Of a stretch of 64,000 bases of DNA, positions 1 through 64,000 are shown one piece after another. The position numbers and the translations under genes were made by a program. Below the pieces are notes generated by a model. The model had not been told where the DNA came from, searched no databases, and saw nothing but the letters and a program-made list of their open reading frames with translations. Origin of the DNA: a virus. Positions within the stretch are counted from its first letter, which is position 1. Each line of letters starts with the position of its first letter. The DNA lies in IMG/VR virus record IMGVR_UViG_3300044634_004833, positions 90,942 to 154,941 of that record; one strand, written 5' to 3'.

Positions 1-2367
1 AAGTTTGCTGCTTCTATTCATAAAATAGAATCACAAGCTGGGCTGGCAAAAAAAGAAATAAAAGGTGGAACTGCAGATCCATATCTGTTGCAAATAAGCA
101 ACGAAGCAGACCAAGTGTGGCCTCCTGCTGGCACAAAAGATAATCCTAGCAACATTTATGTGTTCAAAGCTGGATTTGATCCGCAAAAATGCAGATTGAT
201 GGGCAAAGGACAAGTTTGGTGCATCTCTAGCTCTCATTTCAAAAAATGGACTATGGCATATAGAATAAACAGAGGTCAAGTTCAATACTTTATTTTTGAT
301 TTAAACAAAGACAAAGATGATCCAACACGTTATGTAAATGCAGGTGTTGCAGAATCAGAAGAGGCAGAAGATGAAGATTATGATACATCTACACTCATGG
401 GAGGCGAATGGGTTGATGCCAGAAATCATCCAGATGAAATAGAAGGTTATTCAAGCGTTGAAGAGTATGAAAGGTATTTGGCCAGCAAAGGAGTTCCTGT
501 TGAAAAAGTTTTTGTGCCAGAACCACTAAGTGATGATGAAAAAAAATTAAAAACATATTTAAAACAACAAAACTGGAAGGAAGCCAAAGCTTTAAGCACG
601 GAGCTTTGGGAAGCCTACATATTGTTATCAGATAGACTGCCAGATGAAGCTTACAATACGCTTTCTGAAGAACAAAAAACAACTTTTAGACATGGTAAAT
701 TACAAACTTTAACTACAAAGCAAATAAGCGATGCTGTTGGTGAAAGGAAAAATAATAAGAGGAATTTCAAAGAATGGGTAAAAAGCTTATTATTGTACGA
801 TATGACAGTCGAGGATATGCTGGGACTAGTTCCCGAAAATGAACAATATGAATTTATGGACGAATTTTTAGGATCTGTTCAAGATGGAACTCTTACCAAA
901 TTACTTTCACATGGATTAAGAACTATTAATAATAAACAATTTTCAGATTTGCTTATAAAGCATAGTGAAAAATTTGACAACTCAGCTTATATTGACATGC
1001 TTATTTCTAAAGGAATAACAGAGTTTTCTCCAGAAAATATAAAAGTAATTGAAAATATGCCAGAATATAATTTTGGCAATAGCATGCTTAGTCTTATGCC
1101 TGATAAAGGCGGGGATGAAAATTCTGAGACGATGTTTTGGAGTTTGGTTGAAAACCATGCTGATGTTGTGGCCAAAAAGCTTTCTAAAAACAAAATTTTG
1201 TATTCAAATATTTTGAACCTTTTTGGTGATTATAAAATGTTCACAAAGTTTTTTAATGCAATAAATCCAGAGATTATGAAATATTTGGGTGGCAAGATAG
1301 AATCTTCTCTAGATTGGATGTCTCATTCTGACTTGAAAAATTTGCTTAATAAAAGTAATAGCGATATCGTAAAATTTATTTACGATAATACAAATGAATA
1401 TACTCATAGGAAATTATCTCCATTTTTTGACGAAGGAAATAACGATACAGCTAAATTGTCTCATCTAAAACATGCTAAATATAACTTTGAAAATGGCGAA
1501 TTATTAAATGGGATTTTAAATTCCAAAAACCCTTTGAGTTTTATATCTGACATAGGTGTTGAAAAGTTTAGAAAACTTCTATGGTATCCCGAATTCATTG
1601 TGAAGGCTATTGAAGTTTTGAATAGAACAAGATCAATTTCACAAAATGATATTTATGATTTGATATCCACTGAAACTTTAGACAATTTAGGCTATGAAGA
1701 CATAAAAAATCTTTTGAAAAAACTACATTTTGATCAAATGTCAGAGTCCAAACTTGTAGATTACCTGTTGCAAAGATTAATTGGAATGGAAGTATCTGGA
1801 GGAAAGAAAATAGAGTCTAGCAAAGAGGATAGAATCGCTGAATTATTAAATTCTATTCATAGTCTGGATAATTCTCTATCTGTTTCAAAATTGCAAAAGC
1901 TAAAGAATATGGCTGGCGACAGTGTGTGGAATAATATAAAGCCACAAGCTGTGGCAGAATTTTTGCTTAGATTGCCGGAACTACGTTTAAACGAATCAAC
2001 TATAAATGAAATAGCAAATTTGTTTAATTTGCAATCTTTGGAATCTTTGCCAGTTTCCATTTTGGTGAAACTGCTTGATAAGCTTCCAAATTTAAATTAC
2101 ACCAATGGATTTTACCAAGCTATAAAAAATGATCTTGGTTCGTACATGAGATACATGCCACCCTTTGTTGTGCTTCTTCTTGATAAAGCAAAAGGCAAAA
2201 TAGTTTTATCGCCAGCAGAAATTGCCGATTTGATAAACAAAAAGGAATTTACTGCTGTTGAGACAATAAAAAGGCTGGGCAAGGAACGAATGACCCCGCA
2301 GGTTGTTGCGCTTTTGAAGCCAAAAATCAGGGATTATTATCAAAGCGATATGCTTCCGAGGATGTAG
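1..2367 (+). CDS. Large unknown protein, WCISSS family, 5' end outside window
   Basis: The frame is open from base 1, so the N-terminus lies before the window and 788 codons are visible. Residues 64-78 (counted from base 1) carry CRLMGKGQVWCISSS, followed by QYFIFDLN and RYVNAGV. The same block in the same order occurs in the protein at 25762-28293 on the minus strand, so the two are paralogues. The remaining ~600 residues read as a chain of short amphipathic helices with no recognisable catalytic motif. The paralogue starts with the shared cargo tag, so this protein may also be virion cargo (inference). Function unknown. Confidence 0.85.
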   Translation, partial: KFAASIHKIESQAGLAKKEIKGGTADPYLLQISNEADQVWPPAGTKDNPSNIYVFKAGFDPQKCRLMGKGQVWCISSSHFKKWTMAYRINRGQVQYFIFDLNKDKDDPTRYVNAGVAESEEAEDEDYDTSTLMGGEWVDARNHPDEIEGYSSVEEYERYLASKGVPVEKVFVPEPLSDDEKKLKTYLKQQNWKEAKALSTELWEAYILLSDRLPDEAYNTLSEEQKTTFRHGKLQTLTTKQISDAVGERKNNKRNFKEWVKSLLLYDMTVEDMLGLVPENEQYEFMDEFLGSVQDGTLTKLLSHGLRTINNKQFSDLLIKHSEKFDNSAYIDMLISKGITEFSPENIKVIENMPEYNFGNSMLSLMPDKGGDENSETMFWSLVENHADVVAKKLSKNKILYSNILNLFGDYKMFTKFFNAINPEIMKYLGGKIESSLDWMSHSDLKNLLNKSNSDIVKFIYDNTNEYTHRKLSPFFDEGNNDTAKLSHLKHAKYNFENGELLNGILNSKNPLSFISDIGVEKFRKLLWYPEFIVKAIEVLNRTRSISQNDIYDLISTETLDNLGYEDIKNLLKKLHFDQMSESKLVDYLLQRLIGMEVSGGKKIESSKEDRIAELLNSIHSLDNSLSVSKLQKLKNMAGDSVWNNIKPQAVAEFLLRLPELRLNESTINEIANLFNLQSLESLPVSILVKLLDKLPNLNYTNGFYQAIKNDLGSYMRYMPPFVVLLLDKAKGKIVLSPAEIADLINKKEFTAVETIKRLGKERMTPQVVALLKPKIRDYYQSDMLPRM

Positions 2368-2380
2368 TTTCGTCAACCAC

Positions 2381-2390
2381 CCCCTATAAT
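2381..2390 (+). promoter_or_regulatory. CCCCTATAAT-type promoter (-10)
   Basis: Perfect TATAAT preceded by a C-run, 28 bases before the ATG of the 2419 gene, with AAGGAGG between. No convincing -35 box is seen. Confidence 0.65.
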
Positions 2391-2418
2391 TTAAATAAAA
2401 TCAAGGAGGACAACAATC

Positions 2419-2940
2419 ATGAAATTTAAAATTACGATCTTTTTGACGGCTATGCCTTTTATACTTTTTATTCTGCAAAGTCAGACACAGTTTTCAAAAA
2501 TTAATGATAAAAACATAAAGTTGGAAAATGAAGTAGCAGTATTAAAAAGCGAATTAAATAATCTTCAAGAAACAACGATTGTCAAAATGTTTCAATCCGC
2601 AGAAGAAGCAAAAAAGAAAGCTTTGGATATGCTTGACCAGAATATTCAAATTTATAAAAAAAATGAAGAGTTTAGAATAAAACTATTAAAAGAGTTGGCT
2701 GAAGCTTCTGATACTGCCAACAAATATGTTGAAGCCTATGCCAAAAATATTGATTTGGGAGAATATGGCAAAATGGAACTGATTGCTACTGCTTCTCCAA
2801 AAAAGAGGAAACAATTAGAATCGGCTATTGAAAATACTATTAGGCATACAACAGAAGAACAAAGAGAGAAGGATATTGAATTGAAGAAACATTTGTATGA
2901 AGCTAAAAAAGCATTGCATAATATTAAGAATAATTTTTAG
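2419..2940 (+). CDS. Membrane-anchored coiled-coil protein
   Basis: 173 residues. Residues 4-20 (ITIFLTAMPFILFILQS) form one hydrophobic segment after a basic start: a signal anchor or uncleaved signal peptide. Residues 25-60 and much of the rest are charged with heptad-like leucine/isoleucine spacing, indicating coiled coil. The start is fixed by a strong AAGGAGG Shine-Dalgarno behind its own promoter. The layout recalls small spanin-like or membrane-tethered phage proteins, but no lysis gene is nearby and no function is assigned. Its stop overlaps that of the convergent next gene by four bases. Confidence 0.8.
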   Translation: MKFKITIFLTAMPFILFILQSQTQFSKINDKNIKLENEVAVLKSELNNLQETTIVKMFQSAEEAKKKALDMLDQNIQIYKKNEEFRIKLLKELAEASDTANKYVEAYAKNIDLGEYGKMELIATASPKKRKQLESAIENTIRHTTEEQREKDIELKKHLYEAKKALHNIKNNF

Positions 2941-3353
2941 TCTTCTTCTTCTCCTTCAAGATCTTCTAATTCCAAATGTGAGTCCTCTATTTCACCACAG
3001 AAAACACCAAATTTACTAGATAGATGCCCAACTACTTCGATAGGAACTCTGCTGAAAAACAATCCTTGGTTTTGATTATTGCATTTATGCTTTTTCAATT
3101 CTTTTTTGCCAATCTTAACAAGATGGTAGTCTTTGTCTAACAATCTATCTAAAATGTTTAAAAATATTATTGGATTGCCATCTACAAATATGGGCTCAAG
3201 ACTTTTATTTTCTTCATCAAAACAACAATATGCATACTTGTCATCAAGGTATTCAAAAGTAATAAATTTTATTTTTTCATCAAGACATTCTAAAATTTGT
3301 TTAAACCAAGATTTTTCATGCTGCACAAGTGGAATAAGTTTTAGTTTTTCCAT
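2937..3353 (-). CDS. Unknown 138-residue acidic protein
   Basis: Not recognised. It has no signal peptide or membrane segment. The N-terminal half is mixed alpha/beta (EKIKFITFEYLDD, KYAYCCFDEE) and the C-terminus is strongly acidic (LELEDLEGEEED). It is a single minus-strand gene between two plus-strand genes; its stop and that of the preceding gene share bases 2937-2940. Confidence 0.7.
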   Translation of the reverse strand: MEKLKLIPLVQHEKSWFKQILECLDEKIKFITFEYLDDKYAYCCFDEENKSLEPIFVDGNPIIFLNILDRLLDKDYHLVKIGKKELKKHKCNNQNQGLFFSRVPIEVVGHLSSKFGVFCGEIEDSHLELEDLEGEEED

Positions 3354-3396
3354 ACCTCTATTTATGGGTTTTGTTAATTTTTATTTATTCAGAAAC

Positions 3397-3404
3397 TATA
3401 AATA
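3397..3404 (+). promoter_or_regulatory. T4-late-like promoter TATAAATA
   Basis: Perfect match to the T4 late promoter octamer, 23 bases before the ATG of the tagged helicase gene at 3428. Confidence 0.6.
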
Positions 3405-3427
3405 GAATATACTTTGTGGAGATAGAA

Positions 3428-6298
3428 ATGAAGAATTTAGAGGGTTGCACATTCATCGAATGGCTCAAAATTGATGAAAACATGGTTTTTATGACAGAAG
3501 CAGAAGATACTAATCCAAAAGATACTGATCCAAAAGATACTGATCCAAAAGATACTGATCCAAACGCTAAAGGTGAAATTGCTACCGATCCAAAAGCAGG
3601 ACATACTTTATTTGTTGTTCAAAATAAAAATACGGGCAAAATTTATGCTGCAAGACCATTTTTTCCAATTGGAACAAGTAATATTTCTTTTGGAGAAAAA
3701 ACTATAAACTTCCAAAAAGGTAAGATTTCTTTTGTTCTTAAAATTGAAGAATTTAAAAAAGAATATCAATTTATGGCAGAAAAAAGCGCTCCAAACAAAC
3801 CAATAAAATTCAGTTCAAGGAAAGGTTTTATATATGATGCTGTTAATCCAATTTTTGACGGATTCATATATCCTGCGAGATTTTGCAGGATGGAATTAGT
3901 TCCCGTTATTGACGGTAAGCAGACAGCAGCAAATACTACAAACATTCCTGTTGTAGACACAACTGGATACAATCCTTGCAAAGATAAAGAAGAAGCTCCC
4001 AAACCTGGTACTGCTGGAGCTAGTGCTGCCGTTGCTAAACAACCAGAAAGCAATGATAAAAAATCTGGCGATCAAGCTGATGTAAAAGTACATGTAAATG
4101 AATTAGATGAAGATTGCAAAATGAAGCTTGGAGACCCTGAAAAGAAATTTGTTGATGAAGCTTTTTATAATGTTTTAAAATCTGGCAAGCGTGGAAATAT
4201 TGTTGTTAATGCTTTGGCAGGTTCTGGCAAAACTAGTACACTTGTTTGTCTCTGGGAAAAGTATGGAATGTATAGTGGTCAAAGATGGTTGTATTTAGTT
4301 TTTAATAAAAAAAATCAACTAGAAGCAGCAGAAAGATTTAGATCAGTTGACCAGAAAGAATTAACAAGTGCAAAAGGTGAAAAATATATTGTTAACAATG
4401 ATATTATCATTAAAACTACAAATAAGTTTTTAGGCGATGTATTGAAGCAAACCCCTGGATATCATGTTCCAAGAACTGAAAGAAGTGGCGATGCCTTTTT
4501 AGCTGGGCAAAAGTTTGATGATAAAGGAACCCCTTTGCCACTCAGAAAAAAATATGAACAAATAACAAAGATTGCAGTTGCACAAGATACAGTAGAATTT
4601 GACAATCTTGTAGAAGATTCCAGTTTGCCAAAATATGATGTTGTGAAAAACAAATTGTCATCTAATAGGGTAGACACTAGATATTCTGCTTTGGGCGGCA
4701 AAGGTTTGTCTTTTGTAAAAAGACAAAGGAAAGCTATTATCGAAGCATCGGAAAAACTTGCAAATTTATCAAAACAATTTGGGGCAGATCCATTTGATAA
4801 TAAAAAACTAGAAGAAAAATTAGATAACATTCTTGACAGATATGATATTTCTATAAACCTTAGTAAGGTTATGGAAGGTTGGTATGAAATTCCTAATAAT
4901 CGCTTTTTTTCTACGGAGTATAGGAATTTGTGGTACCACGTTAATTCTTTTATTGAAGATATTTCATTAAAAGAAAAATTAGATATTATTAAGCAGTTGG
5001 CAAAATGGCTATTAATAAAAACTGCTCCAGGCAATAAAGATTTAAATGATGCGCCACTTAAAAATGGTAAAAATATGTCGCAAATGGCAAAAACAAAACT
5101 TGGAGCAAAAATAGATTTCGATAAAGTAAGAGACTTTGACGACGACTACTGGTACTCTGGGATTAATATGGAAAAAATTAATTGGCCTAAGTATAATGTT
5201 GTTCTTGCCGATGAAATTCAAGATTTTAATTCTGTGCAAAAAGAGATGTTGAAAAAATTAGCGGAAAAAGGAGCTACTATTATAGGTGTTGGGGATCCCA
5301 ATCAAGCAATTTATAGATTCCGTGGTGCAGAAGCTAGTAGCTTTGATGATATTGTAGAAACATTGAAAAAAGATAATTTAAGTATCCAAGGAACAGATGA
5401 TATCATTAAAGGAATGCCTACAAATTACAGAAGCAGACAAGCAGTTATTGATTATGTAAATAAGGCAACAAAAGTAAATAACTTGGTTCGTGGCAAGAAG
5501 TACGAGGATGACTATCATGGGGAAGTTACAACTAACAAAAGCGTAAAGGATATGTTGTCTGAAATTCAGGGATATATCAAAAATGGGGAATTAGACAAAA
5601 GTACGGCAGTTATAGCTCGAACAAATGCTCCTTTGGGGGCTCTTATGGTTCCTATGTTAAAAAGAGGTATACCATTTGCAGCTATTGGTACTGATTTCAT
5701 TTCAGAAATTAAAAAAGAAATGCAAACAATATTAGATGATCTTGGTATTGATGAATATTATGATTTAAATTCAATACTTGGCGATTCAGAGGATAATCAA
5801 CCCAATTATGATGATGAAAATTCAGGCGAATACGGCACAAAAGGAGAGAATAGTCAATTAGAAAAATTTTACTTAAATAAAGTTAGACAATATCAAGGCA
5901 TTCCAAGTAAACAAAAAGTACTGAAAGAACTTAGAAAAAATATAGATACAATGGCGCAAGTTATCTATGCTGCTATGGAAGAGGATGACTCAATAAAAAA
6001 TATGAGTGGTGTATATGGCTGGCTTGAAGATAAATTCAAGAAGAATATTGTTGATGTCAAAAAATTGAAAAAATCAGATTTGAAAGATAAAGTAATTTTG
6101 ACAAGCGTTCACAAAAGTAAGGGGTTTGAATTTGGCAGAGTATATCTTTTAGATATTGAAAATTTCCCCCATGCAATGGCAACTAGAGATGAAGACAAAG
6201 AACAAGAAGAAAACGCCAAATATGTTGCCATGACCAGAGCAGAAGAAGAACTTCACATTCTAAAACAAAATCCAGACGAAAAATGGAAAGACATTTAA
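3428..6298 (+). CDS. UvrD/Rep-type SF1A helicase with N-terminal cargo tag
   Basis: ATP-dependent 3'-5' DNA helicase of the UvrD/Rep class by motif. Walker A is AGSGKTST (~residue 262), motif II DEIQD (~594), motif III GDPNQAIYRFRGAE (~621), then NYRSRQ, VHKSKGFEF (~893) and VAMTRAEEE (~933). At 956 residues it exceeds most UvrD proteins because ~250 residues precede Walker A. That extension opens with the tag FIEWLKIDEN, then MTEAED (a plausible prohead-protease site), then a DTDPK repeat. The start at 3428 has GGAG nine bases upstream and brings the tag to the N-terminus; an upstream in-frame ATG has no ribosome site. Inferred role: packaged in the head and injected with the DNA. Confidence 0.93.
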   Translation: MKNLEGCTFIEWLKIDENMVFMTEAEDTNPKDTDPKDTDPKDTDPNAKGEIATDPKAGHTLFVVQNKNTGKIYAARPFFPIGTSNISFGEKTINFQKGKISFVLKIEEFKKEYQFMAEKSAPNKPIKFSSRKGFIYDAVNPIFDGFIYPARFCRMELVPVIDGKQTAANTTNIPVVDTTGYNPCKDKEEAPKPGTAGASAAVAKQPESNDKKSGDQADVKVHVNELDEDCKMKLGDPEKKFVDEAFYNVLKSGKRGNIVVNALAGSGKTSTLVCLWEKYGMYSGQRWLYLVFNKKNQLEAAERFRSVDQKELTSAKGEKYIVNNDIIIKTTNKFLGDVLKQTPGYHVPRTERSGDAFLAGQKFDDKGTPLPLRKKYEQITKIAVAQDTVEFDNLVEDSSLPKYDVVKNKLSSNRVDTRYSALGGKGLSFVKRQRKAIIEASEKLANLSKQFGADPFDNKKLEEKLDNILDRYDISINLSKVMEGWYEIPNNRFFSTEYRNLWYHVNSFIEDISLKEKLDIIKQLAKWLLIKTAPGNKDLNDAPLKNGKNMSQMAKTKLGAKIDFDKVRDFDDDYWYSGINMEKINWPKYNVVLADEIQDFNSVQKEMLKKLAEKGATIIGVGDPNQAIYRFRGAEASSFDDIVETLKKDNLSIQGTDDIIKGMPTNYRSRQAVIDYVNKATKVNNLVRGKKYEDDYHGEVTTNKSVKDMLSEIQGYIKNGELDKSTAVIARTNAPLGALMVPMLKRGIPFAAIGTDFISEIKKEMQTILDDLGIDEYYDLNSILGDSEDNQPNYDDENSGEYGTKGENSQLEKFYLNKVRQYQGIPSKQKVLKELRKNIDTMAQVIYAAMEEDDSIKNMSGVYGWLEDKFKKNIVDVKKLKKSDLKDKVILTSVHKSKGFEFGRVYLLDIENFPHAMATRDEDKEQEENAKYVAMTRAEEELHILKQNPDEKWKDI
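3507..3566 (+). repeat. 15-bp tandem repeat encoding (D-T-D-P-K)n
   Basis: Four consecutive copies of a 15-base unit (gatactgatccaaaa and variants) in the helicase gene, giving a flexible acidic linker right after the predicted protease site. Likely variable in length by slippage. Confidence 0.85.
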
Positions 6299-7047
6299 AG
6301 TTTGTGTTGGGCGAGGATTTGCTTAACTTGATTTAGTTTTGCAATCCATCCATTATAAACAGAAATCCAATGGTTTTGCCAACCATGTGATCCAGTATTC
6401 TTAGATGCTGGCTTATTTAAATAATATTTGTGTGTAAGTTTATCGTATTCCAAGCCTGATATAATGCTGTCAATATAATTGCTTGATATTTGTTTTTTGG
6501 CTAAGGTTTGTAGATTGCCTTTCATTATTTCTTGAAATTTTGTTTTAAGTATTTTATCTTTATCGAGCTCTTCTAATTGTTCTTTGCTGAATCTATTTGT
6601 TCCCTGTACATTATCATGTAACTTCTTGTCTTCTGCTGCTTGTTCAACTACTTCTTTTGTTTGAATTCTCATTACATCTTGAACTTCATTTGGAAACAAA
6701 GTTTTAAATGCATTGAATGTTTTGTTTTTCTTATCAATTTTTAAAATTTCTTGTTGAATTTTTGTTGCAGTGGCTTGGTCAACTGGTTCTGCATTAGCCT
6801 TTTTCTTTTTTCCTGCTGCTGCTAAAGGCGTTCTTTGTTGAATTGATAAATTTTGATTAGCAGATTGGTTTGTAGGTGTTCCACCACCTAATCCAGAAAT
6901 TGCTGCGCCAGCTAATCCTTTTGCTGCGCCACCTATTGCTGATAATACGTTTCCTATGAATTCATTTACTAAAGACTCTTCTTTAATTTGGCTAATTAGC
7001 TCAGAGTCTTTGGAATTTACATATTTTTCAAAAGATATCTTTTTCAT
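6295..7047 (-). CDS. Tagged putative virion cargo protein
   Basis: 250 residues of unknown function. The N-terminus (ISFEKYVNSKDSE) fits the recurring tag. A glycine/alanine-rich stretch (residues ~33-55, SAIGGAAKGLAGAAISGLGG) could insert in a membrane or form a glycine zipper; a basic AAGKKKKANAE segment follows, then charged helices. The C-terminus has SHGWQNHWISVYNGW. A TATAAATA box lies on the same strand 18 bases upstream of the start. The stop overlaps the helicase stop on the other strand by four bases. Confidence 0.8.
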   Translation of the reverse strand: MKKISFEKYVNSKDSELISQIKEESLVNEFIGNVLSAIGGAAKGLAGAAISGLGGGTPTNQSANQNLSIQQRTPLAAAGKKKKANAEPVDQATATKIQQEILKIDKKNKTFNAFKTLFPNEVQDVMRIQTKEVVEQAAEDKKLHDNVQGTNRFSKEQLEELDKDKILKTKFQEIMKGNLQTLAKKQISSNYIDSIISGLEYDKLTHKYYLNKPASKNTGSHGWQNHWISVYNGWIAKLNQVKQILAQHKL

Positions 7048-7065
7048 AATTGGTAGTCCTTATTT

Positions 7066-7073
7066 TATTTATA
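7066..7073 (-). promoter_or_regulatory. T4-late-like promoter TATAAATA (minus strand)
   Basis: Perfect octamer on the minus strand 18 bases upstream of the ATG at 7047, followed by AAGGA. Confidence 0.6.
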
Positions 7074-7100
7074 ATTTTTGGTAGTTTTTTTTAAATGCTA

Positions 7101-7109
7101 CCCTATAAT
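7101..7109 (+). promoter_or_regulatory. CCCTATAAT promoter with long leader
   Basis: TATAAT after CCC, ~127 bases upstream of the 7237 gene; the leader it would produce contains the bipartite box and hairpin at 7163-7198. Confidence 0.55.
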
Positions 7110-7169
7110 CTATGCGGTAAGAATGCAGCAAACATGGCTAAGACTACTGGGTAGTTAGGCAAACTAGGG

Positions 7170-7198
7170 CTGCGATAAATTTATCGTGGCCCCTAGTA
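7170..7198 (+). promoter_or_regulatory. CTGCGATAA-N14-CTAG element, embedded in a dyad
   Basis: CTGCGATAA at 7170-7178, 14 bases, then CTAGTA at 7193. This copy sits inside a perfect inverted repeat: ACTAGGG (7163-7169) pairs with CCCTAGT (7191-7197) and CGATAAA pairs with TTTATCG. It lies 38 bases before the 7237 start. It may be promoter and leader hairpin at once. Confidence 0.7.
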
Positions 7199-7236
7199 TT
7201 TTGTTTCCTAACCCTTTAATTCTGGAGTAAACCAAT

Positions 7237-8211
7237 ATGTCAAACTACATTTTAAAATACGATGATGTTATTAAAAATAAAAATATTAAAAACTGTATGA
7301 GTGCAGATATGAAGTATAGACATGTTATGCCTGTAATAGTTTGCGACAGGGAAGGATGGAAAGCTTTTAACACCGATGAATACTATTTAAAAATTCATAA
7401 GCCTGTTGAAGTAATGAGTATCGAAGAATTGGAGCAGGAAATTAGAGCATGTTATTTACCATCTCTTGAACATAATTCTGATTTCAAGAAAAACTATGGT
7501 GAACTATCTATTGATCTGATTGATTTGATCAAAATGTTTCATTTACGGCGTTCAAAGTGTCAACAAGAATTGTTGGCTAGGAAAAATTATTATAGAAACC
7601 TAGAAGATATTGAATTTGTACTGGAAGATAACGGATTTAAGATGGGTATTAGTAAAGTATTTGAAGATGGCAGAGTTTTTGGAAGGAAATTAATTGATGA
7701 TAGTCATGTAGCTATGTTTTGGCCCGGATATCGCAAATTATTAATTCATGAATTTGATTGGCTGTCCTATAACAAAGCATTAGAAAATCATAAAAAATTG
7801 AATATTAGCCCTGAAGAATTTAAGAATAATTATGAAGATCTTTATTTTCTTGATCATACTTTGGTAGGCAATAGTGATAATCCTAATGGAAGCCTGATTA
7901 TTTTTGAGAAATTATCAGGTGAATGGCATCGTTGTGGACAAGAGTATTCTTTTGAATATAAATATGGCTGGGAAAATGAACTGCCATCATTTCTTGAGGA
8001 TAGTATCAAAAATTTTCATTATCCCAACTGTCAAAAGTGTGGCGACCCCATGTACACAGAAACAGTCCATATAACTAAAATAAATGCCAATGTAACATAT
8101 TGGAAATGTTGTAACAGCAAAAAAAAGAACTGTCGAAAAAAATACGAGTGCGGAAAAGATAACCTTGTAATGAAGTATCCTTTCTTTGACAAGGCTTTAA
8201 CCCCAGCGTAA
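7237..8211 (+). CDS. Unknown protein with C-terminal cysteine cluster
   Basis: 324 residues, not recognised. The C-terminal ~60 residues hold CQKCGDP, then WKCCNSKKKNC and YECGKD, giving enough cysteines for one or two zinc sites (zinc-ribbon-like, possibly nucleic-acid binding). The rest is rich in charged residues and tyrosine without known motifs. The start has GGAG nine bases upstream. It is followed closely by the 8223 gene, so the two probably form one transcript ending at the 8666 terminator. Confidence 0.82.
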   Translation: MSNYILKYDDVIKNKNIKNCMSADMKYRHVMPVIVCDREGWKAFNTDEYYLKIHKPVEVMSIEELEQEIRACYLPSLEHNSDFKKNYGELSIDLIDLIKMFHLRRSKCQQELLARKNYYRNLEDIEFVLEDNGFKMGISKVFEDGRVFGRKLIDDSHVAMFWPGYRKLLIHEFDWLSYNKALENHKKLNISPEEFKNNYEDLYFLDHTLVGNSDNPNGSLIIFEKLSGEWHRCGQEYSFEYKYGWENELPSFLEDSIKNFHYPNCQKCGDPMYTETVHITKINANVTYWKCCNSKKKNCRKKYECGKDNLVMKYPFFDKALTPA

Positions 8212-8222
8212 GGAGACAAAAA

Positions 8223-8642
8223 ATGTCACAATTAAAAGTTTTCACTCTTTCGACGGATATGAATGATGCAGAATTAGATTTGACAATAAAAAAGATGCAT
8301 CATATTAATAAAACAGAAGAAGGCCCATCTGTTTTAACAATTGATGGTTTTTGCAAAGACCCAAGACCACTTTGGCAAATTAAAGAAGTTGTTCAATTTG
8401 CTAAAAAGTTGGTATCCAAAGGAGTTTGTAATGAACTTGTTACCTCTACGAACATCAAAGAGGTAATGCCAGAAGATGTAGATCCTAATATATTGTTGAA
8501 TAGTTTGGGAAGTATGGAAGTTTGGCTTTTGTCTAAGGGATACAAATTAGAGAGTGTTTTGATTACGATTGGACTCATGCAAGAATTTGTAGAAGATTTT
8601 CAGGTACATGCTCCTGAATACAAAAGGATTCTACAAAGTTAA
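8223..8642 (+). CDS. Unknown 139-residue protein
   Basis: Not recognised. A soluble alpha/beta protein with no signal or membrane segment; charged helices such as LDLTIKKMHHINK and WQIKEVVQFAKKLVSKG. It starts 11 bases after the previous stop with AAGGAG overlapping the gap, so it is translationally linked to the 7237 gene. Confidence 0.78.
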   Translation: MSQLKVFTLSTDMNDAELDLTIKKMHHINKTEEGPSVLTIDGFCKDPRPLWQIKEVVQFAKKLVSKGVCNELVTSTNIKEVMPEDVDPNILLNSLGSMEVWLLSKGYKLESVLITIGLMQEFVEDFQVHAPEYKRILQS

Positions 8643-8665
8643 AGTTTAAAAAATATAATTTTTTT

Positions 8666-8697
8666 AAGAGCCAAGGCGTTCTTGGTTCTTTTTTTTT
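8666..8697 (+). terminator. Rho-independent terminator
   Basis: Ten-base stem AAGAGCCAAG/CTTGGTTCTT with a 5-base loop and a run of nine T, directly after the 8223 gene. Confidence 0.85.
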
Positions 8698-8701
8698 AAT
8701 G

Positions 8702-8711
8702 CCCCTATAAT
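8702..8711 (+). promoter_or_regulatory. CCCCTATAAT promoter
   Basis: Perfect -10 with C-run immediately after the terminator. TTGGTT about 18 bases upstream could serve as -35. Drives the 8747-10084 pair. Confidence 0.65.
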
Positions 8712-8746
8712 TTTAGCGGTCACCATATCCATCGGAGGGAAACATA

Positions 8747-8956
8747 ATGATGCCTATCGACCATATTCCTGCTTATGTTCAGTTTTTTGCCCAAAGCCAA
8801 TATGAAGTTGCTTTTTATATTAATAAACCTCGTAGGGTTAGAAGCACACAAATAGTTAGTGCAAACTCTAGTTCTGATGCAAAAGCACTTATTATTGCTC
8901 AGTATGGCAAGGACAATGTAAGCATCATCTCTACCAAAAAGGTAGAAAGGAAGTGA
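8747..8956 (+). CDS. Unknown 69-residue protein
   Basis: Small basic protein of unknown function. The central part (VAFYINKPRRVRSTQIVSAN) resembles a beta-strand-rich fold; the C-terminal helix contains SDAKALIIAQYGKDNV, a pattern common in small phage proteins that modify residue lists. The start is chosen from GGAGG eight bases upstream; a second in-frame ATG follows directly. It ends three bases before the GTG of the next gene. Confidence 0.72.
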   Translation: MMPIDHIPAYVQFFAQSQYEVAFYINKPRRVRSTQIVSANSSSDAKALIIAQYGKDNVSIISTKKVERK

Positions 8957-8959
8957 TGT

Positions 8960-10084
8960 GTGAGCATCAAAGACAATGTGGCCAAGAAGAAGGCCAGAGA
9001 AGATAGAATCCGTAAAGCGAAACACGAAGAAAGTCGCAGAAAATGCTATCCCCCTATTGTAATAATAAATGGGGATCAAGTATCTTCGTATTTTCTTAAT
9101 GCAATTACTAAAGCTGTTGATACTATTAATTTTGATAGTATTTCATCATTCCACAAAGATAAAGATCCAAGAGAATACTTGAGAAAAATAACAAGAGCTG
9201 AATCATCAGATGTATATTTTCAAGAAGGAGGTAGCCAATACTTAACTTCTTTGCATTTGTATATTTGGGCTGCATTGATTCAGTCTATTGGTATTGATAA
9301 AGTAAAAGCTTTGATGCCTGAAGAAGGATTTCGTGTAGCTTTTTGCAAAAATACTATATTTGTTATTTGCAAAAAAATATATGCCAATAATTCGATTCAC
9401 AATAGATTTTATACTAACAATAATTATGTGCAGGTAGGCAAAAAAAACTACAAGCTTCATTATTCGAAGCATATGGTTGAAAGGTTGTTTGAACGAGGTA
9501 ATTATATAACCGAAAACCAAGCGGGCGAATGGGCCGAAGCTTTTAGAACAGCGTGGGTTTTTTCTCTATTCTATGATATTGTAGATATAAATCTTTATAA
9601 GATTAGTGCTTCTTTCAACCAAATATTTGTAGATTTCTATGTTTTAGCGTCGGGTATTGAATTCAATTTGGTTGAGCATACAAACACAATAGTTGAATCA
9701 TGGTCTGAGAACATTCTTGTTAATTCAGATGGATTGCTTGTTGCGAAGCGAATAGTTGCCCCTATGGCTATATTTGATGCTGAAGGCGATGGTAAATTTG
9801 ATGATATTGTTTTAAAAACAAGTTTGCTTCCTGGATTTGAAGGAACTTTGGAACATAGCATCATGAACAGAATAACTTTCCCTAGATATGTGAAAAAGGC
9901 ATGTTTAGATGTTTTAGATGATCCACAAAGGAGATATACAAAAGAGTATACTGGAGTTCAGCATATGTTCAACAAACGATGTGCGCCACAATACTATTGG
10001 CTTCAAAACAACAAGACCAAATCGATAGCTTTGAGAAATCTAACCGACAAAGCCGATTCGATTCCAGAAATTAAACACAACTAA
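8960..10084 (+). CDS. Unknown 374-residue protein, GTG start
   Basis: Not recognised. It starts at GTG with AAGGAAG upstream; the overlapping ATG at 8955 is out of frame. The first 30 residues are very basic (KKKAREDRIRKAKHEESRRK), suggesting nucleic-acid contact. A later part (HYSKHMVERLFERGNYITE) recalls small RelE/HigB-like or replication-initiator helices, but this is weak. No conserved catalytic set was found. Co-transcribed with the 69-residue gene just upstream. Confidence 0.75.
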   Translation: MSIKDNVAKKKAREDRIRKAKHEESRRKCYPPIVIINGDQVSSYFLNAITKAVDTINFDSISSFHKDKDPREYLRKITRAESSDVYFQEGGSQYLTSLHLYIWAALIQSIGIDKVKALMPEEGFRVAFCKNTIFVICKKIYANNSIHNRFYTNNNYVQVGKKNYKLHYSKHMVERLFERGNYITENQAGEWAEAFRTAWVFSLFYDIVDINLYKISASFNQIFVDFYVLASGIEFNLVEHTNTIVESWSENILVNSDGLLVAKRIVAPMAIFDAEGDGKFDDIVLKTSLLPGFEGTLEHSIMNRITFPRYVKKACLDVLDDPQRRYTKEYTGVQHMFNKRCAPQYYWLQNNKTKSIALRNLTDKADSIPEIKHN

Positions 10085-10100
10085 TTTTAAAGCTCCGCCC

Positions 10101-10108
10101 CATAAATA
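10101..10108 (+). promoter_or_regulatory. Late-like promoter CATAAATA
   Basis: One-base variant of the T4 late octamer, 16 bases before the chosen ATG at 10125, with GGGGGA between. Confidence 0.5.
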
Positions 10109-10124
10109 TGGCATGGGGGATTTT

Positions 10125-11471
10125 ATGACTATGATACTTGAATTTGCACAATGGTTAGATATAGACGAAGCTCGTCGTTTCAACATGGGTAGTGTTGGCA
10201 GTGCTGCCGAAGGCAGACAAGCCGGTAGAGATGCAAATGAAATAGTTACATGTATATTAAGTAAAAAACTTGGCACAAGAATTAGAGATTATCCTCCCAG
10301 ATCTACTCAAGATTTAGCTGGAATCGATGCAAAATTTTTGGATGGTGAATTTGCAAATCAAAACTTGCAAATTCAAGCAAGAGCATCTCATGCTGCCCAA
10401 GATGACTTTGCAATATCATTAGCCGTTAAAGAAAAAAATGTAGGCAAATTTCTAGGCAGCAAAATTACAGACATAATAAAGCCAAACCCTAATGCAGAAT
10501 ATTTGACAAAATGGCATCAAAAAACAGCCATTCATGCTTTAATGAGCGCTGATGACAATATGATTTATTTGGCCAAATGGGAAGATCTAGAATCGTTAGC
10601 CATGAAGGCATTTGAAAATTGGGAAAACAATCACAACAATATTATAGCCTTAACGATTTCGTTGCCAAAGCCTGCAAATCAAATGGCTGGAGCTTTAGTT
10701 CCACAAGGACATCAAGAAAAGGACCCAGATAAACTACAAGGCTCTATGAGCATTTCTTTAATAGCTAATGTCGATGGTAAAGACATAGAAGCAAATGCTG
10801 ATTTTAACATATCCTCAGATGTAGATTCCACAATTCAAAGTATAAAAAATGGTTTCGAAAATGTTTTAGGTGAAGGCAGTGTAATTTTCGTCAAGAAAGT
10901 ACCCATGCCTTTTAGACTTAGATATATTGTAAAATTTAAAGAAGGTATTGAAATTGATGGAGACCCAGTTTGGAACAGTATTAAATACGAAAATAATGAG
11001 CCAATTAGAGGACTAAGAATTTATTTCGAAGCTCCTCATGGCAAGTCAGGAACATTTAATACGGAAAGAGATACATTCGTTGATCCAGAAACACATATTA
11101 CTGTAAGATTGACTAGATCAACTCAAGGACCAGATTATAACCAGCAAACAGTTTATAATCCTATGGTGTTCATACCAGCCAAAAGCGTACCAACAAAACA
11201 AATTCCAATAACTCAAGAAGATATTGACCAATGTAAAGAAAAACCAGAAGTTGTAATTGATACTAGAAATGATATGGAAAAGGCTGAAGATGAAGCCAAT
11301 GAAAAAGGCCAAGGAACTGTTAAGATAATGTCTTCGAATCCTAAAAATATAAAAAGTAAACAAGAAGAGATTGAAAAATTTGCTAGAAGAAACAATCTAA
11401 ATGTTTCGTGGCCAGATAAAAAAGATGATAAAAATTTAGGGAATACTGCAATTTACACAAAAAAGGCATAA
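10125..11471 (+). CDS. Tagged unknown protein, 448 residues
   Basis: The N-terminus MTMILEFAQWLDIDEARRF fits the recurring cargo tag. ATG 10125 is preferred over 10113 because GGGGGA lies four bases before it. Residues ~55-90 contain DLAGIDAKF and LQIQARAS, whose acid/lysine spacing faintly recalls PD-(D/E)xK nucleases; the match is too weak for a call. The C-terminal 100 residues are charged. It is followed after one base by another tagged gene at 11473, so the pair is probably co-expressed late. Confidence 0.82.
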   Translation: MTMILEFAQWLDIDEARRFNMGSVGSAAEGRQAGRDANEIVTCILSKKLGTRIRDYPPRSTQDLAGIDAKFLDGEFANQNLQIQARASHAAQDDFAISLAVKEKNVGKFLGSKITDIIKPNPNAEYLTKWHQKTAIHALMSADDNMIYLAKWEDLESLAMKAFENWENNHNNIIALTISLPKPANQMAGALVPQGHQEKDPDKLQGSMSISLIANVDGKDIEANADFNISSDVDSTIQSIKNGFENVLGEGSVIFVKKVPMPFRLRYIVKFKEGIEIDGDPVWNSIKYENNEPIRGLRIYFEAPHGKSGTFNTERDTFVDPETHITVRLTRSTQGPDYNQQTVYNPMVFIPAKSVPTKQIPITQEDIDQCKEKPEVVIDTRNDMEKAEDEANEKGQGTVKIMSSNPKNIKSKQEEIEKFARRNNLNVSWPDKKDDKNLGNTAIYTKKA

Positions 11472-11472
11472 A

Positions 11473-12024
11473 ATGAAAAGTTTTTTAAAGTGGCTTAATG
11501 AAGAAAATGAAGGTTTGTCTTTTTCTTTTGATCCTATGAAAGCACAAAAGAGCAACGAGCCAAAGTTGAATCCAAGAGTAGAAGAAAAACTAAACAACGC
11601 AGTTTTGGCTCTTACTCCAACTATTCCCGGCGTTCCTTTTGGAAATCTAAAAAGAAGCCAATCATCTCAATACTCTGGCATGACTTATGAAACTAATCTT
11701 GATGATATTCTTAAAACATATGTTGATATGATTCATGATCTCAATAAAGATGTTAAGATGAAAACAGGAAAGCAAAGCCTATTATTAAATTATTTGAGTG
11801 CCAATACGCCAGAAGACTATATGAACAAAATTGAAAACAAAGTGGCTGAATTAGGAAAAGGATATCTACAAGCATTTCAAAGAATTCAAAAATATCATCA
11901 ACTATTTGTTGATATCAAAAATAAGTATGGAGATAAAGCCCCTCAAATTAAGGTGACGATCAGAAAGCATCGTCCAGAAGATGAGCCTTTTGTAGAACAA
12001 AAGAAAAATCCCAGTAGCTTTTAA
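11473..12024 (+). CDS. Tagged unknown protein, 183 residues
   Basis: Begins MKSFLKWLNEENEG, one of the cleanest copies of the tag: aromatic, tryptophan, leucine, then N-E-E-N-E as possible protease recognition. The rest is helical and lysine-rich without known domains; the C-terminus is basic (TIRKHRPEDE). Function unknown; inferred head-internal protein. Shares a transcript with the gene one base upstream. Confidence 0.8.
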   Translation: MKSFLKWLNEENEGLSFSFDPMKAQKSNEPKLNPRVEEKLNNAVLALTPTIPGVPFGNLKRSQSSQYSGMTYETNLDDILKTYVDMIHDLNKDVKMKTGKQSLLLNYLSANTPEDYMNKIENKVAELGKGYLQAFQRIQKYHQLFVDIKNKYGDKAPQIKVTIRKHRPEDEPFVEQKKNPSSF

Positions 12025-12031
12025 AACAAAA

Positions 12032-12042
12032 CCCCGTATAAT
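12032..12042 (+). promoter_or_regulatory. CCCCGTATAAT promoter
   Basis: TATAAT with C-run and one inserted G, 27 bases before the exonuclease gene at 12069. Confidence 0.6.
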
Positions 12043-12068
12043 TAATTCAACCTAATGGGGATTGTACT

Positions 12069-12887
12069 ATGCTTAGGCGTTTGTTCACTGATGGCAACGG
12101 TGTTGATATTTCTGGCAAAACCCTTATTGTTTTTGATGTAGAAACTACAGGTCTAAATCCTGAAAATAAACTCACACAGATAACCACCATTTCTGCTGTT
12201 AAATACAATTCAAATGGAGATAGATTTGGGGACTCTTTTGACGAACATGTTGTTTTAAACAACGATGTAAAAGAAAGACTCGCATTTGAAACAATTTTCC
12301 CTGTGCCAGATAATGAAAATATTAGCCAGTGGATTAAGAAGTCTGGCTGGGATTCAAGTCGGGCTACATTAAATGAATTGCAATCAGTGCAAGCATTTAA
12401 AAATTGGGTAGAGAAGCATGAAAATTATTTATTGGTAGGATACAATGTTAATTTTGATATTAATATGATTAATTATCAATTGGCAAAAGAAAATAGACAA
12501 ATTACAAGCAATTGTTATGATGTAATGGAATTGGCAAAAACCACATTCAGAGCTTTAATTAATACTATGGCTCAAACTGGCAATACAGTTGCACAAAAAT
12601 TCATTACAGATATTTCTGTTAATGAAAAACCATCTTATAAGCTTGAATTGATTGGGCCAGCTTTGGGATTTGCCACAGATAAGTCTCATGAATCTTTGGA
12701 TGATTGCAAACAAACTGGAAGAATTTATTTTGAAATGAGAAAGATTATTAAAAAGAATATTAGAATCATGAAGACACCTGCCTTTATGGAAAATTTTAGG
12801 TCTGCTCTCTTATCTTGGAATTATCAGATGTCCAAAAGCAATCGAAAGCAAGTTAATATTGCTGTCCATGTTCCATCCGCAGTTTAG
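12069..12887 (+). CDS. DnaQ-like 3'-5' exonuclease (DEDD family)
   Basis: 272 residues. Exo I is DVETTGL (~residue 22) with both acidic metal ligands; Exo II is VGYNVNFDINM (~123) with the third acid; Exo III is HESLDDC (~206), an H-x4-D arrangement typical of the DEDDh subclass, as in DnaQ and RNase T. DEDDh enzymes remove nucleotides from 3' ends using two metals. Insertions between Exo I and II make it longer than the ~180-residue core. It could proofread for the phage polymerase or act as a stand-alone nuclease in recombination; no polymerase gene is in the window. It has its own promoter at 12032. Confidence 0.92.
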   Translation: MLRRLFTDGNGVDISGKTLIVFDVETTGLNPENKLTQITTISAVKYNSNGDRFGDSFDEHVVLNNDVKERLAFETIFPVPDNENISQWIKKSGWDSSRATLNELQSVQAFKNWVEKHENYLLVGYNVNFDINMINYQLAKENRQITSNCYDVMELAKTTFRALINTMAQTGNTVAQKFITDISVNEKPSYKLELIGPALGFATDKSHESLDDCKQTGRIYFEMRKIIKKNIRIMKTPAFMENFRSALLSWNYQMSKSNRKQVNIAVHVPSAV

Positions 12888-12908
12888 GAGTTGTATTTAA
12901 CTGGCCAG

Positions 12909-12918
12909 CCCCTATAAT
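12909..12918 (+). promoter_or_regulatory. CCCCTATAAT promoter
   Basis: Perfect -10 with C-run; TTGTAT about 16 bases upstream gives a plausible -35. It precedes the tRNA-Arg gene, so tRNA and the 13043 gene may be one transcript. Confidence 0.7.
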
Positions 12919-12940
12919 TTAATAGTCAACGAAAGTTAAC

Positions 12941-13014
12941 GCTCCCGTAGCTCAACTGGATAGAGCAACAGATTTCTACTCTGTAGGTTGCTGATTCGAC
13001 TTCAGCCGGGAGCA
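12941..13014 (+). tRNA. tRNA-Arg (anticodon UCU)
   Basis: Complete cloverleaf: 7-bp acceptor stem GCTCCCG/CGGGAGC, D arm with GG in the loop, anticodon stem ACAGA/TCTGT around loop TTTCTAC (anticodon TCT), short variable loop, and T arm GCTGA/TCAGC around TTCGACT. Discriminator A; CCA not encoded. It reads AGA, a frequent arginine codon in these AT-rich genes, so it plausibly compensates for host codon supply. Confidence 0.96.
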
Positions 13015-13042
13015 TTTTGTATTCTTAAAAAAGGAGATTTAA

Positions 13043-13582
13043 ATGGGCAGATTATATGATTTCACAAATTTTGATGGCGTAAATTTGTTGAATGATGTGT
13101 TTGTTGAAACAGGCACATTTCAAGGTGAAACTCTTGCACAAGCTGTTATTGCTGGATTCAAAGAAGTCCATACTATTGATGTAGTCCAAAAATATTGTGA
13201 TAACGCAAAACTTAGATTTAAAGATTATGAAAATCTTCATTGCCATTGCGGAACCAGTCCTGATATTTTGAGTAAAATATTAGATGGAAAAAAATCAACT
13301 ACTTTTTGGCTAGATGCTCATTATCAAAATAATGCCGATTTTGAGACTTGTGAAAAATATGGTCAATGTCCTGTGCTTGAAGAATTAAAAGTAATTTTTT
13401 CAATTGAGTGGCAAGCAAGAATTGTAATTCTAATAGATGACTCACATATGTTTAGGAATCCTGATCAAAATCGTTTCAAAGTAGAAGAGTGGCCAAAGGA
13501 AGACAAAATATTTTCTATTGTGCCAGAAGGATATACAATTAAAGATATTAATGATATTTTGATTATAACAAGAAAAGATTAA
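13043..13582 (+). CDS. Class I SAM-methyltransferase-like protein
   Basis: 179 residues. The start FVETGTFQGETL resembles the SAM-binding motif I (E/D-x-G-x-x-x-G), and ~25 residues later TIDVVQKYCDNAK has the acidic end of strand 2. FWLDAHYQ supplies the motif IV acid, and LIDDSH follows. This layout matches small FkbM or cephalosporin-hydroxylase-like methyltransferases encoded near glycan genes in phages and bacteria. The acceptor is unknown; sugar or surface-glycan modification is an inference from the glycosyltransferases nearby. AAGGAG lies eight bases before the ATG. Confidence 0.75.
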   Translation: MGRLYDFTNFDGVNLLNDVFVETGTFQGETLAQAVIAGFKEVHTIDVVQKYCDNAKLRFKDYENLHCHCGTSPDILSKILDGKKSTTFWLDAHYQNNADFETCEKYGQCPVLEELKVIFSIEWQARIVILIDDSHMFRNPDQNRFKVEEWPKEDKIFSIVPEGYTIKDINDILIITRKD

Positions 13583-13619
13583 TATTGCTGCTTCTATATT
13601 ATAATTGGAGGTAATTACT

Positions 13620-13865
13620 ATGGCTAAAGGTTTAAAGGGTAATAAGATCAAGGCAAAGCGTATTGCCGATGTGCAAAAGGTGCTAAACCAAGTTGCTCAT
13701 CCTGCTGCTGCAGCCAAGTATAATCATATTCGTGTTCAGTTTGAAGATGGCAAAGAAGCTCATCTTCTTTTCACTGATGGCGAAATGGAGAAGGCTTTAG
13801 CTAGAGCAAAGAAGAATCCAGAAGATTGTCCAAATGTTTCTGTTTTCCGTGATATTTTTGATTGA
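13620..13865 (+). CDS. Unknown small basic protein
   Basis: 81 residues. GGAGG at 13608-13612 fixes the ATG at 13620 (an earlier ATG would overlap it). The N-terminus is basic (MAKGLKGNKIKAKRIADV) and the rest contains HIRVQFEDGKEAHLLFTDGE, likely a small beta sheet. No known function. A TATTATAATT stretch just upstream may be its promoter. Confidence 0.75.
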   Translation: MAKGLKGNKIKAKRIADVQKVLNQVAHPAAAAKYNHIRVQFEDGKEAHLLFTDGEMEKALARAKKNPEDCPNVSVFRDIFD

Positions 13866-13887
13866 TTGATACTTATTTAAATTTACT

Positions 13888-14091
13888 ATGACACCAGAAC
13901 TACTTTTATCAGATAAGTTTGTTGAATTTTCACAAAAAATCTCTGCTCTTCATGAATCGAAGAAAAAGATCAGTACAGAATTAAAGAAGGTTGTTGAAGA
14001 GGGCAAGGCTAATCTCAAGAAGATTGACGATGAAGCCACTGTTTTAACAGCTGAATTTGAAACTTGGCAAAAAGAACAGGTCAAGAAGTAA
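13888..14091 (+). CDS. Small coiled-coil protein
   Basis: 67 residues, almost entirely one charged helix (SKKKISTELKKVVEEGK and on), a likely coiled coil. There is no clear Shine-Dalgarno before the ATG, but its TAA overlaps the next ATG (TAATG), indicating translational coupling. Function unknown. Confidence 0.65.
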   Translation: MTPELLLSDKFVEFSQKISALHESKKKISTELKKVVEEGKANLKKIDDEATVLTAEFETWQKEQVKK

Positions 14092-14732
14092 TGGTATTGA
14101 ATCCTTTAAAGAGTCATCCATCTATAAAGATGGATGACTTATCTGTTAATTTAAACAAAGGTTGGGCATACCAAGCTTTGCCTGGATATATTGAGTATGA
14201 TAAAGAATACTGGGAAAAATATATTGTATATGAAACAAATGATATTTGCAAGAAGCTAAATGATTTCAGGTGTTCTATAACAGAAAAATATTGTACAAAT
14301 GTATTAGACGTTGGGATAGGAAGTGGAATATTTTTAAAGAATTTAAATATTAATAAAAAAGGTTTTGATGTTAATAAACATGCAGTAGAATGGTTGAAAA
14401 ATAATAATTTATATCATAACCCTTATGAAGAAAAAAATGATTTTGATGGTTTTTGTTTTTGGGATGTTTTAGAGCATTTTGAAAATCCAAATGATATTTT
14501 ATGTAAAATTCCAAAAAATAGTTATGTTATAACTTCTTTGCCAATATTTAACGATATAACAAAAGTTCATTTATCAAAACATTATAGACCAAATGAACAC
14601 TTATGTTATTTTACTTCTGATGGATTAATAAATTTCTTTTCAGAATTGTTATTTGATTGTGTTGAAATAAGAAGCGATGAAATAAAAATCGGCAGGCAAG
14701 ATGTTTTAGCTTTTGTTTTTAAAAAATCTTAA
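14091..14732 (+). CDS. Class I SAM-dependent methyltransferase
   Basis: 213 residues. Motif I VLDVGIGSGIFL (~residue 77), acidic residue after strand 2 in KGFDVNKHAVEW, and FCFWDVLEHFENP (motif IV, typical of the UbiE/UbiG-like group). Family members methylate small molecules, lipids or sugars; the substrate here is unknown. The ATG overlaps the stop of the preceding gene. It lies beside a GT9-like glycosyltransferase on the other strand, which supports a glycan-modification role (inference). Confidence 0.85.
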   Translation: MVLNPLKSHPSIKMDDLSVNLNKGWAYQALPGYIEYDKEYWEKYIVYETNDICKKLNDFRCSITEKYCTNVLDVGIGSGIFLKNLNINKKGFDVNKHAVEWLKNNNLYHNPYEEKNDFDGFCFWDVLEHFENPNDILCKIPKNSYVITSLPIFNDITKVHLSKHYRPNEHLCYFTSDGLINFFSELLFDCVEIRSDEIKIGRQDVLAFVFKKS

Positions 14733-15733
14733 ATTTCAAAAGCAAATGAATCACACAAGTTTGAATAAAATAGATCTGGTTTGTTGCAAAATGGATAGTA
14801 ACATCTTTTATTATCGAATAAATGACCATTTGTCGATTTTATTTTAATATTTTCTTTTGAAAATTTTTGTCCAGCTATAACAGATAAGCATGAATCAACT
14901 CCAATATAACCAGAAGATTTTTTTACTATTTCTATGCTTTCCTCTATATTTGAATCTTTTATGTGCAATATATTTGGATGAGGGTTTTTACAGTTACAAA
15001 AAACACAAACTAAATAAGTGCTTTTAGATTTGCATAAGTTATAAACACAATTTATTTCTTCTTCAGACATTTGTCTATTTTGCAGGTCTCTGTTTGGGTC
15101 TCTATTGCTAACTGTGACCATGCTTACATAAAACTGTGGCAAATTAAATTTTTTAATATCTACATTATTGTTAGACATTAGAGAAGAATATTTTGGTGTT
15201 ATTTCATTCTTATGTATTCTTGGAAAAACTTCGGCAATGCTAAAGTCTACCGTCTTGAAAGTTTTGTTTTTTATATAAGGATTATTTGTTGCAACTAAAT
15301 AGTCTTTTAATTGTGGCCAGTTGTCGAAGTGGTATCTATCTTCTGGAAATTTATTAAACAAATTAATTACATTTAAATTTGGATAGCATAACTTAATAAG
15401 TTTTGTAATTTCATTTGCACCTCTTGTAGCTAAAACAACTTGATTCAAACTTTCTATTTTGTCTGCAAATAAGTGAGATTCTACAGAGATAAAGTCTCCT
15501 ATTCCGCCAGTTATTATAGCATCATATTTTATTGCCCTATCAAACCAATTATTATTTGGTATTTTTGGAGCTTCAAAAATTTTGTTGCTTGTTTTATGAA
15601 CTCTTTGGTTGTCTATTGTTTTTATTTTATCATTACGCCAATTAATATTAGATGTTGGTACGCTGCCTCCTCGTCTTTCGATAGACTTGCGTACTAAATC
15701 TTGTATTTTTATTGTTTTATTGTTTTCCATCAA
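14729..15733 (-). CDS. GT-B glycosyltransferase-like protein (heptosyltransferase/GT9 type)
   Basis: 334 residues. After a basic ~65-residue leader, ITGGIGDFISVESHL matches the glycine-rich opening of GT9 enzymes (GxGDxxxxxP/A). The C-terminal third has SSGYIGVDSCLSVIAG, the nucleotide-sugar-binding region that in GT9 follows a mobile loop. GT9 enzymes move ADP-heptose or similar sugars onto lipopolysaccharide. The related gene at 47181 shows the same two landmarks. The substrate is unknown. Its stop overlaps the methyltransferase stop and its start overlaps the next minus-strand gene. Confidence 0.72.
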   Translation of the reverse strand: MMENNKTIKIQDLVRKSIERRGGSVPTSNINWRNDKIKTIDNQRVHKTSNKIFEAPKIPNNNWFDRAIKYDAIITGGIGDFISVESHLFADKIESLNQVVLATRGANEITKLIKLCYPNLNVINLFNKFPEDRYHFDNWPQLKDYLVATNNPYIKNKTFKTVDFSIAEVFPRIHKNEITPKYSSLMSNNNVDIKKFNLPQFYVSMVTVSNRDPNRDLQNRQMSEEEINCVYNLCKSKSTYLVCVFCNCKNPHPNILHIKDSNIEESIEIVKKSSGYIGVDSCLSVIAGQKFSKENIKIKSTNGHLFDNKRCYYPFCNKPDLFYSNLCDSFAFEI

Positions 15734-16020
15734 GAGTTAATATATTTTTGTCTTAGTTCTTCTGCAAGTTCTTCAGCAATTGCTGCATTCACGTTTCTTC
15801 TTGTCAATTCTTTTATTAGATTTTTTTCTATGAACAGCTTATATGCTAAACCTTTTCTTTTGGCACTTTTCTTAATAAAATCTTGTCCTTTTTTGCATTC
15901 CTGTAATATTCTGAAAGCACCTATGCATATTGAAATTATCATAAGAATTGTAAATGGGTCAAAACCAATAGCATCATCAAATTTGTCGTGTACTATTTTT
16001 GATATATCTTTTTCATTCAT
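15730..16020 (-). CDS. Small single-pass membrane protein
   Basis: 96 residues from the ATG preceded by GGAG; an in-frame ATG at 16044 would add eight residues. Residues ~24-40 (TILMIISICIGAFRIL) form one transmembrane helix; the rest is a basic then alanine-rich helix (NAAIAEELAEELRQ). It overlaps the start of the downstream glycosyltransferase gene by four bases. Function unknown. Confidence 0.72.
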   Translation of the reverse strand: MNEKDISKIVHDKFDDAIGFDPFTILMIISICIGAFRILQECKKGQDFIKKSAKRKGLAYKLFIEKNLIKELTRRNVNAAIAEELAEELRQKYINS

Positions 16021-16062
16021 AGTTGTCTCCATTTTTGTTTCCATACTATATAGGTTTGTATA

Positions 16063-16097
16063 AAAAAAAAGAGTCTGGTTGCCCAGACTCTTTTTTG
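16063..16097. terminator. Bidirectional terminator
   Basis: Eight-base stem GAGTCTGG/CCAGACTC with a short loop, A-run on the left and T-run on the right. It lies downstream of the minus-strand 16114 gene. Confidence 0.85.
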
Positions 16098-16113
16098 TTT
16101 CGTTAAGTATAAA

Positions 16114-16386
16114 TCATGTGCTTGATACAACGCCAATAACGTCTGTTATGGTTTGAAGTGTGTCGGTGAATTCAGCACCGTCAGCCATTTCTGTAACCTT
16201 AACATCTTGACCAACGCCACCAGCGGCGGTTGTCATATAACCTGTTCTCTGAGCAGAGACAGGGATTGTGGCGGGTTGGCCAGCAGCAGTGTTTGGATTG
16301 GTGATGTAAGTAACGCTTGTGTCCAAGGATCCCTCGTCAGCCAAGTTTCTGGCTTCTGGAGTTAGCCTTAATTGATAAGTTGCCAT
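16114..16386 (-). CDS. Unknown 90-residue protein, possibly structural
   Basis: Soluble, Thr/Ala/Gly-rich and beta-prone (SVTYITNPNTAAGQPATIPV, TGYMTTAAGGVGQDVK), the kind of sequence seen in small phage decoration or fibre-associated proteins; this is only a resemblance. TAGGAG lies eight bases before the ATG, and a strong terminator follows, so it is a stand-alone, probably well-expressed gene. Confidence 0.75.
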   Translation of the reverse strand: MATYQLRLTPEARNLADEGSLDTSVTYITNPNTAAGQPATIPVSAQRTGYMTTAAGGVGQDVKVTEMADGAEFTDTLQTITDVIGVVSST

Positions 16387-16510
16387 AATTTTCTCCTATA
16401 AAAAAAGGTCATGCATGCCTCTATTAGGCACAGTTATATATTATTTATATACTTTCTTTTCATTTTATATACAATTTTTTTATACCAATTGGTTGTTTGC
16501 CGTGGGTAGC

Positions 16511-16520
16511 CCCCTACAAT
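16511..16520 (+). promoter_or_regulatory. CCCCTACAAT promoter
   Basis: One-base variant of the -10; TTGTTT about 16 bases upstream is a plausible -35. It lies 45 bases before the 16566 start. Confidence 0.6.
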
Positions 16521-16565
16521 TTGAAGTGTCAGGCCGAAAGTAAAGTTATGAAAGGAAGGCAAATC

Positions 16566-16904
16566 ATGAAAAATGAAAAAGAAGTTTTGTGGGATGAAAT
16601 TGATATTGGCACCCATCCATACAGTGAAATAGGTGTTGCAACTACAGATGCTGATTATCTTACAAAAGCCAAACAGGAAGCAGTCGCTTTTCGTCGCCAA
16701 CTTATTCGTAAGTTTGGCAAGAGGGAAGATGCTGAATTCTTGGTACGCAAAATTAAGCAGCCTGACAACATTTATTACAATGTTGTTTTGACTTATCAGA
16801 TCAACGACTTTGATTCATCTAACTTTGCATTTATTCAAGTGGAAGAATCTATTCCAGACCATTGGGATGATATGGCTAAAAAGGAATTAGCTCAAGTTAA
16901 ATAG
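16566..16904 (+). CDS. Unknown 112-residue protein
   Basis: The start at 16566 has AAGGAAGG upstream and lies downstream of its promoter; longer starts would overlap the promoter. Acidic N-terminus (EKEVLWDEIDIG), then a basic helix (EAVAFRRQLIRKFGKRED) and beta strands. Not recognised. Confidence 0.72.
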   Translation: MKNEKEVLWDEIDIGTHPYSEIGVATTDADYLTKAKQEAVAFRRQLIRKFGKREDAEFLVRKIKQPDNIYYNVVLTYQINDFDSSNFAFIQVEESIPDHWDDMAKKELAQVK

Positions 16905-16935
16905 ACAAACCCGCTAAACTACGCATATATACAGT

Positions 16936-17670
16936 ATGCGTAGTTTATTTGATTTTTATGAAAGCAAAAAGTCTACTCTTGAGTACCATGAGACTCTTAA
17001 TCCAAAACTATGGATCGGAGAGAAGCTTAAACCTCAAATTAGACAAAAACTTCTTGAAATAGCTAATTTTTGGGCAGAGCATGCTTTAATTCCTGAAGAT
17101 GCAATACAGGATATAACATTGGTAGGCGGAAATGCCAATTTTAATTATACAGATTTGTCAGATGTTGATTTGCACCTCTTAATAGACAAATCAAAAATAG
17201 CAGAATGCGAAGATAAAATACTAGATGAATATCTAAAAGATAAAAAAGCTATATGGGGTCTTACTCATGACCTTCAGATTTATGGCATACCTGTAGAGAT
17301 ATATGCACAGGACATTTCTGAAAAGACAAGCAAAGACCAAGGGGTTTTTTCAGTAAAAAACAACAAATGGGTTAGCAAACCAACATATAAAAGAATTAAT
17401 ATAAACGATCCTATTATTCAAAAAAAAGCAAGATCTATAGAAAATGTTATTAATTATTTTATGCAAAATAAAGTAGATAATCTTCAATTGTTAAATAATT
17501 TTAAAGATAAAGTAAGAAACATGAGAGGCACTGCCATTAAAAGAGGTGGTGAATTTAGTGTTGAAAATTTAGCATTCAAAGAATTAAGAAATAAAGGTCT
17601 GCTTGATAAATTTACTAATTATATTGTAAGCATCGAAGATAAGAAACTTAGTTTGGGGGAAAATGATTAA
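16936..17670 (+). CDS. Nucleotidyltransferase-fold protein with cargo tag
   Basis: 244 residues. Residues 62-82 (LVGGNANFNYTDLSDVDLHL) carry the pol-beta-fold signature: a G-rich turn then D-x-D (SDVDLH), with a third acid likely in VEIYAQD. The preceding LEYHETLNPKLW and IANFWAEHA are shared with phage proteins I recall annotated as nucleotidyltransferases. The N-terminus MRSLFDFYESKKS fits the cargo tag loosely. Substrate unknown; family members add nucleotides to RNA, proteins or antibiotics. It overlaps the next gene by eight bases. Confidence 0.75.
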   Translation: MRSLFDFYESKKSTLEYHETLNPKLWIGEKLKPQIRQKLLEIANFWAEHALIPEDAIQDITLVGGNANFNYTDLSDVDLHLLIDKSKIAECEDKILDEYLKDKKAIWGLTHDLQIYGIPVEIYAQDISEKTSKDQGVFSVKNNKWVSKPTYKRININDPIIQKKARSIENVINYFMQNKVDNLQLLNNFKDKVRNMRGTAIKRGGEFSVENLAFKELRNKGLLDKFTNYIVSIEDKKLSLGEND

Positions 17671-17902
17671 ATTCAATGATTGGATACACACAAGAGAATC
17701 AAGTGCCTCGACCAGAAACAAATGGATGGCTGCTTTAGGTCTTCAGCCAATGTATTCAGCAGATGTGTTTGGACATGCAACTCCAAGACCTTGGGTTGCA
17801 GAAAAACTACTTAAAAATTTAAAGAAGAAAAAGAAGAAGAAGAAGAAGAAATCTAAACACAAAAAGCACAAAACCTTTAAGGAGTTTTTGGAAAACAAAT
17901 AG
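17663..17902 (+). CDS. Small poly-lysine protein with tag-like motifs at both ends
   Basis: 79 residues. The N-terminus IKFNDWIHTRES is the cargo tag; the C-terminus TFKEFLENK matches the same pattern. Between them lie a short neutral region and a run of ten lysines extended by SKHKKHK. Such a tail would bind and condense DNA non-specifically. Inferred role: packaged DNA-associated protein, comparable in concept to T4 internal proteins. The AAG-repeat coding tract could slip. Overlaps the upstream gene by eight bases. Confidence 0.8.
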   Translation: MIKFNDWIHTRESSASTRNKWMAALGLQPMYSADVFGHATPRPWVAEKLLKNLKKKKKKKKKKSKHKKHKTFKEFLENK

Positions 17903-17923
17903 GCATCGTTATAATTATTCATA

Positions 17924-18274
17924 ATGATTTTTAAAGAATGCCGCAACTGCAAAGAACAAAGAATACTAGAAGATTTTCCTCTTTTTTCAACTAAAGAAGC
18001 TGGAAGAAAAAATACCTGCAAAATTTGTACTTATAAACTAAGTGAGATCAGACGGCATCTAAAAATTACAAATCCTCCACCGCCTCCCGGCAACTGTCCG
18101 ATTTGTAATTTCTTTACTGATTCATGGATACTTGATCATTGTCATTTTTCAAATGCTTTTCGTGGATACATATGTAATTCTTGCAACCTTGGTCTTGGTA
18201 GATTTAATGATGATATTGATATTTTGAGAAAAGCAATTGATTACCTTGGCAGGCAGACCACTCCTGTTCCTTAA
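17924..18274 (+). CDS. Endonuclease VII-like HNH nuclease
   Basis: 116 residues. Two cysteine pairs at 58/61 (CPIC) and 84/87 (CNSC) form the structural zinc site; between them LDHCH (D71, H72, H74) is the His-Me finger, and N88 plus GLG complete the endonuclease VII pattern. An extra pair (C6/C9 with C32/C35) suggests a second zinc knuckle. T4 endonuclease VII (gp49) resolves branched DNA before packaging; this protein is shorter and lacks the long dimerisation helices, so it may be a general HNH nuclease. A proline run separates the zinc units. Confidence 0.85.
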   Translation: MIFKECRNCKEQRILEDFPLFSTKEAGRKNTCKICTYKLSEIRRHLKITNPPPPPGNCPICNFFTDSWILDHCHFSNAFRGYICNSCNLGLGRFNDDIDILRKAIDYLGRQTTPVP

Positions 18275-18277
18275 TCC

Positions 18278-18520
18278 TTAGTCTTTTCTAATGCCTTGTA
18301 CTTTTGGATTGGAATCCATTTTTTTTATTATGTTCAAAGCTTTCCAAGGAGCCTTTTTGGAAAGATTCTTTAACCTAACATGGTCTTTAGCATCAATTGT
18401 ATAAGTATAAAGTCTATCCCCTATGTAAACCATTACACGGCCATCGCTGAACCAGCCAGCATATTTAATTTGTTTTTCATCGGCTTCAAAAAGCCATTGT
18501 TTAAATTGTAATTGACTCAT
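18278..18520 (-). CDS. Small tagged protein
   Basis: 80 residues. MSQLQFKQWLFEADEKQ is a textbook copy of the tag; LFE-A fits the T4 gp21 cleavage rule (hydrophobic-x-E before a small residue). After it, IKYAGWFSDGRVMVYIGDRL and YTYTID form a small beta unit loosely like the KTSC fold. The basic C-terminus ends in KD. Function unknown; probable virion cargo. Confidence 0.78.
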   Translation of the reverse strand: MSQLQFKQWLFEADEKQIKYAGWFSDGRVMVYIGDRLYTYTIDAKDHVRLKNLSKKAPWKALNIIKKMDSNPKVQGIRKD

Positions 18521-18601
18521 TGTTGTATATATTTGAATTTGCCTATTATTTTTGTTGACTCATTGTCGATTTGTTGGCATGATAATAACAAGGGGAAATA
18601 T

Positions 18602-19630
18602 ATGCTTATTGACAAGCCTTCATTACAATTTAAACAAAACAAACACACAACCTATGTTGGCGATTCTTTGCAATTTTTAAAAGCACTTCCAGAAGACCCT
18701 ATTTTCAATCTTATCTTCACCTCCCCTCCGTACAATCTTGGCAAGACCTATGAAGATAAAGTTGAAATTGGAGAATATTTAAAGCTAATAATTCCTATTT
18801 TAGAAGAATCATTTAAAAGACTTGCTCCAGATGGCTCGTTGATTCTTCAGGTAGGCAATTATATTACATCTGGAAAGACTAGAGTTCCACTTGACTACAT
18901 ATTCTTTCCATGCTTAAGCCAATTAGGATTTATATTTCAACAAAGAATCATATGGCATTATCGACATGGCCTTCATGGTAAAAATAGATTTGATGGAAGA
19001 CATGAAGCTGCTATGTGGTTCACCAAGAACGAAGACTATAAGTTCAATATTGATCCTGTAAGAGTTCCACAACTTTATCCCAATTACAAGAACAAAGGTG
19101 TTAAAACAGCAAACCCTATGGGTAAGAACCCTAGTGATACTTGGGAAATGGAAGCCCCAGAACTTATGACGGCAGATTTCATTGATAACATTCCTAATGT
19201 TAAGAAGAACCATTGTGAAAAAGTTGATCTTGTAAACCCTGTTTCAGCAGATGAAACCCATCCTTGCCAGTTCCCTGTAGGTCTGGCAGAACGATTCATT
19301 TTGTCAATGACAGACAAAGGCGACGTTGTTTTCGACCCATTTGCAGGAGTTGGATCCTGTGGGGTTGCAGCAGTTATGAACGAAAGAATTTATCTTGGTT
19401 GCGACTTAATTGAACGATATGGACTAACTGCCGACCAAAGAATAGAAGATCATCTTCAAGGAAAGAGGAAGTACAGGCCTCATAACGCTAAGATTCCCGA
19501 TCCTGCCAATAGTAGTTGTGGCCCTAATCCCAAACCCAAGAAATCAGACCATAAACAAGCGCAAAAGCCAACCTCTGCCTCGTTTGATTGGTCAAGCATC
19601 CAAATAAATTTGAACGATTTAGTCAAGTAG
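18602..19630 (+). CDS. Beta-class DNA methyltransferase (SPPY type), copy 1
   Basis: 342 residues. Motif IV is TSPPYNLG (~residue 39) near the N-terminus and motif I is DPFAGVGS (~246) near the C-terminus, the order of beta-class amino-methyltransferases. TSPPY is typical of N4-cytosine enzymes, though N6-adenine cannot be excluded. The target-recognition region lies between. Start at 18602 (GGGG seven bases upstream). It is about half identical by eye to the next gene; this copy has an extra segment (PELMTADFIDNIPN) and a proline/serine-rich tail. No dedicated restriction gene is adjacent. Confidence 0.93.
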   Translation: MLIDKPSLQFKQNKHTTYVGDSLQFLKALPEDPIFNLIFTSPPYNLGKTYEDKVEIGEYLKLIIPILEESFKRLAPDGSLILQVGNYITSGKTRVPLDYIFFPCLSQLGFIFQQRIIWHYRHGLHGKNRFDGRHEAAMWFTKNEDYKFNIDPVRVPQLYPNYKNKGVKTANPMGKNPSDTWEMEAPELMTADFIDNIPNVKKNHCEKVDLVNPVSADETHPCQFPVGLAERFILSMTDKGDVVFDPFAGVGSCGVAAVMNERIYLGCDLIERYGLTADQRIEDHLQGKRKYRPHNAKIPDPANSSCGPNPKPKKSDHKQAQKPTSASFDWSSIQINLNDLVK

Positions 19631-19684
19631 GTTGTTTTTTTTGTAGTCCTCCCTAAAACTATATTGTGGGCAGGGAAAGACCCC

Positions 19685-19713
19685 CTGCGATAAGTTTTTC
19701 AAATACTCTAGTG
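19685..19713 (+). promoter_or_regulatory. CTGCGATAA-N14-CTAGTG element
   Basis: Box 1 at 19685-19693, CTAGTG at 19708. It lies 41 bases before the second methyltransferase start and is the only copy between 8 and 50 kb. Confidence 0.75.
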
Positions 19714-19754
19714 GCCGGGAAGCCATTAACTAAAGTATGGAAGGAGGTGCAGCG

Positions 19755-20675
19755 ATGCATTGTTTGCGTTTTCAACAAGGACATGGTGGTCGTTTCAGTG
19801 ATCAGAGCTTGAGCAAGAAAAGCCCATCCTATATTGTTGATAAAGACTATGCGATTTGGCAGGATGACTGCCGTAAACTTTTGAAAGAATTGCCTCGTAC
19901 TAAATCAATCAACATGGTGTGGAGTTCTCCTCCATATAATGTTGGCAAGTGCTATGAGAACAATAAATCAATTAATGAATATCTAGACTTTCATAAAGAA
20001 GTGATTGATGAAATCATTCCTCGTATGGATGATGATGGAATTGTTTGCTGGCAAGTTGGTTTCTATGTGAATAATAAAACTGGCGAAATTGTGCCGCTTG
20101 AATATTTCTTCTATGACATGTTCAAGAAACATGGTTTGATTATGAAGAATCGAATCATTTGGCATTATCGACATGGTTTGACTTACGATAGTCGATTCGC
20201 TGGCAGACATGAAACAATTATGGTCATGACTAAAGGTAATCATAATTTTAATGTTGATCCTGTGCGTATGCCACAGATTTATAAGAATAAGAAGAAGAAT
20301 GGAAAGTTGACCTGCAATCCTCTTGGTAAAAACCCTGGAGATGTTTGGGATAACATTCCTAATGTTAAGGCTAGTCACCCAGAGAAGATTGATCTGTATA
20401 ATGGTCATACCAAGACCAAAGAGAAACATCCTTGCCAAACTCCAGTTGGTCTGGTTGAAAGGTGCTTGTTGAGCATGACTAAACCAAAAGACCTTATCTT
20501 GGACCCATTTGCAGGTACTGGAAGTATTGGTGTTGCTGCTGCAATTCATGGACGGCGATTCTGGGGCTGTGAAATTTCAGCCAAATACGCTATCGCTGCC
20601 CAAGGTCGAATCAACCAAGCGTTGAGAGGGGAAGCTATGTGGCGACCCCATAACAAACCTATAAAATCTGTTTAA
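19755..20675 (+). CDS. Beta-class DNA methyltransferase (SPPY type), copy 2
   Basis: 306 residues. Motif IV SSPPYNVGK (~residue 57), motif I DPFAGTGS (~250), plus shared landmarks IIWHYRHGL, FNVDPVRMPQ, NPLGKNPGD and HPCQTPVGL with copy 1. AAGGAGGTG seven bases before ATG 19755 decides the start over 19737. The two copies probably arose by tandem duplication and may recognise different sites. It heads the run of ParB-like, helicase and DUF3883 genes. Confidence 0.93.
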   Translation: MHCLRFQQGHGGRFSDQSLSKKSPSYIVDKDYAIWQDDCRKLLKELPRTKSINMVWSSPPYNVGKCYENNKSINEYLDFHKEVIDEIIPRMDDDGIVCWQVGFYVNNKTGEIVPLEYFFYDMFKKHGLIMKNRIIWHYRHGLTYDSRFAGRHETIMVMTKGNHNFNVDPVRMPQIYKNKKKNGKLTCNPLGKNPGDVWDNIPNVKASHPEKIDLYNGHTKTKEKHPCQTPVGLVERCLLSMTKPKDLILDPFAGTGSIGVAAAIHGRRFWGCEISAKYAIAAQGRINQALRGEAMWRPHNKPIKSV

Positions 20676-20721
20676 AAGTTAGTTTTGGTTTTTTCATTCA
20701 TTTAAGAAAGGATGGTGCGTT

Positions 20722-22482
20722 ATGTCTACTACTCACGAGTTGGATGATCCTATTATTTTGAGAGACACTTTTAATATTGTTGATGCTGCTACAAGGATGC
20801 GGGCTATTAAGGATGCTTTGAATGATTCTTCTAAACGAGCACAAGCTATGCCCGTTGGAAACGAAGATATTATCATAGATGGCAATCAGTATAGTTGGGA
20901 GCCAACTATGCTTGATTTTGATAATTTATTATTTGATGTTGCAAACTTCCGTACTCCGATTGCTTGCCAAGAATTTGGTATAGATGATCCTTATAGTAAA
21001 TGGGATAGCGATCAAATTGAAGACCAATTGATTGCGATGAAAGCATTATACGAATGTGAATACAAGGAAGAAGGTCAACGAGTTCTTTTTGACAATTTGA
21101 AATCTCACAAAAAACTTATTCGCCCATTAGTCGTGGACGGAATGGGCGTTGTTCGTGAAGGCAACAAAAGACTTTTTGCAATTTTGGAGCTTCATAAAAG
21201 AGGTGTTTGGCATCGCAAACAAATCGAAGTTGTAGTCCTGCATGAAAAAATACATGTAGTAGGCGGTGGCACAGAGTTGCAACCTGTTACTGACAAAACT
21301 CTAATTCAGAAAGTAAAAGAGCATTATAGCAAGCATGATGATGGCAAGAGAGATCATCATGACTTCGAAAAAGCAGAACAAACCTATCTCCGCTACAACA
21401 AGGTTAATCCTTTTGATTCCACTCCTCTTCCTGCGGAGTTGGCAAACAAATCTAAAGAAAATAGGAAAATTATTAAAGAAGAATTTTTGCTAGGCGAAGC
21501 CATCTCTAAATTTAGGGATAAAACTGCCAGTTTGAGAGATGCTGGTGGCAAATTGATTTTGCCTGTGCGAACTAGTGGTCACATGCAAATAGTTCAATTA
21601 ATGAAAGATATTGTTGACGTTATTAAAGCAATTAAACGACAATATGCAAACAATCCTCTTCTAAACCAGTTTATTGATTATGCATATCAAGAAACAATCA
21701 GCTATATTATCATGTTTCATGACGTAAATCATCCAGATCATGATCGAACTAGGCAAGATTGTTACAGAGCTACTCATGGAGAAGTATGCCACAAATACTT
21801 CCTGCACTGTTTTGATAATGTTTGGGTTGAATCGATACCAAATTTTTTAATGCTGAAGTCGCAAGCAGTTGCCCCATCGCAACCTGCAACGCCCACACAG
21901 AATATTCAAGCACCCCCACAGAATATTCAAGCACCCCCACAGAATATTCAGCCAGTTTCTTCGCCTCCTTCTGGGCCTTCAGGGGCACAAGGCAGATTGC
22001 AAAGGGGTGGCGGTACTACGCCTCCTCCAGTTGCAACCATGTCTGATTATGATTCTATGAAGTTTGATAGAGATTATGTAAAGCAGGTTAAGGCAGATAA
22101 GGATAGGAATGGCGATGACATTTGTGAAAAAATCCATGATAGTGTTGGCAAAGTAACAGAAAACATAGAGTCTTTGTTGATAACTAAGATTTCAGGAAAG
22201 ACTCAACTTGTATTATCTCCTGAAAACACTGGCAAGATAGTCAAATTGTTGATGAACAATATTTGTGATAGCGCAGGTGTCATATTTGAGATTGAAAAGC
22301 TAGCACCTCCGATGGTGCAAAACAAATTTGTGGTAGATATTTTTTCTAAAGTTGTCGAACATGGATTGCGTTTGATTTATAGAGTAATGCAATCTAATGG
22401 ACAAGCAACTAATGATGTTGAAAAAATAATTGAGCGACAGACATTGGATGCAGTTCGAAATCATTTGTTTGGCAAGAAGTAA
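20722..22482 (+). CDS. ParB/sulfiredoxin-like domain protein
   Basis: 586 residues. Residues ~65-160 resemble the ParB N-terminal domain: LIRPLVVDGMGV then VREGNKRLFAI (~141), matching the G-N-x-R-L-x-A core of ParB/DndB-type proteins. These can be DNA-binding CTPases or nuclease-like. A low-complexity hinge with PQNIQAP repeats (388-412) separates a C-terminal helical domain (TENIESLLITKISGKTQL). Gene order with methyltransferases and a helicase argues against simple partitioning; a specificity or sensing subunit is possible (inference). Confidence 0.75.
   Translation: MSTTHELDDPIILRDTFNIVDAATRMRAIKDALNDSSKRAQAMPVGNEDIIIDGNQYSWEPTMLDFDNLLFDVANFRTPIACQEFGIDDPYSKWDSDQIEDQLIAMKALYECEYKEEGQRVLFDNLKSHKKLIRPLVVDGMGVVREGNKRLFAILELHKRGVWHRKQIEVVVLHEKIHVVGGGTELQPVTDKTLIQKVKEHYSKHDDGKRDHHDFEKAEQTYLRYNKVNPFDSTPLPAELANKSKENRKIIKEEFLLGEAISKFRDKTASLRDAGGKLILPVRTSGHMQIVQLMKDIVDVIKAIKRQYANNPLLNQFIDYAYQETISYIIMFHDVNHPDHDRTRQDCYRATHGEVCHKYFLHCFDNVWVESIPNFLMLKSQAVAPSQPATPTQNIQAPPQNIQAPPQNIQPVSSPPSGPSGAQGRLQRGGGTTPPPVATMSDYDSMKFDRDYVKQVKADKDRNGDDICEKIHDSVGKVTENIESLLITKISGKTQLVLSPENTGKIVKLLMNNICDSAGVIFEIEKLAPPMVQNKFVVDIFSKVVEHGLRLIYRVMQSNGQATNDVEKIIERQTLDAVRNHLFGKK
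21893..21951 (+). repeat. Short tandem repeat encoding PQNIQAP
   Basis: Three near-identical copies of an 18-base unit in the hinge of the ParB-like gene, each giving P-Q-N-I-Q. Confidence 0.85.
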
Positions 22483-22495
22483 TAGGAGTAAAATC

Positions 22496-24436
22496 ATGGA
22501 TAAGGTTAAGATACAACTTTCTGTAAATAAGTCTTTTGTAGAAGTTTATTGTATTGGGAATGGAGAGTCCTACAAAGAGATAATGAAATTTGTAGGAATT
22601 CAAACTCAGGCAATGCCATATATTGGCAAGTCTGTAATCTCCACCAAATTATCAGAAGATCAATATAGAATAGTCTTTGAAAGAGAAGCATTCGTAAAGT
22701 TATGGATAAGTTTTAAAAATTGGTATGCCATTCATTCAGGATTGCATTTTCGTAATTATGGCGCTCATTTTGCAGACATGGAGATGACTGAAGAAGACGA
22801 AGATATAATTGATAGCATAGTTGCAGGAAATAATTATTCTGATGTTAAATTAGAAAACTATACTTCAAGGAAAGATGCCGAAAACGAGATAATAAAACAG
22901 GATTTGATTAAGTTTGGAGTTTCACTATCTGATGAAACAAATCTTGAGGAAGATCAGTATGCTAGTGTTAAACAACACTTAAATGGCAGTATTTTTAATT
23001 GCAGTTTGGCTGGCTGTGGAAAAACTATAGTTTCATTATCATCGTATGTCCTTGAGACAAACTGGCAAGTTCCTTTGGTCGTATTCGGCTCAAAAAGCGC
23101 AATAGATTCATGGCAAGTTCAAGAATTGCCTAAGTGGGTTCCAGAAATAGCGAAAAATCATACAGTTAGAATTACATCTAAGAACATGCACATGTTTGAT
23201 ATGCTTGTGCGTAATAAAAAAGTAGTTTTAATAAACTATGATATTATTCATAGGATTTTTAATAAGCTATCACATTATTTTAAAGATGTTCATCCATATT
23301 GTATTTTGGATGAAGCACACCGTTTGAAAAATATAGCATCTAGGAAGACTGGCGCTATGTTGCGCTTGGTCGGATCGGCTTACAAAGTTAGAATTGTTAC
23401 TGCAACTCCGAATCCCAATGATATTGCTGGCGGGCCTCAAAAAGATTTAATTACTTTGTTGATGCTTGCACATCCTAATGCTCATATTTCGCAATTTCAA
23501 GATGAAGAGTATTCTAAGAATGAATTCAGTAGGTTGACAACATACTCAAACAACTTACCAGATGAAGTTGTTATGCCTACTTATTTTGCAGAAATGAGTG
23601 CTTTGCATAAAGATTTCTATCTTAGGCATATTGCCAGCAAGAATAACATTAGACGTATTCAGGGCTATCTTAGAAGCCAAGACCTCATTCGTGCAAGCCG
23701 AGCGCTTGCACATATAATGATGTACATAGCCTTTCCTTCTAGTCCAACGATATTGGCTAGACTAGAAAGAGATGATGATATTGATTCTGCAGAGATAGAA
23801 AGTCTTAGAAATTCCGGTCATGGAAGCAAGATTAATGCAACAGTAAACATTGCCAAAGATATTCTTGATGAAGGCAAAAAAGTAATTATATGGACTTCAT
23901 GGAATGATACTGCAAATTATTTGCAAAGTTTCTTTAGAGCAGAGAATGCAGTAATTTATAATGGTTCTGTAAGGGACAAAACTGTCCCATTGAAGGAGTT
24001 TCATGAGAATCCCAACTGTAGATTGTTTGTTGGGAATATAGGTTGTGGAGAAGCTATTAGTTTGCACAGGGTTGCACAACACGCCATATTTAATGACTAT
24101 AATTATAATTACTGCCATTACGTTCAAAGTCGTAATAGGCATCGTCGTAGGAATATGCCAGTAGGAACAGTTCCTACTACATATTTTATTCAAGCCACCT
24201 ACAATGGCAATCCAGAGTGGACAGTTGACCACAACATATCTGAAAGGATTGGCTTGAAGCATCGGAATAGCACAGATTTATTTAGCAGAATGGCACCTGT
24301 TGACTATTCAAAACCAAAGGACGATGCTCAAAAACTTGCAGGAACAGACAACAAAAATGATATTAGGACTAATATTGAAGGAGCTTTGCGTACCATGATG
24401 GATTTACATGAAGGCATGGACAACAATGACTCTTGA
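22496..24436 (+). CDS. SF2 (Snf2-like) helicase/translocase
   Basis: 646 residues. Motif I AGCGKTI (~171), Ia SKSAIDSWQVQEL, II DEAHRLKN (~271), III VTATPNPND (~302), and the C-terminal lobe with VIIWTSWNDT, NIGCGEAISLHR and QSRNRHRRRN (~543, motif VI). This set matches Snf2/Rad54-like dsDNA translocases. The ~165-residue N-terminal extension is unique to this gene. The start at 22496 is set by TAGGAG; it lies 13 bases after the ParB-like gene and its end overlaps the DUF3883-like gene. Such translocases drive many restriction and defence complexes, but phage recombination helicases have the same motifs. Confidence 0.9.
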   Translation: MDKVKIQLSVNKSFVEVYCIGNGESYKEIMKFVGIQTQAMPYIGKSVISTKLSEDQYRIVFEREAFVKLWISFKNWYAIHSGLHFRNYGAHFADMEMTEEDEDIIDSIVAGNNYSDVKLENYTSRKDAENEIIKQDLIKFGVSLSDETNLEEDQYASVKQHLNGSIFNCSLAGCGKTIVSLSSYVLETNWQVPLVVFGSKSAIDSWQVQELPKWVPEIAKNHTVRITSKNMHMFDMLVRNKKVVLINYDIIHRIFNKLSHYFKDVHPYCILDEAHRLKNIASRKTGAMLRLVGSAYKVRIVTATPNPNDIAGGPQKDLITLLMLAHPNAHISQFQDEEYSKNEFSRLTTYSNNLPDEVVMPTYFAEMSALHKDFYLRHIASKNNIRRIQGYLRSQDLIRASRALAHIMMYIAFPSSPTILARLERDDDIDSAEIESLRNSGHGSKINATVNIAKDILDEGKKVIIWTSWNDTANYLQSFFRAENAVIYNGSVRDKTVPLKEFHENPNCRLFVGNIGCGEAISLHRVAQHAIFNDYNYNYCHYVQSRNRHRRRNMPVGTVPTTYFIQATYNGNPEWTVDHNISERIGLKHRNSTDLFSRMAPVDYSKPKDDAQKLAGTDNKNDIRTNIEGALRTMMDLHEGMDNNDS

Positions 24437-25370
24437 TCTAAATACAAGCACATTTAACAAGCTGTGCGATATTTGGAACATATTGTCTAAAAACAAAGGA
24501 ATAGATGTAGACTATCTTTCACATCTCTGCAAATCTATTAGATATAACGCAGGTTATGTTTTAGATTTTGGAATCAAAAATGAATTATTTTTTATAGATG
24601 AAAATAATTTAGTTTCTTTGACAAAGGAACAAACTATTTTTCAATTTAGATTGCAATTTATTATAAATTATATTAAAAATAATATTGACATTTTGCCATA
24701 CAAGAAGTCATTGCTTCGAGGAAGAATCGCTTTCATAAATGAAATAGGAATTTACAACAATGTTTATCAGATTATGAACGATGCAGGATTAATCAAAGAA
24801 AGCTCTCATGATGCTGCTGTGTTTTGGAAATTTATAGATGCTATTGCTAGAAATAAATTGAATTTACTTAAAGGGGACTATGGATTAATTGGCGAAGAGC
24901 TGTCTATTGAATTAGAGAACTCTTATTTAGATGCTGTAAGCTTGACAGTCAATGGACCCAAAAGAAAATGCAAATGGATATCTATAGACCGTCCTCATGC
25001 AGGATACGATATAAGAAGTTATTACATAGATTCTAAAAACCGTTATGTCAAAAAACGTATTGAAGTAAAAACTTCAAGGGATATAATAAAAGGAAGGATG
25101 TTTATAACTTGGAATGAATGGCGCAAAATGCGTTATGAAACAAGTTGTGGCAAGCTTCCAATCAAATATGTTATTCACCTTTGGGATATACATGATTTGA
25201 AGCATCCAAGACGAGCTATTTTGTGTTATGATGACATAGCTCCTTGTGTGCCAAGATTAAGAAATGGGGGCAGGATTGAGTCATTTAACATCGATGTTCG
25301 TAGGTTCTACGATAACCACAGATTCCACTATATTTCCAATCAAATTACCACAACTTTATCACAGCCATAG
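24426..25370 (+). CDS. DUF3883-like (PD-(D/E)xK-fold) putative nuclease
   Basis: 314 residues from ATG 24426 (24408 is an alternative). The C-terminal half follows the DUF3883/NOV pattern: IGEELSIELE (~155), DRPHAGYDIRSYYID (~190-204), then RIEVKTS (~210) and MFITWNEWRKM (~224). The acid in GYDI and E-x-K in IEVKTS form a restriction-nuclease-like active site. DUF3883 domains accompany helicases in prokaryotic defence genes. The N-terminal half is helical and unrecognised. The 11-base overlap with the helicase gene indicates coupled translation. Confidence 0.75.
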   Translation: MTLDLNTSTFNKLCDIWNILSKNKGIDVDYLSHLCKSIRYNAGYVLDFGIKNELFFIDENNLVSLTKEQTIFQFRLQFIINYIKNNIDILPYKKSLLRGRIAFINEIGIYNNVYQIMNDAGLIKESSHDAAVFWKFIDAIARNKLNLLKGDYGLIGEELSIELENSYLDAVSLTVNGPKRKCKWISIDRPHAGYDIRSYYIDSKNRYVKKRIEVKTSRDIIKGRMFITWNEWRKMRYETSCGKLPIKYVIHLWDIHDLKHPRRAILCYDDIAPCVPRLRNGGRIESFNIDVRRFYDNHRFHYISNQITTTLSQP

Positions 25371-25776
25371 GTTTGCAGAGAACACAAACCAAGCATTTGT
25401 AAATAATGATTTTGCAAATTTATTTTTATTTTTGCCTAAGCCAGATATAGCAATTAAAACAAAAGACTTCAGAAAAACAGTTTCCGAATTATTTGTTAAA
25501 AATCAATATAAACAAGTTGATAGATCTTGTTTTTTCATAAAAAATAATATTGGCATAATATTTCAAACTGGCAACAAAATGAATGCTGCAACTGATTTGC
25601 TATACCTTCAAAACGAATATGTTCTACAAAATATTTATGGAGCAATTTATTGCACCCCTTCGAAAAAATGGAGAGATATTTGGTCGGAAGGAGTTATAGA
25701 AGCTGATAATGTAATTGGCTTGTTAAATGATTGCAAAGCAGTAATAACTTTGCCCGTCACACTATTCGAATTTTAA
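25294..25776 (+). CDS. Unknown protein overlapping the DUF3883-like gene
   Basis: About 160 residues; it may start at 25264 or 25294, both inside the upstream gene. The downstream part (KTVSELFVKNQYKQVDRSCF, FQTGNKMNAATDLLYLQNEY) is ordinary folded protein and clearly coding past 25370. The overlap of ~75 bases is long, so a later non-ATG start is possible. Not recognised; last gene of the putative module. Its end overlaps the convergent gene by 15 bases. Confidence 0.62.
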   Translation: MFVGSTITTDSTIFPIKLPQLYHSHRFAENTNQAFVNNDFANLFLFLPKPDIAIKTKDFRKTVSELFVKNQYKQVDRSCFFIKNNIGIIFQTGNKMNAATDLLYLQNEYVLQNIYGAIYCTPSKKWRDIWSEGVIEADNVIGLLNDCKAVITLPVTLFEF

Positions 25777-28293
25777 ATCGTTTTTAACTCTTTTCACAGT
25801 TGCTCCAGCCCAATTTATGTCTGGCGCTAACTCTTGGACTTTTGCTGGATCAATTTTTGCGACAGTATTTGAGCCTAGAGCATTGAATACTTTTTTCAAA
25901 TTAGTTGATATAGCAGTTTGATCTCCTGATTTTTCTGCTTCTGTTTCCATTTGTTTAAGAAATTTAGCAACAAGCTCGTTGATTACATTTTCATCCTTTG
26001 TTGCCCACCACTCAGGACTTATAGCAAAAATTTCATTCCAATGCCTACCTGTAAGCTGCATTACCAAATCTTCATCAGTAATATTGTTCATGTTTTCCCA
26101 GCCAATGTATTTATCAAGATATTTTTCACTAATTGAATTATTAAGATAAAAACGATAGGTTTGCAACAAAGACCTGACTTCTGAAGAATTAAGAACTTTA
26201 TTTTTCACTAAAGCATCAGTCAATTCTTTTCTTTTTTCTGCTTCTGAATAAATAAAGAACCTCGTAAAATTAATATCAGGATAATATTTGGCGAAATTGG
26301 TCATAAACCAAATTTGGAATTCGTATCTGTTTTTTATGCTCAATAAGTTGCTGACTTCCCACTCATCAAATTTCTTAAATTTTTCAGCACCTATAATTTT
26401 TGTTAATTCATTTAAGTTTTTATTTGGAGCATGAATTAGCATGAATGCAATATCACTATTTGATAATTTTTCTATATTATCAGTAATTTGATTTGTATCA
26501 GAATTTAAGTTGTCTGAATTTATGATTGCTTGAATAAATTTCAAATAAACGTCAGGATCATTTCCATTTTCCTGTAATAAATTTAAAGCTTCAAGTATTT
26601 TTATTAATACAGGACCTCTTTGTTCTGTTAATACTTTTAGTTTTTTAGGATCTTTTATCCATGTATCTAATTCTTCCTGAAAAGCATGTATATTTTGTAT
26701 AATTCCAAGTTTTTTAAATGTTTCTGGGTCTAATTTTTCGTATAACTTATTAATAAGAACCCCTCCATGTATTACCATATTAATTATTTTATCATTTAAA
26801 TAAGTGCTTCCTAAATTTTTAAAAACATCAGGATCATTTTTTAGTTTATCAAACAATTCATCGCCTATGATTTCAAATCGTTCATTCATATCTTCTGGTG
26901 TTCTAGATCGCTTAATAAATTGAATTGCATCAGATAGATTTACTTTTCTTTTTATATTTTTAATCATATTCCATATTTCTTCTTTTTTATTATATTCTCC
27001 CATTGATATTATGAAGCTTTCTATAAAATTATCATAATTCCATCCTATATCAGAATATGATAAATGGGTCAAATAATCTTTCAAATGTTTTTCATTTTTT
27101 GAAAGGAATAAAGCTTTCGACTTTGAATTAATTTTTTTGCCAATAATAAAAATGGCTTTCTCAGCATCAGATAGTTCGTCAAATTTATTGTCAGCAAGAT
27201 TGTCTGTTAATTTTAGGAAATAGTACATTCTTTTGCAAATTCCATCAATTAAATCTTTTTCTTGTTCACAATCTTTTTTTACAGCATTTAAATTTTGTTG
27301 TTCAATTTGATCTTTTACAGATGTTTCAAATTTACTCAACGGCTCTGCTTTGAATTCAGAAACATTAACACCCATAGATTTAAGATAATCCAAATATTCT
27401 GGTAAATTTTGGTAGCCGTTTACTGAAAAAGAAATATTATCTTTTGTTGCGCCTCTAGCATTTCTTCTGTCTACCCATTCAGAATATTCACCGGCAGTAG
27501 CAACTCCCGGGTTCACATATCTTGCTGGGTCGTTTGAGCTTTTGTTAAAATCAAATATAAAGTATTGAGTTTGTCCGTATTCATGTCTATAGTTAAAGTA
27601 ATATTTTACACTTTCTGAACTACTAATGCACCATCTTTGGCCTTTGCCCATAATCCTACATTTAAATGGATCATCTCCTTTAAAAACCCATATGTTTTTG
27701 CCTTTTGAAACTAAATCAGCATTATTTTGTAGTTCTAAAAAAGCTGGATTTTGCAGTCCTTTTTCTGTTTTAAAATCTCCGTCATTATTTGGTTGGTGTT
27801 GTATACCATGTAATATTGAAATAAATTGATTCATATCATTGTAATTTGATATAATCTGATCCTCAAATCGTATTTCAGGCTTGTTTTTGAAAAGTAACTC
27901 AATTTGATTGTTAGATATAAAACTTCTTAACAGAACCATCATTTCATCAATTGCTTGTTGAAATAATACGCTATTGTTTTCTTTTTCTGCGAAGTAAACA
28001 GCCGTTTTATATTCTGGTATGGTTATTTGTTTGTTTTTCAAATTATCATAAAGAACTTTTAAAACAGGTAACTTTGGCTCTTCTATTTCAATTTCTTTTT
28101 TCTTAATGAACTTGCTTTGAAGAATTGAAAAGGCTGATTTTTTATCGTGTGGAGTTGGGGCGGCTTCAAGCTCTGCAATAGCTTTCTCGACTTCTTCTTT
28201 GTTTGCTGGCCACTTAGCTTGCAAAAGTATATTTTTTACATTTGGATCAAGAGTTTCCCATAGCTTGATCCATTTTTTGAAGGTTATATTCAT
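25762..28293 (-). CDS. Tagged large protein, WCISSS family
   Basis: 843 residues. N-terminus ITFKKWIKLWETLD fits the tag. Around 205-225 lies KCRIMGKGQRWCISSS, followed by QTQYFIFDFN and RYVNPGV, shared with the protein truncated at base 1. The C-terminal ~500 residues are helical repeats (e.g. DELFDKLKNDPDVFKNLG). I recall similar W-C-x-(S/T) blocks in uncharacterised phage virion proteins but cannot name an activity. The conserved cysteine and aromatic residues could be catalytic (inference). A CTAAATAAATA stretch precedes the start on the minus strand. Confidence 0.83.
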   Translation of the reverse strand: MNITFKKWIKLWETLDPNVKNILLQAKWPANKEEVEKAIAELEAAPTPHDKKSAFSILQSKFIKKKEIEIEEPKLPVLKVLYDNLKNKQITIPEYKTAVYFAEKENNSVLFQQAIDEMMVLLRSFISNNQIELLFKNKPEIRFEDQIISNYNDMNQFISILHGIQHQPNNDGDFKTEKGLQNPAFLELQNNADLVSKGKNIWVFKGDDPFKCRIMGKGQRWCISSSESVKYYFNYRHEYGQTQYFIFDFNKSSNDPARYVNPGVATAGEYSEWVDRRNARGATKDNISFSVNGYQNLPEYLDYLKSMGVNVSEFKAEPLSKFETSVKDQIEQQNLNAVKKDCEQEKDLIDGICKRMYYFLKLTDNLADNKFDELSDAEKAIFIIGKKINSKSKALFLSKNEKHLKDYLTHLSYSDIGWNYDNFIESFIISMGEYNKKEEIWNMIKNIKRKVNLSDAIQFIKRSRTPEDMNERFEIIGDELFDKLKNDPDVFKNLGSTYLNDKIINMVIHGGVLINKLYEKLDPETFKKLGIIQNIHAFQEELDTWIKDPKKLKVLTEQRGPVLIKILEALNLLQENGNDPDVYLKFIQAIINSDNLNSDTNQITDNIEKLSNSDIAFMLIHAPNKNLNELTKIIGAEKFKKFDEWEVSNLLSIKNRYEFQIWFMTNFAKYYPDINFTRFFIYSEAEKRKELTDALVKNKVLNSSEVRSLLQTYRFYLNNSISEKYLDKYIGWENMNNITDEDLVMQLTGRHWNEIFAISPEWWATKDENVINELVAKFLKQMETEAEKSGDQTAISTNLKKVFNALGSNTVAKIDPAKVQELAPDINWAGATVKRVKNDLKFE

Positions 28294-28364
28294 GAGATAA
28301 TCTATTTATTTAGCAACTATCTTAAAATTAATCTATTCTAAATAAATAATACAGGAGAAATACT
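28294..28364. promoter_or_regulatory. Divergent late-type promoter region
   Basis: Between two divergent late-type genes; CTAAATAAATA occurs once on each strand (plus copy near 28338-28348), consistent with divergent late-like initiation. The plus-strand gene also has CAGGAG. Confidence 0.45.
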
Positions 28365-31300
28365 ATGGACTACAAATTTGAATTGCCAAAACAAGCACCT
28401 AATGTTGATTTGGATCCTATTAAAATTAATGGTAAATCATTACAAATTACTGGATACATAGAAACTGTAGATCCATTTGGAAATGTAAAAATATCAGTGC
28501 CCAAAGACGGCCAAAGATTTAACGATACACCACAGAATTTGGCGGATGTAATGGGAGCAATAAATCCCACTCCAACACATTATATTCTTTATAATGGTAC
28601 TCAAGGTTTGACAGATTATCAGCTTCAATTAGGAACAGAACAATCTTATGCATATGATCCTGTAATTACATATACAACAGATGGGGATTATAAAGTAAAA
28701 GTTATAACATGTGCAGATGCAGAAGGAATTAATAAAATAATATATAATAGTTCATTAGTACCAGAAAAGTGTTTGTTTGATGCTCTGTCAGATGTAGTAG
28801 ATTTAGGATACAAATTAAGACTTATGAGTCCAGATTATGCTTCTGCAGGAGCAACAACCGAACTTATATGTGAATATTTTCTTTTTAGAGGATATTCTTT
28901 TTCTGTTAAAAGTACAGTTGACGTATGGATTACCACTAGTCAGTTTGCCAGTTCTTGGATTTATCCTGGCCCCAACCCAAATAAACCTACAAGATTTTTA
29001 AACAAACCAAGTGTTTTGCCACAAGGCGCAACAACTACTACTACCACAACAACTACTTCTACCACTACTACTACAACATCGGCTCCAATTTCAACCTCAA
29101 CTACAACGACAGCGGCTCCGGGTGCTGGTGGCAGACTGCCTCTTCCCGGCAATTCTTTGTCTTATAACGGTGTCACTCTTACAGGCTCTGGTTCAGGTAG
29201 TAATTATGCAGCACCATTTACCTATTGTTCAGTATCCATGCCTGCTAATTCTATGATTCTTGGAAATGCTGGAAGTGGTACTTATACGCTTACATTCTCT
29301 TTGCCTGTAAACAATATTCAAATTTTAGGATCAGGTCAAAATTTTGGAGAAACCTTTACATTTTCAGTCAATAATGGCACATTAACCACAAGTCTAATGC
29401 CAGGAATTGGTTGCAATGCCACTTTAACTGGAAATACTGTAGGTAATTCCAGCGTTGGTTCTTTTGGAGCAACGCTAGCATCAACATCAGATTACACATC
29501 TTTGTCTATAACATTCCCCGGCGGTGGCGGCGGCACATTGTTCTCAGTTATAGAAAGCTCTGTTGTTTCTGGAGCAACCACAACTACACCTGTTCCAACA
29601 ACCACAACAACTACTACACCTGCGCCTACTACAACTACACCTGTTCCAACAACCACTACCACTCCAGCACCTGCAGTTTCTACTGGATTGCCATTAATTG
29701 GAACCTCTTCTGTTATAAATGGTGTTACATTAACGGCATCTGGCGTTGGAACTTCTTATTCAAGCCCTTGGTCAAGCTGCTCTCCTCCTATCTCAATTAC
29801 TGCACCTTGCTTGTTCTTGGGAAGAGCCATTGGAACATATACTGTTTCATTTGATTCATTACAGAATGATATAGTAATTTTTGCAAACGCTAGTGACACA
29901 GGAGAAAGCTTTGACTTTGGAGTAGACTCAGGAACACTAAGCATTAGTGTTGTTCAAAGCTGCGGAGTAACAGTATCTGGAACAACAGTTTCTAGCGTTG
30001 GAGCAAATGTTGGATGGGTCATAAGGCTCACAAGCACAACTCCATACTCTCAAATAACAATATATTCTGGTGCTGTAACATCTGGAAGCCTTTTTGGAAT
30101 TTATGCAAGCTCAATAGTTCCAGGTGCAGTAGTAACAACTACAACGCCAATTCCAACAACTACTACAACCACAACTACTACAACCACTCCCGAACCAACA
30201 ACAACCACCACTACTACTACACCTGCTCCAACGACCACTACAACCACAACTACTACAACTACAACCACTACAACTACAACCACTACAACAACTACAACTA
30301 CGCCCGCACCAGACCAAGCATATTCATTGTTTGGATGGGGAGAAGGTAACCTAGGAAATAATCGTTCTGCTGGAGCCCAATCGCCAACTCAAACAGTTTC
30401 TGGCGGAACAAATTGGGGAACACCTCCAAAATGCTCTTATGCACAACACTATGCCATATTGAAGAAGGATGCAACACTCTGGGCATGGGGCACTAATAGT
30501 GCAGGAGAACTTGGTAATAACACAACAACAAATAGAAGTTCTCCTATTCAAATTGCTGCCCCCGCAGGAGTTACATGGAATGCTGTAAATATGGGATATC
30601 AAACCACATTTGTTATAGACACAACCGGCGCATTGTGGGGATGGGGCAAAAATAACTTTGGGCAGTTGGGCATTAGCACTACAATAAATGTAAGCTCTCC
30701 TGTTCAGATCAGCGCCGATACAACATGGAGTTCTATTGTAGCAGGCAATTTTGCTACTTATGCAATTAAGAAAAATGGAACTTTATGGGCATTTGGATAC
30801 AATGTACAAGGACAAATCGGAGATGGAACAATAGTAAACAAAAGCAGCCCAGTTCAAATTGGCTCTGACACCACATGGTCACAAATAACTGCTGGTCAAG
30901 GACACGCATTATCAATTAAATCAGATGGAACTTTGTGGGCATGGGGAGCAGGGTCTAACGGTTCCCTTGGAAATGGTACAATAACACATAGAAGTAGCCC
31001 CATTCAAATAGGAACTGATAATACATGGTCTTTAATACAATCAACTGGATTTGGCGGAGCAGCTTTGAAAACAGATGGAAGCCTATGGTGCTGGGGCGGA
31101 AATACAAATGGCGCTCTAGGAGATGGAACAACAGTTCACAGAAGTAGCCCAATTCAAATAGGATCTGATACAAATTGGACAGATATCGCTGGAGGACAGT
31201 ATTCTGTAGTTGCACTAAAATCAGACAAATCCTTATGGCATTGGGGCTATGGTGGAGCAATGGGCATAGGTGTAAACTCTGCCAGAAGCTCTCCAGTTCA

Positions 31301-32621
31301 GACATTAAAAGCAGATACCTTATGGATTTCAATAGGCAGCAGCTTAAGAAACTTCTTCTGCATTAGAGGTGTTACAACAACAACGACAACTACAACACCA
31401 GCACCTACAACTACAACACCAGCACCTACAACTACAACACCAGCACCTACAACGACAACGACAACACCAGCACCTACAACGACAACACCAGCACCTACAA
31501 CGACAACACCAGCACCTACAACTACAACACCAGCACCTACAACTACAACACCAGCACCTACAACCACTCCTGCTCCAGCAGGAGGAAGTGGATTGTGGGC
31601 ATGGGGATTCAACTCTTATGGAATGCTTGGAGATGGGACAGTTGAAAGCAGAAGTAGCCCAGTGCAAATGTTGACATCATCATTTAATGATATTGCAGAT
31701 GGCGGATACGCTCAACATGGTGCTGCTGTAAAAGCAGATGGAACTCTTTGGATATGGGGCAACAATAGCTACGGACAGCTAGGGGATGGAACAACTGTGG
31801 CTAAAAGTTCGCCTACTCAAGTTGGAACTGAAAATACTTGGGATGAAGTAGTCAAGGGACTCAACACCGCTGCTTCTAAAACAGATGGAAGTTTATGGGG
31901 CTGGGGAGGAAACGCATATGGACAACTTGGCATAGGAACAAAAATAAATGTTAGCTCTCCTGTTCAAATTATGGGCGCATCATCTGGATATTATGATATT
32001 ACAATATCTGCTGCAAATGCAGCCGTAATAAAGAAAGATGGGACTTTATGGGCATGGGGACCTAACAATGATGGAATTTTGGGCACTAATGATAAAATAC
32101 ACAGATCGTCTCCAGTACAAATAGGTTCTGATACAACATGGAGAAATGTTACTTTTACAGCCTACTCTATGTGTGCAATTAAGTCTGATGGCACTTTATG
32201 GAGCTGTGGAAACGGATACAGCGGAGTAACAGGTTTAAATAATACTTTAAACTATAGCTCCCCAACTCAAATAGGAACAGATAATACATGGAGCTATGTT
32301 TTTGCAACCTACTTATTAGTACACGCAATAAAGAACGATGGTTCTCTATGGGTTTGGGGACAAGGAGGAGCATCAGAATCTGGAATTACTCGTAGCAGTC
32401 CAACTCAGGTAATAACAGGAAAATCATTCAGCAAAGTTGTTTCTGGTATGGCTACCTCTGCTGGATTGACTACTGATGGAAAACTATGGGCATGGGGACA
32501 AAATGCATATGGCTCAATGGGAGAGGCCGCATCTAGTGCCAGTCCAGTAATGTTATTCTCCGATACCACATGGTCTGATATTTCAGCAATCGCTGCTGGA
32601 TTCCACGCCACAAAAGCATAG
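28365..32621 (+). CDS. Giant adhesin-like protein: Thr-rich linkers, two beta modules, two RCC1 propellers
   Basis: 1418 residues. Order: N-terminal globular domain (1-~220); poly-Thr linker; beta module 1 (~255-400, starting LPLPGNSLSYNGVTL); Thr/Pro linker; related beta module 2 (~440-590, LPLIGTSSVINGVTL); long poly-Thr linker (~590-645); RCC1 propeller 1 (~650-1000) with repeats such as LWAWGTNSAGELG followed by SSPIQI; TTTPAP linker (~1000-1070); RCC1 propeller 2 (~1072-1418). RCC1 repeats form seven-bladed propellers that bind protein or nucleic acid. No signal peptide. Likely virion surface fibre or decoration with extended, possibly glycosylated linkers (inference). Late-like box and GGAG upstream. 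Confidence 0.88.
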   Translation: MDYKFELPKQAPNVDLDPIKINGKSLQITGYIETVDPFGNVKISVPKDGQRFNDTPQNLADVMGAINPTPTHYILYNGTQGLTDYQLQLGTEQSYAYDPVITYTTDGDYKVKVITCADAEGINKIIYNSSLVPEKCLFDALSDVVDLGYKLRLMSPDYASAGATTELICEYFLFRGYSFSVKSTVDVWITTSQFASSWIYPGPNPNKPTRFLNKPSVLPQGATTTTTTTTTSTTTTTTSAPISTSTTTTAAPGAGGRLPLPGNSLSYNGVTLTGSGSGSNYAAPFTYCSVSMPANSMILGNAGSGTYTLTFSLPVNNIQILGSGQNFGETFTFSVNNGTLTTSLMPGIGCNATLTGNTVGNSSVGSFGATLASTSDYTSLSITFPGGGGGTLFSVIESSVVSGATTTTPVPTTTTTTTPAPTTTTPVPTTTTTPAPAVSTGLPLIGTSSVINGVTLTASGVGTSYSSPWSSCSPPISITAPCLFLGRAIGTYTVSFDSLQNDIVIFANASDTGESFDFGVDSGTLSISVVQSCGVTVSGTTVSSVGANVGWVIRLTSTTPYSQITIYSGAVTSGSLFGIYASSIVPGAVVTTTTPIPTTTTTTTTTTTPEPTTTTTTTTPAPTTTTTTTTTTTTTTTTTTTTTTTTPAPDQAYSLFGWGEGNLGNNRSAGAQSPTQTVSGGTNWGTPPKCSYAQHYAILKKDATLWAWGTNSAGELGNNTTTNRSSPIQIAAPAGVTWNAVNMGYQTTFVIDTTGALWGWGKNNFGQLGISTTINVSSPVQISADTTWSSIVAGNFATYAIKKNGTLWAFGYNVQGQIGDGTIVNKSSPVQIGSDTTWSQITAGQGHALSIKSDGTLWAWGAGSNGSLGNGTITHRSSPIQIGTDNTWSLIQSTGFGGAALKTDGSLWCWGGNTNGALGDGTTVHRSSPIQIGSDTNWTDIAGGQYSVVALKSDKSLWHWGYGGAMGIGVNSARSSPVQTLKADTLWISIGSSLRNFFCIRGVTTTTTTTTPAPTTTTPAPTTTTPAPTTTTTTPAPTTTTPAPTTTTPAPTTTTPAPTTTTPAPTTTPAPAGGSGLWAWGFNSYGMLGDGTVESRSSPVQMLTSSFNDIADGGYAQHGAAVKADGTLWIWGNNSYGQLGDGTTVAKSSPTQVGTENTWDEVVKGLNTAASKTDGSLWGWGGNAYGQLGIGTKINVSSPVQIMGASSGYYDITISAANAAVIKKDGTLWAWGPNNDGILGTNDKIHRSSPVQIGSDTTWRNVTFTAYSMCAIKSDGTLWSCGNGYSGVTGLNNTLNYSSPTQIGTDNTWSYVFATYLLVHAIKNDGSLWVWGQGGASESGITRSSPTQVITGKSFSKVVSGMATSAGLTTDGKLWAWGQNAYGSMGEAASSASPVMLFSDTTWSDISAIAAGFHATKA
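29028..29120 (+). repeat. Threonine-codon repeat (first linker)
   Basis: Run of ACN codons encoding mostly threonine with Ser/Ala. The reverse strand gives spurious poly-Val open frames. Confidence 0.85.
30130..30312 (+). repeat. Threonine-codon repeat (longest linker)
   Basis: Almost uninterrupted ACN codons with interspersed PAP/PEP. Synonymous ACA/ACT/ACC mixing shows selection for threonine rather than simple DNA slippage alone. Confidence 0.85.
31372..31573 (+). repeat. Tandem 21-bp repeat encoding TTTTPAP
   Basis: About nine copies of a unit reading (ACN)4-CCA-GCA-CCT, some expanded by two threonine codons, linking the two RCC1 propellers. Confidence 0.9.
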
Positions 32622-32628
32622 CCTTTAG

Positions 32629-32657
32629 CTCCCGCATGAAATTCATGCGGGAGTTTT
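32629..32657 (+). terminator. Terminator after the RCC1 gene
   Basis: Perfect GC-rich stem CTCCCGCATGAA/TTCATGCGGGAG followed by TTTT, eight bases after the stop codon. Confidence 0.85.
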
Positions 32658-32678
32658 AGTTACAATTTTTTTGATTTG

Positions 32679-32688
32679 CCCCTATCAT
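32679..32688 (+). promoter_or_regulatory. CCCCTATCAT promoter
   Basis: One-base variant of the -10 directly after the terminator, 20 bases before the short ORF at 32708; GGAG lies between. Confidence 0.55.
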
Positions 32689-32707
32689 TTGGGCAGGAGA
32701 TCAAAAC

Positions 32708-32785
32708 ATGCTTAGAACTACGATTCTTTCTTTTTTAGTGTTTTTAATTATGGTTAGCGATCCAACCATTGCGAAAGCTGGTTGA
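32708..32785 (+). CDS. Short signal-peptide ORF ending in TGA
   Basis: 25 codons: basic start, hydrophobic ILSFLVFLIMV core, then SDPTIAKAG and TGA. It has its own promoter and GGAG, so it is translated. It looks exactly like an export signal, but nothing follows before the stop. The next gene continues in the same frame after ten more sense codons; see the finding on the in-frame TGA. Confidence 0.6.
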   Translation: MLRTTILSFLVFLIMVSDPTIAKAG

Positions 32786-32815
32786 GGCGCACCAAGCTTG
32801 CCCCGGTCGGGGTAT

Positions 32816-33304
32816 ATGCCAATTCAAATCACACAAACTCAATTAGAAATACTTGAAATAGATAGAAAAGCAAGAGCTATTGCTCATACTATGTACGCTG
32901 AAAACAATGAAGAACAAATAGAACTATCTGTCAAAAGCTCCGATAAAATACATCGTATTGCTGCCGTTTTTTATTATCAACAAAAAATGGACCCTAATCC
33001 ATGTTTGCTTAATCTTCTTGCAGATCAAGATCCATTAGTTGTTGAAGCAGCACATATCGCATGTATTATTATTGCAAACAATAAAAAACACAAAGATTTT
33101 AACAAGTATCCCAAAGGACATTTAATCGACTTTGGACCTTGGTTAAATAGACTCAACAACCAAAGCGAAGGCACAGGAGCCAGACAAGAAGCTATTGATA
33201 TGTGGCAATCCCACTTTGATAAAATACTTAAAAACAAAAAAGAAATTGAAGATAAGCCAAAAGAAGAAAAGAAAAGTGTAGAAGAAATTCTTAGAATTAA
33301 ATGA
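32816..33304 (+). CDS. HEAT-repeat-like protein, possibly exported
   Basis: 162 residues from ATG 32816 (TTG 32798 is also in frame). Residues ~45-85 (KIHRIAAVFYYQQ, CLLNLLADQDPLVVEAAHIA) read as HEAT-like helical pairs; WLNRLNNQSEGTGARQEAIDMW is another helix pair; the C-terminus is highly charged. There is no good Shine-Dalgarno for 32816, although the upstream ORF at 32708 has one, consistent with coupling or readthrough. Function unknown. Confidence 0.72.
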   Translation: MPIQITQTQLEILEIDRKARAIAHTMYAENNEEQIELSVKSSDKIHRIAAVFYYQQKMDPNPCLLNLLADQDPLVVEAAHIACIIIANNKKHKDFNKYPKGHLIDFGPWLNRLNNQSEGTGARQEAIDMWQSHFDKILKNKKEIEDKPKEEKKSVEEILRIK

Positions 33305-33309
33305 AGACA

Positions 33310-33346
33310 AAAAAGTACCCCGGTGTTAACCGGGGTACTTTTTTGT
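33310..33346. terminator. Strong bidirectional terminator
   Basis: Stem AGTACCCCGG/CCGGGGTACT with a 6-base loop, A-run before and T-run after, between convergent genes ending at 33304 and 33352. Confidence 0.92.
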
Positions 33347-33351
33347 TGCGA

Positions 33352-34071
33352 TCAAGGACCTGTTTTAATTACTCCCTTTGTTGATTCTAAGCCATCTATG
33401 TTTAAATCCATAAATAAATTATCTTTAGAAAATTTAGCAACTTTAATTTGCTTTTGGCCATTTACATATGAAACATAACTTGTAAGTTGTATGGAATTTC
33501 CATTTTGATCCAAACTTGTATCTAATCCCATAGGCATTCCCTCATAGCCTCTTCCATTAGCTATTTGGCTTGAACTAAGACCAGCTTGTGTTTTTAAACC
33601 ACCAGCCTTGGGAACACACATTCCTGGCATTTTCTGACCTACAAATGTGCCAACAAATGGTTCTATTGAAGTCCCGCCAGGAATCTGATCGTTAGCACCA
33701 GCATCTTGTGTAACATCAACTGTGGTAGGAGGAAGACATAAACAATCACCACAATTTGCATCACAATTCCAATCAGATCCACTCCATGTGCATGTGCATG
33801 TGCCTTTGCAAGGAGGAGAATTAGTTAAATAAGGATAAGGAGGAGGTGGTGTAGTAATAACTCCCGGTGTTGTAGGTGGCGTAGTTGTTACCATAGGTGG
33901 CGTAGTTGTCACCATAGGAGGTGTTGTTGTCACCATAGGTGTTGTTGTTGGAGCCATAGGTGTTGTTGTTGGAGCCGCCGTTGTTCCAAGAGGAGGCGAA
34001 GTTGTTGGAGCATCTGTTGTGCCTCCACCTGGACCTACTGTTGTTACTGCTTGCCCGTGAACATAACTCAT
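33352..34071 (-). CDS. Thr/Pro-rich surface-type protein with cysteine module
   Basis: 239 residues. Residues ~15-95 are Thr/Pro repeats (PMVTTTPP three times), then a compact cysteine cluster (CKGTCTCTW, CDANCGDCLCLPP), then a glycine-rich C-terminal domain (TSYVSYVNGQKQIKV). No signal peptide. The linker style matches the RCC1 protein on the other side of the terminator, so both may belong to the same surface structure (inference). GGGG precedes the ATG. Confidence 0.78.
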   Translation of the reverse strand: MSYVHGQAVTTVGPGGGTTDAPTTSPPLGTTAAPTTTPMAPTTTPMVTTTPPMVTTTPPMVTTTPPTTPGVITTPPPPYPYLTNSPPCKGTCTCTWSGSDWNCDANCGDCLCLPPTTVDVTQDAGANDQIPGGTSIEPFVGTFVGQKMPGMCVPKAGGLKTQAGLSSSQIANGRGYEGMPMGLDTSLDQNGNSIQLTSYVSYVNGQKQIKVAKFSKDNLFMDLNIDGLESTKGVIKTGP

Positions 34072-34147
34072 ATTTTCCCCTTTATATTTTTAAAAACTAT
34101 AAAATATATATGCATTATTTTTTTAATTGACAAACTCTAATAATCCT

Positions 34148-34774
34148 ATGGTTAACCATGAATATAAATTTGTGTATATTCACCCGCCCAAAAATGCGGG
34201 AACAAGCATAGAACAGCTTTTCAATTTCCCTAGACCTATGCAACCTCATGATCTAGCAGACACATATAAAAAGAAATATCCAGATTATTATTATTGGATT
34301 ACTATAAGAAATAGTTGGGATAGACTTGTATCAATGTATTATTATAATGAAGGAATATCTAACAGACTTACATTTAAAGAATTTTGTATGGAAATTGTAC
34401 ATCCTGATGGTAAAAGCGGCATTCCAAACTCTCCCGGCTGGTCACACTACCTTGGCGCTCATGGACAAATGTACTATTGCTATTATCAAGATACAGGTAT
34501 TTATTGTATAGATTTTTATGTTAATACATGGTGCATGAAAGAACAATTACCAATTCTATTTGATAGATTAAATATAAACAAAAACATTCTTAATAACGTT
34601 CCCTATATTAATACAACAAAGCACAAAGACTACAGAGAAGAATACGATGAAGAATCTAAAGAAGCTTGTTATTTAAGATACCAAAGAGAAATAGATCATT
34701 TCGGTTTTGATTTTGACGATCCTAAAAAAACCAAACCATTCGTTGGAATAGACTTGTCTGGCATGAAAGTTTAG
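34148..34774 (+). CDS. Sulfotransferase (Sulfotransfer_2-like)
   Basis: 208 residues. HPPKNAGTSI (residues ~12-21) is the PAPS 5'-phosphosulfate loop (consensus with K and G-T-S), and TIRNSWDRLVSMYYY (~52-66) is the 3'-phosphate-binding motif with the conserved Arg and Ser. Family enzymes transfer sulfate from PAPS to sugars or proteins. In-frame TTG 34127 could add seven residues; neither start has a clear Shine-Dalgarno. The substrate is unknown; phage surface glycans or host envelope are candidates (inference). Confidence 0.88.
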   Translation: MVNHEYKFVYIHPPKNAGTSIEQLFNFPRPMQPHDLADTYKKKYPDYYYWITIRNSWDRLVSMYYYNEGISNRLTFKEFCMEIVHPDGKSGIPNSPGWSHYLGAHGQMYYCYYQDTGIYCIDFYVNTWCMKEQLPILFDRLNINKNILNNVPYINTTKHKDYREEYDEESKEACYLRYQREIDHFGFDFDDPKKTKPFVGIDLSGMKV

Positions 34775-34803
34775 TTATACTGAGCTCAATTAGGAGACCA
34801 GCC

Positions 34804-35142
34804 ATGAACAAAGCTATATTTAATTTACAAGAATGCACGATACGAATTGAAAAAGGATTAATTATTATACAATCAACAAAGCCTCTCTCACACGTCCCAG
34901 AAGAATTTTATCCCTTTGATATTATTGAAGATAAAAACATTGATGATTTAATCAGACAAATTGTCGGAAAAGAACCACAAGGCACTCTTAAAGATCTACC
35001 TAAGTTAACAACCGATGATAAATTTTGGTTTATGTCAGATGAAGAACTATTAAAAGTGTTTGAAGAAGATATTCAATATAAAAAATATTATAAACAACCT
35101 ACAAAATTTCCAAACTTTAGTGTTATTGCGCCAAAAGACTAA
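34804..35142 (+). CDS. Unknown 112-residue protein
   Basis: Not recognised. The N-terminal beta hairpin (AIFNLQECTIRIEKGLIIIQS) is followed by acidic helices. TAGGAG lies nine bases before the ATG, and TTATACT at about 34773 could be its -10. Its stop shares four bases with the convergent tagged gene. Confidence 0.75.
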   Translation: MNKAIFNLQECTIRIEKGLIIIQSTKPLSHVPEEFYPFDIIEDKNIDDLIRQIVGKEPQGTLKDLPKLTTDDKFWFMSDEELLKVFEEDIQYKKYYKQPTKFPNFSVIAPKD

Positions 35143-37202
35143 AAGCCACGCAAAGCTTTTTGCTTGAGTTTGTTGAATTCATTCGGCAAATCTTTTCTCA
35201 AAATTTGCACGAATTTTTCCAACGATTTAAATGCTGCCATAGAATCAAAACCTTCTCGATCAGTCTGAGGATGCAAATCAAACTGTAATTCTAATTCAAT
35301 TTTTATTTCAGGTAACCTAGCTTTTGGATTTTTACTATAATCCTCATAATATTTTTTAATTAGAGGGCTATTAGTTTTTAGTTCAGCTATGTCAAGGTTT
35401 ACATCAAACTTCATGTTTGGAAATTGTGTTGCATCATTCCTTGCTAATTCAAGTTTTTCTTCAACTAAGATAGTCATTTCGCTTTTAAGTGTCTCTCCAG
35501 AATTATCAAACTTTATATTTCTGTAAAATAAGTCTTCTTGAGTACCAAAAATATTAGATGGAACAGAAAATCCGCCTTGTTTATTTACTAAACCATATAA
35601 ATCACCAACTAAAATTGGTGGAACTTCTACTTTGAAAGCATCATTATAAGCAGAACCATAGCCAGAACGCCCTGCATTTCTAGTAGAACGACTATGTCTT
35701 ACTTTAATGTCCGCAGATTTCTGAATAATACTTTTTGATTCTATTATATCAGCACTTTCCAAAGCTTTTAATAAGATGTCTGGAACCTTTTCAATATCTC
35801 TGTCAAAAATATCCATTGCATCAAAAAATCGTTCAGCTTCCTGCAAGTCAGCAGTTTGATCATCTGGCCTACCTTTTCTAAAAGATAATTTGAAACAAAG
35901 AGATTCATGCTCAATTGTTAATGCAAATCTCTCTCTCATAGGAGACAAATTATTCATGCTTCTATAATCTAAAAGATTATTTAATATTTGATCTAATTCA
36001 TCCATTTTATCAACCAAATAATTATTAGGCACATTCTCAGACAAAATGGGGAAATCACTTGCTGGTATTAGTAATTTAATTGAATTTAGTGGAAAACAAT
36101 GCTGATAATTAACAGTAAGTTTTTCCACAAATTCATTTGGCAATTCAGTAGAAGGCACTATTATGAGTTGTAATTTGTAGCTAAGATTATGATCTTCCCA
36201 GTTTCCCCTTATTCTGTTTGCTAATTCTTGTTGCGACATAGTACTGATAGCAACATCTGACTGATCATTTGTTTCATCTGTATCCTCACCCCTAACTTTA
36301 CCTACAAGGTCAAAAGAAGGAATATTAAAATATTTGGAAAGTATGTTTTCACTACTAGAGTCTGAAACTCCTCCATGTAATGTAACTTTACTCAAATTTT
36401 TATCAAAATCACCAACATCATGATTATTTTCTGTAGCCCAAGACCTCATAACATTATAATACTTGTCATTCACATGAGAACCACTCTTCTCTCTTAAATA
36501 TACTTTTGTTTCTGGAACTAATATCTTTTTGTCATTTACAGTAAAACTACGCAGACGAATTCTTTCTATTGGCTTAATTCCTCTTACTCCACGACATTTG
36601 TCCTCAAAAATTTCATCTGCATCTAAATCCACTCCTTCTAAATCGTCTGTATTAACCAAATATGAAACAATTCCACCAGTCCTAGCTTCAGATTGTGCAG
36701 ATTTCCAATAACCTCTATTGGGGGAATGACAACTTGATGAATCTTCAAAATCAGACATCCTTACAATGTCTATTGGCTTTCTACTTATTACGACACTCTC
36801 TGGCAATTTATCAGGCTTTGGAACCTCTTGCCCTGTTTCAAATATTCTCAGTAATTGTTTGTAGTCTTGGTTATTAGGGCTTTTGTTTATCAAATTCTGC
36901 AAAAATCTACCTAGTTTAATAACTTGGTCTTTTTCACCTTGTTGTGTTACTGTTTTTTGAGTGACTTTCTTGTTGGCCCAATCAATCTTAACATTATCCT
37001 GATTTTCAATTTGCTTCAGTATGTCCTTGTCTTTACCATATGGTATGACAATTCTATCTTTATTGCCAAATATATGATTGAAACGCAGGTTTTCTGGGTA
37101 TTCTTTTAAACCTTTTTCAAAGTTTTTCCAATTGTCAGCTTCTCTCGCATCAATTTCACTCAATAAAAACCATTCTCTGAATGTTAAATTATCTTTTTGC
37201 AT
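35139..37202 (-). CDS. Tagged large protein with SCHS motif
   Basis: 687 residues. N-terminus LTFREWFLLSEIDARE: tag plus L-S-E-I/A protease-like site. Residues ~145-200 hold VISRKPIDIVRMSDF, then SSSCHSPNRG and GGIVSYLVN; ~215-235 hold PIERIRLRSF and ILVPETKVY. This ordered set (SR-P-D, MS, SC, G-V-YL, RI, PE-xVY) is one I recall from uncharacterised large-phage proteins; the invariant Cys and His suggest an active site. The C-terminal half is alpha/beta, ending in a basic helix. Inferred injected virion protein. Confidence 0.82.
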   Translation of the reverse strand: MQKDNLTFREWFLLSEIDAREADNWKNFEKGLKEYPENLRFNHIFGNKDRIVIPYGKDKDILKQIENQDNVKIDWANKKVTQKTVTQQGEKDQVIKLGRFLQNLINKSPNNQDYKQLLRIFETGQEVPKPDKLPESVVISRKPIDIVRMSDFEDSSSCHSPNRGYWKSAQSEARTGGIVSYLVNTDDLEGVDLDADEIFEDKCRGVRGIKPIERIRLRSFTVNDKKILVPETKVYLREKSGSHVNDKYYNVMRSWATENNHDVGDFDKNLSKVTLHGGVSDSSSENILSKYFNIPSFDLVGKVRGEDTDETNDQSDVAISTMSQQELANRIRGNWEDHNLSYKLQLIIVPSTELPNEFVEKLTVNYQHCFPLNSIKLLIPASDFPILSENVPNNYLVDKMDELDQILNNLLDYRSMNNLSPMRERFALTIEHESLCFKLSFRKGRPDDQTADLQEAERFFDAMDIFDRDIEKVPDILLKALESADIIESKSIIQKSADIKVRHSRSTRNAGRSGYGSAYNDAFKVEVPPILVGDLYGLVNKQGGFSVPSNIFGTQEDLFYRNIKFDNSGETLKSEMTILVEEKLELARNDATQFPNMKFDVNLDIAELKTNSPLIKKYYEDYSKNPKARLPEIKIELELQFDLHPQTDREGFDSMAAFKSLEKFVQILRKDLPNEFNKLKQKALRGF

Positions 37203-37222
37203 ATAAATTATATACTAATTTA

Positions 37223-37230
37223 CATAAATA
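37223..37230 (+). promoter_or_regulatory. Late-like promoter CATAAATA
   Basis: Only four bases before the ATG of the tagged gene at 37235, with no room for a ribosome-binding site if initiation follows the T4 rule. Confidence 0.5.
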
Positions 37231-37234
37231 ATAC

Positions 37235-37573
37235 ATGCAAACTTTTAACGAATGGGTTAAGACTAAAAAAGAATCTTTCGAACCCGAACATTGGTTGGCC
37301 GACACAGGAGCAGAAGCTAAGCCAAGAGGAGATTCCCACCCAGCTAAAGGTGGTTGGCTAAAACCTAAAATACAAGTATTAGACGATACACTCATTATTA
37401 AAAAACCAAAGTTTGCTAAAGCAGATATTGCTAAAATGGCAGAAGAATGGACTAAGAAGTTAAAAGATATAGGACATATAGTAGAATTAGAAAATAAACC
37501 AGACGAATCAATACTAAAATTCTATAACAATGAAAAAGCCCAAAGAGCTTTCCATTTTATTAATAAACTTTAA
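37235..37573 (+). CDS. Tagged unknown protein, 112 residues
   Basis: Begins MQTFNEWVKTKKESFEPE, the tag followed by a charged stretch. A glycine/proline-rich region (EAKPRGDSHPAKGGW) is followed by a compact alpha/beta domain (KIQVLDDTLIIKKPK, VELENKPDES). Not recognised. It is single-gene, convergent with the next and two bases from its stop. Confidence 0.78.
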   Translation: MQTFNEWVKTKKESFEPEHWLADTGAEAKPRGDSHPAKGGWLKPKIQVLDDTLIIKKPKFAKADIAKMAEEWTKKLKDIGHIVELENKPDESILKFYNNEKAQRAFHFINKL

Positions 37574-37574
37574 T

Positions 37575-38780
37575 CTATTTAACTGATCCCATATATCTAT
37601 TTGCTGTCTCTTTGCCAATTTTATTTATGAAATCTATTGTTTGGTTTAAAAACTCTTTTGATACTTGTTTTTTTACGTCTGAGTCACTTATCATTTTCCT
37701 CACATTAGCCTTATCAATAGCCTTCTTTTTTGCATTGAACTTACTTTGGTTTATATCAAGCCCCGCAGTGCCTGCTGCAAATACAATTCCACTTGCTACA
37801 GAAGTACCAACTGCAACAAATGATCCGGTTAAAAGTAAAATTCCGAATCCGGAAACCATTGACACGCCTCCTCCTATTACTGCTGCAAGCATCCATCTAT
37901 CAAAATTTGCCTTATTTTTTATTAGTTCCGGCATTTTGCCACTTGTTTTCAACTTGTTTGCTTGAGCTTTCACAGCCTGCTCTATAGCTTCTTTAGTCCC
38001 TCTGCTTTTAAATTTTTCTGCTGCTTTGTTCAACAAATCCTTATATTCATTAGGAGGAAGATCACTTATTCTCTCCACCTCTGCTTGCAATTTAGCACTA
38101 TTTTTATATGCTTCTCCAAGCTTTGAATTTTGAATTATTTTTATAAACTGACTTAAATCTAAACTACCATCTGCACTACCATCTGCTAATCTTTCCACTT
38201 TTTTGTACTGAGGAACTTTCATTACAATATCTTTGTATCCAGAATTTATAGCAAACCACGTCTTTGCACTTTTTAAAGCAGGGTCTTTTTCAATTAAAAA
38301 TGTATGAATCCAATCTTCCCAAATCTTTTTAGCAACCATATACATTTGTTGAGCATATGCTCCTAAAGAATATCTTTGATCAGCTTCATTAAAATTCATA
38401 GGAGGAGGAGATGGAGCTTTATTAGCTTTAGAAATAAGTTTATTCATCCAATTATTATATCTATTTTTTAATTCTTCATGATATTTTTCTAAAGTAATTG
38501 CAGCTCTATTAAACGCATCGCTATCCTTATTTTTATATGCATTTAAAGTTTTGCCTATCATTCTTGTAATTTTTAGGTCTAATTCTTTTAAGAAATTATC
38601 GCCAGCCTTAGTTAATATTTCTTTATCTACTTCTGGAGTAGTTTCCAAATCAAAATCATCCAGATCAGAACTAGGACCGGGGGTTTTTGTAGGTTGAAAG
38701 GGACTACCAGGCTTTGGACCACCAGGCCTTGGACTACCTTTGCCAGTATTTTCATTTAACCATTTGCTAAATTCTAACAT
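37575..38780 (-). CDS. Tagged protein with C-terminal membrane segments
   Basis: 401 residues. N-terminus MLEFSKWLNENTGKG is a clean tag, followed by a Pro/Gly-rich linker (to ~45). The middle is long charged helices. Residues ~300-345 (MLAAVIGGGVSMVSGFGILL and GSFVAVGTSVASGIVFAAGT) are two glycine-zipper hydrophobic helices able to span a membrane. A head-internal protein with membrane-insertion ability suggests a role in DNA ejection (inference). CTAAATA precedes the start on the minus strand. Confidence 0.8.
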   Translation of the reverse strand: MLEFSKWLNENTGKGSPRPGGPKPGSPFQPTKTPGPSSDLDDFDLETTPEVDKEILTKAGDNFLKELDLKITRMIGKTLNAYKNKDSDAFNRAAITLEKYHEELKNRYNNWMNKLISKANKAPSPPPMNFNEADQRYSLGAYAQQMYMVAKKIWEDWIHTFLIEKDPALKSAKTWFAINSGYKDIVMKVPQYKKVERLADGSADGSLDLSQFIKIIQNSKLGEAYKNSAKLQAEVERISDLPPNEYKDLLNKAAEKFKSRGTKEAIEQAVKAQANKLKTSGKMPELIKNKANFDRWMLAAVIGGGVSMVSGFGILLLTGSFVAVGTSVASGIVFAAGTAGLDINQSKFNAKKKAIDKANVRKMISDSDVKKQVSKEFLNQTIDFINKIGKETANRYMGSVK

Positions 38781-38854
38781 ATGAAGTATTTAGGTCTCTG
38801 CGATGAAAAATTGAGTTTTCTTAGCCCCCACAAAGTTGTTTTTTGGCAAGCATA

Positions 38855-38862
38855 TATAAATA
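38855..38862 (+). promoter_or_regulatory. T4-late-like promoter TATAAATA
   Basis: Perfect octamer four bases before the ATG at 38867; the resulting mRNA would be leaderless or nearly so. Confidence 0.55.
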
Positions 38863-38866
38863 AATT

Positions 38867-39670
38867 ATGCAAAAAATAATTTCTCTTTATCATGCAACAA
38901 CCAAACAATCTGCCGAATCTATATTAAAAACAAAGACTCTTAAGGCAGACAAAGAAAGACATGTATATGTTTCCAATTCTCCTACTATAACAAATGATTA
39001 TGGAGATGGCACACTACTCAAAGTATATGTTGATCCCAGAAAATTGGAGCTTGATGATGAGTTCCCCACGGGGAGAAGGGATTACAGACTTCCTTCCCCC
39101 TATAGACCAGAAAAAATAGAACTTGTTTTTTCATACAAAGAATGCTTTAATATTATTAGCCTAGGAGAAAAACCCATGAAAAGTTTCAACGAATATGTAA
39201 TTCTTAAAGAGAGTCGTGCGACTGTTGACATAAATGAGATTGCCAAAGATTTAAAATTTGTTCGTACTACGAAAAAGAAGCTAATGTACAAATATGTAGA
39301 TTCAGATCAGAATATGCCTCCTTTGTCTTATACTGTTGCTAAAAACCAGACTCTTCATACACCTCTAGATCAAAGCACTAGACAAGTAAAAGAAGGTGAT
39401 ATATTAATGAGTGGCCCCAAAGGAGAGGTATATAGTCCTTCTGCTAAAAAGTTCGCCACAGATTATGTCGGAGAGATCGGTAGTACAGTTCACCCAGAAC
39501 AATCAGAAAGGATAGTTGCCCAATATAATGGTGAGCCAATCACCTTTGTGCCAAGTTGGGGAGGAACTATGATTGCCGACCCAGGTGATTACATAGTAAA
39601 AGAAGGTGAAGGCAAATATTATAGAATCGAAAAAGAAGTTTTTGATATAACTTACAATCAAATTAATTAA
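38867..39670 (+). CDS. Two-part protein: ART-like N-terminal domain joined to a tagged C-terminal part
   Basis: 267 residues. Residues 1-100 (SLYHATTKQSAESILK, VYVSNSP, LLKVYVDPRKLELDDEF) follow the pattern of small ADP-ribosyltransferase-like or RNA 2'-phosphotransferase-like folds: Y-H-x-T, then A-x-x-I-L. At residue 104 an internal Met starts MKSFNEYVILKESRA, a full cargo tag, and this ATG (39176) has AGGAGA nine bases upstream. The gene may therefore yield a long and a short product, or be a fusion of two genes. The C-terminal part (EGDILMSGPKGEVYSPSAKK) is unrecognised. Confidence 0.72.
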   Translation: MQKIISLYHATTKQSAESILKTKTLKADKERHVYVSNSPTITNDYGDGTLLKVYVDPRKLELDDEFPTGRRDYRLPSPYRPEKIELVFSYKECFNIISLGEKPMKSFNEYVILKESRATVDINEIAKDLKFVRTTKKKLMYKYVDSDQNMPPLSYTVAKNQTLHTPLDQSTRQVKEGDILMSGPKGEVYSPSAKKFATDYVGEIGSTVHPEQSERIVAQYNGEPITFVPSWGGTMIADPGDYIVKEGEGKYYRIEKEVFDITYNQIN

Positions 39671-40594
39671 ATGGTTTTTTATTACACATATTGGGAGTTT
39701 GAATATCTATATGGAAAAAATAGGTTTAGCCATCATGTGTTATTATTGTCGGCAACACTATTAATTCATGCTTATCCAAATTCAACTATTAATATTTTAG
39801 TATATGATTTTATTCCAAAATCTTTAGATATATTAAAATCTTTGCCACAAGTAAATATAATTTTATTAAAATGCTATGTTGATAAAAAACAAGAAGAAAA
39901 TCAATTATTAAATATAAATCTTACTAATGATAAAACTTTCACATTTCTATTGTCTAAGCCAATTGATGTTTTTAATTTGGCAAAAGAAAAAAATGAAATT
40001 TTTATATTACTTGATGTAGATTTTTTTGTTTTTAATAAATTTCAAAATTTAGATATTAACAAGATAGGATTTTTATTTTACAACAACAATTTAGATTCAA
40101 ATGTAAATACTGGTTTAATAGTTTCTGGAACACAATCTTTTGAATGTAAATACTTTTTCGATTTATATGAAAGTTTCCTAAAATTATTTGATAATCAAAA
40201 TCATTTAATTAAAGAAAAATTGGTATCTTTTGCTTATCCCCACCCATCAGCACAAGAAGAAATAATCATTTCAAGCATAGTTAAAAAATTTACAGAACTT
40301 AAAAACGTTGTTTTCTACGACATAACATCAAATAATCATCAATTGTATTGTTGTAACATTTATTTAAATTATCAAAATAATATTCATACAATGAATATGG
40401 ATAAAAAAAGAATATGTTCGGTTATGTGTCAATTAGAACATGTAAAGAAAGTTTTAAATAGAAAAGATTTTTATATAATAAAAAAAGAACTAATAGAATA
40501 CTCATACGAACAAGAGTTTAGTCAAGAAGAAAAAAGACTTATAAAAAACATAAATGATTCTATGCCTGTCAAAGATAAAAGAATCTTTCTATGA
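39671..40594 (+). CDS. GT-A-fold glycosyltransferase-like protein
   Basis: 307 residues. EIFILLDVDFFVFNKF (~115) supplies a D-x-D motif after a hydrophobic strand, and NTGLIVSGTQSFECKYFFDLY (~153) fits the acceptor-side region of GT8/nucleotide-diphospho-sugar transferases. The N-terminus (YYTYWEFEYLYG) and a long helical tail are unrecognised. The ATG follows the previous stop directly, so translation is coupled. Very AT-rich even for this region. Donor and acceptor unknown. Confidence 0.72.
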   Translation: MVFYYTYWEFEYLYGKNRFSHHVLLLSATLLIHAYPNSTINILVYDFIPKSLDILKSLPQVNIILLKCYVDKKQEENQLLNINLTNDKTFTFLLSKPIDVFNLAKEKNEIFILLDVDFFVFNKFQNLDINKIGFLFYNNNLDSNVNTGLIVSGTQSFECKYFFDLYESFLKLFDNQNHLIKEKLVSFAYPHPSAQEEIIISSIVKKFTELKNVVFYDITSNNHQLYCCNIYLNYQNNIHTMNMDKKRICSVMCQLEHVKKVLNRKDFYIIKKELIEYSYEQEFSQEEKRLIKNINDSMPVKDKRIFL

Positions 40595-40999
40595 TTCGCA
40601 TTCCCATTTGCTATATTTTTTCCCTCTGGAATTCCTTAGCATCTTTGGCTTGCACTTGCCAATATTGCAAGCATTAGCTTTGTTCCACCCATTTACACAA
40701 AGCTTAGCACAAGATGATACTCTTTCACTTGACTTGACATCAATACACTTGCCAATTAAATTAGAACGAGTTAATGGGTCTAAACCACTACTAGTCATTT
40801 TCTTTTCAAAAGAATCATAGCCAACATCGAAAGCACTTTTCATATACCCAGGAAGTGCTCTTCCCATATTAACAACATTGTCCAACGAAGATTGCATTCC
40901 CAATTCGTCAGCACCAGGTAGGCCAGTATACATAGATGCAACATTCCCAACTATATTTGCCAAACTTTCATTTTTATCCAACCATTCTTTAAAATTCAT
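40589..40999 (-). CDS. Tagged cysteine-containing small protein
   Basis: 136 residues. MNFKEWLDKNESLAN is a clean tag. The middle is neutral helical (NIVGNVASMYTGLPGADELG); the C-terminus has six cysteines (KCIDV, SSCAKLCVNGW, ACNIGKC, WEC), suggesting disulfides or metal binding. Its stop overlaps that of the glycosyltransferase gene. Confidence 0.78.
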   Translation of the reverse strand: MNFKEWLDKNESLANIVGNVASMYTGLPGADELGMQSSLDNVVNMGRALPGYMKSAFDVGYDSFEKKMTSSGLDPLTRSNLIGKCIDVKSSERVSSCAKLCVNGWNKANACNIGKCKPKMLRNSRGKKYSKWECES

Positions 41000-41007
41000 A
41001 CTTTATA

Positions 41008-41015
41008 TATAAATA
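41008..41015 (+). promoter_or_regulatory. T4-late-like promoter TATAAATA
   Basis: Perfect octamer 19 bases before the ATG at 41035 with AAGGAAA in between. Confidence 0.6.
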
Positions 41016-41034
41016 AATATAAAAAAAGGAAATT

Positions 41035-41946
41035 ATGCCCACCATCCACCCAGATAAATTCTATAGCAGTGACTATGAGTCATACACCATCATCGCTATG
41101 CCATCCAAAAATCTACTATTTTCACAAGCATATCCAAAAACACACGAAGAAATGCTAGAATACGACCTATCACAAGATGATATGGAAAAACTCTATAACC
41201 AAGATCTATCACATGACTATGCTTATAGAGATGATGATGATCATAATTATGATCATGGCAAATCAAGCAGTTCTTACAACTCCTCTGGCATCAGGCAAAG
41301 CATCTATGATAGATACTACTTCCAAACACACGCCGATGGATACCTAGGTAGAGCTAGAATAACTAATAACGACCTAGAATTCTCCCTCTGGGCCTCCAAA
41401 GATAAATCCATGTATGCCCCAAGTAAAATACAACAAATAGCTAAACAATTGGCTGAATACTTCCACGTTCAAAACCTTACATTCCATGTCCCACAAGAAA
41501 TATTCGATGTAAGTACACCTAGAATATATAAACAAAAAGTTGTACACTTCCGATACAATCCAGATAAAGATACAATCAAAAAAGTACCCGCCCCTGCCGA
41601 ATCAAAACCAAAACCAATAGCAAATCCAATCTTTAATATAAAGAAATATGAAATAAACGGAGAAAAATACTCTTTAAATGACCTAGGCAATAGACGCAAA
41701 GAATTACACCTTAAAGGCGCTAGAAATATCGACCCAGTACTCTGCGCCATAGATGAAAAGAAATACCCAGAACTCAAAGGCTATAAGCCAATGAACTGCC
41801 CCAAAGAACAACTACCCACCCCAAAACTCAACCCTTGGACCGTAAAACGATCACCAGAAGACTGGAAAGGAATCCCCATAAATAGATTGACCTCAGAAAA
41901 TCTAAGCTTTATAAATTATGTTAATAGAAGGGATACTGAAGTGTAA
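41035..41946 (+). CDS. Unknown protein, paralogue of the 46318 gene
   Basis: 303 residues. The C-terminal ~100 residues share an ordered set with the 46318 protein: EINGEKYSLNDLGNRRKELH, then DPVLCAID, KKYPELKGY, NCPKE, DWKGIP and LTSENLS. N-termini also align loosely (SYTIIAMPSKNLLFSQAY against FIYFPAKNKLITKSF). A middle Asp/His/Ser-rich stretch (DDDDHNYDHGKSSSS) may be flexible or bind metal. Family function unknown. No cargo tag. Confidence 0.8.
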   Translation: MPTIHPDKFYSSDYESYTIIAMPSKNLLFSQAYPKTHEEMLEYDLSQDDMEKLYNQDLSHDYAYRDDDDHNYDHGKSSSSYNSSGIRQSIYDRYYFQTHADGYLGRARITNNDLEFSLWASKDKSMYAPSKIQQIAKQLAEYFHVQNLTFHVPQEIFDVSTPRIYKQKVVHFRYNPDKDTIKKVPAPAESKPKPIANPIFNIKKYEINGEKYSLNDLGNRRKELHLKGARNIDPVLCAIDEKKYPELKGYKPMNCPKEQLPTPKLNPWTVKRSPEDWKGIPINRLTSENLSFINYVNRRDTEV

Positions 41947-42081
41947 TCTGCACTTCATAAATACTAATTATGATCTTTGAGTCAAGAAAACCCCCCCTTT
42001 AATACACACAATCAAAAAAATATTTTAATAAATAATTATTAAGTAAAATACATATATGCGGCATAACAAGTGAGGACAAAT

Positions 42082-42462
42082 ATGAAAAGTTTTATGCAGG
42101 TAATGATGGAGATGAATAGCGGCCTTGTTTCAATTAATGATGCAAAAGCTAAAAGATTGGTAACACACTACATGAATCCGATACCCAAGCTCAAGGCACA
42201 GGAAAAAAGCCTTGGACTTACTCCAAAAGAAATGGATGCTTTAGGCCAAATTGAAAGAGCTTCTCAAAAAGTAGGCATGAATTTGCGGAGTAGCTTAGTA
42301 AACATTCAAGATGTATATACCTATTTAAATTTATTAGGTGATTTGCAAAAAACTGATTTAAAGAAAATTGCAAATTATATTGATAATATTCGCCTGAGTG
42401 TAGAGGATGATTTAATGCCACATATTAAAGAAGCAAACCCCAGAGCCGATATGGGCAATTAA
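42082..42462 (+). CDS. Tagged unknown protein, 126 residues
   Basis: ATG 42082 is chosen because GAGGA lies nine bases upstream and it exposes MKSFMQVMMEMNSG, a degenerate tag. The rest is helical (PKLKAQEKSLGLTPKEMD, DLKKIANYIDNIRLSVED). Not recognised. The ~120 bases before it contain an A/T-rich stretch and a C-run but no clear promoter. Confidence 0.7.
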   Translation: MKSFMQVMMEMNSGLVSINDAKAKRLVTHYMNPIPKLKAQEKSLGLTPKEMDALGQIERASQKVGMNLRSSLVNIQDVYTYLNLLGDLQKTDLKKIANYIDNIRLSVEDDLMPHIKEANPRADMGN

Positions 42463-43020
42463 TCATCTGTCTAATTTTGGCATGTACTCCGGTGGAACTA
42501 TTGGTGGCAACACAAGCTTTTCATAATTTTCAACTCCCAATAATTCCTTTAATTGAGATAACTTTATCCTTTTACTATACAAATAAATGTATGGTCTTTT
42601 CATGTCATCCATAAGATTATACATTTTTATCCTTCTGGTGATTTCCGCATGCTTTATTGCATATGCTTCTCTTTGCCAATCCCAGCCAAAAATAACCTCA
42701 TTTTGTTTAAGGTACTTCCAAGCATAAATTATAAAATCTACATAACGAACATTGTCTTCTTGACAATACCGCCAAACATCATCCGTGGTAGGTAAATTTT
42801 GATGAGGTGATAATTCAGATTTTGCATCCCTAATATATTTTGGTAATTGTCTAAAAGGTATTTTCCGGCACTCATGAACCCAATAATACCCACTATCCTC
42901 TATAGAAACAAAAATAATTTCCTTAATAGGCTCGGTCACATTTGTTGTAAACCAAGAAATTAACATACTCAAAACAAGCTTATTGTTAAACTTGACTAGC
43001 CAGCCAAATAACATATTCAC
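42463..43020 (-). CDS. Unknown 185-residue protein
   Basis: The N-terminal ~30 residues are hydrophobic with few charges (MLFGWLVKFNNKLVLSMLIS), either an anchor or a divergent tag. The remainder is aromatic- and charge-rich (GYYWVHECRKIPFRQLPKYI, DVWRYCQEDNVRYVDF). Not recognised. Its stop abuts the convergent upstream gene. Confidence 0.7.
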   Translation of the reverse strand: MNMLFGWLVKFNNKLVLSMLISWFTTNVTEPIKEIIFVSIEDSGYYWVHECRKIPFRQLPKYIRDAKSELSPHQNLPTTDDVWRYCQEDNVRYVDFIIYAWKYLKQNEVIFGWDWQREAYAIKHAEITRRIKMYNLMDDMKRPYIYLYSKRIKLSQLKELLGVENYEKLVLPPIVPPEYMPKLDR

Positions 43021-43040
43021 CTTTAATATTTAAGTTAAAC

Positions 43041-43048
43041 CATAAATA
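43041..43048 (+). promoter_or_regulatory. Late-like promoter CATAAATA
   Basis: Five bases before the ATG of the tagged metalloprotease gene at 43054. Confidence 0.5.
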
Positions 43049-43053
43049 AAATT

Positions 43054-44244
43054 ATGAAAAACTTTATAGAATTCTTGGCGGAAAAAGACCCTGCTCTATT
43101 ACAAGAATATATATATTTAGCTAGCCTATCAGAAAACTCATGGCATAAATACTTGCTTCCCTTAATGCTAGGAGCGCAGGCAACTGCTCAAGCAGGAACT
43201 CCTACAGAACTAAAACAAAGACAAGATTATAATCAAAGTCTTAAAGATCCACGAAATTCCAGAAACGAAAAAGAATTACATAGCCGAATGTTTACCCAAG
43301 GAATAACAGTCGATGACTTAGTTGGTCGCAAATTTAGTTGGTCAAAAACTGATAGAAATAAAGATACAATGACCAAACTAGACCGCCTAGATCTTCCTGA
43401 CGCTATGAGAAAAGGCATCCCAAGTGAACATGAAGAAGAATACAAACAAGAAGATATCTTGTTCAAAAAAGTAATAAATCCTTACGATTACATAAGATCG
43501 ACACAGCATGATAAAGAAAAATTTGACAGAGATTACCAGAAACTAAATACGGATAATCCTAATGACAAAGGATTTTCCACCTTTAAACATAAATTCAACA
43601 ACCAAGTATTAATGTATGTGGTGAAGGCAAATGCCCTTAGTAGAGTTGAACCTGGTGCATCTGGATATCATACTGTTACAATCAACCCAGATACTGGAAA
43701 AAAAATTGAGATGATAGTTCTGCCAGATACCGCCTTTAAGACATTGCCTTCTGGAAACTCCTTGGGCGAATTAACAGATGATGGAACGGCACTTTTAGCA
43801 CATGAGTTAAGACACGGCACACAACGAAGTGAAAATGTGCCAGTCGGCAAATATCAGACCGATAACTCAAACTATCATCATTATATGCACGACCCTATGG
43901 AAATTGGGGTCAGATTAGCGGCTACCAAGAATTTAATGTCTCCTGATACAATCTTGCGCTTGACTAAAAATTATCCTAAACACCAAGAAATTGCAAAAAA
44001 TATATTACAAAAAGCCAGCGAAAGCGAAAAAGAATTGATGAAGATGATTATGAATCCCGAAGGTGAAAACGCAAATACCTTGCATTTCATTAGAGATAGA
44101 TTAAAAGTTATTAATAAAGATGTAGATTCTCTCTTCCAATTTTACGATACGCTCAAGGGTGCTGAAAAAGCAAATTTTATGAAACAACTAATCGATAATT
44201 ATGATAATGTTGTAAAAAATAATACCAAAACATCCACTACTTAA
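43054..44244 (+). CDS. Tagged zinc metallopeptidase-like protein
   Basis: 396 residues. MKNFIEFLAEKDPALL is a tag with LAE-K. ALLAHELRHGTQ (~250) is an HExxH zinc motif, and ~30 residues later HDPMEIGVRLAATKN supplies a glutamate likely to be the third ligand, as in gluzincins and many phage zincins. The N-terminal ~190 residues are charged (FSWSKTDRNKDTM) and may be a propeptide or substrate-binding part. Inferred: injected or head-internal protease, or one acting in cell-wall passage. Substrate unknown. Confidence 0.8.
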   Translation: MKNFIEFLAEKDPALLQEYIYLASLSENSWHKYLLPLMLGAQATAQAGTPTELKQRQDYNQSLKDPRNSRNEKELHSRMFTQGITVDDLVGRKFSWSKTDRNKDTMTKLDRLDLPDAMRKGIPSEHEEEYKQEDILFKKVINPYDYIRSTQHDKEKFDRDYQKLNTDNPNDKGFSTFKHKFNNQVLMYVVKANALSRVEPGASGYHTVTINPDTGKKIEMIVLPDTAFKTLPSGNSLGELTDDGTALLAHELRHGTQRSENVPVGKYQTDNSNYHHYMHDPMEIGVRLAATKNLMSPDTILRLTKNYPKHQEIAKNILQKASESEKELMKMIMNPEGENANTLHFIRDRLKVINKDVDSLFQFYDTLKGAEKANFMKQLIDNYDNVVKNNTKTSTT

Positions 44245-44279
44245 AACTAAAGAGTTCGAGGTTTTATTGCCTCAAGGAT

Positions 44280-44287
44280 CATAAATA
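44280..44287 (+). promoter_or_regulatory. Late-like promoter CATAAATA
   Basis: Five bases before the ATG at 44293. Confidence 0.5.
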
Positions 44288-44292
44288 AAAAT

Positions 44293-45696
44293 ATGAAATT
44301 CAAATTATGGCTCATTGAAGCCGAATACAAAGATGTAAGAAATACTTACAAAGACTTGATGGATTACTTAGAAAAAACATCAGAAGAAGTATTCGTAAAC
44401 TTTAGCGATAGACCCAAAGGCTTGTTTGTTGCCAGCAAAAAAACCTCACACTATGACCCAATTGGGATTTACGGATTCGGCAAAGAATACATGCAAAGAA
44501 AAGATAATTCTAACCAAGGCTTCTGGAGCATGCCTTACATCACAGTATTTAAACTGAAGCCAGATGCTAATGTACTTGACTTAAGCACCATTACAGTTAA
44601 TACCGCCAAAGAAATGCTCCAAAAAATGGACATAGAAGATTATATCGATAAACCATACCACAGAAAACCAGCCAATAACTCCGGTGGAGCACTCCTATGG
44701 AATACTATGGAAAAATACATAGCCACCAATAGGTTACATAAAAATACCGCATGGAATACACTATTCAAAAAAATAGATGTAGATGCCGTTAGAGATACAA
44801 ATTCCATTATACACCACAATGAACCAGACCAAATCATAGTCCTAAACCCATCCAAAGCAGCAATCGTCAAAACAATAGAAAAACCACTCAATACTTGGCA
44901 GCAAAAAATACAAAAACAAATCTACGATTTGTTAACTGAATTGGGAAATAAATATCTTAAAGACTTCAAGATTACAAGCACCAGAAGAGGCTCAGCCGAT
45001 ATAACTAAAAATTATCCCAATTACGAACTTGCTGCCAAACCCGATATTTCAATGCTAGCCATTTCAAATAACCCAGAACTACCCTTGATCATTGAAATCT
45101 ATTACACCGCTTATAACGGCAAATTAACAGGACATATAAGCCGAAAAGCCCCTCTCGACCGCCTGTTCAGAACCGAAATAAAACCAGATCAATTGTCAAG
45201 TGACCAAATTAATGTTGTCGATGTAGATTTCCCCAACATGAAATCACAAATGATAGAAGCCCTTGATAAAATTATACAAGAATTTACTCCATCGCAAATG
45301 GGCGAAACTAAAAATATACACCAAAATATAATCGACCAACTAAACTTTGCTAACTTCAAAACAAAATATGAAAATGGAGATTATAACTCCATAGCACAAT
45401 TCAAAACAGGAAATTTCCCCGCCGCTCTTAAAGTCATCACCAGCCCTAGCGAAAATGGCGTAACCACTAACCTAAACTTATCCTACACCGCTAGAGATAT
45501 AAACTGGGGTAAAAATAGAAGATACAAAATTCCTTTCGAATCAATAACAATTAATTCCGATGAGGATGCCAAAGATATAAAGTCCAAATTTAAAACCAAA
45601 ATTAATACAATGATTGATAATATTCGTAATCATGAATTATCATATATGTATGACAATGACCTACATGCACTAAAAAATATGGAAAAATTATTGTAG
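44293..45696 (+). CDS. Tagged unknown protein, 467 residues
   Basis: MKFKLWLIEAEYK is the tag with LIE-A, an ideal T4-type protease site. Residues ~30-100 contain VFVNFSDRPKGLFVASKK, DPIGIYGFGKEYM and a strand VFKLKPDANVLDL, an arrangement I associate with uncharacterised phage proteins that may be ADP-ribosyltransferase-like; this is weak. The C-terminal half (~290-467) has PLIIEIYYTAYNGKLTG and many lysines. Function unknown. Confidence 0.8.
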   Translation: MKFKLWLIEAEYKDVRNTYKDLMDYLEKTSEEVFVNFSDRPKGLFVASKKTSHYDPIGIYGFGKEYMQRKDNSNQGFWSMPYITVFKLKPDANVLDLSTITVNTAKEMLQKMDIEDYIDKPYHRKPANNSGGALLWNTMEKYIATNRLHKNTAWNTLFKKIDVDAVRDTNSIIHHNEPDQIIVLNPSKAAIVKTIEKPLNTWQQKIQKQIYDLLTELGNKYLKDFKITSTRRGSADITKNYPNYELAAKPDISMLAISNNPELPLIIEIYYTAYNGKLTGHISRKAPLDRLFRTEIKPDQLSSDQINVVDVDFPNMKSQMIEALDKIIQEFTPSQMGETKNIHQNIIDQLNFANFKTKYENGDYNSIAQFKTGNFPAALKVITSPSENGVTTNLNLSYTARDINWGKNRRYKIPFESITINSDEDAKDIKSKFKTKINTMIDNIRNHELSYMYDNDLHALKNMEKLL

Positions 45697-45727
45697 GTGC
45701 CAGAACACGAGAAAAATAAGGACAAAT

Positions 45728-46273
45728 ATGAATAATTTTACCGAATGGCTTCAAATAAACGAAAACACAAATTGGGGACACGGTGGATGGAAAATTCATT
45801 TGCGAACAGGAACAGATAATAAAATTAGAGATCGAGCTTATCAAATAGTTCAAGAAATTATTAAAAATAATAAAAAAAATTGGCCTTCTAAAAAACTTGG
45901 TGGCGGCGAAGCCGATGAAAAAGATATTACCATTTATTGCGGACCTAAATCAGAAGCTAATCAAGCAGCTAAAGCAATATCAGAGCACCCCGAATTATCC
46001 AAATTACTTTCAAAACCAAGTGAAGAGATGTTGCGAGATGATGTAGAAATATTACCCGGCACAAATGTGTATGGAAGATTTAATGCTTCACTTTTAATGG
46101 CAATGACAAAAGGTGTTGAATTTCACCAATATGGATGCAAAGGTCATTCAATGCTAAATTCTTTTGTAACAAGATCTATGACAGATAAAGAAAACTTTGA
46201 TAGAACAAAAGCTTGCCAAGATTCCTACAGGCTTCTTAAAAACTTATTCGGCAAAGATTTTACAGACAATTAA
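45728..46273 (+). CDS. Tagged unknown protein, 181 residues
   Basis: MNNFTEWLQINENTNWG is the tag. It continues with GHGGWKIHLRTGTDNKIRDR, then alternating helices and strands (DITIYCGPKSEANQAAKAIS) and an MTKGVEFHQYGCKGHSMLN region with conserved-looking Cys/His. Possibly an enzyme; not recognised. AAGGA precedes the ATG. Confidence 0.78.
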   Translation: MNNFTEWLQINENTNWGHGGWKIHLRTGTDNKIRDRAYQIVQEIIKNNKKNWPSKKLGGGEADEKDITIYCGPKSEANQAAKAISEHPELSKLLSKPSEEMLRDDVEILPGTNVYGRFNASLLMAMTKGVEFHQYGCKGHSMLNSFVTRSMTDKENFDRTKACQDSYRLLKNLFGKDFTDN

Positions 46274-46317
46274 TCACCATAAATTGGAAATAAATTCTAA
46301 AAACACAAAGGTAGAAA

Positions 46318-47184
46318 ATGACACCAGATGATATTTTTAATAACGAAAAAATAATAAACCAAAAAACTTTTATATATTTCCCAGCAAAAAATAAACTAAT
46401 AACCAAATCTTTTGATACTCATGGTATGATGTATAACAATATGCAACATGAAATGGGATCTAAAATAAATGGGTTTGACGGATTAACTAAAAAAGACATT
46501 TTTGCATCCTATATCGAAAAACATAAGAAATTACCACCATCATTCGCTGGCATCAGATTCGTTATGCAAAGTTATGGAGATGTTCTACTAGGAAGAGTAG
46601 GACTAGAAAAAGAAAATATATCAAACGCAATAGCCGCACTATGGCCAACAAAGAAAAAAGAATACATGTCAAATACAATTTATGAAAATATCATAAAAGA
46701 AATTCTTGAACTAAATAACTTTAACGATGTCCAAAATGTAAAACTGTTCGCTTCAAAAGAACTATATGATGCCAGTAATCTTAGAGAATATGAAAAAAAT
46801 GAATTAATATACAAAACACAACCAAATCTAGAACTAATATCAAAAACAAAATTCTCAAAAGAAGAAGAAATAAAAAAAACCTATGTCATAGACGGAGAAA
46901 TATACACACATGATGAATTAGTCGAAAGAAGAGCAAAATTACACCTCCTAGGAATGGCACATGTCGATAAAGTTCTATGCGCCATAGATCAAAAAAAATA
47001 CCCAGAACTATTCGGCTTCATTCCCACTAACTGCGAAAGAAAACCAGAAATGAAACCCCTGCCATTCTCCGAACCTAGAGGTAAAGATGATTGGAAAGGA
47101 AACCCACTCTGGAGAAGAACCTCAGAAAACTTCTCCCAATATGTCGAATCACAAGATCTAAATCACTATTTAAATAATATATGA
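46318..47184 (+). CDS. Unknown protein, paralogue of the 41035 gene
   Basis: 288 residues. C-terminal landmarks YVIDGEIYTHDELVERRAKL, DKVLCAID, KKYPELFGF, TNCER, DDWKGNP and RRTSENFS match the 41035 protein one for one. The N-terminal region lacks the Asp/His insertion of its paralogue. It overlaps the next gene by four bases (ATGA), so both are translated together. Confidence 0.8.
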   Translation: MTPDDIFNNEKIINQKTFIYFPAKNKLITKSFDTHGMMYNNMQHEMGSKINGFDGLTKKDIFASYIEKHKKLPPSFAGIRFVMQSYGDVLLGRVGLEKENISNAIAALWPTKKKEYMSNTIYENIIKEILELNNFNDVQNVKLFASKELYDASNLREYEKNELIYKTQPNLELISKTKFSKEEEIKKTYVIDGEIYTHDELVERRAKLHLLGMAHVDKVLCAIDQKKYPELFGFIPTNCERKPEMKPLPFSEPRGKDDWKGNPLWRRTSENFSQYVESQDLNHYLNNI

Positions 47185-48005
47185 AACAATACTACTTACA
47201 TAAGTCTGGCGGATTAGGAGATTGCATCTGGGCATACTTCAAACTATATCACCACCTTTTAACAGAACTTAAAAAAAATGAACCAAATTCACATGTAACC
47301 TATGTCGCTTGCTCAAATAACACCCAAATCCAAGAATTTTATAAAACAAATAAACTAATAGACCAAGCTTTTTATTACCCAATGTCAGATTACCACCACC
47401 AAACATGGAAAAAACATACAGAAAATAAAATATCCCTGCTAGATGCAATACAAGTTCCAGAACAACCACCAGCTAATCAATTCTGGCTCACTCCTGAAGA
47501 ACAACAGTTTGCACATAATGTACTTAATATGGGCAAATTCGTCGCACTACACCCTTTCGGTGGTACACACGAAAGAACTATGAATAGGAATGACTTCTCC
47601 ATCAACCAACTAATAACGTCTATTATAAATTTAAATTATAATTGCATAGTATTAGGAGGTAATGATGATCAAAGAAAATGTAACTTGCAAAAAATAAACT
47701 TCAACCACCCAAAATGCATCAATATAATCGATAAATTCTCATGCAGATTACACTCATTCTTCACAGCACATGCTAACGCTTTCATAGGAGTAAGTAGCTG
47801 CTACTCTGTAATAGCATCCCTATTCAAAGTCAAAGGACTTATTTATTACCCCACCTCACTTAAATGGTGGCAACAAGGAACACCACCACAAATAGGTATA
47901 GATGGATTCTCCCAAGCTTTCAGAGATAGCGGATTCTGGGCAGAATTCTTCGAACAACCATCCACTACAACAACACAACTAATAACAAACTTTCTAAATA
48001 CTTAA
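47181..48005 (+). CDS. GT9-like glycosyltransferase (heptosyltransferase type)
   Basis: 274 residues. SGGLGDCIWAYFKLYHHL opens with the G-x-G-D signature of the GT-B GT9 group. ALHPFGGTHERTMNR (~130) matches the diphosphate-binding HP-G segment, and AFIGVSSCYSVIASLFKV (~212) the C-terminal nucleotide-sugar region. Related in layout to the 14729 gene. The likely action is sugar addition to surface glycan, of either host or virion (inference). Confidence 0.78.
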   Translation: MKQYYLHKSGGLGDCIWAYFKLYHHLLTELKKNEPNSHVTYVACSNNTQIQEFYKTNKLIDQAFYYPMSDYHHQTWKKHTENKISLLDAIQVPEQPPANQFWLTPEEQQFAHNVLNMGKFVALHPFGGTHERTMNRNDFSINQLITSIINLNYNCIVLGGNDDQRKCNLQKINFNHPKCINIIDKFSCRLHSFFTAHANAFIGVSSCYSVIASLFKVKGLIYYPTSLKWWQQGTPPQIGIDGFSQAFRDSGFWAEFFEQPSTTTTQLITNFLNT

Positions 48006-48049
48006 TATATAACTTTGAATAAATTCCCTTGCCAAGATAAAATACCCAA

Positions 48050-48634
48050 ATGATAACATTCAAAGAATTCATGGAACTAAATCCACCCCTAAACCTAATA
48101 CTAGAAGACCTAGAACCACAAGAGTCTACCATAGTACAAAAACTAAAAACCATTGCCACAGATATTATAAATAATATAAAAACTTCCCTAAAAATACCAG
48201 ATCAAAAAACCCTAGACACCCAAGTACCCAAACTACTCAATAAACTCAAAAACAAATATAGCAAATACGCAAATGAAGACTATGATCTCTCCCTACTCTC
48301 AGGATTCAACTTCTTTAACCAAATAGATCACCTAAAAGAATTCTGGTCAAGTGTAGGAAAAGCTATACTAAAAGCTATAGTAGCTATAATCAAATGGCTA
48401 TTCACTAGCCTAGCTAACCTAATCAAAGCATCACTCAACATGATCAAAGATTCTTTCTCAGAAGAAGGATTCTTCAAACTATGTGTCGTATGGGTGGCCC
48501 CAGCCATCTTAGCCTCCCCAGTTCTAGGTCTACAAACTATCTACGGAATAAACAACCTCATAGGACTAACACCATTCATCGCTTGGGTCATATGGCATGT
48601 ATTCGTCGCTCCAGCATTAGATAAATTGGATTGA
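48050..48634 (+). CDS. Tagged membrane protein
   Basis: 194 residues. MITFKEFMELNPPLNLILED is the tag with an acidic follow-on. Residues ~103-125 (AILKAIVAIIKWLFTSLANL) are amphipathic or membrane-active; ~145-190 contain two hydrophobic segments (FKLCVVWVAPAILASPVLGL, LTPFIAWVIWHVFVAPAL). Like the 37575 protein, it combines a head-targeting tag with membrane segments, suggesting a role at genome entry (inference). Followed by a strong terminator. Confidence 0.8.
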   Translation: MITFKEFMELNPPLNLILEDLEPQESTIVQKLKTIATDIINNIKTSLKIPDQKTLDTQVPKLLNKLKNKYSKYANEDYDLSLLSGFNFFNQIDHLKEFWSSVGKAILKAIVAIIKWLFTSLANLIKASLNMIKDSFSEEGFFKLCVVWVAPAILASPVLGLQTIYGINNLIGLTPFIAWVIWHVFVAPALDKLD

Positions 48635-48657
48635 TTACTCAGTACATTTTATATAAA

Positions 48658-48690
48658 CCCGGGACTTTAATACAGTCCCGGGTTTTTTAT
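48658..48690 (+). terminator. Strong terminator
   Basis: Stem CCCGGGACT/AGTCCCGGG, 7-base loop, then six T. Confidence 0.92.
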
Positions 48691-48715
48691 TTCATTTTAT
48701 TCCATATGATTTTCA

Positions 48716-48738
48716 TGGCGTATTATAAAATACGCTAG
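48716..48738. promoter_or_regulatory. Dyad GCGTATT/AATACGC
   Basis: Perfect 7-base inverted repeat around ATAA in the gap before the 48786 gene. It could be an operator or, through TATTATAAAAT, a promoter element. Confidence 0.4.
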
Positions 48739-48785
48739 CCGTGAATATGCTTAAAAGTTGTTATTATTAAAAATTGGAATTCAAC

Positions 48786-49592
48786 ATGAATATTAAAATA
48801 ACCCATCCAGACATAGCAGCTCAAGCTCATAATTGGGATCCCACTATTGTTAGTGCTGGTAGCAATCAAAAAAAAGAGTGGATTTGCATCAAAGGACATA
48901 TTTGGAAAACTACAGTTAATTCTAGAACTTCTGGCACAGGATGTCCTTATTGTTTTGGTTTAAAACCAATTGTAGGAGAAACAGATTTAAATACAACTCA
49001 CCCAGATATAGCAGCACAAGCTTATAATTGGAGCCCAAAAACTATTAGTTATGGAAGCGATAAGGAAAAAATGCAATGGAAATGCAATGAAAATCATATT
49101 TGGATGGCAACTGTTAATAGTAGAACAAATATGAAATCCGGCTGTCCATATTGTGCATATGATGGATTTAAACTAAATCTAATATCATTTGTCTATCTGA
49201 TTTGGAAACTAGGTAAATATAAAATAGGAATATATAATATAAATAGTGGAAGAATTGAAATACACAATCGAAAAGGATGGACTCTTATAGAAGAGTTTAA
49301 GACTAATGATGGTTATACAGCCAAACAAATAGAAAAGACAATAATACAGCAATTAGATAATAATAAAATACTAAGAGGCAAAAAAGCTTTTAGAAAAAAA
49401 TTTTATGGTTGGACAGAATCATGGCAAGAAGTAGATCTACAAGTAATTAATATGATAGATCTATTTAAAAAATTAAATATGGTTCATCTAATACCTCAAG
49501 AGGTATTAATTCAATTGCAACCAAATACTTCGAAGCTTTCTTCTATATCAATGGGGCGAAGCCTTGAGGGGCAAGCGGGATCGGGGCTGTAG
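48786..49592 (+). CDS. Zinc-ribbon plus GIY-YIG-like protein, putative nuclease
   Basis: 268 residues from ATG 48786. Two tandem zinc-ribbon units (~5-58 and ~69-125), each with THPDIAAQA, W-x-C, H-x-W and CPYC, match the treble-clef ribbon repeats often fused to nucleases. The C-terminal part (FVYLIWKLGKYKIGIYNINS, then GRIEIHNRKGW and a later EKTIIQQL) fits a GIY-YIG-like fold: YLI, then KIGI, R, and E. Possibly a free-standing homing-type endonuclease. The last ~15 codons are glycine-rich and coincide with a change of base composition, so the original C-terminus may have been replaced. Confidence 0.75.
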   Translation: MNIKITHPDIAAQAHNWDPTIVSAGSNQKKEWICIKGHIWKTTVNSRTSGTGCPYCFGLKPIVGETDLNTTHPDIAAQAYNWSPKTISYGSDKEKMQWKCNENHIWMATVNSRTNMKSGCPYCAYDGFKLNLISFVYLIWKLGKYKIGIYNINSGRIEIHNRKGWTLIEEFKTNDGYTAKQIEKTIIQQLDNNKILRGKKAFRKKFYGWTESWQEVDLQVINMIDLFKKLNMVHLIPQEVLIQLQPNTSKLSSISMGRSLEGQAGSGL

Positions 49593-49607
49593 ATAGGGGA
49601 GGCTTTA

Positions 49608-49619
49608 CATATCTACACG
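49608..49619 (+). repeat. Isolated iteron copy CATATCTACACG
   Basis: Exact copy of the 12-base unit found in the array ~90 bases downstream. Confidence 0.8.
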
Positions 49620-49646
49620 CTACATGACATGATGTGTGATATTAAA

Positions 49647-49656
49647 GTGATATCAT
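49647..49656. promoter_or_regulatory. Palindrome GTGATATCAT, left copy
   Basis: TGATATCA is self-complementary. An identical decamer lies on the other side of the iteron array at 49804. Confidence 0.6.
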
Positions 49657-49701
49657 TTTGAGATCAATATAATAAATGACTGTGGATTAGGAGACCCTTT
49701 C

Positions 49702-49785
49702 CATATCCACACCCATATCCACACCCATATCCACAGGCATGTATACACGCATATCTACACGCATATCTACACGCATATCTACACT
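49702..49785 (+). repeat. Seven tandem 12-bp iterons (CATATCYACACS), candidate origin
   Basis: Units start at 49702, 49714, 49726, 49738, 49750, 49762 and 49774 with no gaps. The first three contain ATATCCACA, one base from the DnaA box TTATCCACA; the last three read ATATCTACA; the fourth is diverged. The gene-free stretch 49593-49910 holds little else apart from the palindromes and a hairpin. Confidence 0.9.
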
Positions 49786-49803
49786 TAGAATTTTTATATC
49801 AAT

Positions 49804-49813
49804 GTGATATCAT
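49804..49813. promoter_or_regulatory. Palindrome GTGATATCAT, right copy
   Basis: Identical to the decamer at 49647; the two flank the iterons. Confidence 0.6.
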
Positions 49814-49860
49814 ATAGATATAGAGTTTGTTGTAACAGTTTAGTATGAGTTATATGAGTA

Positions 49861-49894
49861 GGGGGGTCTGGCCCGTTTCCTTCCCAGACCCCCC
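49861..49894. terminator. GC-rich hairpin downstream of HSP20
   Basis: Eleven-base stem GGGGGGTCTGG/CCAGACCCCCC without a clear T-run. Its position 17 bases past the restored HSP20 stop suggests it ends that transcript. Confidence 0.55.
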
Positions 49895-49910
49895 AAATTA
49901 TTTCAAGCCC

Positions 49911-50365
49911 TTATTTCTCCCGAGCATCCGACCTTTTTTGATTAATTTGAATTACCTGTTTGGGCTTATTTTGAACTTTTTCAATTTTCCATGTGATGAC
50001 TAAAATTCCATTTTCCAAGGAAGCGGTGGGGGGTAGACTGAGCAAACGAAGGATGATTGTCGTAGTTCACGGGCGTAGAACTGGGCAGATTCTGGGGCGT
50101 GTAAGTCGTGATGCATACGGCCCTTTATCGTGAGGGTGTTATCTTCGTTGTACGAGAGTTCTAGATCTTCGGAGGTACAGCCCGGTACAGCGAGGACTAG
50201 TTTGATTTCTTTGTCATCTAAGTAGTAATTAAGTTTTGGATAGCCGGTATTAGATTTAGCTGAGTTGAGTAGAGAATATCTTTGTCCGAAAAAATCGTTG
50301 AAGAATTTGTCAAAAGCGGCTTCCAATGGGAATAGAAATTCATCACGATGTGGTAAAATGTTCAT
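49911..50365 (-). pseudogene. HSP20 small heat-shock protein, frameshifted near the C-terminus
   Basis: The first frame (50365 down to 50000) encodes an alpha-crystallin domain: KLNYYLDDKEIKLVLAVPG, SEDLELSYNEDNTLTIKGR, then FYARELRQSSFV. The frame is then lost at a run of six G on the plus strand (50028-50033). In the next frame the minus strand continues LPPTASLENGILVITWKIEK and a basic tail to a stop at 49911. A(S)LENGIL is the expected conserved end of the domain. One extra base in the G-run would restore a protein of ~151 residues, normal for HSP20. Either a real mutation, slippage-controlled expression, or a sequencing error. Typical role: ATP-independent chaperone holding unfolded proteins. 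Confidence 0.85.
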
Positions 50366-50375
50366 AAAAACCTCA

Positions 50376-50410
50376 CTAATGTTTTAATAGACCCCTCTAA
50401 TTTTATTAGA
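50376..50410. repeat. 35-bp dyad element, copy 1
   Basis: CTAATGTTTTAATAG, ten unrelated bases, TTTTATTAGA. It sits just upstream of the HSP20 start (minus strand). Same halves and spacing as copy 2 at 50690. Confidence 0.75.
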
Positions 50411-50520
50411 GCGTTTCAAAAGTAATCGAATATGTTATACGGTTGTCGTGAGATTTTTTGCAAGCGAAAATTTTGTCGTCCACAGGGGGAGCCAGCCCAT
50501 TTTATCTGGTTTATTGGAAC

Positions 50521-50640
50521 CGTGTACTTTTCAATGGGCTGGTGTACTTTTTGATGGAGCCGTGTACTTTTCAATTGAACCGTGTACTTTCGAATGGGCC
50601 GGTGTACTTAAATGGGGCCGGTGATGGAGCTGTGTACTTA
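50521..50640 (+). repeat. 20-bp-period array of GTGTACTT
   Basis: GTGTACTT starts at 50522, 50542, 50562, 50582, 50602 and 50632: four spacings of exactly 20 and one of 30. Units carry (A/G)CC or GG just before and AATGG after. A single further copy lies at 61535, just upstream of another gene. Looks like an operator array on one helical face. Confidence 0.88.
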
Positions 50641-50689
50641 GTTCGGCCAGGGCGGGAGTCTCTGCCTCCCGAATATAGCTTTTTGTAGT

Positions 50690-50724
50690 CTAATGTTTTA
50701 ATAGGTGCTTCGACTTTTATTAGA
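50690..50724. repeat. 35-bp dyad element, copy 2
   Basis: CTAATGTTTTAATAG, ten bases, TTTTATTAGA, matching copy 1 exactly in both halves. The surrounding gene-free stretch 50366-51124 shows no convincing coding frame. Confidence 0.75.
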
Positions 50725-50962
50725 TTATATAAATTTTAATAGATTTTAGAACAACTGTGCCACTAAATTTATAATTTATATAATTTATGATGGCTATCAC
50801 AAATGTTATTTGTTATATTTAATGTAATGGCCTACAAAGGGAATTGGAGTAGGTCAATTCTAATTGGTGTGGGTACGAATCGGGAGGTTTTGGGTGTGGA
50901 GATGGCCCAAATGCGGTAGCGTTGCCTTATTATTATATGTGTGCGTAAGGGCGTGGGTGTGC

Positions 50963-50991
50963 CTGCGATAAAAAATGGAGAAGTATTAGGG
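50963..50991 (+). promoter_or_regulatory. CTGCGATAA-N14-TTAGGG element
   Basis: Box 1 50963-50971, box 2 at 50986; 133 bases before the 51125 gene, giving the longest leader of the group. Confidence 0.7.
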
Positions 50992-51124
50992 GGCACCAGA
51001 AAAGGAGGCGGTGAAAATCTAGGATATGCAATGTTAATCTCACGCAAGGTGAGCGTTGTGAATTAAACCCGTGAATCCCCACCCGTCCTAGCGAAGGGGT
51101 TTTTACAACAATAAGGAGGGTTAT

Positions 51125-51334
51125 ATGACTAAGGGTTCTCGTGACTTGTTTCTTGCTGACATTCAGGCAGCGATTAAAGAGCATTACATACTTACTGAAA
51201 GGGAAGCTGAGTGTGTCTTGCATTCACTAAGAATTGATGTGCATGCAATTGATACATTGTTGAAATTCAAAAGATTGAGTCAAGACAAGGTTGACTTAAT
51301 TCTCTCTAAATCTAGAGAGGCTGGGTTGGTTTAG
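51125..51334 (+). CDS. Unknown 69-residue helical protein
   Basis: All-helical (DIQAAIKEHYILTEREAECV, KRLSQDKVDLILSKSREAG), with the look of a small DNA- or protein-binding phage early protein. AAGGAGG eight bases before the ATG. First gene of the right-hand early/middle block. Confidence 0.78.
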   Translation: MTKGSRDLFLADIQAAIKEHYILTEREAECVLHSLRIDVHAIDTLLKFKRLSQDKVDLILSKSREAGLV

Positions 51335-51335
51335 G

Positions 51336-51364
51336 CTGCGATAAAAAATGGAGTGTCGTTAGGG
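51336..51364 (+). promoter_or_regulatory. CTGCGATAA-N14-TTAGGG element
   Basis: Box 1 51336-51344, box 2 at 51359. It starts one base after the stop of the 51125 gene; the next start is 51471. Confidence 0.7.
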
Positions 51365-51470
51365 ATCGCAAAATCGAGATGTGGTTGATGAAGAATGATA
51401 TCAATATTTTCTTGTGGTGTTTAGAGTTTGTGAAAAGGCTAAGAGTAGACAAAAAAAGGAGGGCTTAAAA

Positions 51471-51644
51471 ATGAAAGAAGAGCATATGAAAGTTATAGAA
51501 GAACTTCGGGATCTGGGATATGCGGTGTGCATATTTACTCCAGAGGAGTTGAGTGGAGCAAAGCCTCATAAGGTAGAGGATGAGCTTGTTTCTGCTGGGT
51601 GGGACATTATTGATACTTTGGCTACAGAAGAGGAGGTTATATGA
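51471..51644 (+). CDS. Unknown 57-residue protein
   Basis: Start set by AAGGAGGG ten bases upstream. Acidic; VIEELRDLGYAVCIFTPEEL suggests a small alpha/beta unit. It overlaps the next ATG by four bases. Confidence 0.75.
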   Translation: MKEEHMKVIEELRDLGYAVCIFTPEELSGAKPHKVEDELVSAGWDIIDTLATEEEVI

Positions 51645-51853
51645 TTGATCCTATTGTTGTTAAGTTGGATATAGACTGGGCTTCTTTGAGGGAACAAAAG
51701 GCTGAGTTAATTAAGTATGCTTGGAAAGATGCTGATAGCAATAAATTGCTTGAAGGGATCATCAGCATTATAGATGCTATTCAGGATCAAGCTGTGGATG
51801 AAAATGGTTTGAGTGAAATGTTGGTCTTTGGTGAGAATTTTGGGAAGTCTTGA
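51641..51853 (+). CDS. Unknown 70-residue protein
   Basis: Coupled by a 4-base overlap to the 51471 gene, with GAGG upstream. Helical and acidic (DWASLREQKAELIKYAWKDA, EGIISIIDAIQDQA). No known family. Confidence 0.75.
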   Translation: MIDPIVVKLDIDWASLREQKAELIKYAWKDADSNKLLEGIISIIDAIQDQAVDENGLSEMLVFGENFGKS

Positions 51854-51901
51854 AAATTACGATAATTTTATAGCGTATGACCAATTAAGGAGGGCTTAAA
51901 A

Positions 51902-52324
51902 ATGGCTACCAGAGGTACTTATCAGTTCATTGATGATTCTACTAAGACTACCATTTATGTTCATTGGGACAATTATTTGGAAGGGGCAGCAAATTACTTT
52001 TATAATATGCTGACCAATCCTAGTAAAGGTAATTTGGCGACTCAATTTATTAGAGCAGTTAGTCATGCTGAAATAACAAGGTCTCATGCTCGTCATGGAG
52101 ATACTGAATTTCAATATAATATAAAAGGTTCTGATGGTGGTGCAGAACTTGTAGTCAATAGTCCATGCACTAATACAGTTGTGTATAGTGGTGTACTTTT
52201 TGATTTTATCAACGATCATAGTAAGTTAATTGAAAATTACAAGCCTATAAGAAAGTATGTCAATGAGTGGGGTTCTATTCAGTATATGACTGTCGATATG
52301 GCTGAGAGAATGAAACTATGCTAA
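51902..52324 (+). CDS. MATRG-type unknown protein
   Basis: 140 residues. The opening MATRGTYQF and TTIYVHWDNYLEGAANYFYN follow a pattern seen in uncharacterised bacterial and phage proteins (start MATRG, then Y-x-H-x-D-x-Y). A beta-rich small domain; function unknown. AAGGAGGG upstream. No canonical bipartite promoter; ACGATAATTTTATAG at ~51860 may be a degenerate start signal. Overlaps the next gene by seven bases. Confidence 0.8.
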   Translation: MATRGTYQFIDDSTKTTIYVHWDNYLEGAANYFYNMLTNPSKGNLATQFIRAVSHAEITRSHARHGDTEFQYNIKGSDGGAELVVNSPCTNTVVYSGVLFDFINDHSKLIENYKPIRKYVNEWGSIQYMTVDMAERMKLC

Positions 52325-52596
52325 AAGTATTTTTATATCAAGAGGGCAGTTTATTTTCAGAAGGAAGTACAGGTAGCAAAGTATTTCCTTCTGATGAAAA
52401 AATTTATAAGTTTAAAAAAAAGCCATTTTCAAGTATGTGGACAGATGAAGTACTTCCTATGTTATGGCATAGTTTTTGGTTTAACAATGAATTTGGAAGT
52501 TCTTACCTTTTTGCAAGAAGTAACGATAGTTGGGAATGGGCTTTAGAGAATATGGTATTTGGCCCTAATTGGAGAGAGCAGAGAGAGAAGTATTAG
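52318..52596 (+). CDS. Unknown 92-residue protein
   Basis: Translationally coupled to the upstream gene. Aromatic-rich (MWTDEVLPMLWHSFWFNNEF, SWEWALENMVFGPNW). Not recognised. Confidence 0.75.
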   Translation: MLKVFLYQEGSLFSEGSTGSKVFPSDEKIYKFKKKPFSSMWTDEVLPMLWHSFWFNNEFGSSYLFARSNDSWEWALENMVFGPNWREQREKY

Positions 52597-52599
52597 GGG

Positions 52600-52628
52600 C
52601 TGCGATAAAAATAAGTTACTTTCTAGTG
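52600..52628 (+). promoter_or_regulatory. CTGCGATAA-N14-CTAGTG element
   Basis: Box 1 52600-52608, box 2 at 52623; 31 bases before the 52660 start. Confidence 0.8.
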
Positions 52629-52659
52629 CCCGTAAGAATTAAAGTAAAGGAGGTGAATT

Positions 52660-53379
52660 ATGCCTAATTGGTGTGCTAATGATTTGACTATCTCTGGAAA
52701 AACAACTGATATTAACGCTATGGTTGAATTATTTGATGTAGATGCTAATGGGGTTGTTATATTTAGTTTTGAAAAGATATATCCTACTCCAGATGAATTG
52801 AAGAATGATGATTTATGGTCATCTGGTACGAGTGCAGATACAATAGCAAAGCAATATAAAAGAAACGATCCTTTGACTGATATAGATGGAGTTTCATTGT
52901 TAGGTAGAGACTGTGTGTTATCAGAAGGGGTAAAAGAGTTTCTGGATGACAGTAGGTATATTGATTGGGTTAATTCATATGTTCTTTTAAAAGAAGAAGA
53001 TGACGAAGATAAGATTATGAGTTTTGCTCAAGATTTTGTTAAAATGGTAAACAGACTGGAAGCTTATGGTTTTACTGGTTGGTATGGTTGGAGGGTTGCC
53101 AATTGGGGAACTAAATGGGATGTTGCTCCAGATGATGCATCAATCAATATTGTTGAATATAAGGGTAATAGAAACAAATCAAAATTTTCTTCAACATTTG
53201 ATACAGCTTGGTCACCTCCTATTGGTGTATTGCATAAGTTATCAGAAAGGTTTCCAGAATTGGAAATTAAGGTAGCATTTTTTGAAGGTGGTTGTTGTTT
53301 TAAGGGTACTGCTAAGTTTAAGGGTGGAGAACTGATAAGTTCTACAGAGGGTTCGTATCGTGGCCCTAGAGGGGGTTAA
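52660..53379 (+). CDS. YubB/DUF1281-like ferredoxin-fold protein
   Basis: 239 residues. MPNWCANDLTISG at the N-terminus, FSFEKIYPTPDEL, then YGWRVANWGTKWD (~142-154) and FDTAWSPPIGVLHKLSERFP (~178-197) are the ordered signature of the YubB-type family found on plasmids and phages. The biochemical role is not established. CFKGTAKFKGGE near the end completes the fold. AAAGGAGG precedes the ATG. The orphan insertion element lies downstream. Confidence 0.88.
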   Translation: MPNWCANDLTISGKTTDINAMVELFDVDANGVVIFSFEKIYPTPDELKNDDLWSSGTSADTIAKQYKRNDPLTDIDGVSLLGRDCVLSEGVKEFLDDSRYIDWVNSYVLLKEEDDEDKIMSFAQDFVKMVNRLEAYGFTGWYGWRVANWGTKWDVAPDDASINIVEYKGNRNKSKFSSTFDTAWSPPIGVLHKLSERFPELEIKVAFFEGGCCFKGTAKFKGGELISSTEGSYRGPRGG

Positions 53380-53412
53380 TAATAAAATTTGAACCTTTGA
53401 CCAAAGATATAT

Positions 53413-53556
53413 CGTCAACTACCCCCAGCTAAAGCAGGGAGCTTGTCATTCCAAGTTTCGTGCTGACTTTTAGTCCAGTTCCGGCTTTCAGCCGGAACAC
53501 ACGGAATCTGAAATCAGATTCAACGGACGACATTAGGCTGATTGATGCAGCCCTAT
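53413..53556 (+). ncRNA. Candidate orphan omega-RNA (HEARO/IscB type)
   Basis: After the left-end hairpin come GACTTTTAGTC, a perfect 8-bp stem TTCCGGCT/AGCCGGAA, a perfect 7-bp stem AATCTGA/TCAGATT and GGCTG/CAGCC. This serial-hairpin order beside an IS605-like left end is what I recall for HEARO RNAs, the IscB guide scaffolds, in which the guide is taken from sequence upstream of the left end. By that rule the guide here would be phage sequence ending near 53412. Structure is seen; identity is inferred. Confidence 0.5.
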
Positions 53557-53636
53557 GTTTAATTATAGTGTTGTTTTGTTTAAGTTCAAGAGCCAATTCC
53601 TCCCCCGACTAAAGTCAGGGGGGATTCCTTGGCTCG
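53413..53636 (+). mobile_element. Non-autonomous IS200/IS605-like element
   Basis: The left end has an imperfect hairpin in GTCAACTACCCCCAGC-TAAA-GCAGGG. The right end (53588-53635) is a near-perfect hairpin with outer arms GAGCCAA/TTGGCTC and an inner CCCCCGACT-AAA-GTCAGGGGG stem. The CCC(C)-n-GCTAAAGC-GGG style is characteristic of IS605-family ends. No transposase, TnpB or IscB frame fits in the ~225 bases, so it could move only with proteins supplied in trans. Exact boundaries are uncertain by several bases. Inserted between two early-region genes. Confidence 0.7.
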
Positions 53637-53658
53637 AAGATCTTGAAAAAGGGGATGC

Positions 53659-53687
53659 CTGAGATAAAAAGTGAGGTATGTCTAGTA
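53659..53687 (+). promoter_or_regulatory. CTGAGATAA-N14-CTAGTA element
   Basis: Box 1 (C to A variant) 53659-53667, box 2 at 53682; 22 bases before GTG 53710. Confidence 0.7.
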
Positions 53688-53709
53688 GGAAAAGAAAAGG
53701 AGGTGCTTT

Positions 53710-53931
53710 GTGGATTTGGAATCTTTGAGGGAAAAGGTTGCCAACGAATTGTGGGAAGGTGCAGATCTACCTGAGCCTTTAAATAAGGAGGGTGAGCGCA
53801 CCCAATGGGTTAAGTATAAAAAGCAAACCAATGTGTGGGTGCGATGTTTTCGGGGAAAGACTCGGAATGAAATTTTCCGAATTAAGTGGAAGTCAAAATC
53901 TATTGAATTTGTTTCAGCAGGTTTGATGTGA
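53710..53931 (+). CDS. Unknown 73-residue protein, GTG start
   Basis: AAGGAGG seven bases before the GTG. Basic and Trp-containing (WVKYKKQTNVWVRCFRGKTR); possibly nucleic-acid binding. Overlaps the next reading frame by four bases. Confidence 0.7.
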   Translation: MDLESLREKVANELWEGADLPEPLNKEGERTQWVKYKKQTNVWVRCFRGKTRNEIFRIKWKSKSIEFVSAGLM

Positions 53932-54137
53932 GACACATTCATAGGATACACATAGGGGTTTCCAATTCTATGTTAGATATGCCAGCTGACTGCGAGAAAG
54001 AAGGCTGGCGTATGGTTTGGGATTGGCAGGGGGAGAGATGGAGCTTCTCTGAATCCAATTGTTGTTCATTTAGAAATGACTTGAGACATAATAGGTTACT
54101 AGGTCAAGATTACAACGAAGGATTTTTTTATAGCTGA
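53928..54137 (+). CDS. Unknown small protein
   Basis: 69 residues from GTG 53928 (overlapping the upstream stop) or 55 from ATG 53970. Acidic-aromatic (WRMVWDWQGERWSFSESNCC). Not recognised. Confidence 0.6.
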   Translation: MRHIHRIHIGVSNSMLDMPADCEKEGWRMVWDWQGERWSFSESNCCSFRNDLRHNRLLGQDYNEGFFYS

Positions 54138-54150
54138 AAGGAGGTGTAAC

Positions 54151-54750
54151 ATGATTGAACTTAGTGATGTTATTCCTGCCGTATTAAAGACATACAAAAA
54201 AGAGCAGCGTGTATTTATTAATATTCGACCTAATGATAATAAGGTATATGTTAATAGAGAAGGAAGTTCTATACTAAAAGATAGTCAATTTATCAAGTCG
54301 GTTACAAAGTTAATGGGATTGTTTACAAATGAAGAGTTAGTTGAATCTGCTAAAACTTTAGCTAGGTGTTCATTTGGCAATTTGGCAAAAGATTTTGAAG
54401 ATAGGGATTTTTTTATAGATATAGAAGATGGTATTTGTAATGATGAATTAACAAAAATTAGTTGGTTTATTCAGTTGTGTAGTTTGTCATTTGCTTATGA
54501 TTTTTGTATAGCAGATATAGACTTTAGTGAATCTATTTCTGATATTGAAAATCCACATATAAAAGTAACTATTGTTTCAAATCAATCTAAAAACCAATTT
54601 GATGTTGTATATGATATTGATGAAGATGAAGGTGAATGTGAAGAATGTGGGTATCTAGAGTGTGAGTGCTGTGCAGATTGTGAGTGTGCAGATTGTGAGT
54701 GTTATGATGATGATGATTTTGATGATGATGATGATGATGATGAAGAGTGA
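54151..54750 (+). CDS. Protein with Cys/Asp-rich metal-binding-type tail
   Basis: 199 residues. The first ~150 form an ordinary alpha/beta domain (VFINIRPNDNKVYVNREGSS). From ~157 the sequence becomes ECEECGYLECECCADCEC and similar, with about eight cysteines, then a run of aspartates to the end. This tail could bind metal or mimic DNA charge. AAGGAGGTG upstream. Function unknown. Confidence 0.78.
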   Translation: MIELSDVIPAVLKTYKKEQRVFINIRPNDNKVYVNREGSSILKDSQFIKSVTKLMGLFTNEELVESAKTLARCSFGNLAKDFEDRDFFIDIEDGICNDELTKISWFIQLCSLSFAYDFCIADIDFSESISDIENPHIKVTIVSNQSKNQFDVVYDIDEDEGECEECGYLECECCADCECADCECYDDDDFDDDDDDDEE

Positions 54751-54779
54751 CTGCGATAAAATCTTGGGGTTGTCTAGTA
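54751..54779 (+). promoter_or_regulatory. CTGCGATAA-N14-CTAGTA element
   Basis: Box 1 54751-54759 begins one base after the previous stop; box 2 at 54774; 25 bases before 54805. Confidence 0.8.
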
Positions 54780-54804
54780 TTCAATTAAGAAAGGAAGTGT
54801 TGAT

Positions 54805-55179
54805 ATGAGTAGTAGCTTCTATATCTGCATTCATCTACATGAGATGTATATGATTAAAGGTTCTATGGTTTATATGTTAGAGAACGATCTTACTATGCTT
54901 AAAGAACAAGCCCAACTTTTGGCTAGAAGTTGTGAGTGGTTTGACAAGAAGTGTAGCAATAATGATATAATCAATGGTTGGAAAGCAAATGGCGATGATC
55001 TTGATGAGTGGATTATTGCATTATGGTTTGCTATGGATGTAGATCCAAATTTGAATGAAAATCATAAGGAAACATTGCGTAGATTGGCATGGTGGCTGGA
55101 TGATGTAGTTGCTTCAGAATTACCGCTAGAGACTGTGCATAGTTCTCCGATGGTTGTAAAAGCGAGGGAAGTGGGCTAA
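54805..55179 (+). CDS. Unknown 124-residue helical protein
   Basis: Helical and acidic, with MLKEQAQLLARSCEWFDKKC and LRRLAWWLDDVVASEL. Not recognised. AAGGAAG precedes the ATG. Confidence 0.75.
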   Translation: MSSSFYICIHLHEMYMIKGSMVYMLENDLTMLKEQAQLLARSCEWFDKKCSNNDIINGWKANGDDLDEWIIALWFAMDVDPNLNENHKETLRRLAWWLDDVVASELPLETVHSSPMVVKAREVG

Positions 55180-55190
55180 TTTTATTAGCT

Positions 55191-55202
55191 GGCCCGTATA
55201 AT
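55191..55202 (+). promoter_or_regulatory. GGCCCGTATAAT promoter
   Basis: Sigma70-like -10 with C-run, 23 bases before 55226; one of two of this class in the right part. Confidence 0.55.
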
Positions 55203-55225
55203 TTATTTTCAGGAGGGAAGCAATT

Positions 55226-55816
55226 ATGCAAAGTAATGATAAATTAGCCAAGTGGAAGGCCCGTCTTAGTTATTTCAAGGATGAGATGGGTTTTGGCCCT
55301 TTGAAGCAATATCGCAACGAGGAGGGCAATCTTCATAGGGATGATGGCCCTGCGTGGATTTCCCCTACTAGAGTGATTTGGTATCAGAATGGGCGCAAGC
55401 ATGGTCTTGATGCTGATATTCATGGTAGTATTCATTACTACTTTGAGAATATTAGGATACCTCCACACTTCTATACAAAGCCTGATTCTTTGACTGTAGA
55501 AGAAGTATTAGGCCATCCCAATGCAGAGTGCCGATATGTAGGCATGAAATGTATTGGTATGGATAAAGTAATGAATCATAAGAGGACAAAGGTGATTCAC
55601 AAGGATAATAGCAAGGGTCAGGTTTTGTTTATGATTGGTGGTATATTTGATGAGCCTGTAGCTTATGTAAAGGTTGTTAATAGTACACAAGAGCCAGATG
55701 GTAGTTATAAAGACTATTATCTATGTGTTCCACCTACTTGTAAAACTTGTTCTGAAGCTGTCAGTTGGACTTTTGGCTTAACTGCTGATAGCTATCGTCC
55801 AGAGCAGGAGACATAG
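55226..55816 (+). CDS. DUF6745-like protein with MORN-like start
   Basis: 196 residues. Residues ~25-60 (YRNEEGNLHRDDGPAWI, then WYQNGRKHG) are MORN-like repeats. ~88-130 (TVEEVLGHPNAECRYVGMKC) and ~143-190 (EPVAYVKVVNSTQEPDGSYK, CVPPTCKTCSEAVSWTFG) match the C-terminal pattern I know from DUF6745 proteins of bacteria with large genomes. Function unknown. CAGGAGGG upstream. Confidence 0.8.
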   Translation: MQSNDKLAKWKARLSYFKDEMGFGPLKQYRNEEGNLHRDDGPAWISPTRVIWYQNGRKHGLDADIHGSIHYYFENIRIPPHFYTKPDSLTVEEVLGHPNAECRYVGMKCIGMDKVMNHKRTKVIHKDNSKGQVLFMIGGIFDEPVAYVKVVNSTQEPDGSYKDYYLCVPPTCKTCSEAVSWTFGLTADSYRPEQET

Positions 55817-55817
55817 G

Positions 55818-55846
55818 CTGCGATAAAAAATTGAAAAGTTCTAGTG
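55818..55846 (+). promoter_or_regulatory. CTGCGATAA-N14-CTAGTG element
   Basis: Box 1 55818-55826, box 2 at 55841; 30 bases before 55877. Confidence 0.8.
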
Positions 55847-55876
55847 CTTGTACTGAGGGGCAAAGGAGGGACAAAG

Positions 55877-56290
55877 ATGTTGGAACAGGCACTAGAACAT
55901 TTGAAGCAGGATGAGTTTAGGGAAGCAATGATGCTTCTTTTGTCTAATCCTGATAAGTTTTCTTCTGAAGATAGGAAGAAGATTTCTAAGTATTGTTTAT
56001 CATCATGTCCAGATATGGCAGATGAAATCTTTACATTGTGTAAGGTTAAGTCTGATACTGAAATGATGAAGCAAGCATTTCAGCATATCAAGCTTAGTAA
56101 TAACAATACTCTTATCTACGCTATTGAATTGGGCCTTGATGCTGTAGCTGAAAGGCTAGTATCAGAGGGCAAGGTCAATAACTTAGATGCTGCCATTTAT
56201 AAATGTTTGCTTTTGCAGAATGGTGTTCTAGCTGGCAAGCTATTGGATATTAAAGCAAAAAGGCAAGCTGAGAAGAACCAGCAATCCTGA
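55877..56290 (+). CDS. Ankyrin-like helical-repeat protein, short
   Basis: 137 residues. NNTLIYAIELGLDAVAERLV and LDAAIYKCLLLQNGVLAGKL read as degenerate ankyrin-like helix pairs. Its N-terminus (EQALEHLKQDEFREAMMLLL, then RKKISKYC) resembles that of the next gene, so they are probably related by duplication. AAAGGAGGG precedes the ATG. Confidence 0.75.
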   Translation: MLEQALEHLKQDEFREAMMLLLSNPDKFSSEDRKKISKYCLSSCPDMADEIFTLCKVKSDTEMMKQAFQHIKLSNNNTLIYAIELGLDAVAERLVSEGKVNNLDAAIYKCLLLQNGVLAGKLLDIKAKRQAEKNQQS

Positions 56291-56292
56291 GC

Positions 56293-56321
56293 CTGCGATA
56301 AAAATAAGTTATTCTCTAGTG
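56293..56321 (+). promoter_or_regulatory. CTGCGATAA-N14-CTAGTG element
   Basis: Box 1 56293-56301, box 2 at 56316; 28 bases before 56350. Confidence 0.8.
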
Positions 56322-56349
56322 GGCAACATTACTCTAGGAGGGACAACAA

Positions 56350-57519
56350 ATGACTCATGCTGAAAAATTAGAACAGATTGAAAAATTCAATGAGCTTGCT
56401 CAGAATGGTGAGTGGGAGCAAGCGATAGATATGGTTATATCAGACTTTGATATAAGTTTGTTTAACCTTTCTTCCCGCAAGAAGTTTGTCCAGTATTGCA
56501 AAGATAATGTTACTGAAGATAACGATATTTCTAATAAAAATAAGGTTGTAATTTTCAAGTCTATTGAATCTTTGAGGGTTGTTACAGATAAGTTATTAGG
56601 TGTGCCGATTGCTGAAGAGAAGATAAATTCTCTCCATTCATTTATCCGTATGGGATATGGAATTACTGATTTTAGCAGGGATAAAATAGACTTTTTTTCT
56701 AGCATAGATTTTGCTAAGAATGAGTATTCTTATAACAAATTTGTTGGTGTATTCTTCAATAAAATGAATTTTTCGCATCCTGAGATAAATTGGTATATTA
56801 CTAAGATTATGGATAGTGCTGGTAGGCATAGGTATAACATTAGTTTGGAGAACTCTAAGAAGTTGTTAGACATAGGTTTTTCTGAAAGTTATCCATTTAA
56901 TATGGAAGGATTGTTTTCTATTGATAAATCTCTTATCAATAGAACTACTAAAATAGTTCTTGATAAAAAGAATACAGATTTGGCCAATTACTTATTTACT
57001 GCTTGCTGTGAGAGAAACAATAGAGAATATATTGTTTCTTTGCTTGATAATGGATTTAAGTCTATTACCAATGGAATTCAGATTGCAATAAATAGTAATC
57101 ATTTTGGTCTTGCTACGCTTATATTGAAGTATAAGCCTAGAAAGTTCAGCCTTAGCATGGTTCAATGGCTTATGGACAGATACCACAATCTTGCTAGGAG
57201 GTATTCAGATCGCATTCTTACTATTGTGGATAAATATGCAAAATATGATGTATCTACTAGTAAAAGTTATGCTGAAGAAGCAACTAAGCATGCTAAGCTT
57301 AGTGTTGATGTTATCAATTGCATTCAATATTCACTTGATAGAAAGCCAGATGAAAGTTGTTTGAGCTATATCAAAACAGTTGCTAATGATGCCTCTCATT
57401 ATTTGGATAAGATTAAAAACATTGGTTTAGAGATTGAATCCTATAATATTCCAGCGTTTAGGTGTTTTGATAATGACTTGCGACAAATGGATTCTTATCA
57501 ATCTAATGTTGCTCGTTAG
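56350..57519 (+). CDS. Ankyrin-like helical-repeat protein, long
   Basis: 389 residues. ELAQNGEWEQAIDMVISDFD near the start; later FTACCERNNREYIVSLLDNG and GIQIAINSNHFGLATLILKY are ankyrin-type units (helix, helix, G/N turn). Likely a protein-interaction scaffold, perhaps against a host target (inference). TAGGAGGG upstream. Confidence 0.75.
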   Translation: MTHAEKLEQIEKFNELAQNGEWEQAIDMVISDFDISLFNLSSRKKFVQYCKDNVTEDNDISNKNKVVIFKSIESLRVVTDKLLGVPIAEEKINSLHSFIRMGYGITDFSRDKIDFFSSIDFAKNEYSYNKFVGVFFNKMNFSHPEINWYITKIMDSAGRHRYNISLENSKKLLDIGFSESYPFNMEGLFSIDKSLINRTTKIVLDKKNTDLANYLFTACCERNNREYIVSLLDNGFKSITNGIQIAINSNHFGLATLILKYKPRKFSLSMVQWLMDRYHNLARRYSDRILTIVDKYAKYDVSTSKSYAEEATKHAKLSVDVINCIQYSLDRKPDESCLSYIKTVANDASHYLDKIKNIGLEIESYNIPAFRCFDNDLRQMDSYQSNVAR

Positions 57520-57520
57520 A

Positions 57521-57549
57521 CTGCGATAAAAAATGGCTATTGGTTAGTA
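57521..57549 (+). promoter_or_regulatory. CTGCGATAA-N14-TTAGTA element (first of two)
   Basis: Box 1 57521-57529, box 2 at 57544. A second element starts 68 bases downstream, before the same gene. Confidence 0.7.
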
Positions 57550-57588
57550 GTCATGCTCATCAAGGTGGTCTTGGTGAGAAAAGTAACC

Positions 57589-57617
57589 CTGCGATAAGTT
57601 ATCGCAGTTTGCTAGTG
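57589..57617 (+). promoter_or_regulatory. CTGCGATAA-N14-CTAGTG element (second of two), with dyad
   Basis: Box 1 57589-57597, box 2 at 57612. Here box 1 forms a perfect 9-base inverted repeat with TTATCGCAG (57599-57607). 46 bases before 57664. Confidence 0.8.
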
Positions 57618-57663
57618 TGTGCCGGTGGTGTTTATTACTTTGTTGTTAAGGAGGGTTAATACT

Positions 57664-58767
57664 ATGGCTCGTACCAAATCTGCTTCTACTGTGTGGCTTG
57701 AGAATGTTTTGACTTCTAATCCTGATCTGCGTTTTGCAGAGGCAGTTGGCCATCCTGACTATGCCAGCAATGGCTTCAACTTCGATGCTGCGTATTTCAA
57801 CGCAATTAAGTGTCGATATAAGAAGTCCCTTACTGGGGCTGGTGTTGGTACTGGTGGGTCTGTTGCTGTTGTTTCTCCGTCTCAGACTTCCGTAACTGAT
57901 CGACAGAATTATGATTATGACTCTGATACAACAGAGATGATTCCATCTGTCGATCCGCACTATGTGCTGACTGGAGAGAACATTTCCTTCTTTGAATTGG
58001 TTCAGAAAATGTCTGATTCAAAGAATGTGAATGTGCGTCTGGTTGGGCCAGCTGGTTGTGGTAAGACTAGCTTTGCCAGCCAATATGCTGCAAAGTATAA
58101 CTTGCCTCTTATGGTTGTCAACTGTGCGAATGTGCGTGAACCAAGAGATTGGTTCGGCTATCGCAAGTTGGATCAAGATAAGAATCTTGTCTGGCATGAA
58201 AGTCTCTTTGTTAGGATGCTAGAGACTCCTAATGCTGTTATCGTGCTGGACGAAACGAATCGTTGTCCTATGCACACACTTAACACTTTGTATCCTCTGC
58301 TTGACCATCGTAGGTCTAGCTATCTTGAGGAGGCTAATCGTACTCTAACTGTTGCAGAAGGCGTTACCTTTTGGGCAGCTATGAACGAGGGCAATCAGTT
58401 TACTGGTACTACTCAGCTAGACGAGGCTTTTGCTGATCGTACTGGTCTGGTGCATGAGTGTAAGTTTCTTTCTCTAGAGGACGAGACACTTGTGTTGCAC
58501 AATCGTACTGGTCTTGATAAAGCAAACTCGTTAAAGCTAGTGGAGATTGCCGATCAAGTGCGTAAGAAAGCACTTATGGATAGTGGTGATAGCTTTAGCA
58601 AGCCTATCTCTACTCGTATGCTTGAGGAGGCTGCTGCTGCGTTTGTGATTGGGGGGCCTAATACTATGGTCTATACTCTGCTTAATCACTTTAGTTCAAG
58701 TGGTGGCACTACTAGCGAGCGTCATAACTTGAAGACTCTACTGACTGGTAAGTTTGGCCAGCTGTAA
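57664..58767 (+). CDS. MoxR/CobS-type AAA+ ATPase
   Basis: 367 residues. Walker A GPAGCGKTS (~129), Walker B AVIVLDETNR (~190), sensor-1 region FWAAMNEGNQFTG and DEAFADR (arginine finger) identify an AAA+ protein of the MoxR/CobS group. The ~110-residue N-terminal extension contains CobS-like elements. These ATPases work with VWA-domain partners as chaperones or metal-insertion machines; the VWA gene follows immediately. Start chosen at 57664 by AAGGAGGG. Two bipartite promoters precede it, implying strong or staged expression. Confidence 0.9.
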   Translation: MARTKSASTVWLENVLTSNPDLRFAEAVGHPDYASNGFNFDAAYFNAIKCRYKKSLTGAGVGTGGSVAVVSPSQTSVTDRQNYDYDSDTTEMIPSVDPHYVLTGENISFFELVQKMSDSKNVNVRLVGPAGCGKTSFASQYAAKYNLPLMVVNCANVREPRDWFGYRKLDQDKNLVWHESLFVRMLETPNAVIVLDETNRCPMHTLNTLYPLLDHRRSSYLEEANRTLTVAEGVTFWAAMNEGNQFTGTTQLDEAFADRTGLVHECKFLSLEDETLVLHNRTGLDKANSLKLVEIADQVRKKALMDSGDSFSKPISTRMLEEAAAAFVIGGPNTMVYTLLNHFSSSGGTTSERHNLKTLLTGKFGQL

Positions 58768-58787
58768 GGTTTTAGTTGTTTTTTCTG

Positions 58788-58823
58788 CCCCCTACCCATA
58801 TAACTTATGGGTAGGGGTTTTTT
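58788..58823 (+). terminator. Strong terminator
   Basis: Twelve-base stem CCCCTACCCATA/TATGGGTAGGGG, 5-base loop, six T. It separates the ATPase and VWA genes, each with its own promoter. Confidence 0.92.
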
Positions 58824-58840
58824 CGTTGACGAAAACAACC

Positions 58841-58869
58841 CTGCGATAAAAAATAGATTATCTCTAGTG
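58841..58869 (+). promoter_or_regulatory. CTGCGATAA-N14-CTAGTG element
   Basis: Box 1 58841-58849, box 2 at 58864; 37 bases before 58907. Confidence 0.8.
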
Positions 58870-58906
58870 TGTGTGGTGGTAAGGTAACTTAAAGGAGGGC
58901 CAAAAA

Positions 58907-60991
58907 ATGAGCAATAATGATGATGGCTTGTTTGACTTTGACAATGAGGATTTGGATTTGGAGAAAGATTTGCGTGGCCCTTCTAAGTTTGATGCTTCAA
59001 GTATTCCAGATGACCACCCATATCTTCCACAGAATCAAAATAAGGCTCCGAAGACTTACGATGTTACCAACTGGCATGAAGGTCAGTTTGGTCAACGCAC
59101 TAGCTGGTACACTTCCTTCACTCCGATGAAGTCTACTTCAGAGTATCTCCGTAGTAGCAGCTATGGTAGCTATGGATATTATGATAACTATTCTTCTTAC
59201 AAGAAGAAAACTGATACTGAAGTTATTTTGCAAGAGCAATTGCATGAAGTTCTGAAAGAGCTTAACAAGACTATCAATCTTACCAGTAACTCTAATACTG
59301 GCAAAGAGGAAGTTCTTAATGTTAAGTATTCTAATGGCATGGTTGTTAATGATCTAATGTCTAACACTTTGTTTGTTTCTCCTAATGTTATGCTGGAGAA
59401 TGAAGAAAAATTAAAGAGTGGCGACACTTATTATGACTCTCTTGATGGTCTTAATGGTCAAGCTATGTTGTGTGCCTTTATGAAAAAGGGCATTCATGCT
59501 GATGCTAACATTCAGTACAAAGAGAGTGCGTCTTGGGCTACTCGTAATATCTTTATGTCAGATATTCAATCTACTGCTGCTGGTGAAGTGTTTAGCAAGT
59601 GGCCTGGCTTTATGAGCTATATCACACAACAGATGACTGTATTTGGTGTGCGTAAAGATGTAGTTCTCAATCGCTTTCGTCAGGAAGTTATTCTTCTTGA
59701 TGATCTAGTTGAGTGCCTTTGCTATAATCGTCTTGCACCAGATAAGATTGACTATAGTATGTTCGACGAAGAAATTGTTAAGAAGATGCTGCTTGCAGAT
59801 AAAGACTTCAACGATATGATGGATATTGATTGTGAGTCTGCTTTAAGATTCCAGAAAGCAATTCGCATCTATGAGAATGTTCGTGATATTCTCAATCTTA
59901 ATTCGATGGATTTGAATGCTAGGTTTAATGCTTCTGGTATGAGTGTTCCAGCAAAACCTACAGATGATAGTGTTGACGAATCACTTTCTGGCAAGAAAGA
60001 GATTAAAGATGAGCCTTCTGAATTGAAGCGAGACTTTACTGGCGACAATAGTTACAACAATCATAAAGAGATTGAAGGTGATATTGTCTCTGGTATTCTT
60101 GACCACAATAAGAAGATGAAAGAAAGACTGAAGGAGTTGGAAGATAAGTTGGCTAGTGATCTCAGTCAGATGGAGATTCTGAATGATGTTACTTACAAAA
60201 TGATGATTCCTCCAGTCAATAAGGAACAGATTGCTGATTATGATAACTATGTCCGTAGCAATCGTAAAGCTATCGACAGTATCAAAAATGGTATGATGTT
60301 CCATAACAATCATCCTAATGTCTTCAGTTATGGTTTGACTGATGGCGATATTGATGAACATGCTCTCTATAAGATTCACTTTGGAGAATGTCAGCGTATC
60401 TTTGAGCGCAAAGATATAATTGGTGATAAGAGCTATCATGTTACTTTGGTTATTGACCAATCTGGTAGCATGGGTGGAGGAAAGATTACTGAAGCTGCAA
60501 AGCTATGTATCTTGTTCTCTGAGGCTTTAAAGTATCTCAAAGCTACAGAAGTGTCTATCTATGGTTTTGAGACGCATGATATTCGCACTTGGGTCTATAA
60601 GGATAAGATTTATGATAAGACTAAGGCTTTGATTCATGCTAAAGAAGATGGTGGTACTGCAATGGGATACCATTTGGGTTCTATTGGTGATAAGGTACTC
60701 ACTCAGTATGGGGAGTTTGATAACAAGTTTATGTTTGTTATCTGTGATGGTGGCCCTACTCATGCACCTGAAGGTATGCACCCAAAACAGCATACTGCTA
60801 AGGTTATTCAGAAGTTGCGACAGAAAGGTATCAAAGTATATGGGATTGGTATCCTGAATGCTTTTGATGATTCTACTGGCAATGATATATTCGGTGAAGG
60901 AAACTTTACTGTAATCAATGATATTGCTGGTAGTCTTCCTGTCCTTTGCAATAGGATGCGTAAGTATCTGCAAAAGACTTCTAAGGCGTGA
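58907..60991 (+). CDS. VWA-domain protein (CobT-like partner of the MoxR ATPase)
   Basis: 694 residues. The C-terminal VWA domain has a complete MIDAS: VIDQSGSMGGG (~515), GGTAMG (~581) and VICDGGPTH (~610). Preceding it, ~390-440 is acidic coiled coil (KKMKERLKELEDKLASDLSQ). The N-terminal ~60 residues are acidic and disordered (GLFDFDNEDLDLEKDLRG). Domain order resembles CobT and other VWA partners of MoxR ATPases. The pair may remodel a host or phage complex; cobalamin synthesis itself is unlikely in isolation. Confidence 0.88.
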   Translation: MSNNDDGLFDFDNEDLDLEKDLRGPSKFDASSIPDDHPYLPQNQNKAPKTYDVTNWHEGQFGQRTSWYTSFTPMKSTSEYLRSSSYGSYGYYDNYSSYKKKTDTEVILQEQLHEVLKELNKTINLTSNSNTGKEEVLNVKYSNGMVVNDLMSNTLFVSPNVMLENEEKLKSGDTYYDSLDGLNGQAMLCAFMKKGIHADANIQYKESASWATRNIFMSDIQSTAAGEVFSKWPGFMSYITQQMTVFGVRKDVVLNRFRQEVILLDDLVECLCYNRLAPDKIDYSMFDEEIVKKMLLADKDFNDMMDIDCESALRFQKAIRIYENVRDILNLNSMDLNARFNASGMSVPAKPTDDSVDESLSGKKEIKDEPSELKRDFTGDNSYNNHKEIEGDIVSGILDHNKKMKERLKELEDKLASDLSQMEILNDVTYKMMIPPVNKEQIADYDNYVRSNRKAIDSIKNGMMFHNNHPNVFSYGLTDGDIDEHALYKIHFGECQRIFERKDIIGDKSYHVTLVIDQSGSMGGGKITEAAKLCILFSEALKYLKATEVSIYGFETHDIRTWVYKDKIYDKTKALIHAKEDGGTAMGYHLGSIGDKVLTQYGEFDNKFMFVICDGGPTHAPEGMHPKQHTAKVIQKLRQKGIKVYGIGILNAFDDSTGNDIFGEGNFTVINDIAGSLPVLCNRMRKYLQKTSKA

Positions 60992-60999
60992 TAGCAAAA

Positions 61000-61030
61000 G
61001 GGGGCTGAGATAAAAACTCAGCCCCCCTTA
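61000..61030 (+). terminator. Terminator-like hairpin overlapping a bipartite element
   Basis: Ten-base stem GGGGGCTGAG/CTCAGCCCCC with loop ATAAAAA, shortly after the VWA stop; followed by CTTAG rather than a T-run. Confidence 0.7.
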
Positions 61031-61033
61031 GTT
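61005..61033 (+). promoter_or_regulatory. CTGAGATAA-N14-TTAGTT element inside the hairpin
   Basis: Box 1 (C to A variant) 61005-61013, box 2 at 61028; the variant base is also the one needed to close the stem. 22 bases before 61056. Confidence 0.65.
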
Positions 61034-61055
61034 GTCAAAAGAAAAGAGGTGTGCA

Positions 61056-61490
61056 ATGGTAAGTAAAGAATTCATTCTGGCAGGGAGAGCAATCTTCTCT
61101 ATTACTATACCAGAGGGTTTTGCTAAGAAGAATAAGATTGCCACCTCTTTCATCTACAGAGTAGCTAAGAAGCCAGACGCTTCTGTTTACTTTGTCAGTA
61201 TCATGGATGCTGCTAACAATGATTATCAATACATTGGTATGTTAAGTGCAGATACTGGTGAGGTCAACCTTACCCGCAGTTCGCATATCAACACCGAAAG
61301 TTTGGTCTATAAGCTAATCAATAGAATCCTACAAAATATTTGGGGTGGAACTAGCGATAAGATTATAGAGTCAGGATTCCAAGTTGAACACTTGGGCAAG
61401 TGTGGAAGGTGCGGATGCAAATTACTAACCAAAGAATCGATGGTTAGAGGCATCGGTCCAGAATGTCTAGCTATGTTAGGATTGAGCTAG
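61056..61490 (+). CDS. Protein with C-terminal zinc knuckle
   Basis: 144 residues from ATG 61056 (AAAGAGGTG upstream). The C-terminus CGRCGCKLLTKESMVRGIGP then C is the short zinc motif known from DUF6011-like domains (C-x2-C, G-I-G-P-x-C). The N-terminal ~100 residues are alpha/beta with KKPDASVYFVSIMDAANNDY. Likely nucleic-acid associated; function unknown. Confidence 0.8.
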   Translation: MVSKEFILAGRAIFSITIPEGFAKKNKIATSFIYRVAKKPDASVYFVSIMDAANNDYQYIGMLSADTGEVNLTRSSHINTESLVYKLINRILQNIWGGTSDKIIESGFQVEHLGKCGRCGCKLLTKESMVRGIGPECLAMLGLS

Positions 61491-61534
61491 CATTAAATAT
61501 AAACTATAAAGGTTCCCAGCCTCTTAATGGGACC

Positions 61535-61542
61535 GTGTACTT
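61535..61542 (+). promoter_or_regulatory. Solo GTGTACTT site
   Basis: The context AATGGGACC-GTGTACTTAAT matches units of the 50521 array. It lies 17 bases before the ATG at 61559, over its ribosome-binding region. Confidence 0.55.
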
Positions 61543-61558
61543 AATAAGGGGGTGCCCA

Positions 61559-62098
61559 ATGCAACCCGGGAATACTCACAAGGTCCTGATCAATAATAAA
61601 TGGCAAGGGGCAATCATAGTCAGGGAGAGACCAGATATCTATGAAGTAAGACTGAGTGATTCTAATTCAGTCATAGGCATTCGAAAATCGTTTCTAAAGG
61701 CCTTTCGACCCCTGCCCAAGGGACTTGGATCAGATAGCCCCCTGATCGCCCGTTTTAGGGCCATAAATTATGATGAGCTGCTTAGACTGGTGCTGCAGGC
61801 AAGCAAGTTCTTAGACCCCGGGGAAGTGCTCAAAATAAACCAAGATGGTTCGATATCTGATGGTTCCGGAGCTGTAACAATCAAAGTTGGGACAATGGAT
61901 CAGGTTACTGATGAATTCATTGAAGAGGTCCCAGCATGGGTTATTACTCTTAATGACCCATATGTTGGCACCAGCGTCGTAGCCACTTGTGTGGAGGCCC
62001 TTCCTGCTGCAGAGGCTTTTACTAAAGCTTGGTATCACAGAAAAGCTACTCTTTACTTCGATACTTTGAGACTAAGTACTTTTAGGATATTAGTCTGA
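61559..62098 (+). CDS. Unknown protein with SH3-like start
   Basis: 179 residues; ATG 61559 is preceded by AAGGGGGTG, whereas the longer frame from 61463 would overlap the upstream gene. Residues ~8-45 (HKVLINNKWQGAIIVRERPD, YEVRLSDSN) look like a small SH3/Tudor-type barrel. The rest is alpha/beta, including DQVTDEFIEEVPAWVITLND. Function unknown. Carries no bipartite promoter of its own but has the solo GTGTACTT site. Confidence 0.75.
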   Translation: MQPGNTHKVLINNKWQGAIIVRERPDIYEVRLSDSNSVIGIRKSFLKAFRPLPKGLGSDSPLIARFRAINYDELLRLVLQASKFLDPGEVLKINQDGSISDGSGAVTIKVGTMDQVTDEFIEEVPAWVITLNDPYVGTSVVATCVEALPAAEAFTKAWYHRKATLYFDTLRLSTFRILV

Positions 62099-62127
62099 CT
62101 GCGATAAAAAATAAGTTATTCCTAGGG
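62099..62127 (+). promoter_or_regulatory. CTGCGATAA-N14-CTAGGG element
   Basis: Box 1 62099-62107 begins directly after the previous stop; box 2 at 62122; 28 bases before 62156. Confidence 0.78.
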
Positions 62128-62155
62128 AGTATAACAAACGAAAAGGAGGTGTCGA

Positions 62156-62707
62156 ATGGAAACAACACTTAACGACAGGTTCGCAGTTGGTAAGGATGTT
62201 ATTGTTATGGCTACTAAAGCTGTTGGCAAAGTAGTAAAGCATGAAGGGGGCGAAGGGGAACTTCGTCAGACTAGAGTTTCTTTTGGGAGTTATGAAAAGG
62301 TCTACGATCAGTATTATCTGGCACCATATAAGAAAATCAGATCTGATGCTCTGGATACCTTTTGTTTGCTAGTTGACAATCTGGTTGAATCTATTAATAA
62401 TGTTTGCACTAAATTCAATCTGCCTAAAGTGCAATATAGTGATGGTCGAATTTTTGATAGTGTTTATGGACTGAGTTTAACTCCTACTGTATCATATCGT
62501 CATAGTATTAGTGGGTTTATTGAATATTGCTGTTGGGAGATGTCTATCAGCAGTACTATGTCTAAGGATCATGGATGGGATGGCACTATTCATGTTTTTG
62601 AAGAAATGAATGAAGTTATGACTAGCATTTATAATGCTACTAAGGTATATGTTGCGGAGTTAGCTAAGATCGCTGTTAATCATGCAGTTAATAAAGAATT
62701 TGAATAA
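62156..62707 (+). CDS. Unknown 183-residue protein
   Basis: The start (DRFAVGKDVIVMATKAVGKV then VKHEGGEG) resembles an SH3-like barrel similar in style to the previous gene. The C-terminal part is helical (HVFEEMNEVMTSIYNATKVY). Not recognised. AAGGAGGTG precedes the ATG. Confidence 0.78.
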   Translation: METTLNDRFAVGKDVIVMATKAVGKVVKHEGGEGELRQTRVSFGSYEKVYDQYYLAPYKKIRSDALDTFCLLVDNLVESINNVCTKFNLPKVQYSDGRIFDSVYGLSLTPTVSYRHSISGFIEYCCWEMSISSTMSKDHGWDGTIHVFEEMNEVMTSIYNATKVYVAELAKIAVNHAVNKEFE

Positions 62708-62717
62708 TGATTTAAAG

Positions 62718-62799
62718 AGCCACCGATTGGACTTGAACCAACAATGAGAAAACTCGCCGGTTTACAAAACCGGTCCCTTACCATTCGGGGCACGGTGGC
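62718..62799 (-). tRNA. tRNA with Thr anticodon (UGU) and long variable arm
   Basis: On the minus strand: 7-bp acceptor stem GCCACCG/CGGTGGC, D arm CCC/GGG with GG in the loop, anticodon stem CCGGT/ACCGG with 7-base loop TTTGTAA (anticodon TGT), a 14-base variable region with hairpin GAG-TTTT-CTC, and T arm GTTGG/CCAAT around TTCAAGT. Discriminator T. The only minus-strand gene in the right part. Canonical numbering gives Thr; the class II variable arm is unexpected for Thr. Confidence 0.85.
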
Positions 62800-62821
62800 G
62801 TGATACTTTATTATAGTTCGC

Positions 62822-62850
62822 CTGCGATAAAAATCCAATACATCTTAGTT
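62822..62850 (+). promoter_or_regulatory. CTGCGATAA-N14-TTAGTT element
   Basis: Box 1 62822-62830, box 2 at 62845; 18 bases before 62869. Confidence 0.78.
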
Positions 62851-62868
62851 TGCAAAGGAGGGCCAACA

Positions 62869-63303
62869 ATGCAAACGATTCTTCATACTTTTCAATTCTG
62901 CGAACATAACTTTCATTATGTGCAAGCCCCTTGTCCTACATCCCACGCCGTCACCCATGAGGTGGTTGGCGTGACGAAGGATGATTCAGAGTTCCTCTAT
63001 TCCAATGAGGAACTACTTCATGCTGTTTTTGAATATGGCAGGATAATCTGGTTATCTAAGAAGGACGAACTAAAAGAAGAAAGTGTGCCAAGTATGACGC
63101 TTGATGAGGCTCAAAAGTTAGGCGAAGGCATGGAAGTTAATTATCAAGGCTATTCTTGTCTGATAAGGAAAGTCATGTTCTTCGGTGGGAACCATCCTTA
63201 CTGGATATTGGCCCCAGAGATGGGAATGCCGAAACAAATGCGTGTGAAGGTGGGAGGAGGCCCTATTAGCTATGCTGCTTGCCAGCCTGTTGGGCTGCGA
63301 TAA
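62869..63303 (+). CDS. Unknown 144-residue protein
   Basis: ATG 62869 set by AAAGGAGGG. Contains HAVTHEVVGVTKDDSEFLYS and a region EGMEVNYQGYSCLIRKVMFF that may be a small barrel. Not recognised. Its last codons and stop (CTGCGATAA) are also box 1 of the next element. Confidence 0.75.
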   Translation: MQTILHTFQFCEHNFHYVQAPCPTSHAVTHEVVGVTKDDSEFLYSNEELLHAVFEYGRIIWLSKKDELKEESVPSMTLDEAQKLGEGMEVNYQGYSCLIRKVMFFGGNHPYWILAPEMGMPKQMRVKVGGGPISYAACQPVGLR

Positions 63304-63323
63304 ATTTTCGAAGAATACTGTGG
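63295..63323 (+). promoter_or_regulatory. Degenerate CTGCGATAA-N14-CTGTGG element
   Basis: Perfect box 1 (63295-63303) forming the stop of the previous gene, but box 2 is CTGTGG. It is followed by a GCCGTATAAT -10 at 63341-63350, so start control may have shifted. Confidence 0.45.
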
Positions 63324-63340
63324 ATTGGGAAAAAATGATT

Positions 63341-63350
63341 GCCGTATAAT
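63341..63350 (+). promoter_or_regulatory. GCCGTATAAT promoter
   Basis: Perfect TATAAT, 75 bases before 63425, in a gene-free stretch that holds nothing else recognisable. Confidence 0.55.
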
Positions 63351-63424
63351 TCCCTGTGCGGAGGTGGTCTCTGCACTAAGTTTAATCTGTGTTTGATTTT
63401 AAGTGTATAAAGGAGTATTAGCAC

Positions 63425-63934
63425 ATGAACCCTAAATTTGCCACCAACAATCGCTACGAAGATAATCCCCAGTTCAACATTGGTCTACTTGGCAAATTTG
63501 TTTGTCTAAGTTGCAACAAGAAGATGCTTTCTGACATTAAGGATATTATTTCCAATGATGGAGAAAGCAGCAAGGATTTTACTAACTTCTTGGATGATGC
63601 TGTAAGAATGATGGCTTGCGAAGGCACTACTTCGGAAACGGAAGAGTATCAGATTGCTCGGTTCGATGGTGTTTACACCATTCACATGACCCAGGAATTT
63701 GCAAAGGATGTTTCTTATTGTTTGTACGATATTCTAAGATCTCAAACTAGCAATCATCCTAGGGCCAATGTGGTGTTTGCTCTTAGCAAACGGTTGAACC
63801 TAGCTGCTGAAGGTGATTTCAAGGCACTTCAGACAACTGCTGCCGGTAGGCAGATGCCTCCTCCGATGCCTTACCCGATGTTTGGCTACTATCCTCCACA
63901 GCCCCGTGGCGGGAGGTTTAGTTATGGCCGGTAA
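63425..63934 (+). CDS. Unknown 169-residue protein with Pro/Gly-rich tail
   Basis: The N-terminal ~135 residues form a helical domain (KKMLSDIKDIISNDGESSKD, SYCLYDILRSQTSNHPRANV). The tail is MPPPMPYPMFGYYPPQPRGG and ends in an RFSYGR-type sequence, likely disordered and RNA/DNA- or protein-binding. AAGGAG precedes the ATG. Overlaps the next start by 11 bases. Confidence 0.78.
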   Translation: MNPKFATNNRYEDNPQFNIGLLGKFVCLSCNKKMLSDIKDIISNDGESSKDFTNFLDDAVRMMACEGTTSETEEYQIARFDGVYTIHMTQEFAKDVSYCLYDILRSQTSNHPRANVVFALSKRLNLAAEGDFKALQTTAAGRQMPPPMPYPMFGYYPPQPRGGRFSYGR

Positions 63935-64000
63935 ATTGATTAGGCTTCATAAGGTTAAGATTCGCAAACCTTTGGAAGTTTCTAATGGGAAGATGGTTTT
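63924..64000 (+). CDS. Start of an unknown gene, truncated by the window end
   Basis: ATG 63924 with GGGAGG seven bases upstream; 25 codons are visible (MAGKLIRLHKVKIRKPLEV), basic. Too short to identify. Confidence 0.6.
   Translation, partial: MAGKLIRLHKVKIRKPLEVSNGKMV

Follow-up and report, generated by a model that had tools for sequence, protein, structure and literature searches.

Why should a set of otherwise unrelated viral proteins begin with nearly the same few residues? The question is raised by a window of 64,000 nucleotides within a 154,941-bp contig (G000), for which the preliminary description had listed 18 genes sharing an N-terminal tag. All 18 open reading frames, read at their coordinates and strands, are tagged at the N-terminus, and the N-terminal strings that had been quoted are exact. 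A relaxed core, [FLY]xx[FWYV] followed by a hydrophobic residue, is present in 18 of 18 and the strict form F-x-x-[FWY]-hydrophobic in 16, the exceptions being 16936 (L-x-x-F-Y) and 42082 (F-x-x-V-M); examples of the tag include MKNFIEFLAEKDP, MKFKLWLIEAE and MNFKEWLDKNES. In 14 of the 18 the second aromatic is followed, at most 12 residues on, by a hydrophobic-x-E motif, which is missing from that range in 7047(-), 17663, 37235 and 40999(-). The starts of several of these frames (39176, 44293 and 40999) use an internal ATG or differ from the automatic start call. The members of the list stand, although the list itself was incomplete, as about 11 additional tagged genes lie outside the window or across its edge on the rest of the contig, giving a total of about 29 (~30) tags.

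At the left edge, positions 1-2367 (+) cover the 3' portion of the gene for a tagged protein of 933 aa (MHFKQFILLSESLNK), which starts left of the window (G000:90507-93308). A UvrD-type helicase at 3428-6298 (+) is tagged MKNLEGCTFIEWLKIDEN, and its orthologue in the relative G005 starts with MDTLTFKSWLTLTNE; PADLOC matches of this helicase to GajB were read as generic UvrD similarity. Tagged genes with no assigned function are found at 6295-7047 (-; MKKISFEKYVNSKDSE), 10125-11471 (+; MTMILEFAQWLDIDEAR) and 11473-12024 (+; MKSFLKWLNEEN). The nucleotidyltransferase-like gene at 16936-17670 (+; phrog_36119) carries the tag MRSLFDFYESKK and is overlapped by a 79-aa lysine-rich frame at 17663-17902 (+) with a weak tag, MIKFNDWIHTRES, and another tag-like string, TFKEFLE, at its C-terminus. 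This frame and 42082-42462 (+; MKSFMQVMMEMN) are the weakest members of the set. The gene at 18278-18520 (-) is tagged MSQLQFKQWLFEAD, and its G003 homologue has QSFTTWLTEN before the same body.

Further to the right, no function could be assigned to the tagged genes at 25762-28293 (-; 843 aa, MNITFKKWIKLWETLD), 35139-37202 (-; 687 aa, MQKDNLTFREWFLLSEID), 37235-37573 (+; MQTFNEWVKTKKES), 37575-38780 (-; 401 aa, MLEFSKWLNENTG), 40589-40999 (-; MNFKEWLDKNESL), 45728-46273 (+; MNNFTEWLQINEN) and 44293-45696 (+; MKFKLWLIEAEYK), the last having orthologues that begin MSFKVWLERSE or MSFKTWLERSE. The idea that 44293 is an ADP-ribosyltransferase is not put forward, its AlphaFold model (pLDDT 49) being too poor. 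The product of 39176-39670 (+; MKSFNEYVILKESR) has a weak, sub-threshold match to a PGDYG domain. A zincin-like protein (HELRH) is encoded at 43054-44244 (+) behind the tag MKNFIEFLAEKDP, with orthologues in G001 and G002 that start with MKNFIEFLAQRDP, and the final member at 48050-48634 (+; MITFKEFMELNPP) has a G002 orthologue starting with MISFEDWRSLSQ.

The bodies behind the tags had been described as unrelated, and an all-vs-all comparison of the tagged proteins of the contig bears this out except for a single paralogous pair, formed by 25762-28293 (-) and the 933-aa protein. Tagged bodies are more basic than the rest of the contig's proteins (p=0.002). Domain and family matches point to enzymes among them, as had been proposed, namely a helicase, a nucleotidyltransferase, a zincin and an ArdC-like protein. 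The latter, G000:13827-15179, appears to have an ArdC-N-like region followed by an HExxH metalloprotease domain in which HELAH is present; the matches to PF08401 (E=0.0012) and PF06114 (E=3e-4) both fall just short of the curated cut-offs, and phrog_87 metalloprotease is matched at 1e-6. Its AlphaFold model (pLDDT 40) was too poor for use, and PDB sequence searches returned nothing useful.

The tagged genes also share an upstream element. TAAATA, which resembles a T4 late promoter and was the top match of an unbiased 6-mer scan, lies upstream of 18 of 31 tagged genes as against 16 of 144 other genes (p=7.7e-8). In the window it occurs at 3399-3404 (+; TATAAATA) before 3428, and at 7066-7071 (-), 10103-10108 (+), 28307-28312 (-), 37225-37230 (+), 38787-38792 (-), 43043-43048 (+) and 44282-44287 (+). 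Several of these sites are just 4-6 nt 5' of the ATG, too near for a leadered transcript; a promoter placed there would be odd except with leaderless mRNAs.

The contig belongs to a clade of jumbo or huge phages and has 44 proteins in common with LR756511 and 27 with G005. A gp21-type (S77) prohead protease is encoded in 10 of the 11 clade records tested and in LR756511. The clade head module comprises portal, core protein, gp21, scaffold and gp23 in T4 order, together with TerL; its order was taken from G005 and LR756511 and its components from G003, G005, G007 and G008. The 154,941-bp contig, which is a fragment, yielded no gene for an S77 protease, capsid, portal or terminase, and the missing protease is explained by the lack of any detectable head module there. 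The tag is kept by orthologues in distant phages. The exact T4 spacing, taken alone and genome-wide, is not significantly enriched in G001, G002, G003, G005, Cr30, Molly, S-SZBM1 or T4, because few tags or a variable spacing mask the signal, and primase-like proteins of the relatives match the pattern, maybe through their own N-terminus. A DNA-level search with the window returned no relative, and back-translated pattern scans of viral contigs returned none for 35139 or for the 3428 helicase; an orthologue of this helicase is nevertheless present in G005.

Independent evidence comes from virions of the cyanophage S-CREM2. Seven of its ORFs show the T4 spacing within their first 16 residues, and five of these are detected in virions by mass spectrometry (Fisher p=0.009 overall and 5e-4 among non-structural proteins); those both tagged and detected include a SAM hydrolase, a kinase and a cytidylyltransferase. 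ORF30 and ORF175 match the pattern yet are not detected, whereas ORF156, the orthologue of the nucleotidyltransferase-like protein at 16936, is detected although it has no clear tag core. The tag is hence neither necessary nor sufficient for virion detection, and the S-CREM2 authors allow that presence in virions may include carry-over. The tagged cytidylyltransferase of S-SZBM1 (MRFRQFIIEA) is likewise MS-detected.

The common N-terminus is very probably a T4-type capsid-targeting sequence (CTS) of a jumbo or huge myovirus, and the proposed injected proteome is most likely unusually large and rich in enzymes. The earlier reading along these lines gains support from the agreement of the tag with the CTS positions mapped by mutation in T4 (PMC9026906), from the enrichment in the S-CREM2 virion proteome, from the clade protease, from the orthologue tags and from the enzyme bodies. 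Packaging, cleavage and injection would presumably take place in the phage of this contig. The two aromatics (F-x-x-W/F/Y) may attach to the scaffold core while the prohead is being assembled and so recruit the protein; once the shell has closed, the gp21-type S77 protease would cut after the following hydrophobic-x-E, leaving the freed body among the DNA. Such bodies, among them the putative helicase, nucleotidyltransferase, zincin and ArdC-like protein and many without assigned function, would then be ejected with the genome, and their early targets would be host defence, DNA or metabolism.

That the resemblance is due to chance, to compositional bias or, the genome being AT-rich, to translation initiating preferentially at MKxF can scarcely be credited, even though K, F and N codons are favoured at low GC. 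Chance matches to loose patterns are moderately frequent, and these patterns were dropped in favour of strict forms for this reason. Two candidates were removed from the list, G000:72865, which belongs to the phrog_858 family shared with T4 rI.-1, and G000:73528, whose N-terminal pattern differs. With F-x-x-[FWY]-h-x(1-3)-E, 19 genes of the whole contig match at the N-terminus, whereas internal windows of the same proteins give a mean of 0.36 and a maximum of 2; F-x-x-W-hydrophobic lies within the first 16 residues in 15 of 186 contig genes where 0.56 are expected. Moreover, the same tags are found in relatives of 53-56% GC and are kept by orthologues, the tag cores average 50% identity at the DNA level and use both Phe codons, and there are zero exact-pattern N-terminal matches in T7, lambda, or the T5 and SPO1 segments.

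A more serious alternative, though still an unlikely one, holds that the tag is a head-packaging signal that is left uncleaved, or cleaved in only some proteins, the acidic residues being part of an amphipathic docking helix. Targeting is separable from processing in T4 (PMC9026906), seven of the 29 tags are without a near hydrophobic-x-E, and the position of the motif varies. Against this, hydrophobic-x-E follows right behind the core in 22 of 29 tags as compared with 70 of 300 internal controls (23%; p=3e-9), and the relatives encode the S77 protease. It is far less probable that the tag sends proteins not to the head but to another compartment, such as the membrane, the replication compartment or a phage nucleus. 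In principle an amphipathic stretch of this length at the N-terminus could serve that purpose, but the virion enrichment in S-CREM2 and the T4-like head genes and protease of the clade argue otherwise, and import into the phage nucleus is described as being without conventional terminal signals (PMC13282480).

Injected proteins are hard to find. If the tag marks them, the repertoire of uncultivated huge phages becomes readable from sequence, and uncharacterised genes can be assigned to the head as their place and to entry as their time. Marking of this kind would also account for the SAM hydrolase, kinases and cytidylyltransferases of cyanophage virions, for which the authors were unable to exclude carry-over. 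On balance it seems reasonable to suppose that, in huge phages with T4-type heads, dozens of different enzymes are brought into the head by a short N-terminal address that can be swapped among them, that the cargo takes in helicases, ArdC-like antirestriction proteins, Acb1-like anti-CBASS enzymes, P-loop kinases, nucleotidyltransferases and zincins, and that the tag is a general code from which the arsenal of injected effectors could be read in the sequences of S77-protease myoviruses. Since injected proteins precede all phage gene expression, the outcome of early clashes with restriction, CBASS and further defences depends on them.

The closest known system is that of T4, where the CTS was described on the internal proteins IPI-IPIII (Mullaney and Black 1996, as cited in PMC9026906). 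The N-terminus of IPII and IPIII is MKTYQEFIAEA, and mutation of the IPIII CTS assigned residues 4 and 7 to targeting and 8 and 10 to processing (PMC9026906). The tag similarly has an aromatic at 4, an aromatic at 7, a hydrophobic residue at 8 and E at 10, but its second aromatic is often Trp and the distance to hydrophobic-x-E varies, the exact T4 spacing being seen in only seven genes. As with the T4 internal proteins, a common leader precedes unrelated basic bodies and the lineage has a gp21-type protease; expression may also be late. Unlike T4, which has three internal proteins and Alt, one 155-kb fragment here bears about 29 tags, and the cargo includes long enzymes.

The cyanophages S-CREM2, S-SZBM1 and S-CRM01 are known for virion-associated enzymes; the SAM hydrolase, kinase and cytidylyltransferase detected in S-CREM2 virions start with the same tag, and an orthologue of its nucleotidyltransferase is in the window. 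They have few tagged genes per genome, however, and the S-CREM2 paper, in the portion available, does not tie virion presence to an N-terminal tag. Giant phages of the phiKZ and SPN3US type, with their inner-body and ejection proteins, also take many proteins into the head and process them by means of a protease related to gp21, although their propeptides mostly exceed 100 residues, whereas the tags here are short and T4-like (PMC5694885). In P1, an N-terminal segment of DarB suffices to load a reporter into heads, but the Dar proteins are without a common consensus, in contrast to the one consensus throughout this set (PMC9024508). Finally, G000:13827-15179 echoes the theme of antirestriction proteins transferred with DNA that is associated with the polyvalent proteins and ArdC (PMC5512222); unlike those polyvalent proteins it would be routed by a CTS-like tag, and its domain matches lie under the curated cut-offs.

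The window covers bases 90,942-154,941 of a linear 154,941-bp IMG/VR contig, G000. The preliminary description proposed that eighteen otherwise unrelated proteins of the window share an N-terminal tag resembling a capsid-targeting sequence (CTS), and all the N-termini that it quoted are found on translation at their coordinates. A relaxed tag core fits 18 of the 18 genes, the strict form F-x-x-[FWY]-hydrophobic fits 16, and a hydrophobic-x-E triplet, the putative prohead-protease cleavage site, falls within 12 residues in 14. The shared tag is real and the tagged set larger than first noted, as the remainder of the G000 contig carries about eleven extra tagged genes, one of which crosses the window's left edge; examples of their N-termini are MQSLNFKRFFEEAD, MITNFKDWLKIQE, MENFINWLKKEKE, MKKFSIWMEE, MTFKEFIKMDE and MFVDISFAEWLLFSE.

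Across the G000 proteins, F-x-x-[FWY]-h-x(1-3)-E was observed 19 times against 0.36 expected (maximum 2) from internal windows of the same proteins, and F-x-x-W-h lies within the first 16 residues in 15 of 186 genes against 0.56 expected. Hydrophobic-x-E stands directly behind the tag core in 22 of 29 cases, compared with 70 of 300 internal aromatic-hydrophobic pairs used as controls (p=3e-9). The DNA encoding the cores averages 50% identity over 30 nt, with both Phe codons used, a divergence which shows that the cores are no recent duplicates of a single sequence. A 79-aa lysine-rich ORF (window 17663-17902(+)) opens with the tag-like string MIKFNDWIHTRES and carries another, TFKEFLENK, at its C-terminus. 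Another N-terminal pattern, approximately (F/L)(L/I)xL(A/S)G(L/V)(L/I)xE, recurs in small proteins of the clade and may be a further leader type (G000:73528-73794(-); G002, a related record, 87636-87899(-) and 87982-88371(+)). Some very large proteins lack the tag: one of 1418 aa (window 28365-32621(+)), which has RCC1 repeats and matches the PHROG 'regulator of chromosome condensation', and others of 1024 and 3102 aa upstream at G000:42340-54946.

When the 80 nt preceding each of 31 curated tagged genes were compared with those of 144 others in an unbiased 6-mer analysis, TAAATA ranked first (18/31 versus 16/144, p=7.7e-8); the 31 include 72865 and 73528, which were afterwards removed from the tag set. 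The motif resembles the T4 late promoter, TATAAATA, and a similar, weaker excess occurs in G002, G003, G005 and G007. Since some copies lie 4-6 nt ahead of the ATG (for example window 43043-43048, 44282-44287 and 37225-37230), they may start leaderless late mRNAs or have another role. A clear Shine-Dalgarno sequence is often absent at these close sites.

Across phages of widely differing GC, orthologues preserve both the tag and the body, with a linker that varies. One trio (G000 59978, G005 136128 and G007 110822) begins MIKFYEYLQVINE, MEFKEWLRLNE and MLNFKDWLISE, all before GLYP; a tagged helicase starts MKNLEGCTFIEWLKIDE in G000 and MDTLTFKSWLTLTNE in G005, and the product of window 18520(-), QFKQWLFEADEKQIKYAGWF, has the G003 counterpart SFTTWLTENQKQRIQFAGWF. 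In six phages, members of a clade-wide core family carry MxxxFxx(Y/F)xxx(K/R)E ahead of a variable linker.

No terminase, portal, capsid or S77 (gp21-type prohead protease) gene was detectable in G000. A tagged metalloprotease is common to G000 and its relatives G001 and G002, and the latter two contigs end at TerL. The G002 TerL recovered a large clade whose contigs reach 532 kb, and Pfam Peptidase_S77 is present in 10 of 11 tested records from it; the head module of the one lacking it, G004, may simply be missing from the contig, as its TerL lies about 4 kb from the end. Proteins shared with G000 number 27 in G005 (343 kb) and 44 in the uncultured phage LR756511 (595 kb), each set largely one syntenic block. 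Both relatives encode S77, grouped with core, scaffold and capsid genes in an arrangement like that of T4, the portal gene being identified in G005. Tagged proteins number 31 in LR756511, where 5 would be expected. In addition to its head-module copy, LR756511 has a second, diverged S77-like match (242621-242989(-)).

Tagged cargo in G000 comprises a UvrD helicase, a nucleotidyltransferase-like protein, a zincin-like HELRH protein and, at G000:13827-15179, a protein with sub-threshold Pfam matches to ArdC-N-like and HExxH metalloprotease domains and a HELAH motif; copies of this last protein, 100% identical, occur on two other IMG/VR contigs (L246 and L247). Relatives add AAA_33 P-loop kinases with Walker A directly behind the tag (G007:182372(-), G008:111563(-) and G002:35728(-)), Acb1-like 2H phosphoesterases with Acb1 (anti-CBASS)/2'-5' RNA ligase domains in two clade members (G005:262132-262686(-) and G008:23220-23768(+)), an FMN reductase, a radical SAM protein, a phosphoribosyltransferase-like domain and an SNF2-type helicase. 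As T4 internal proteins (IPs) are injected inhibitors of GmrSD restriction enzymes with only the leader in common (PMC12373910), an anti-defence and host-takeover role would be a natural reading of this cargo.

Orthologues of the nucleotidyltransferase (window 16936-17670) occur in T4-like cyanophages and in two other phages, Cr30 of Caulobacter and Molly of Maribacter, most with tag-like N-termini of their own, and all four checked records with an orthologue encode S77. The cyanophage S-CREM2 orthologue, ORF156, belongs to the virion proteome determined by mass spectrometry (MS), as given in PMC10665884 Table 3. When all S-CREM2 ORFs are scored with the T4-spaced pattern, seven match within their first 16 residues, and MS detected five of these (Fisher p=0.009, or 5e-4 if only non-structural proteins are counted), including a SAM hydrolase (MKDFDSFLEE), an APH/ChoK-like kinase (MKRFDAFLTEEE) and a cytidylyltransferase (MKNFSSFLTEAD). 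The pattern was fixed after these N-termini had been seen, but is T4's own. An S-CREM2 ORF annotated as a Cas9-like nuclease has the motif, as FASFMAE, inside its first 30 residues. In cyanophage S-SZBM1 a tagged cytidylyltransferase was MS-detected and a second tagged ORF (105 aa) was not. The S-CRM01 serine/threonine kinase gene encodes the N-terminus MISFDQFLSEKKS, and a kinase is reported in that virion, as cited in PMC10665884.

T4 gp61.1 (AF158101 18966-19130(-)), annotated in the record merely as hypothetical, starts MKTFKEFIKEDMVAGD, which resembles a CTS and has exactly the spacing of IPII/IPIII. No N-terminal match to that spacing was found among the genes of T7, lambda, a T5 segment and an SPO1 segment. 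Tagged bodies are more basic than other G000 proteins (median charge +2.5 versus 0 per 100 aa, p=0.002). The tag resembles the N-terminus of T4 IPII/IPIII, MKTYQEFIAEA, in having two aromatics set the same distance apart, then a hydrophobic residue and often x-E. In IPIII the first ten residues are enough for packaging, residues 4 and 7 serving targeting and 8 and 10 processing (PMC9026906). A T4-type CTS is the best interpretation available, from which we infer that the tagged proteins of the G000 phage would be packaged, cleaved and injected. The literature searched, with preprints and most subscription papers outside its coverage, contained no description of tags like these in huge phages. 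T4 already provides the mechanism; the novelty lies in its scale, the enzyme-rich cargo, the reach into a huge-phage clade and the match to unexplained cyanophage virion enzymes.

Follow-up and report, generated by a model that had tools for sequence, protein, structure and literature searches.

A bipartite element repeated in a huge-phage genome fragment is probably a promoter class read by a phage-encoded sigma factor

The closest known system to the element described here is the set of late promoters of Salmonella phage 7-11 (GTAAtg-(16)-aCTA), which are read by the phage sigma factor SaPh711_gp47 together with the host core polymerase and from which transcription starts 6–9 bp from the -10 element (PMC8948821). 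The middle and late promoters of phage phiEco32, which depend on gp36, have the consensus tAATGTAtA; gp36 and gp47 share about 15% identity and the promoter changed as the sigma factor diverged (PMC8948821). Sigma homologs are also present in jumbo phages without an RNA polymerase of their own (PMC13282480), and one huge phage carries its own sigma-70 (PMC7162821). No mapped promoter class was found for the jumbo-phage lineage studied here in the literature examined, nor any described phage promoter with the boxes reported below, in agreement with an earlier note on this DNA. Three features of the 7-11 type of promoter are found in this record: a fixed spacing between two boxes, a placement shortly before genes with the same orientation, and a phage genome that itself encodes a sigma factor.

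The window analyzed is a stretch of 64,000 nucleotides (positions 90,942–154,941 of the 154,941-bp virus record IMGVR_UViG_3300044634_004833), and coordinates refer to the window unless the record is named. The element CTGMGATAA-N14-YTAG has 15 exact copies in the window, all on the + strand, and none in dinucleotide shuffles of the window (n = 100). The whole record contains 16 exact copies on the + strand and none on the - strand, and the reversed pattern has no match in it. All 16 starts that had been listed earlier for the window are real, 15 of them exact and the last (63295) degenerate, with box 1 followed by CTGTGG in place of YTAG as had been described, but a copy with one mismatch at 38798 had been overlooked. 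The earlier note had proposed a count over the complete genome; over the record, the count added one further perfect copy outside the window (record 69950–69976), giving a total of 18 accepted copies (16 exact, 38798, and 63295). The spacing, which had been called invariant, is exactly that: 16 of the 20 CTGMGATAA sites in the record are followed by YTAG at a gap of 14, and of the other gap lengths between 6 and 20 not one yields a YTAG. Taken as hexamers, CTGCGA and YTAGTG are separated by 17, as had been calculated, and the element thus has two boxes at a fixed distance near 16–18 bp, repeated within one genome.

When the upstream regions of 186 ORFs were searched for dyads in an unbiased manner, the element came first (CTGCG-N18-CTAG at 10 genes, 0.03 expected), and the two top hexamers in a ranking by upstream enrichment (GCGATA first, CTGCGA second) both derive from it. 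The PWM scores are bimodal, with 17 copies at 27–41 bits, one at 17.8 bits and the next best site at 11.1 bits, the control being the reversed sequence (maximum 14.6 bits). Conservation extends into the flanks (G at -2, AAAA after box 1, TG after YTAG), and the spacer between box 1 and YTAG is unconserved. A third fixed element is a Y-R step 5 nt past YTAG (+31/+32 from the start of the box), which is present in 16 out of 18 copies, compared with 0–7 copies at positions further downstream. This pattern most likely places the start site 6 nt downstream of YTAG, at the lower limit of the 6–9 bases that the earlier note had predicted. Because the fixed spacing, orientation, position and conserved start-site step all fit, the element is most likely a promoter and not an operator or an RNA element.

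The copies are intergenic or run into the stop codon of the gene before, and the next start codon on the same strand is mostly 20–63 nt away (the spans given here run from box 1 to the predicted +1; all copies are on the + strand and exact unless stated). The copy at 7170..7202 (28.4 bits, Y-R step not clear) precedes an ORF without a family (7237–8211, 324 aa), and that at 19685..19717 precedes a DNA methyltransferase gene (19737–20675, PHROG methyltransferase matches). The copy at 38798..38830 (element match 38798–38824) has one mismatch in box 1 (CTGCGATGA) and TTAG at a gap of 14; its score is the 17.8 bits that exceed the control maximum, and an ORF with a weak PGDYG match (38867–39670) starts 43 nt after the element.

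The remaining copies of the window belong to the right arm. The copy at 50963..50995 is followed by a strong ribosome site, a mini-ORF of three codons and ORF 51125–51334, immediately 3′ of whose stop lies the copy at 51336..51368 with a ribosome site ∼90 nt further on (ATG 51472). Further copies precede a DUF1281_C, Api92-like ORF (copy 52600..52632, ORF 52660–53379), a GTG-initiated ORF (copy 53659..53691, CTGAGATAA; ORF 53710–53931), ORF 54805–55179 (copy 54751..54783, adjoining the stop of ORF 54151–54750), an ORF that ends at 56290 and has an in-frame ATG at 55877 after AAAGGAGGG (copy 55818..55850), and ORF 56350–57519 (389 aa; copy 56293..56325). A tandem pair (57521..57553 and 57589..57621) precedes the gene of a MoxR/CbbQ-type AAA ATPase (57619..58767 on the + strand, AAA_5 1.1e-18), which is 55% identical to its ortholog in the related phage G051. 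A strong intrinsic terminator (58789..58823 on the + strand, 12-bp stem and T-run) lies directly 5′ of the copy at 58841..58873, an arrangement that was counted in favor of the promoter reading, and a VWA/CobT-like gene follows (58907–60991). The copies at 61005..61037 (CTGAGATAA) and 62099..62131 precede a DUF6011 ORF ending at 61490 and ORF 62156–62707, respectively; at 62822..62854 the predicted +1 coincides with the initial A of the ribosome site AAAGGAGG (ATG 62870), and the TAA of the degenerate copy at 63295..63327, upstream of ORF 63425–63934, also terminates the ORF before it. Three copies lack a nearby ribosome site: 51336, 57521 (where the second copy, 57589, comes next) and 63295.

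Two rival readings take the element for something other than a promoter core. A binding site for an activator or repressor (operator or enhancer) would suit the tandem copies at the MoxR gene and the inverted repeats that extend from some copies, namely 57589, where box 1 lies within the perfect repeat CTGCGATAAGTTATCGCAG, 61005, which sits inside a 10-bp hairpin (GGGGGCTGAG...CTCAGCCCCC), and, by eye, 7170. The symmetry is however limited to these few copies, an operator accounts poorly for a single orientation, a fixed distance between the boxes and a fixed downstream Y-R step, and the element is not accompanied by enrichment of a distinct sigma-70-like promoter class, which makes an operator highly improbable. 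An element acting in polycistronic messages (processing site, leader hairpin or attenuator) would be in keeping with copies placed in the narrow gaps of a dense gene array, where some reach into a stop codon and a few lie in hairpins. Yet a shared hairpin was not seen by eye in most copies, the spacer shows no conservation, Rfam returned no match other than tRNAs, and isolated copies also precede lone genes such as sigma2 (see below) and the methyltransferase gene, so that an RNA-level function is extremely improbable.

The promoter could in principle serve a known type of polymerase. The -10 box of FliA promoters is GCCGATAA and that of T4 late promoters is TATAAATA; box 1 resembles the former and, loosely, the latter. 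A FliA (sigma-28) promoter would carry TAAA some 15 nt before GCCGATAA, but no conserved block occurs 10–20 nt upstream, positions -20 to -3 relative to box 1 are unconserved, and YTAG would be left unexplained; a FliA or T4-type -10 at box 1 would moreover place the start inside the spacer and not at +32. The host sigma-70 boxes (TTGACA-N17-TATAAT) are absent from the element, and the right arm holds sigma-70-like sites at chance level (46, compared with 42.4 ± 6.7 in shuffles). A T7-type RNA polymerase gene (PF00940) had no match in the record, itself a fragment, or in G051, with only a sub-threshold match in LR756511 (595 kb). A promoter of a host alternative sigma factor, host sigma-70, the T4-late type or a single-subunit phage polymerase has therefore next to no probability. 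The beta subunit of a multisubunit polymerase had no match in the record, LR756511 or five relative contigs; as the record is a fragment, a polymerase or some further regulator could be encoded outside it.

The earlier note had proposed that the class is read by a phage-encoded or phage-modified sigma factor, to be sought in the rest of the genome, and the search lends support to this view. Two sigma-70-family proteins are recognizable by Pfam in the record, both with a Sigma70_r2 match, and a weaker third candidate is a paralog of the second; the three genes lie within about 11 kb, and the motif stands immediately before only one of them. Sigma1 (record 67215–68123) has regions 2 and 4 above the Pfam cut-off and matches RpoS and SigA in the PDB. 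Sigma2 (record 70040–70864, outside the window) is a highly diverged member of the family whose start codon lies 63 nt after the perfect copy at record 69950–69976 (+ strand). Its Sigma70_r2 match reaches 24.5 bits in a six-frame search (cut-off 24) and 22.8 bits in hmmscan. Against the PDB, a profile of sigma2 and its G051 ortholog returned sigma factors and no other proteins, all as weak matches (E about 0.1–0.3), and with a third member added the E-value was 1.7e-5. An AlphaFold2 model (pLDDT 76; a single-sequence model was unusable at pLDDT 45) contains region-2-like and region-4-like helices, and every top PDB match listed by Foldseek was a sigma chain (probability about 1, E-values about 1e-3), with a global TM of only 0.3–0.37. 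Region 2 of sigma2 is thus recognized by Pfam, profile and fold matches; region 4 has no Pfam match, and a predicted four-helix C-terminus (194–265, pLDDT mostly 70–86) is a candidate for it. Profile comparison of sigma2 with sigma1 gave no significant similarity. Sigma3 (record 77804–78706) matches the sigma2 profile at 2.7e-10 and has no Pfam sigma match.

The related phage G051 separates these candidates to some extent. It carries a syntenic sigma2 ortholog that is only 29% identical and has no Pfam match, and CTGMGATAA-N14-YTAG is absent from its sequence. The absence of the motif from relatives was at first taken to speak against conservation of the system, before a changed motif was recognized in G051: YGGCGAAWCT...YTA, located before its own sigma2 and MoxR genes. 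This element has seven copies and was initially spotted upstream of chosen orthologs; it was recovered by hexamer ranking only (GGCGAA first among all hexamers for upstream enrichment, 7/18, 0.37 expected, p 3.8e-8) and missed by the exact dyad search. Box 2 is weaker than in the record and displaced by 1 nt, and a purine occupies +32 in all seven copies. The recognition helix of sigma1 is identical in the two phages and that of sigma2 is not. The shift of the element in G051 is therefore not explained by sigma1, and the relatives suggest an element that shifts along with sigma2.

A promoter read by sigma3 or sigma1 remains an unlikely alternative. Both are encoded nearby, sigma1 alone has clear regions 2 and 4, and sigma3, which is as diverged as sigma2 (only 27% identity between the two phages), could be the reader instead. 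On the other hand, neither gene is preceded by the motif, sigma3 is not recognized by Pfam, and clear sigma1 homologs occur in relatives (G051, G053, G030, G034, and LR756511) from which the motif is absent. Screening of 20 and then 27 phage contigs chosen via DnaE and PrkA gave chance-level matches only. An IMG/VR search returned 28 contigs with one copy each, which were rejected as carriers of the promoter class and regarded as chance or coding matches because no contig was enriched. No sigma2 relative beyond that of G051 was found in IMG/VR. G052 has a sigma2-like gene and no visible repeated element on a contig too short to judge by (30.8 kb), and neither a sigma2 ortholog nor a comparable upstream hexamer was found in G049, G053, G030, and G034.

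Taken together, the element is probably a phage-specific promoter read by the host core RNA polymerase carrying sigma2, under autoregulation. The -35 box CTGCGATAAAAA would lie at -32 to about -21, followed after CTGCGATAA by a free spacer of 14 nt, a -10 box that spans -9 to -4 (YTAGTG) and the Y-R start step at -1/+1. Transcribed from its own copy, sigma2 would amplify itself once made and switch on a regulon consisting of the small-gene cluster of the right arm, the MoxR, VWA and DNA methyltransferase genes and a few others, from which the left-half genes of the record are apparently excluded. We infer the start at the element, the role of sigma2, the use of the host polymerase and the timing; the element with its geometry and placement is read directly from the DNA, as are the sigma genes. 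More speculatively, the three sigma-70-type factors, all encoded in a stretch of about 11 kb, might form a cascade on the host polymerase in which sigma1 stays fixed while sigma2 and its private autoregulated promoter are rapidly re-coded between related phages (29% identity, a new -35 box), a possible case of mutually insulated sigma–promoter pairs evolving naturally.

To our knowledge, almost nothing is known of the promoters of uncultured huge phages. Here one class becomes legible from sequence, with a likely sigma factor, a regulon and a predicted start site, and many unnamed right-arm genes are grouped into one expression class. The pair formed with G051 offers a natural test of joint change in sigma -35 specificity and promoters, and two candidate orthogonal sigma–promoter sets for laboratory use.

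Compared with the known systems, the element shares with phage 7-11 a bipartite promoter repeated in one genome, the letters CTA in box 2, a phage-encoded sigma factor (with region 4 in gp47) and, as proposed here, the host core polymerase. It differs in its -35 box, in a sigma2 to which gp47 has no detectable BLASTP similarity (E 9.7), in serving chiefly a cluster of the right arm, whose genes are for the most part unnamed, instead of late genes, and in the promoter copy borne by the sigma gene itself; the different boxes and the BLASTP result rule out a 7-11 promoter proper, that is, a gp47 regulon. With phiEco32 it has in common a phage sigma factor, a private consensus and a promoter that changes as the sigma factor diverges, although the phiEco32 promoter is a single element without a -35 box and gp36 lacks region-4 homology. 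Like the jumbo phages without a polymerase, this is a large phage with sigma genes and no RNA polymerase beta found, and here a candidate promoter is visible from sequence. The sequence of the element is new, and its proposed kind, a bipartite promoter dependent on a phage sigma factor, is already known: a probable new example of the viral strategy of redirecting the host transcription machinery by means of a private promoter and sigma factor.

All 16 copies of the element CTG(C/A)GATAA-N14-YTAG (box 1, spacer, box 2) reported in the earlier note were located, each on the + strand. Fifteen are exact, and the degenerate copy (63295, named like all copies by the start of box 1 in the window) indeed lacks YTAG. 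The 15 exact copies in the window compare with none in 100 dinucleotide shuffles, and the whole 154,941-base record (IMGVR_UViG_3300044634_004833) contains 16 exact copies on the + strand, none on the - strand and none of the reversed pattern. The claimed 14-base spacing is equally strict: 16 of the 20 CTGMGATAA sequences of the record carry YTAG at gap 14, and in no case does YTAG stand at another gap between 6 and 20. A position-weight scan set 17 copies (27–41 bits) apart from all other sites. An additional copy (38798, CTGCGATGA with TTAG at gap 14) scored 17.8, above the top score of 14.6 on the reversed sequence used as control, and lies 43 nt upstream of an ORF; the total was therefore taken as 18 copies. 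In an unbiased search for dyads in the regions 5′ of 186 ORFs, CTGCG-N18-CTAG ranked first (10 genes vs. 0.03 expected), and an unbiased hexamer ranking of the record placed GCGATA first and CTGCGA second.

The copies sit between closely packed genes, and the next start codon mostly follows the end of box 2 by 20–63 nt. At copy 63295 the box 1 TAA doubles as the stop codon of the preceding gene, and copy 58841 directly follows a strong terminator (58789–58823). The aligned copies share a G two bases 5′ of box 1, an A-tract 3′ of box 1 and a TG 3′ of YTAG, and the spacer is mostly unconserved apart from the A-tract. A pyrimidine–purine step occupies +31/+32 from the box start in 16 of the 18 copies (0–7 at downstream positions); with transcription starting at this purine, YTAG would span -9 to -6, and box 1 would span -32 to -24. 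This fixed layout of -35 box, free spacer, -10 box and initiator is that expected of a promoter, and the element almost certainly represents a promoter class; an operator or RNA element is a less apt explanation because neither would need a fixed initiator. Sigma-70-like sites show no excess over shuffles in the right arm, the last ~13 kb of the window where most copies cluster. The window spans bases 90942–154941 of the record, and its right end coincides with the end of the contig.

Two copies in tandem precede a MoxR/CbbQ-type ATPase gene, and other copies precede genes for a VWA/CobT-like protein, a DUF1281_C protein, a DUF6011 protein and a DNA methyltransferase. The MoxR-type ATPase is followed by the VWA protein (57619–60991), each with one or more promoter copies of its own; other phages have distant homologs of both proteins. 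Downstream of promoter 50963, the region 51000–51110 holds a 3-codon ORF (GTG AAA ATC TAG) served by a strong ribosome site and, between this short ORF and the one at 51125, a terminator-like stem and T-run identified by eye, an arrangement that may possibly reflect leader-peptide attenuation. Repeats also occur in this part of the window: short tandem units of the type ATCCACACCC / ATCTACACGCAT (49690–49790, iteron- or repeat-array-like), GTGTACTT(T) units between GGGCCG/GGAACC-like words (intergenic at 50530–50640 and again inside an ORF at 61520–61545), and a hairpin-rich intergenic stretch (53420–53640, CCCCCAGCTAAAGCAGGG ... CCCCCGACTAAAGTCAGGGGGG) that resembles IS200/IS605-type element ends and had no match in an Rfam search. 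The record also encodes a transposase at its left end (L009:5-1108).

The whole-record search found no copy 5′ of record position 69950 in the left half, which carries DNA polymerase, helicase and large RCC1-repeat protein ORFs. Three very large proteins of the record (1418, 1024, and 3159 aa; window 28365–32621, L011:2340-5414, and L011:5467-14946) contain many RCC1-type beta-propeller repeats, which is unusual for phage proteins. The DnaE-type DNA polymerase is split over two ORFs (L010:1405-2871 and L010:5518-8013) with ~2.6 kb of other ORFs between them, an order also found in the related contigs G049, G051, and G053.

A six-frame Sigma70_r2 search for the sigma factor anticipated elsewhere in the genome recovered two genes, both above the family cut-off. 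Sigma1 (record 67215–68123, 302 aa) exceeds the Pfam cut-offs for both region 2 and region 4, with hits to RpoS and SigA chains in the PDB. Sigma2 (record 70040–70864, 274 aa) is preceded by a perfect copy of the element at record 69950, 63 nt upstream; its Sigma70_r2 match in hmmscan is weak (22.8 bits, cut-off 24), and single-sequence searches found no match in the PDB and no relative in a phage collection. A profile of sigma2 and its ortholog from G051 matched only sigma factors in the PDB (E 0.1–0.3), and with a third member, itself recovered by the Pfam sigma model, E reached 1.7e-5. The AlphaFold2 model (four-sequence alignment, pLDDT 76) shows helices resembling region 2, followed by a loose linker and a C-terminus of four helices. 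All top PDB fold matches listed are sigma chains (E about 1e-3, global TM 0.3–0.37, a low value that a different placement of the two domains would explain), and sigma factors make up most of the named top matches in a viral library. Several tests thus agree that sigma2 is probably a sigma factor. The proposal of a promoter class read by a phage sigma factor is supported by these genes together with the fixed geometry and initiator step.

Judged by sequence, the record belongs with the huge phages; its PrkA-like protein and DnaE are 67% and 49% identical to those of LR756511.1, a 595-kb uncultured phage. IMG/VR contigs with 60–83% PrkA identity were gathered as relatives, and the element did not exceed chance in any of them. 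One of them, G051 (IMGVR_UViG_3300008267_013251, 145 kb), encodes syntenic orthologs of sigma1 (53%) and sigma2 (27–29%); MoxR (55%) and the VWA protein also have orthologs there, again as a gene pair. Inspection of the sequence upstream of these orthologs revealed CYGGCGAAWCTTNTT...YTA, unlike the element of the record. Contig G030 (IMGVR_UViG_3300034105_004893) holds a repeat family, tandem or dispersed, with GGTGAAAC and ACTGGA units and a copy number of ~80. Gene choice was removed by ranking all hexamers 20–85 nt upstream of ribosome-site-bearing ORFs: GGCGAA ranked first in G051 (7 of 18 vs. 0.37 expected, p 3.8e-8), and neither a comparably enriched hexamer nor a sigma2 ortholog was found in G049, G053, G030, or G034. 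The seven G051 copies, which include the regions upstream of sigma2 and MoxR, share the GCGA core, depart by no more than 1 nt from the spacing of the two boxes, and carry a purine at +32 in 7/7. A sigma-70-like TTGACA-N17-TATGGT, seen by eye before G051 sigma2, may be where synthesis is first set off.

The recognition helix of sigma1 (LTKERVRQIRE) is identical in the record and G051, which disfavours sigma1 as the reader because the box should then have stayed the same. In sigma2 the equivalent C-terminal helix is not the same (ISANAVRKRL vs. YCRWAIHKRF), nor is the -35 box, and sigma2 is probably the reader. Reading by sigma3 instead (record 77804–78706, L012:17804-18706, - strand) is less likely; this sigma2 paralog (profile E 2.7e-10) has an ortholog in G051 (96918–97709) and matched none of the Pfam sigma models. 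RNA polymerase beta had no match in the record, LR756511 or five relative contigs, and T7-type polymerase none above cut-off, so the phage sigma likely works with the core polymerase of the host, the record searched being an incomplete genome. Most jumbo phages lack an RNA polymerase of their own, and sigma homologs, which likely team up with the host polymerase, are often encoded by such phages (PMC13282480, a 2026 review).

No mapped promoter class of this phage lineage turned up in a literature search, and the matches listed for the box itself were all unrelated sequences. Together, sigma2 and the element appear to form an unusually clean in silico case of sigma–promoter co-divergence. The nearest described case of a phage sigma with its own bipartite promoter is that of Salmonella phage 7-11; its sigma, gp47, without detectable similarity to sigma2, reads GTAAtg-(16)-aCTA in vitro with starts 6–9 bp from the element (PMC8948821). 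A distant gp47 relative, phiEco32 gp36 (15% identity), recognises one box only, of another sequence (PMC8948821), so that both the pairing of a phage sigma with a promoter of its own and their joint change are already known in kind.
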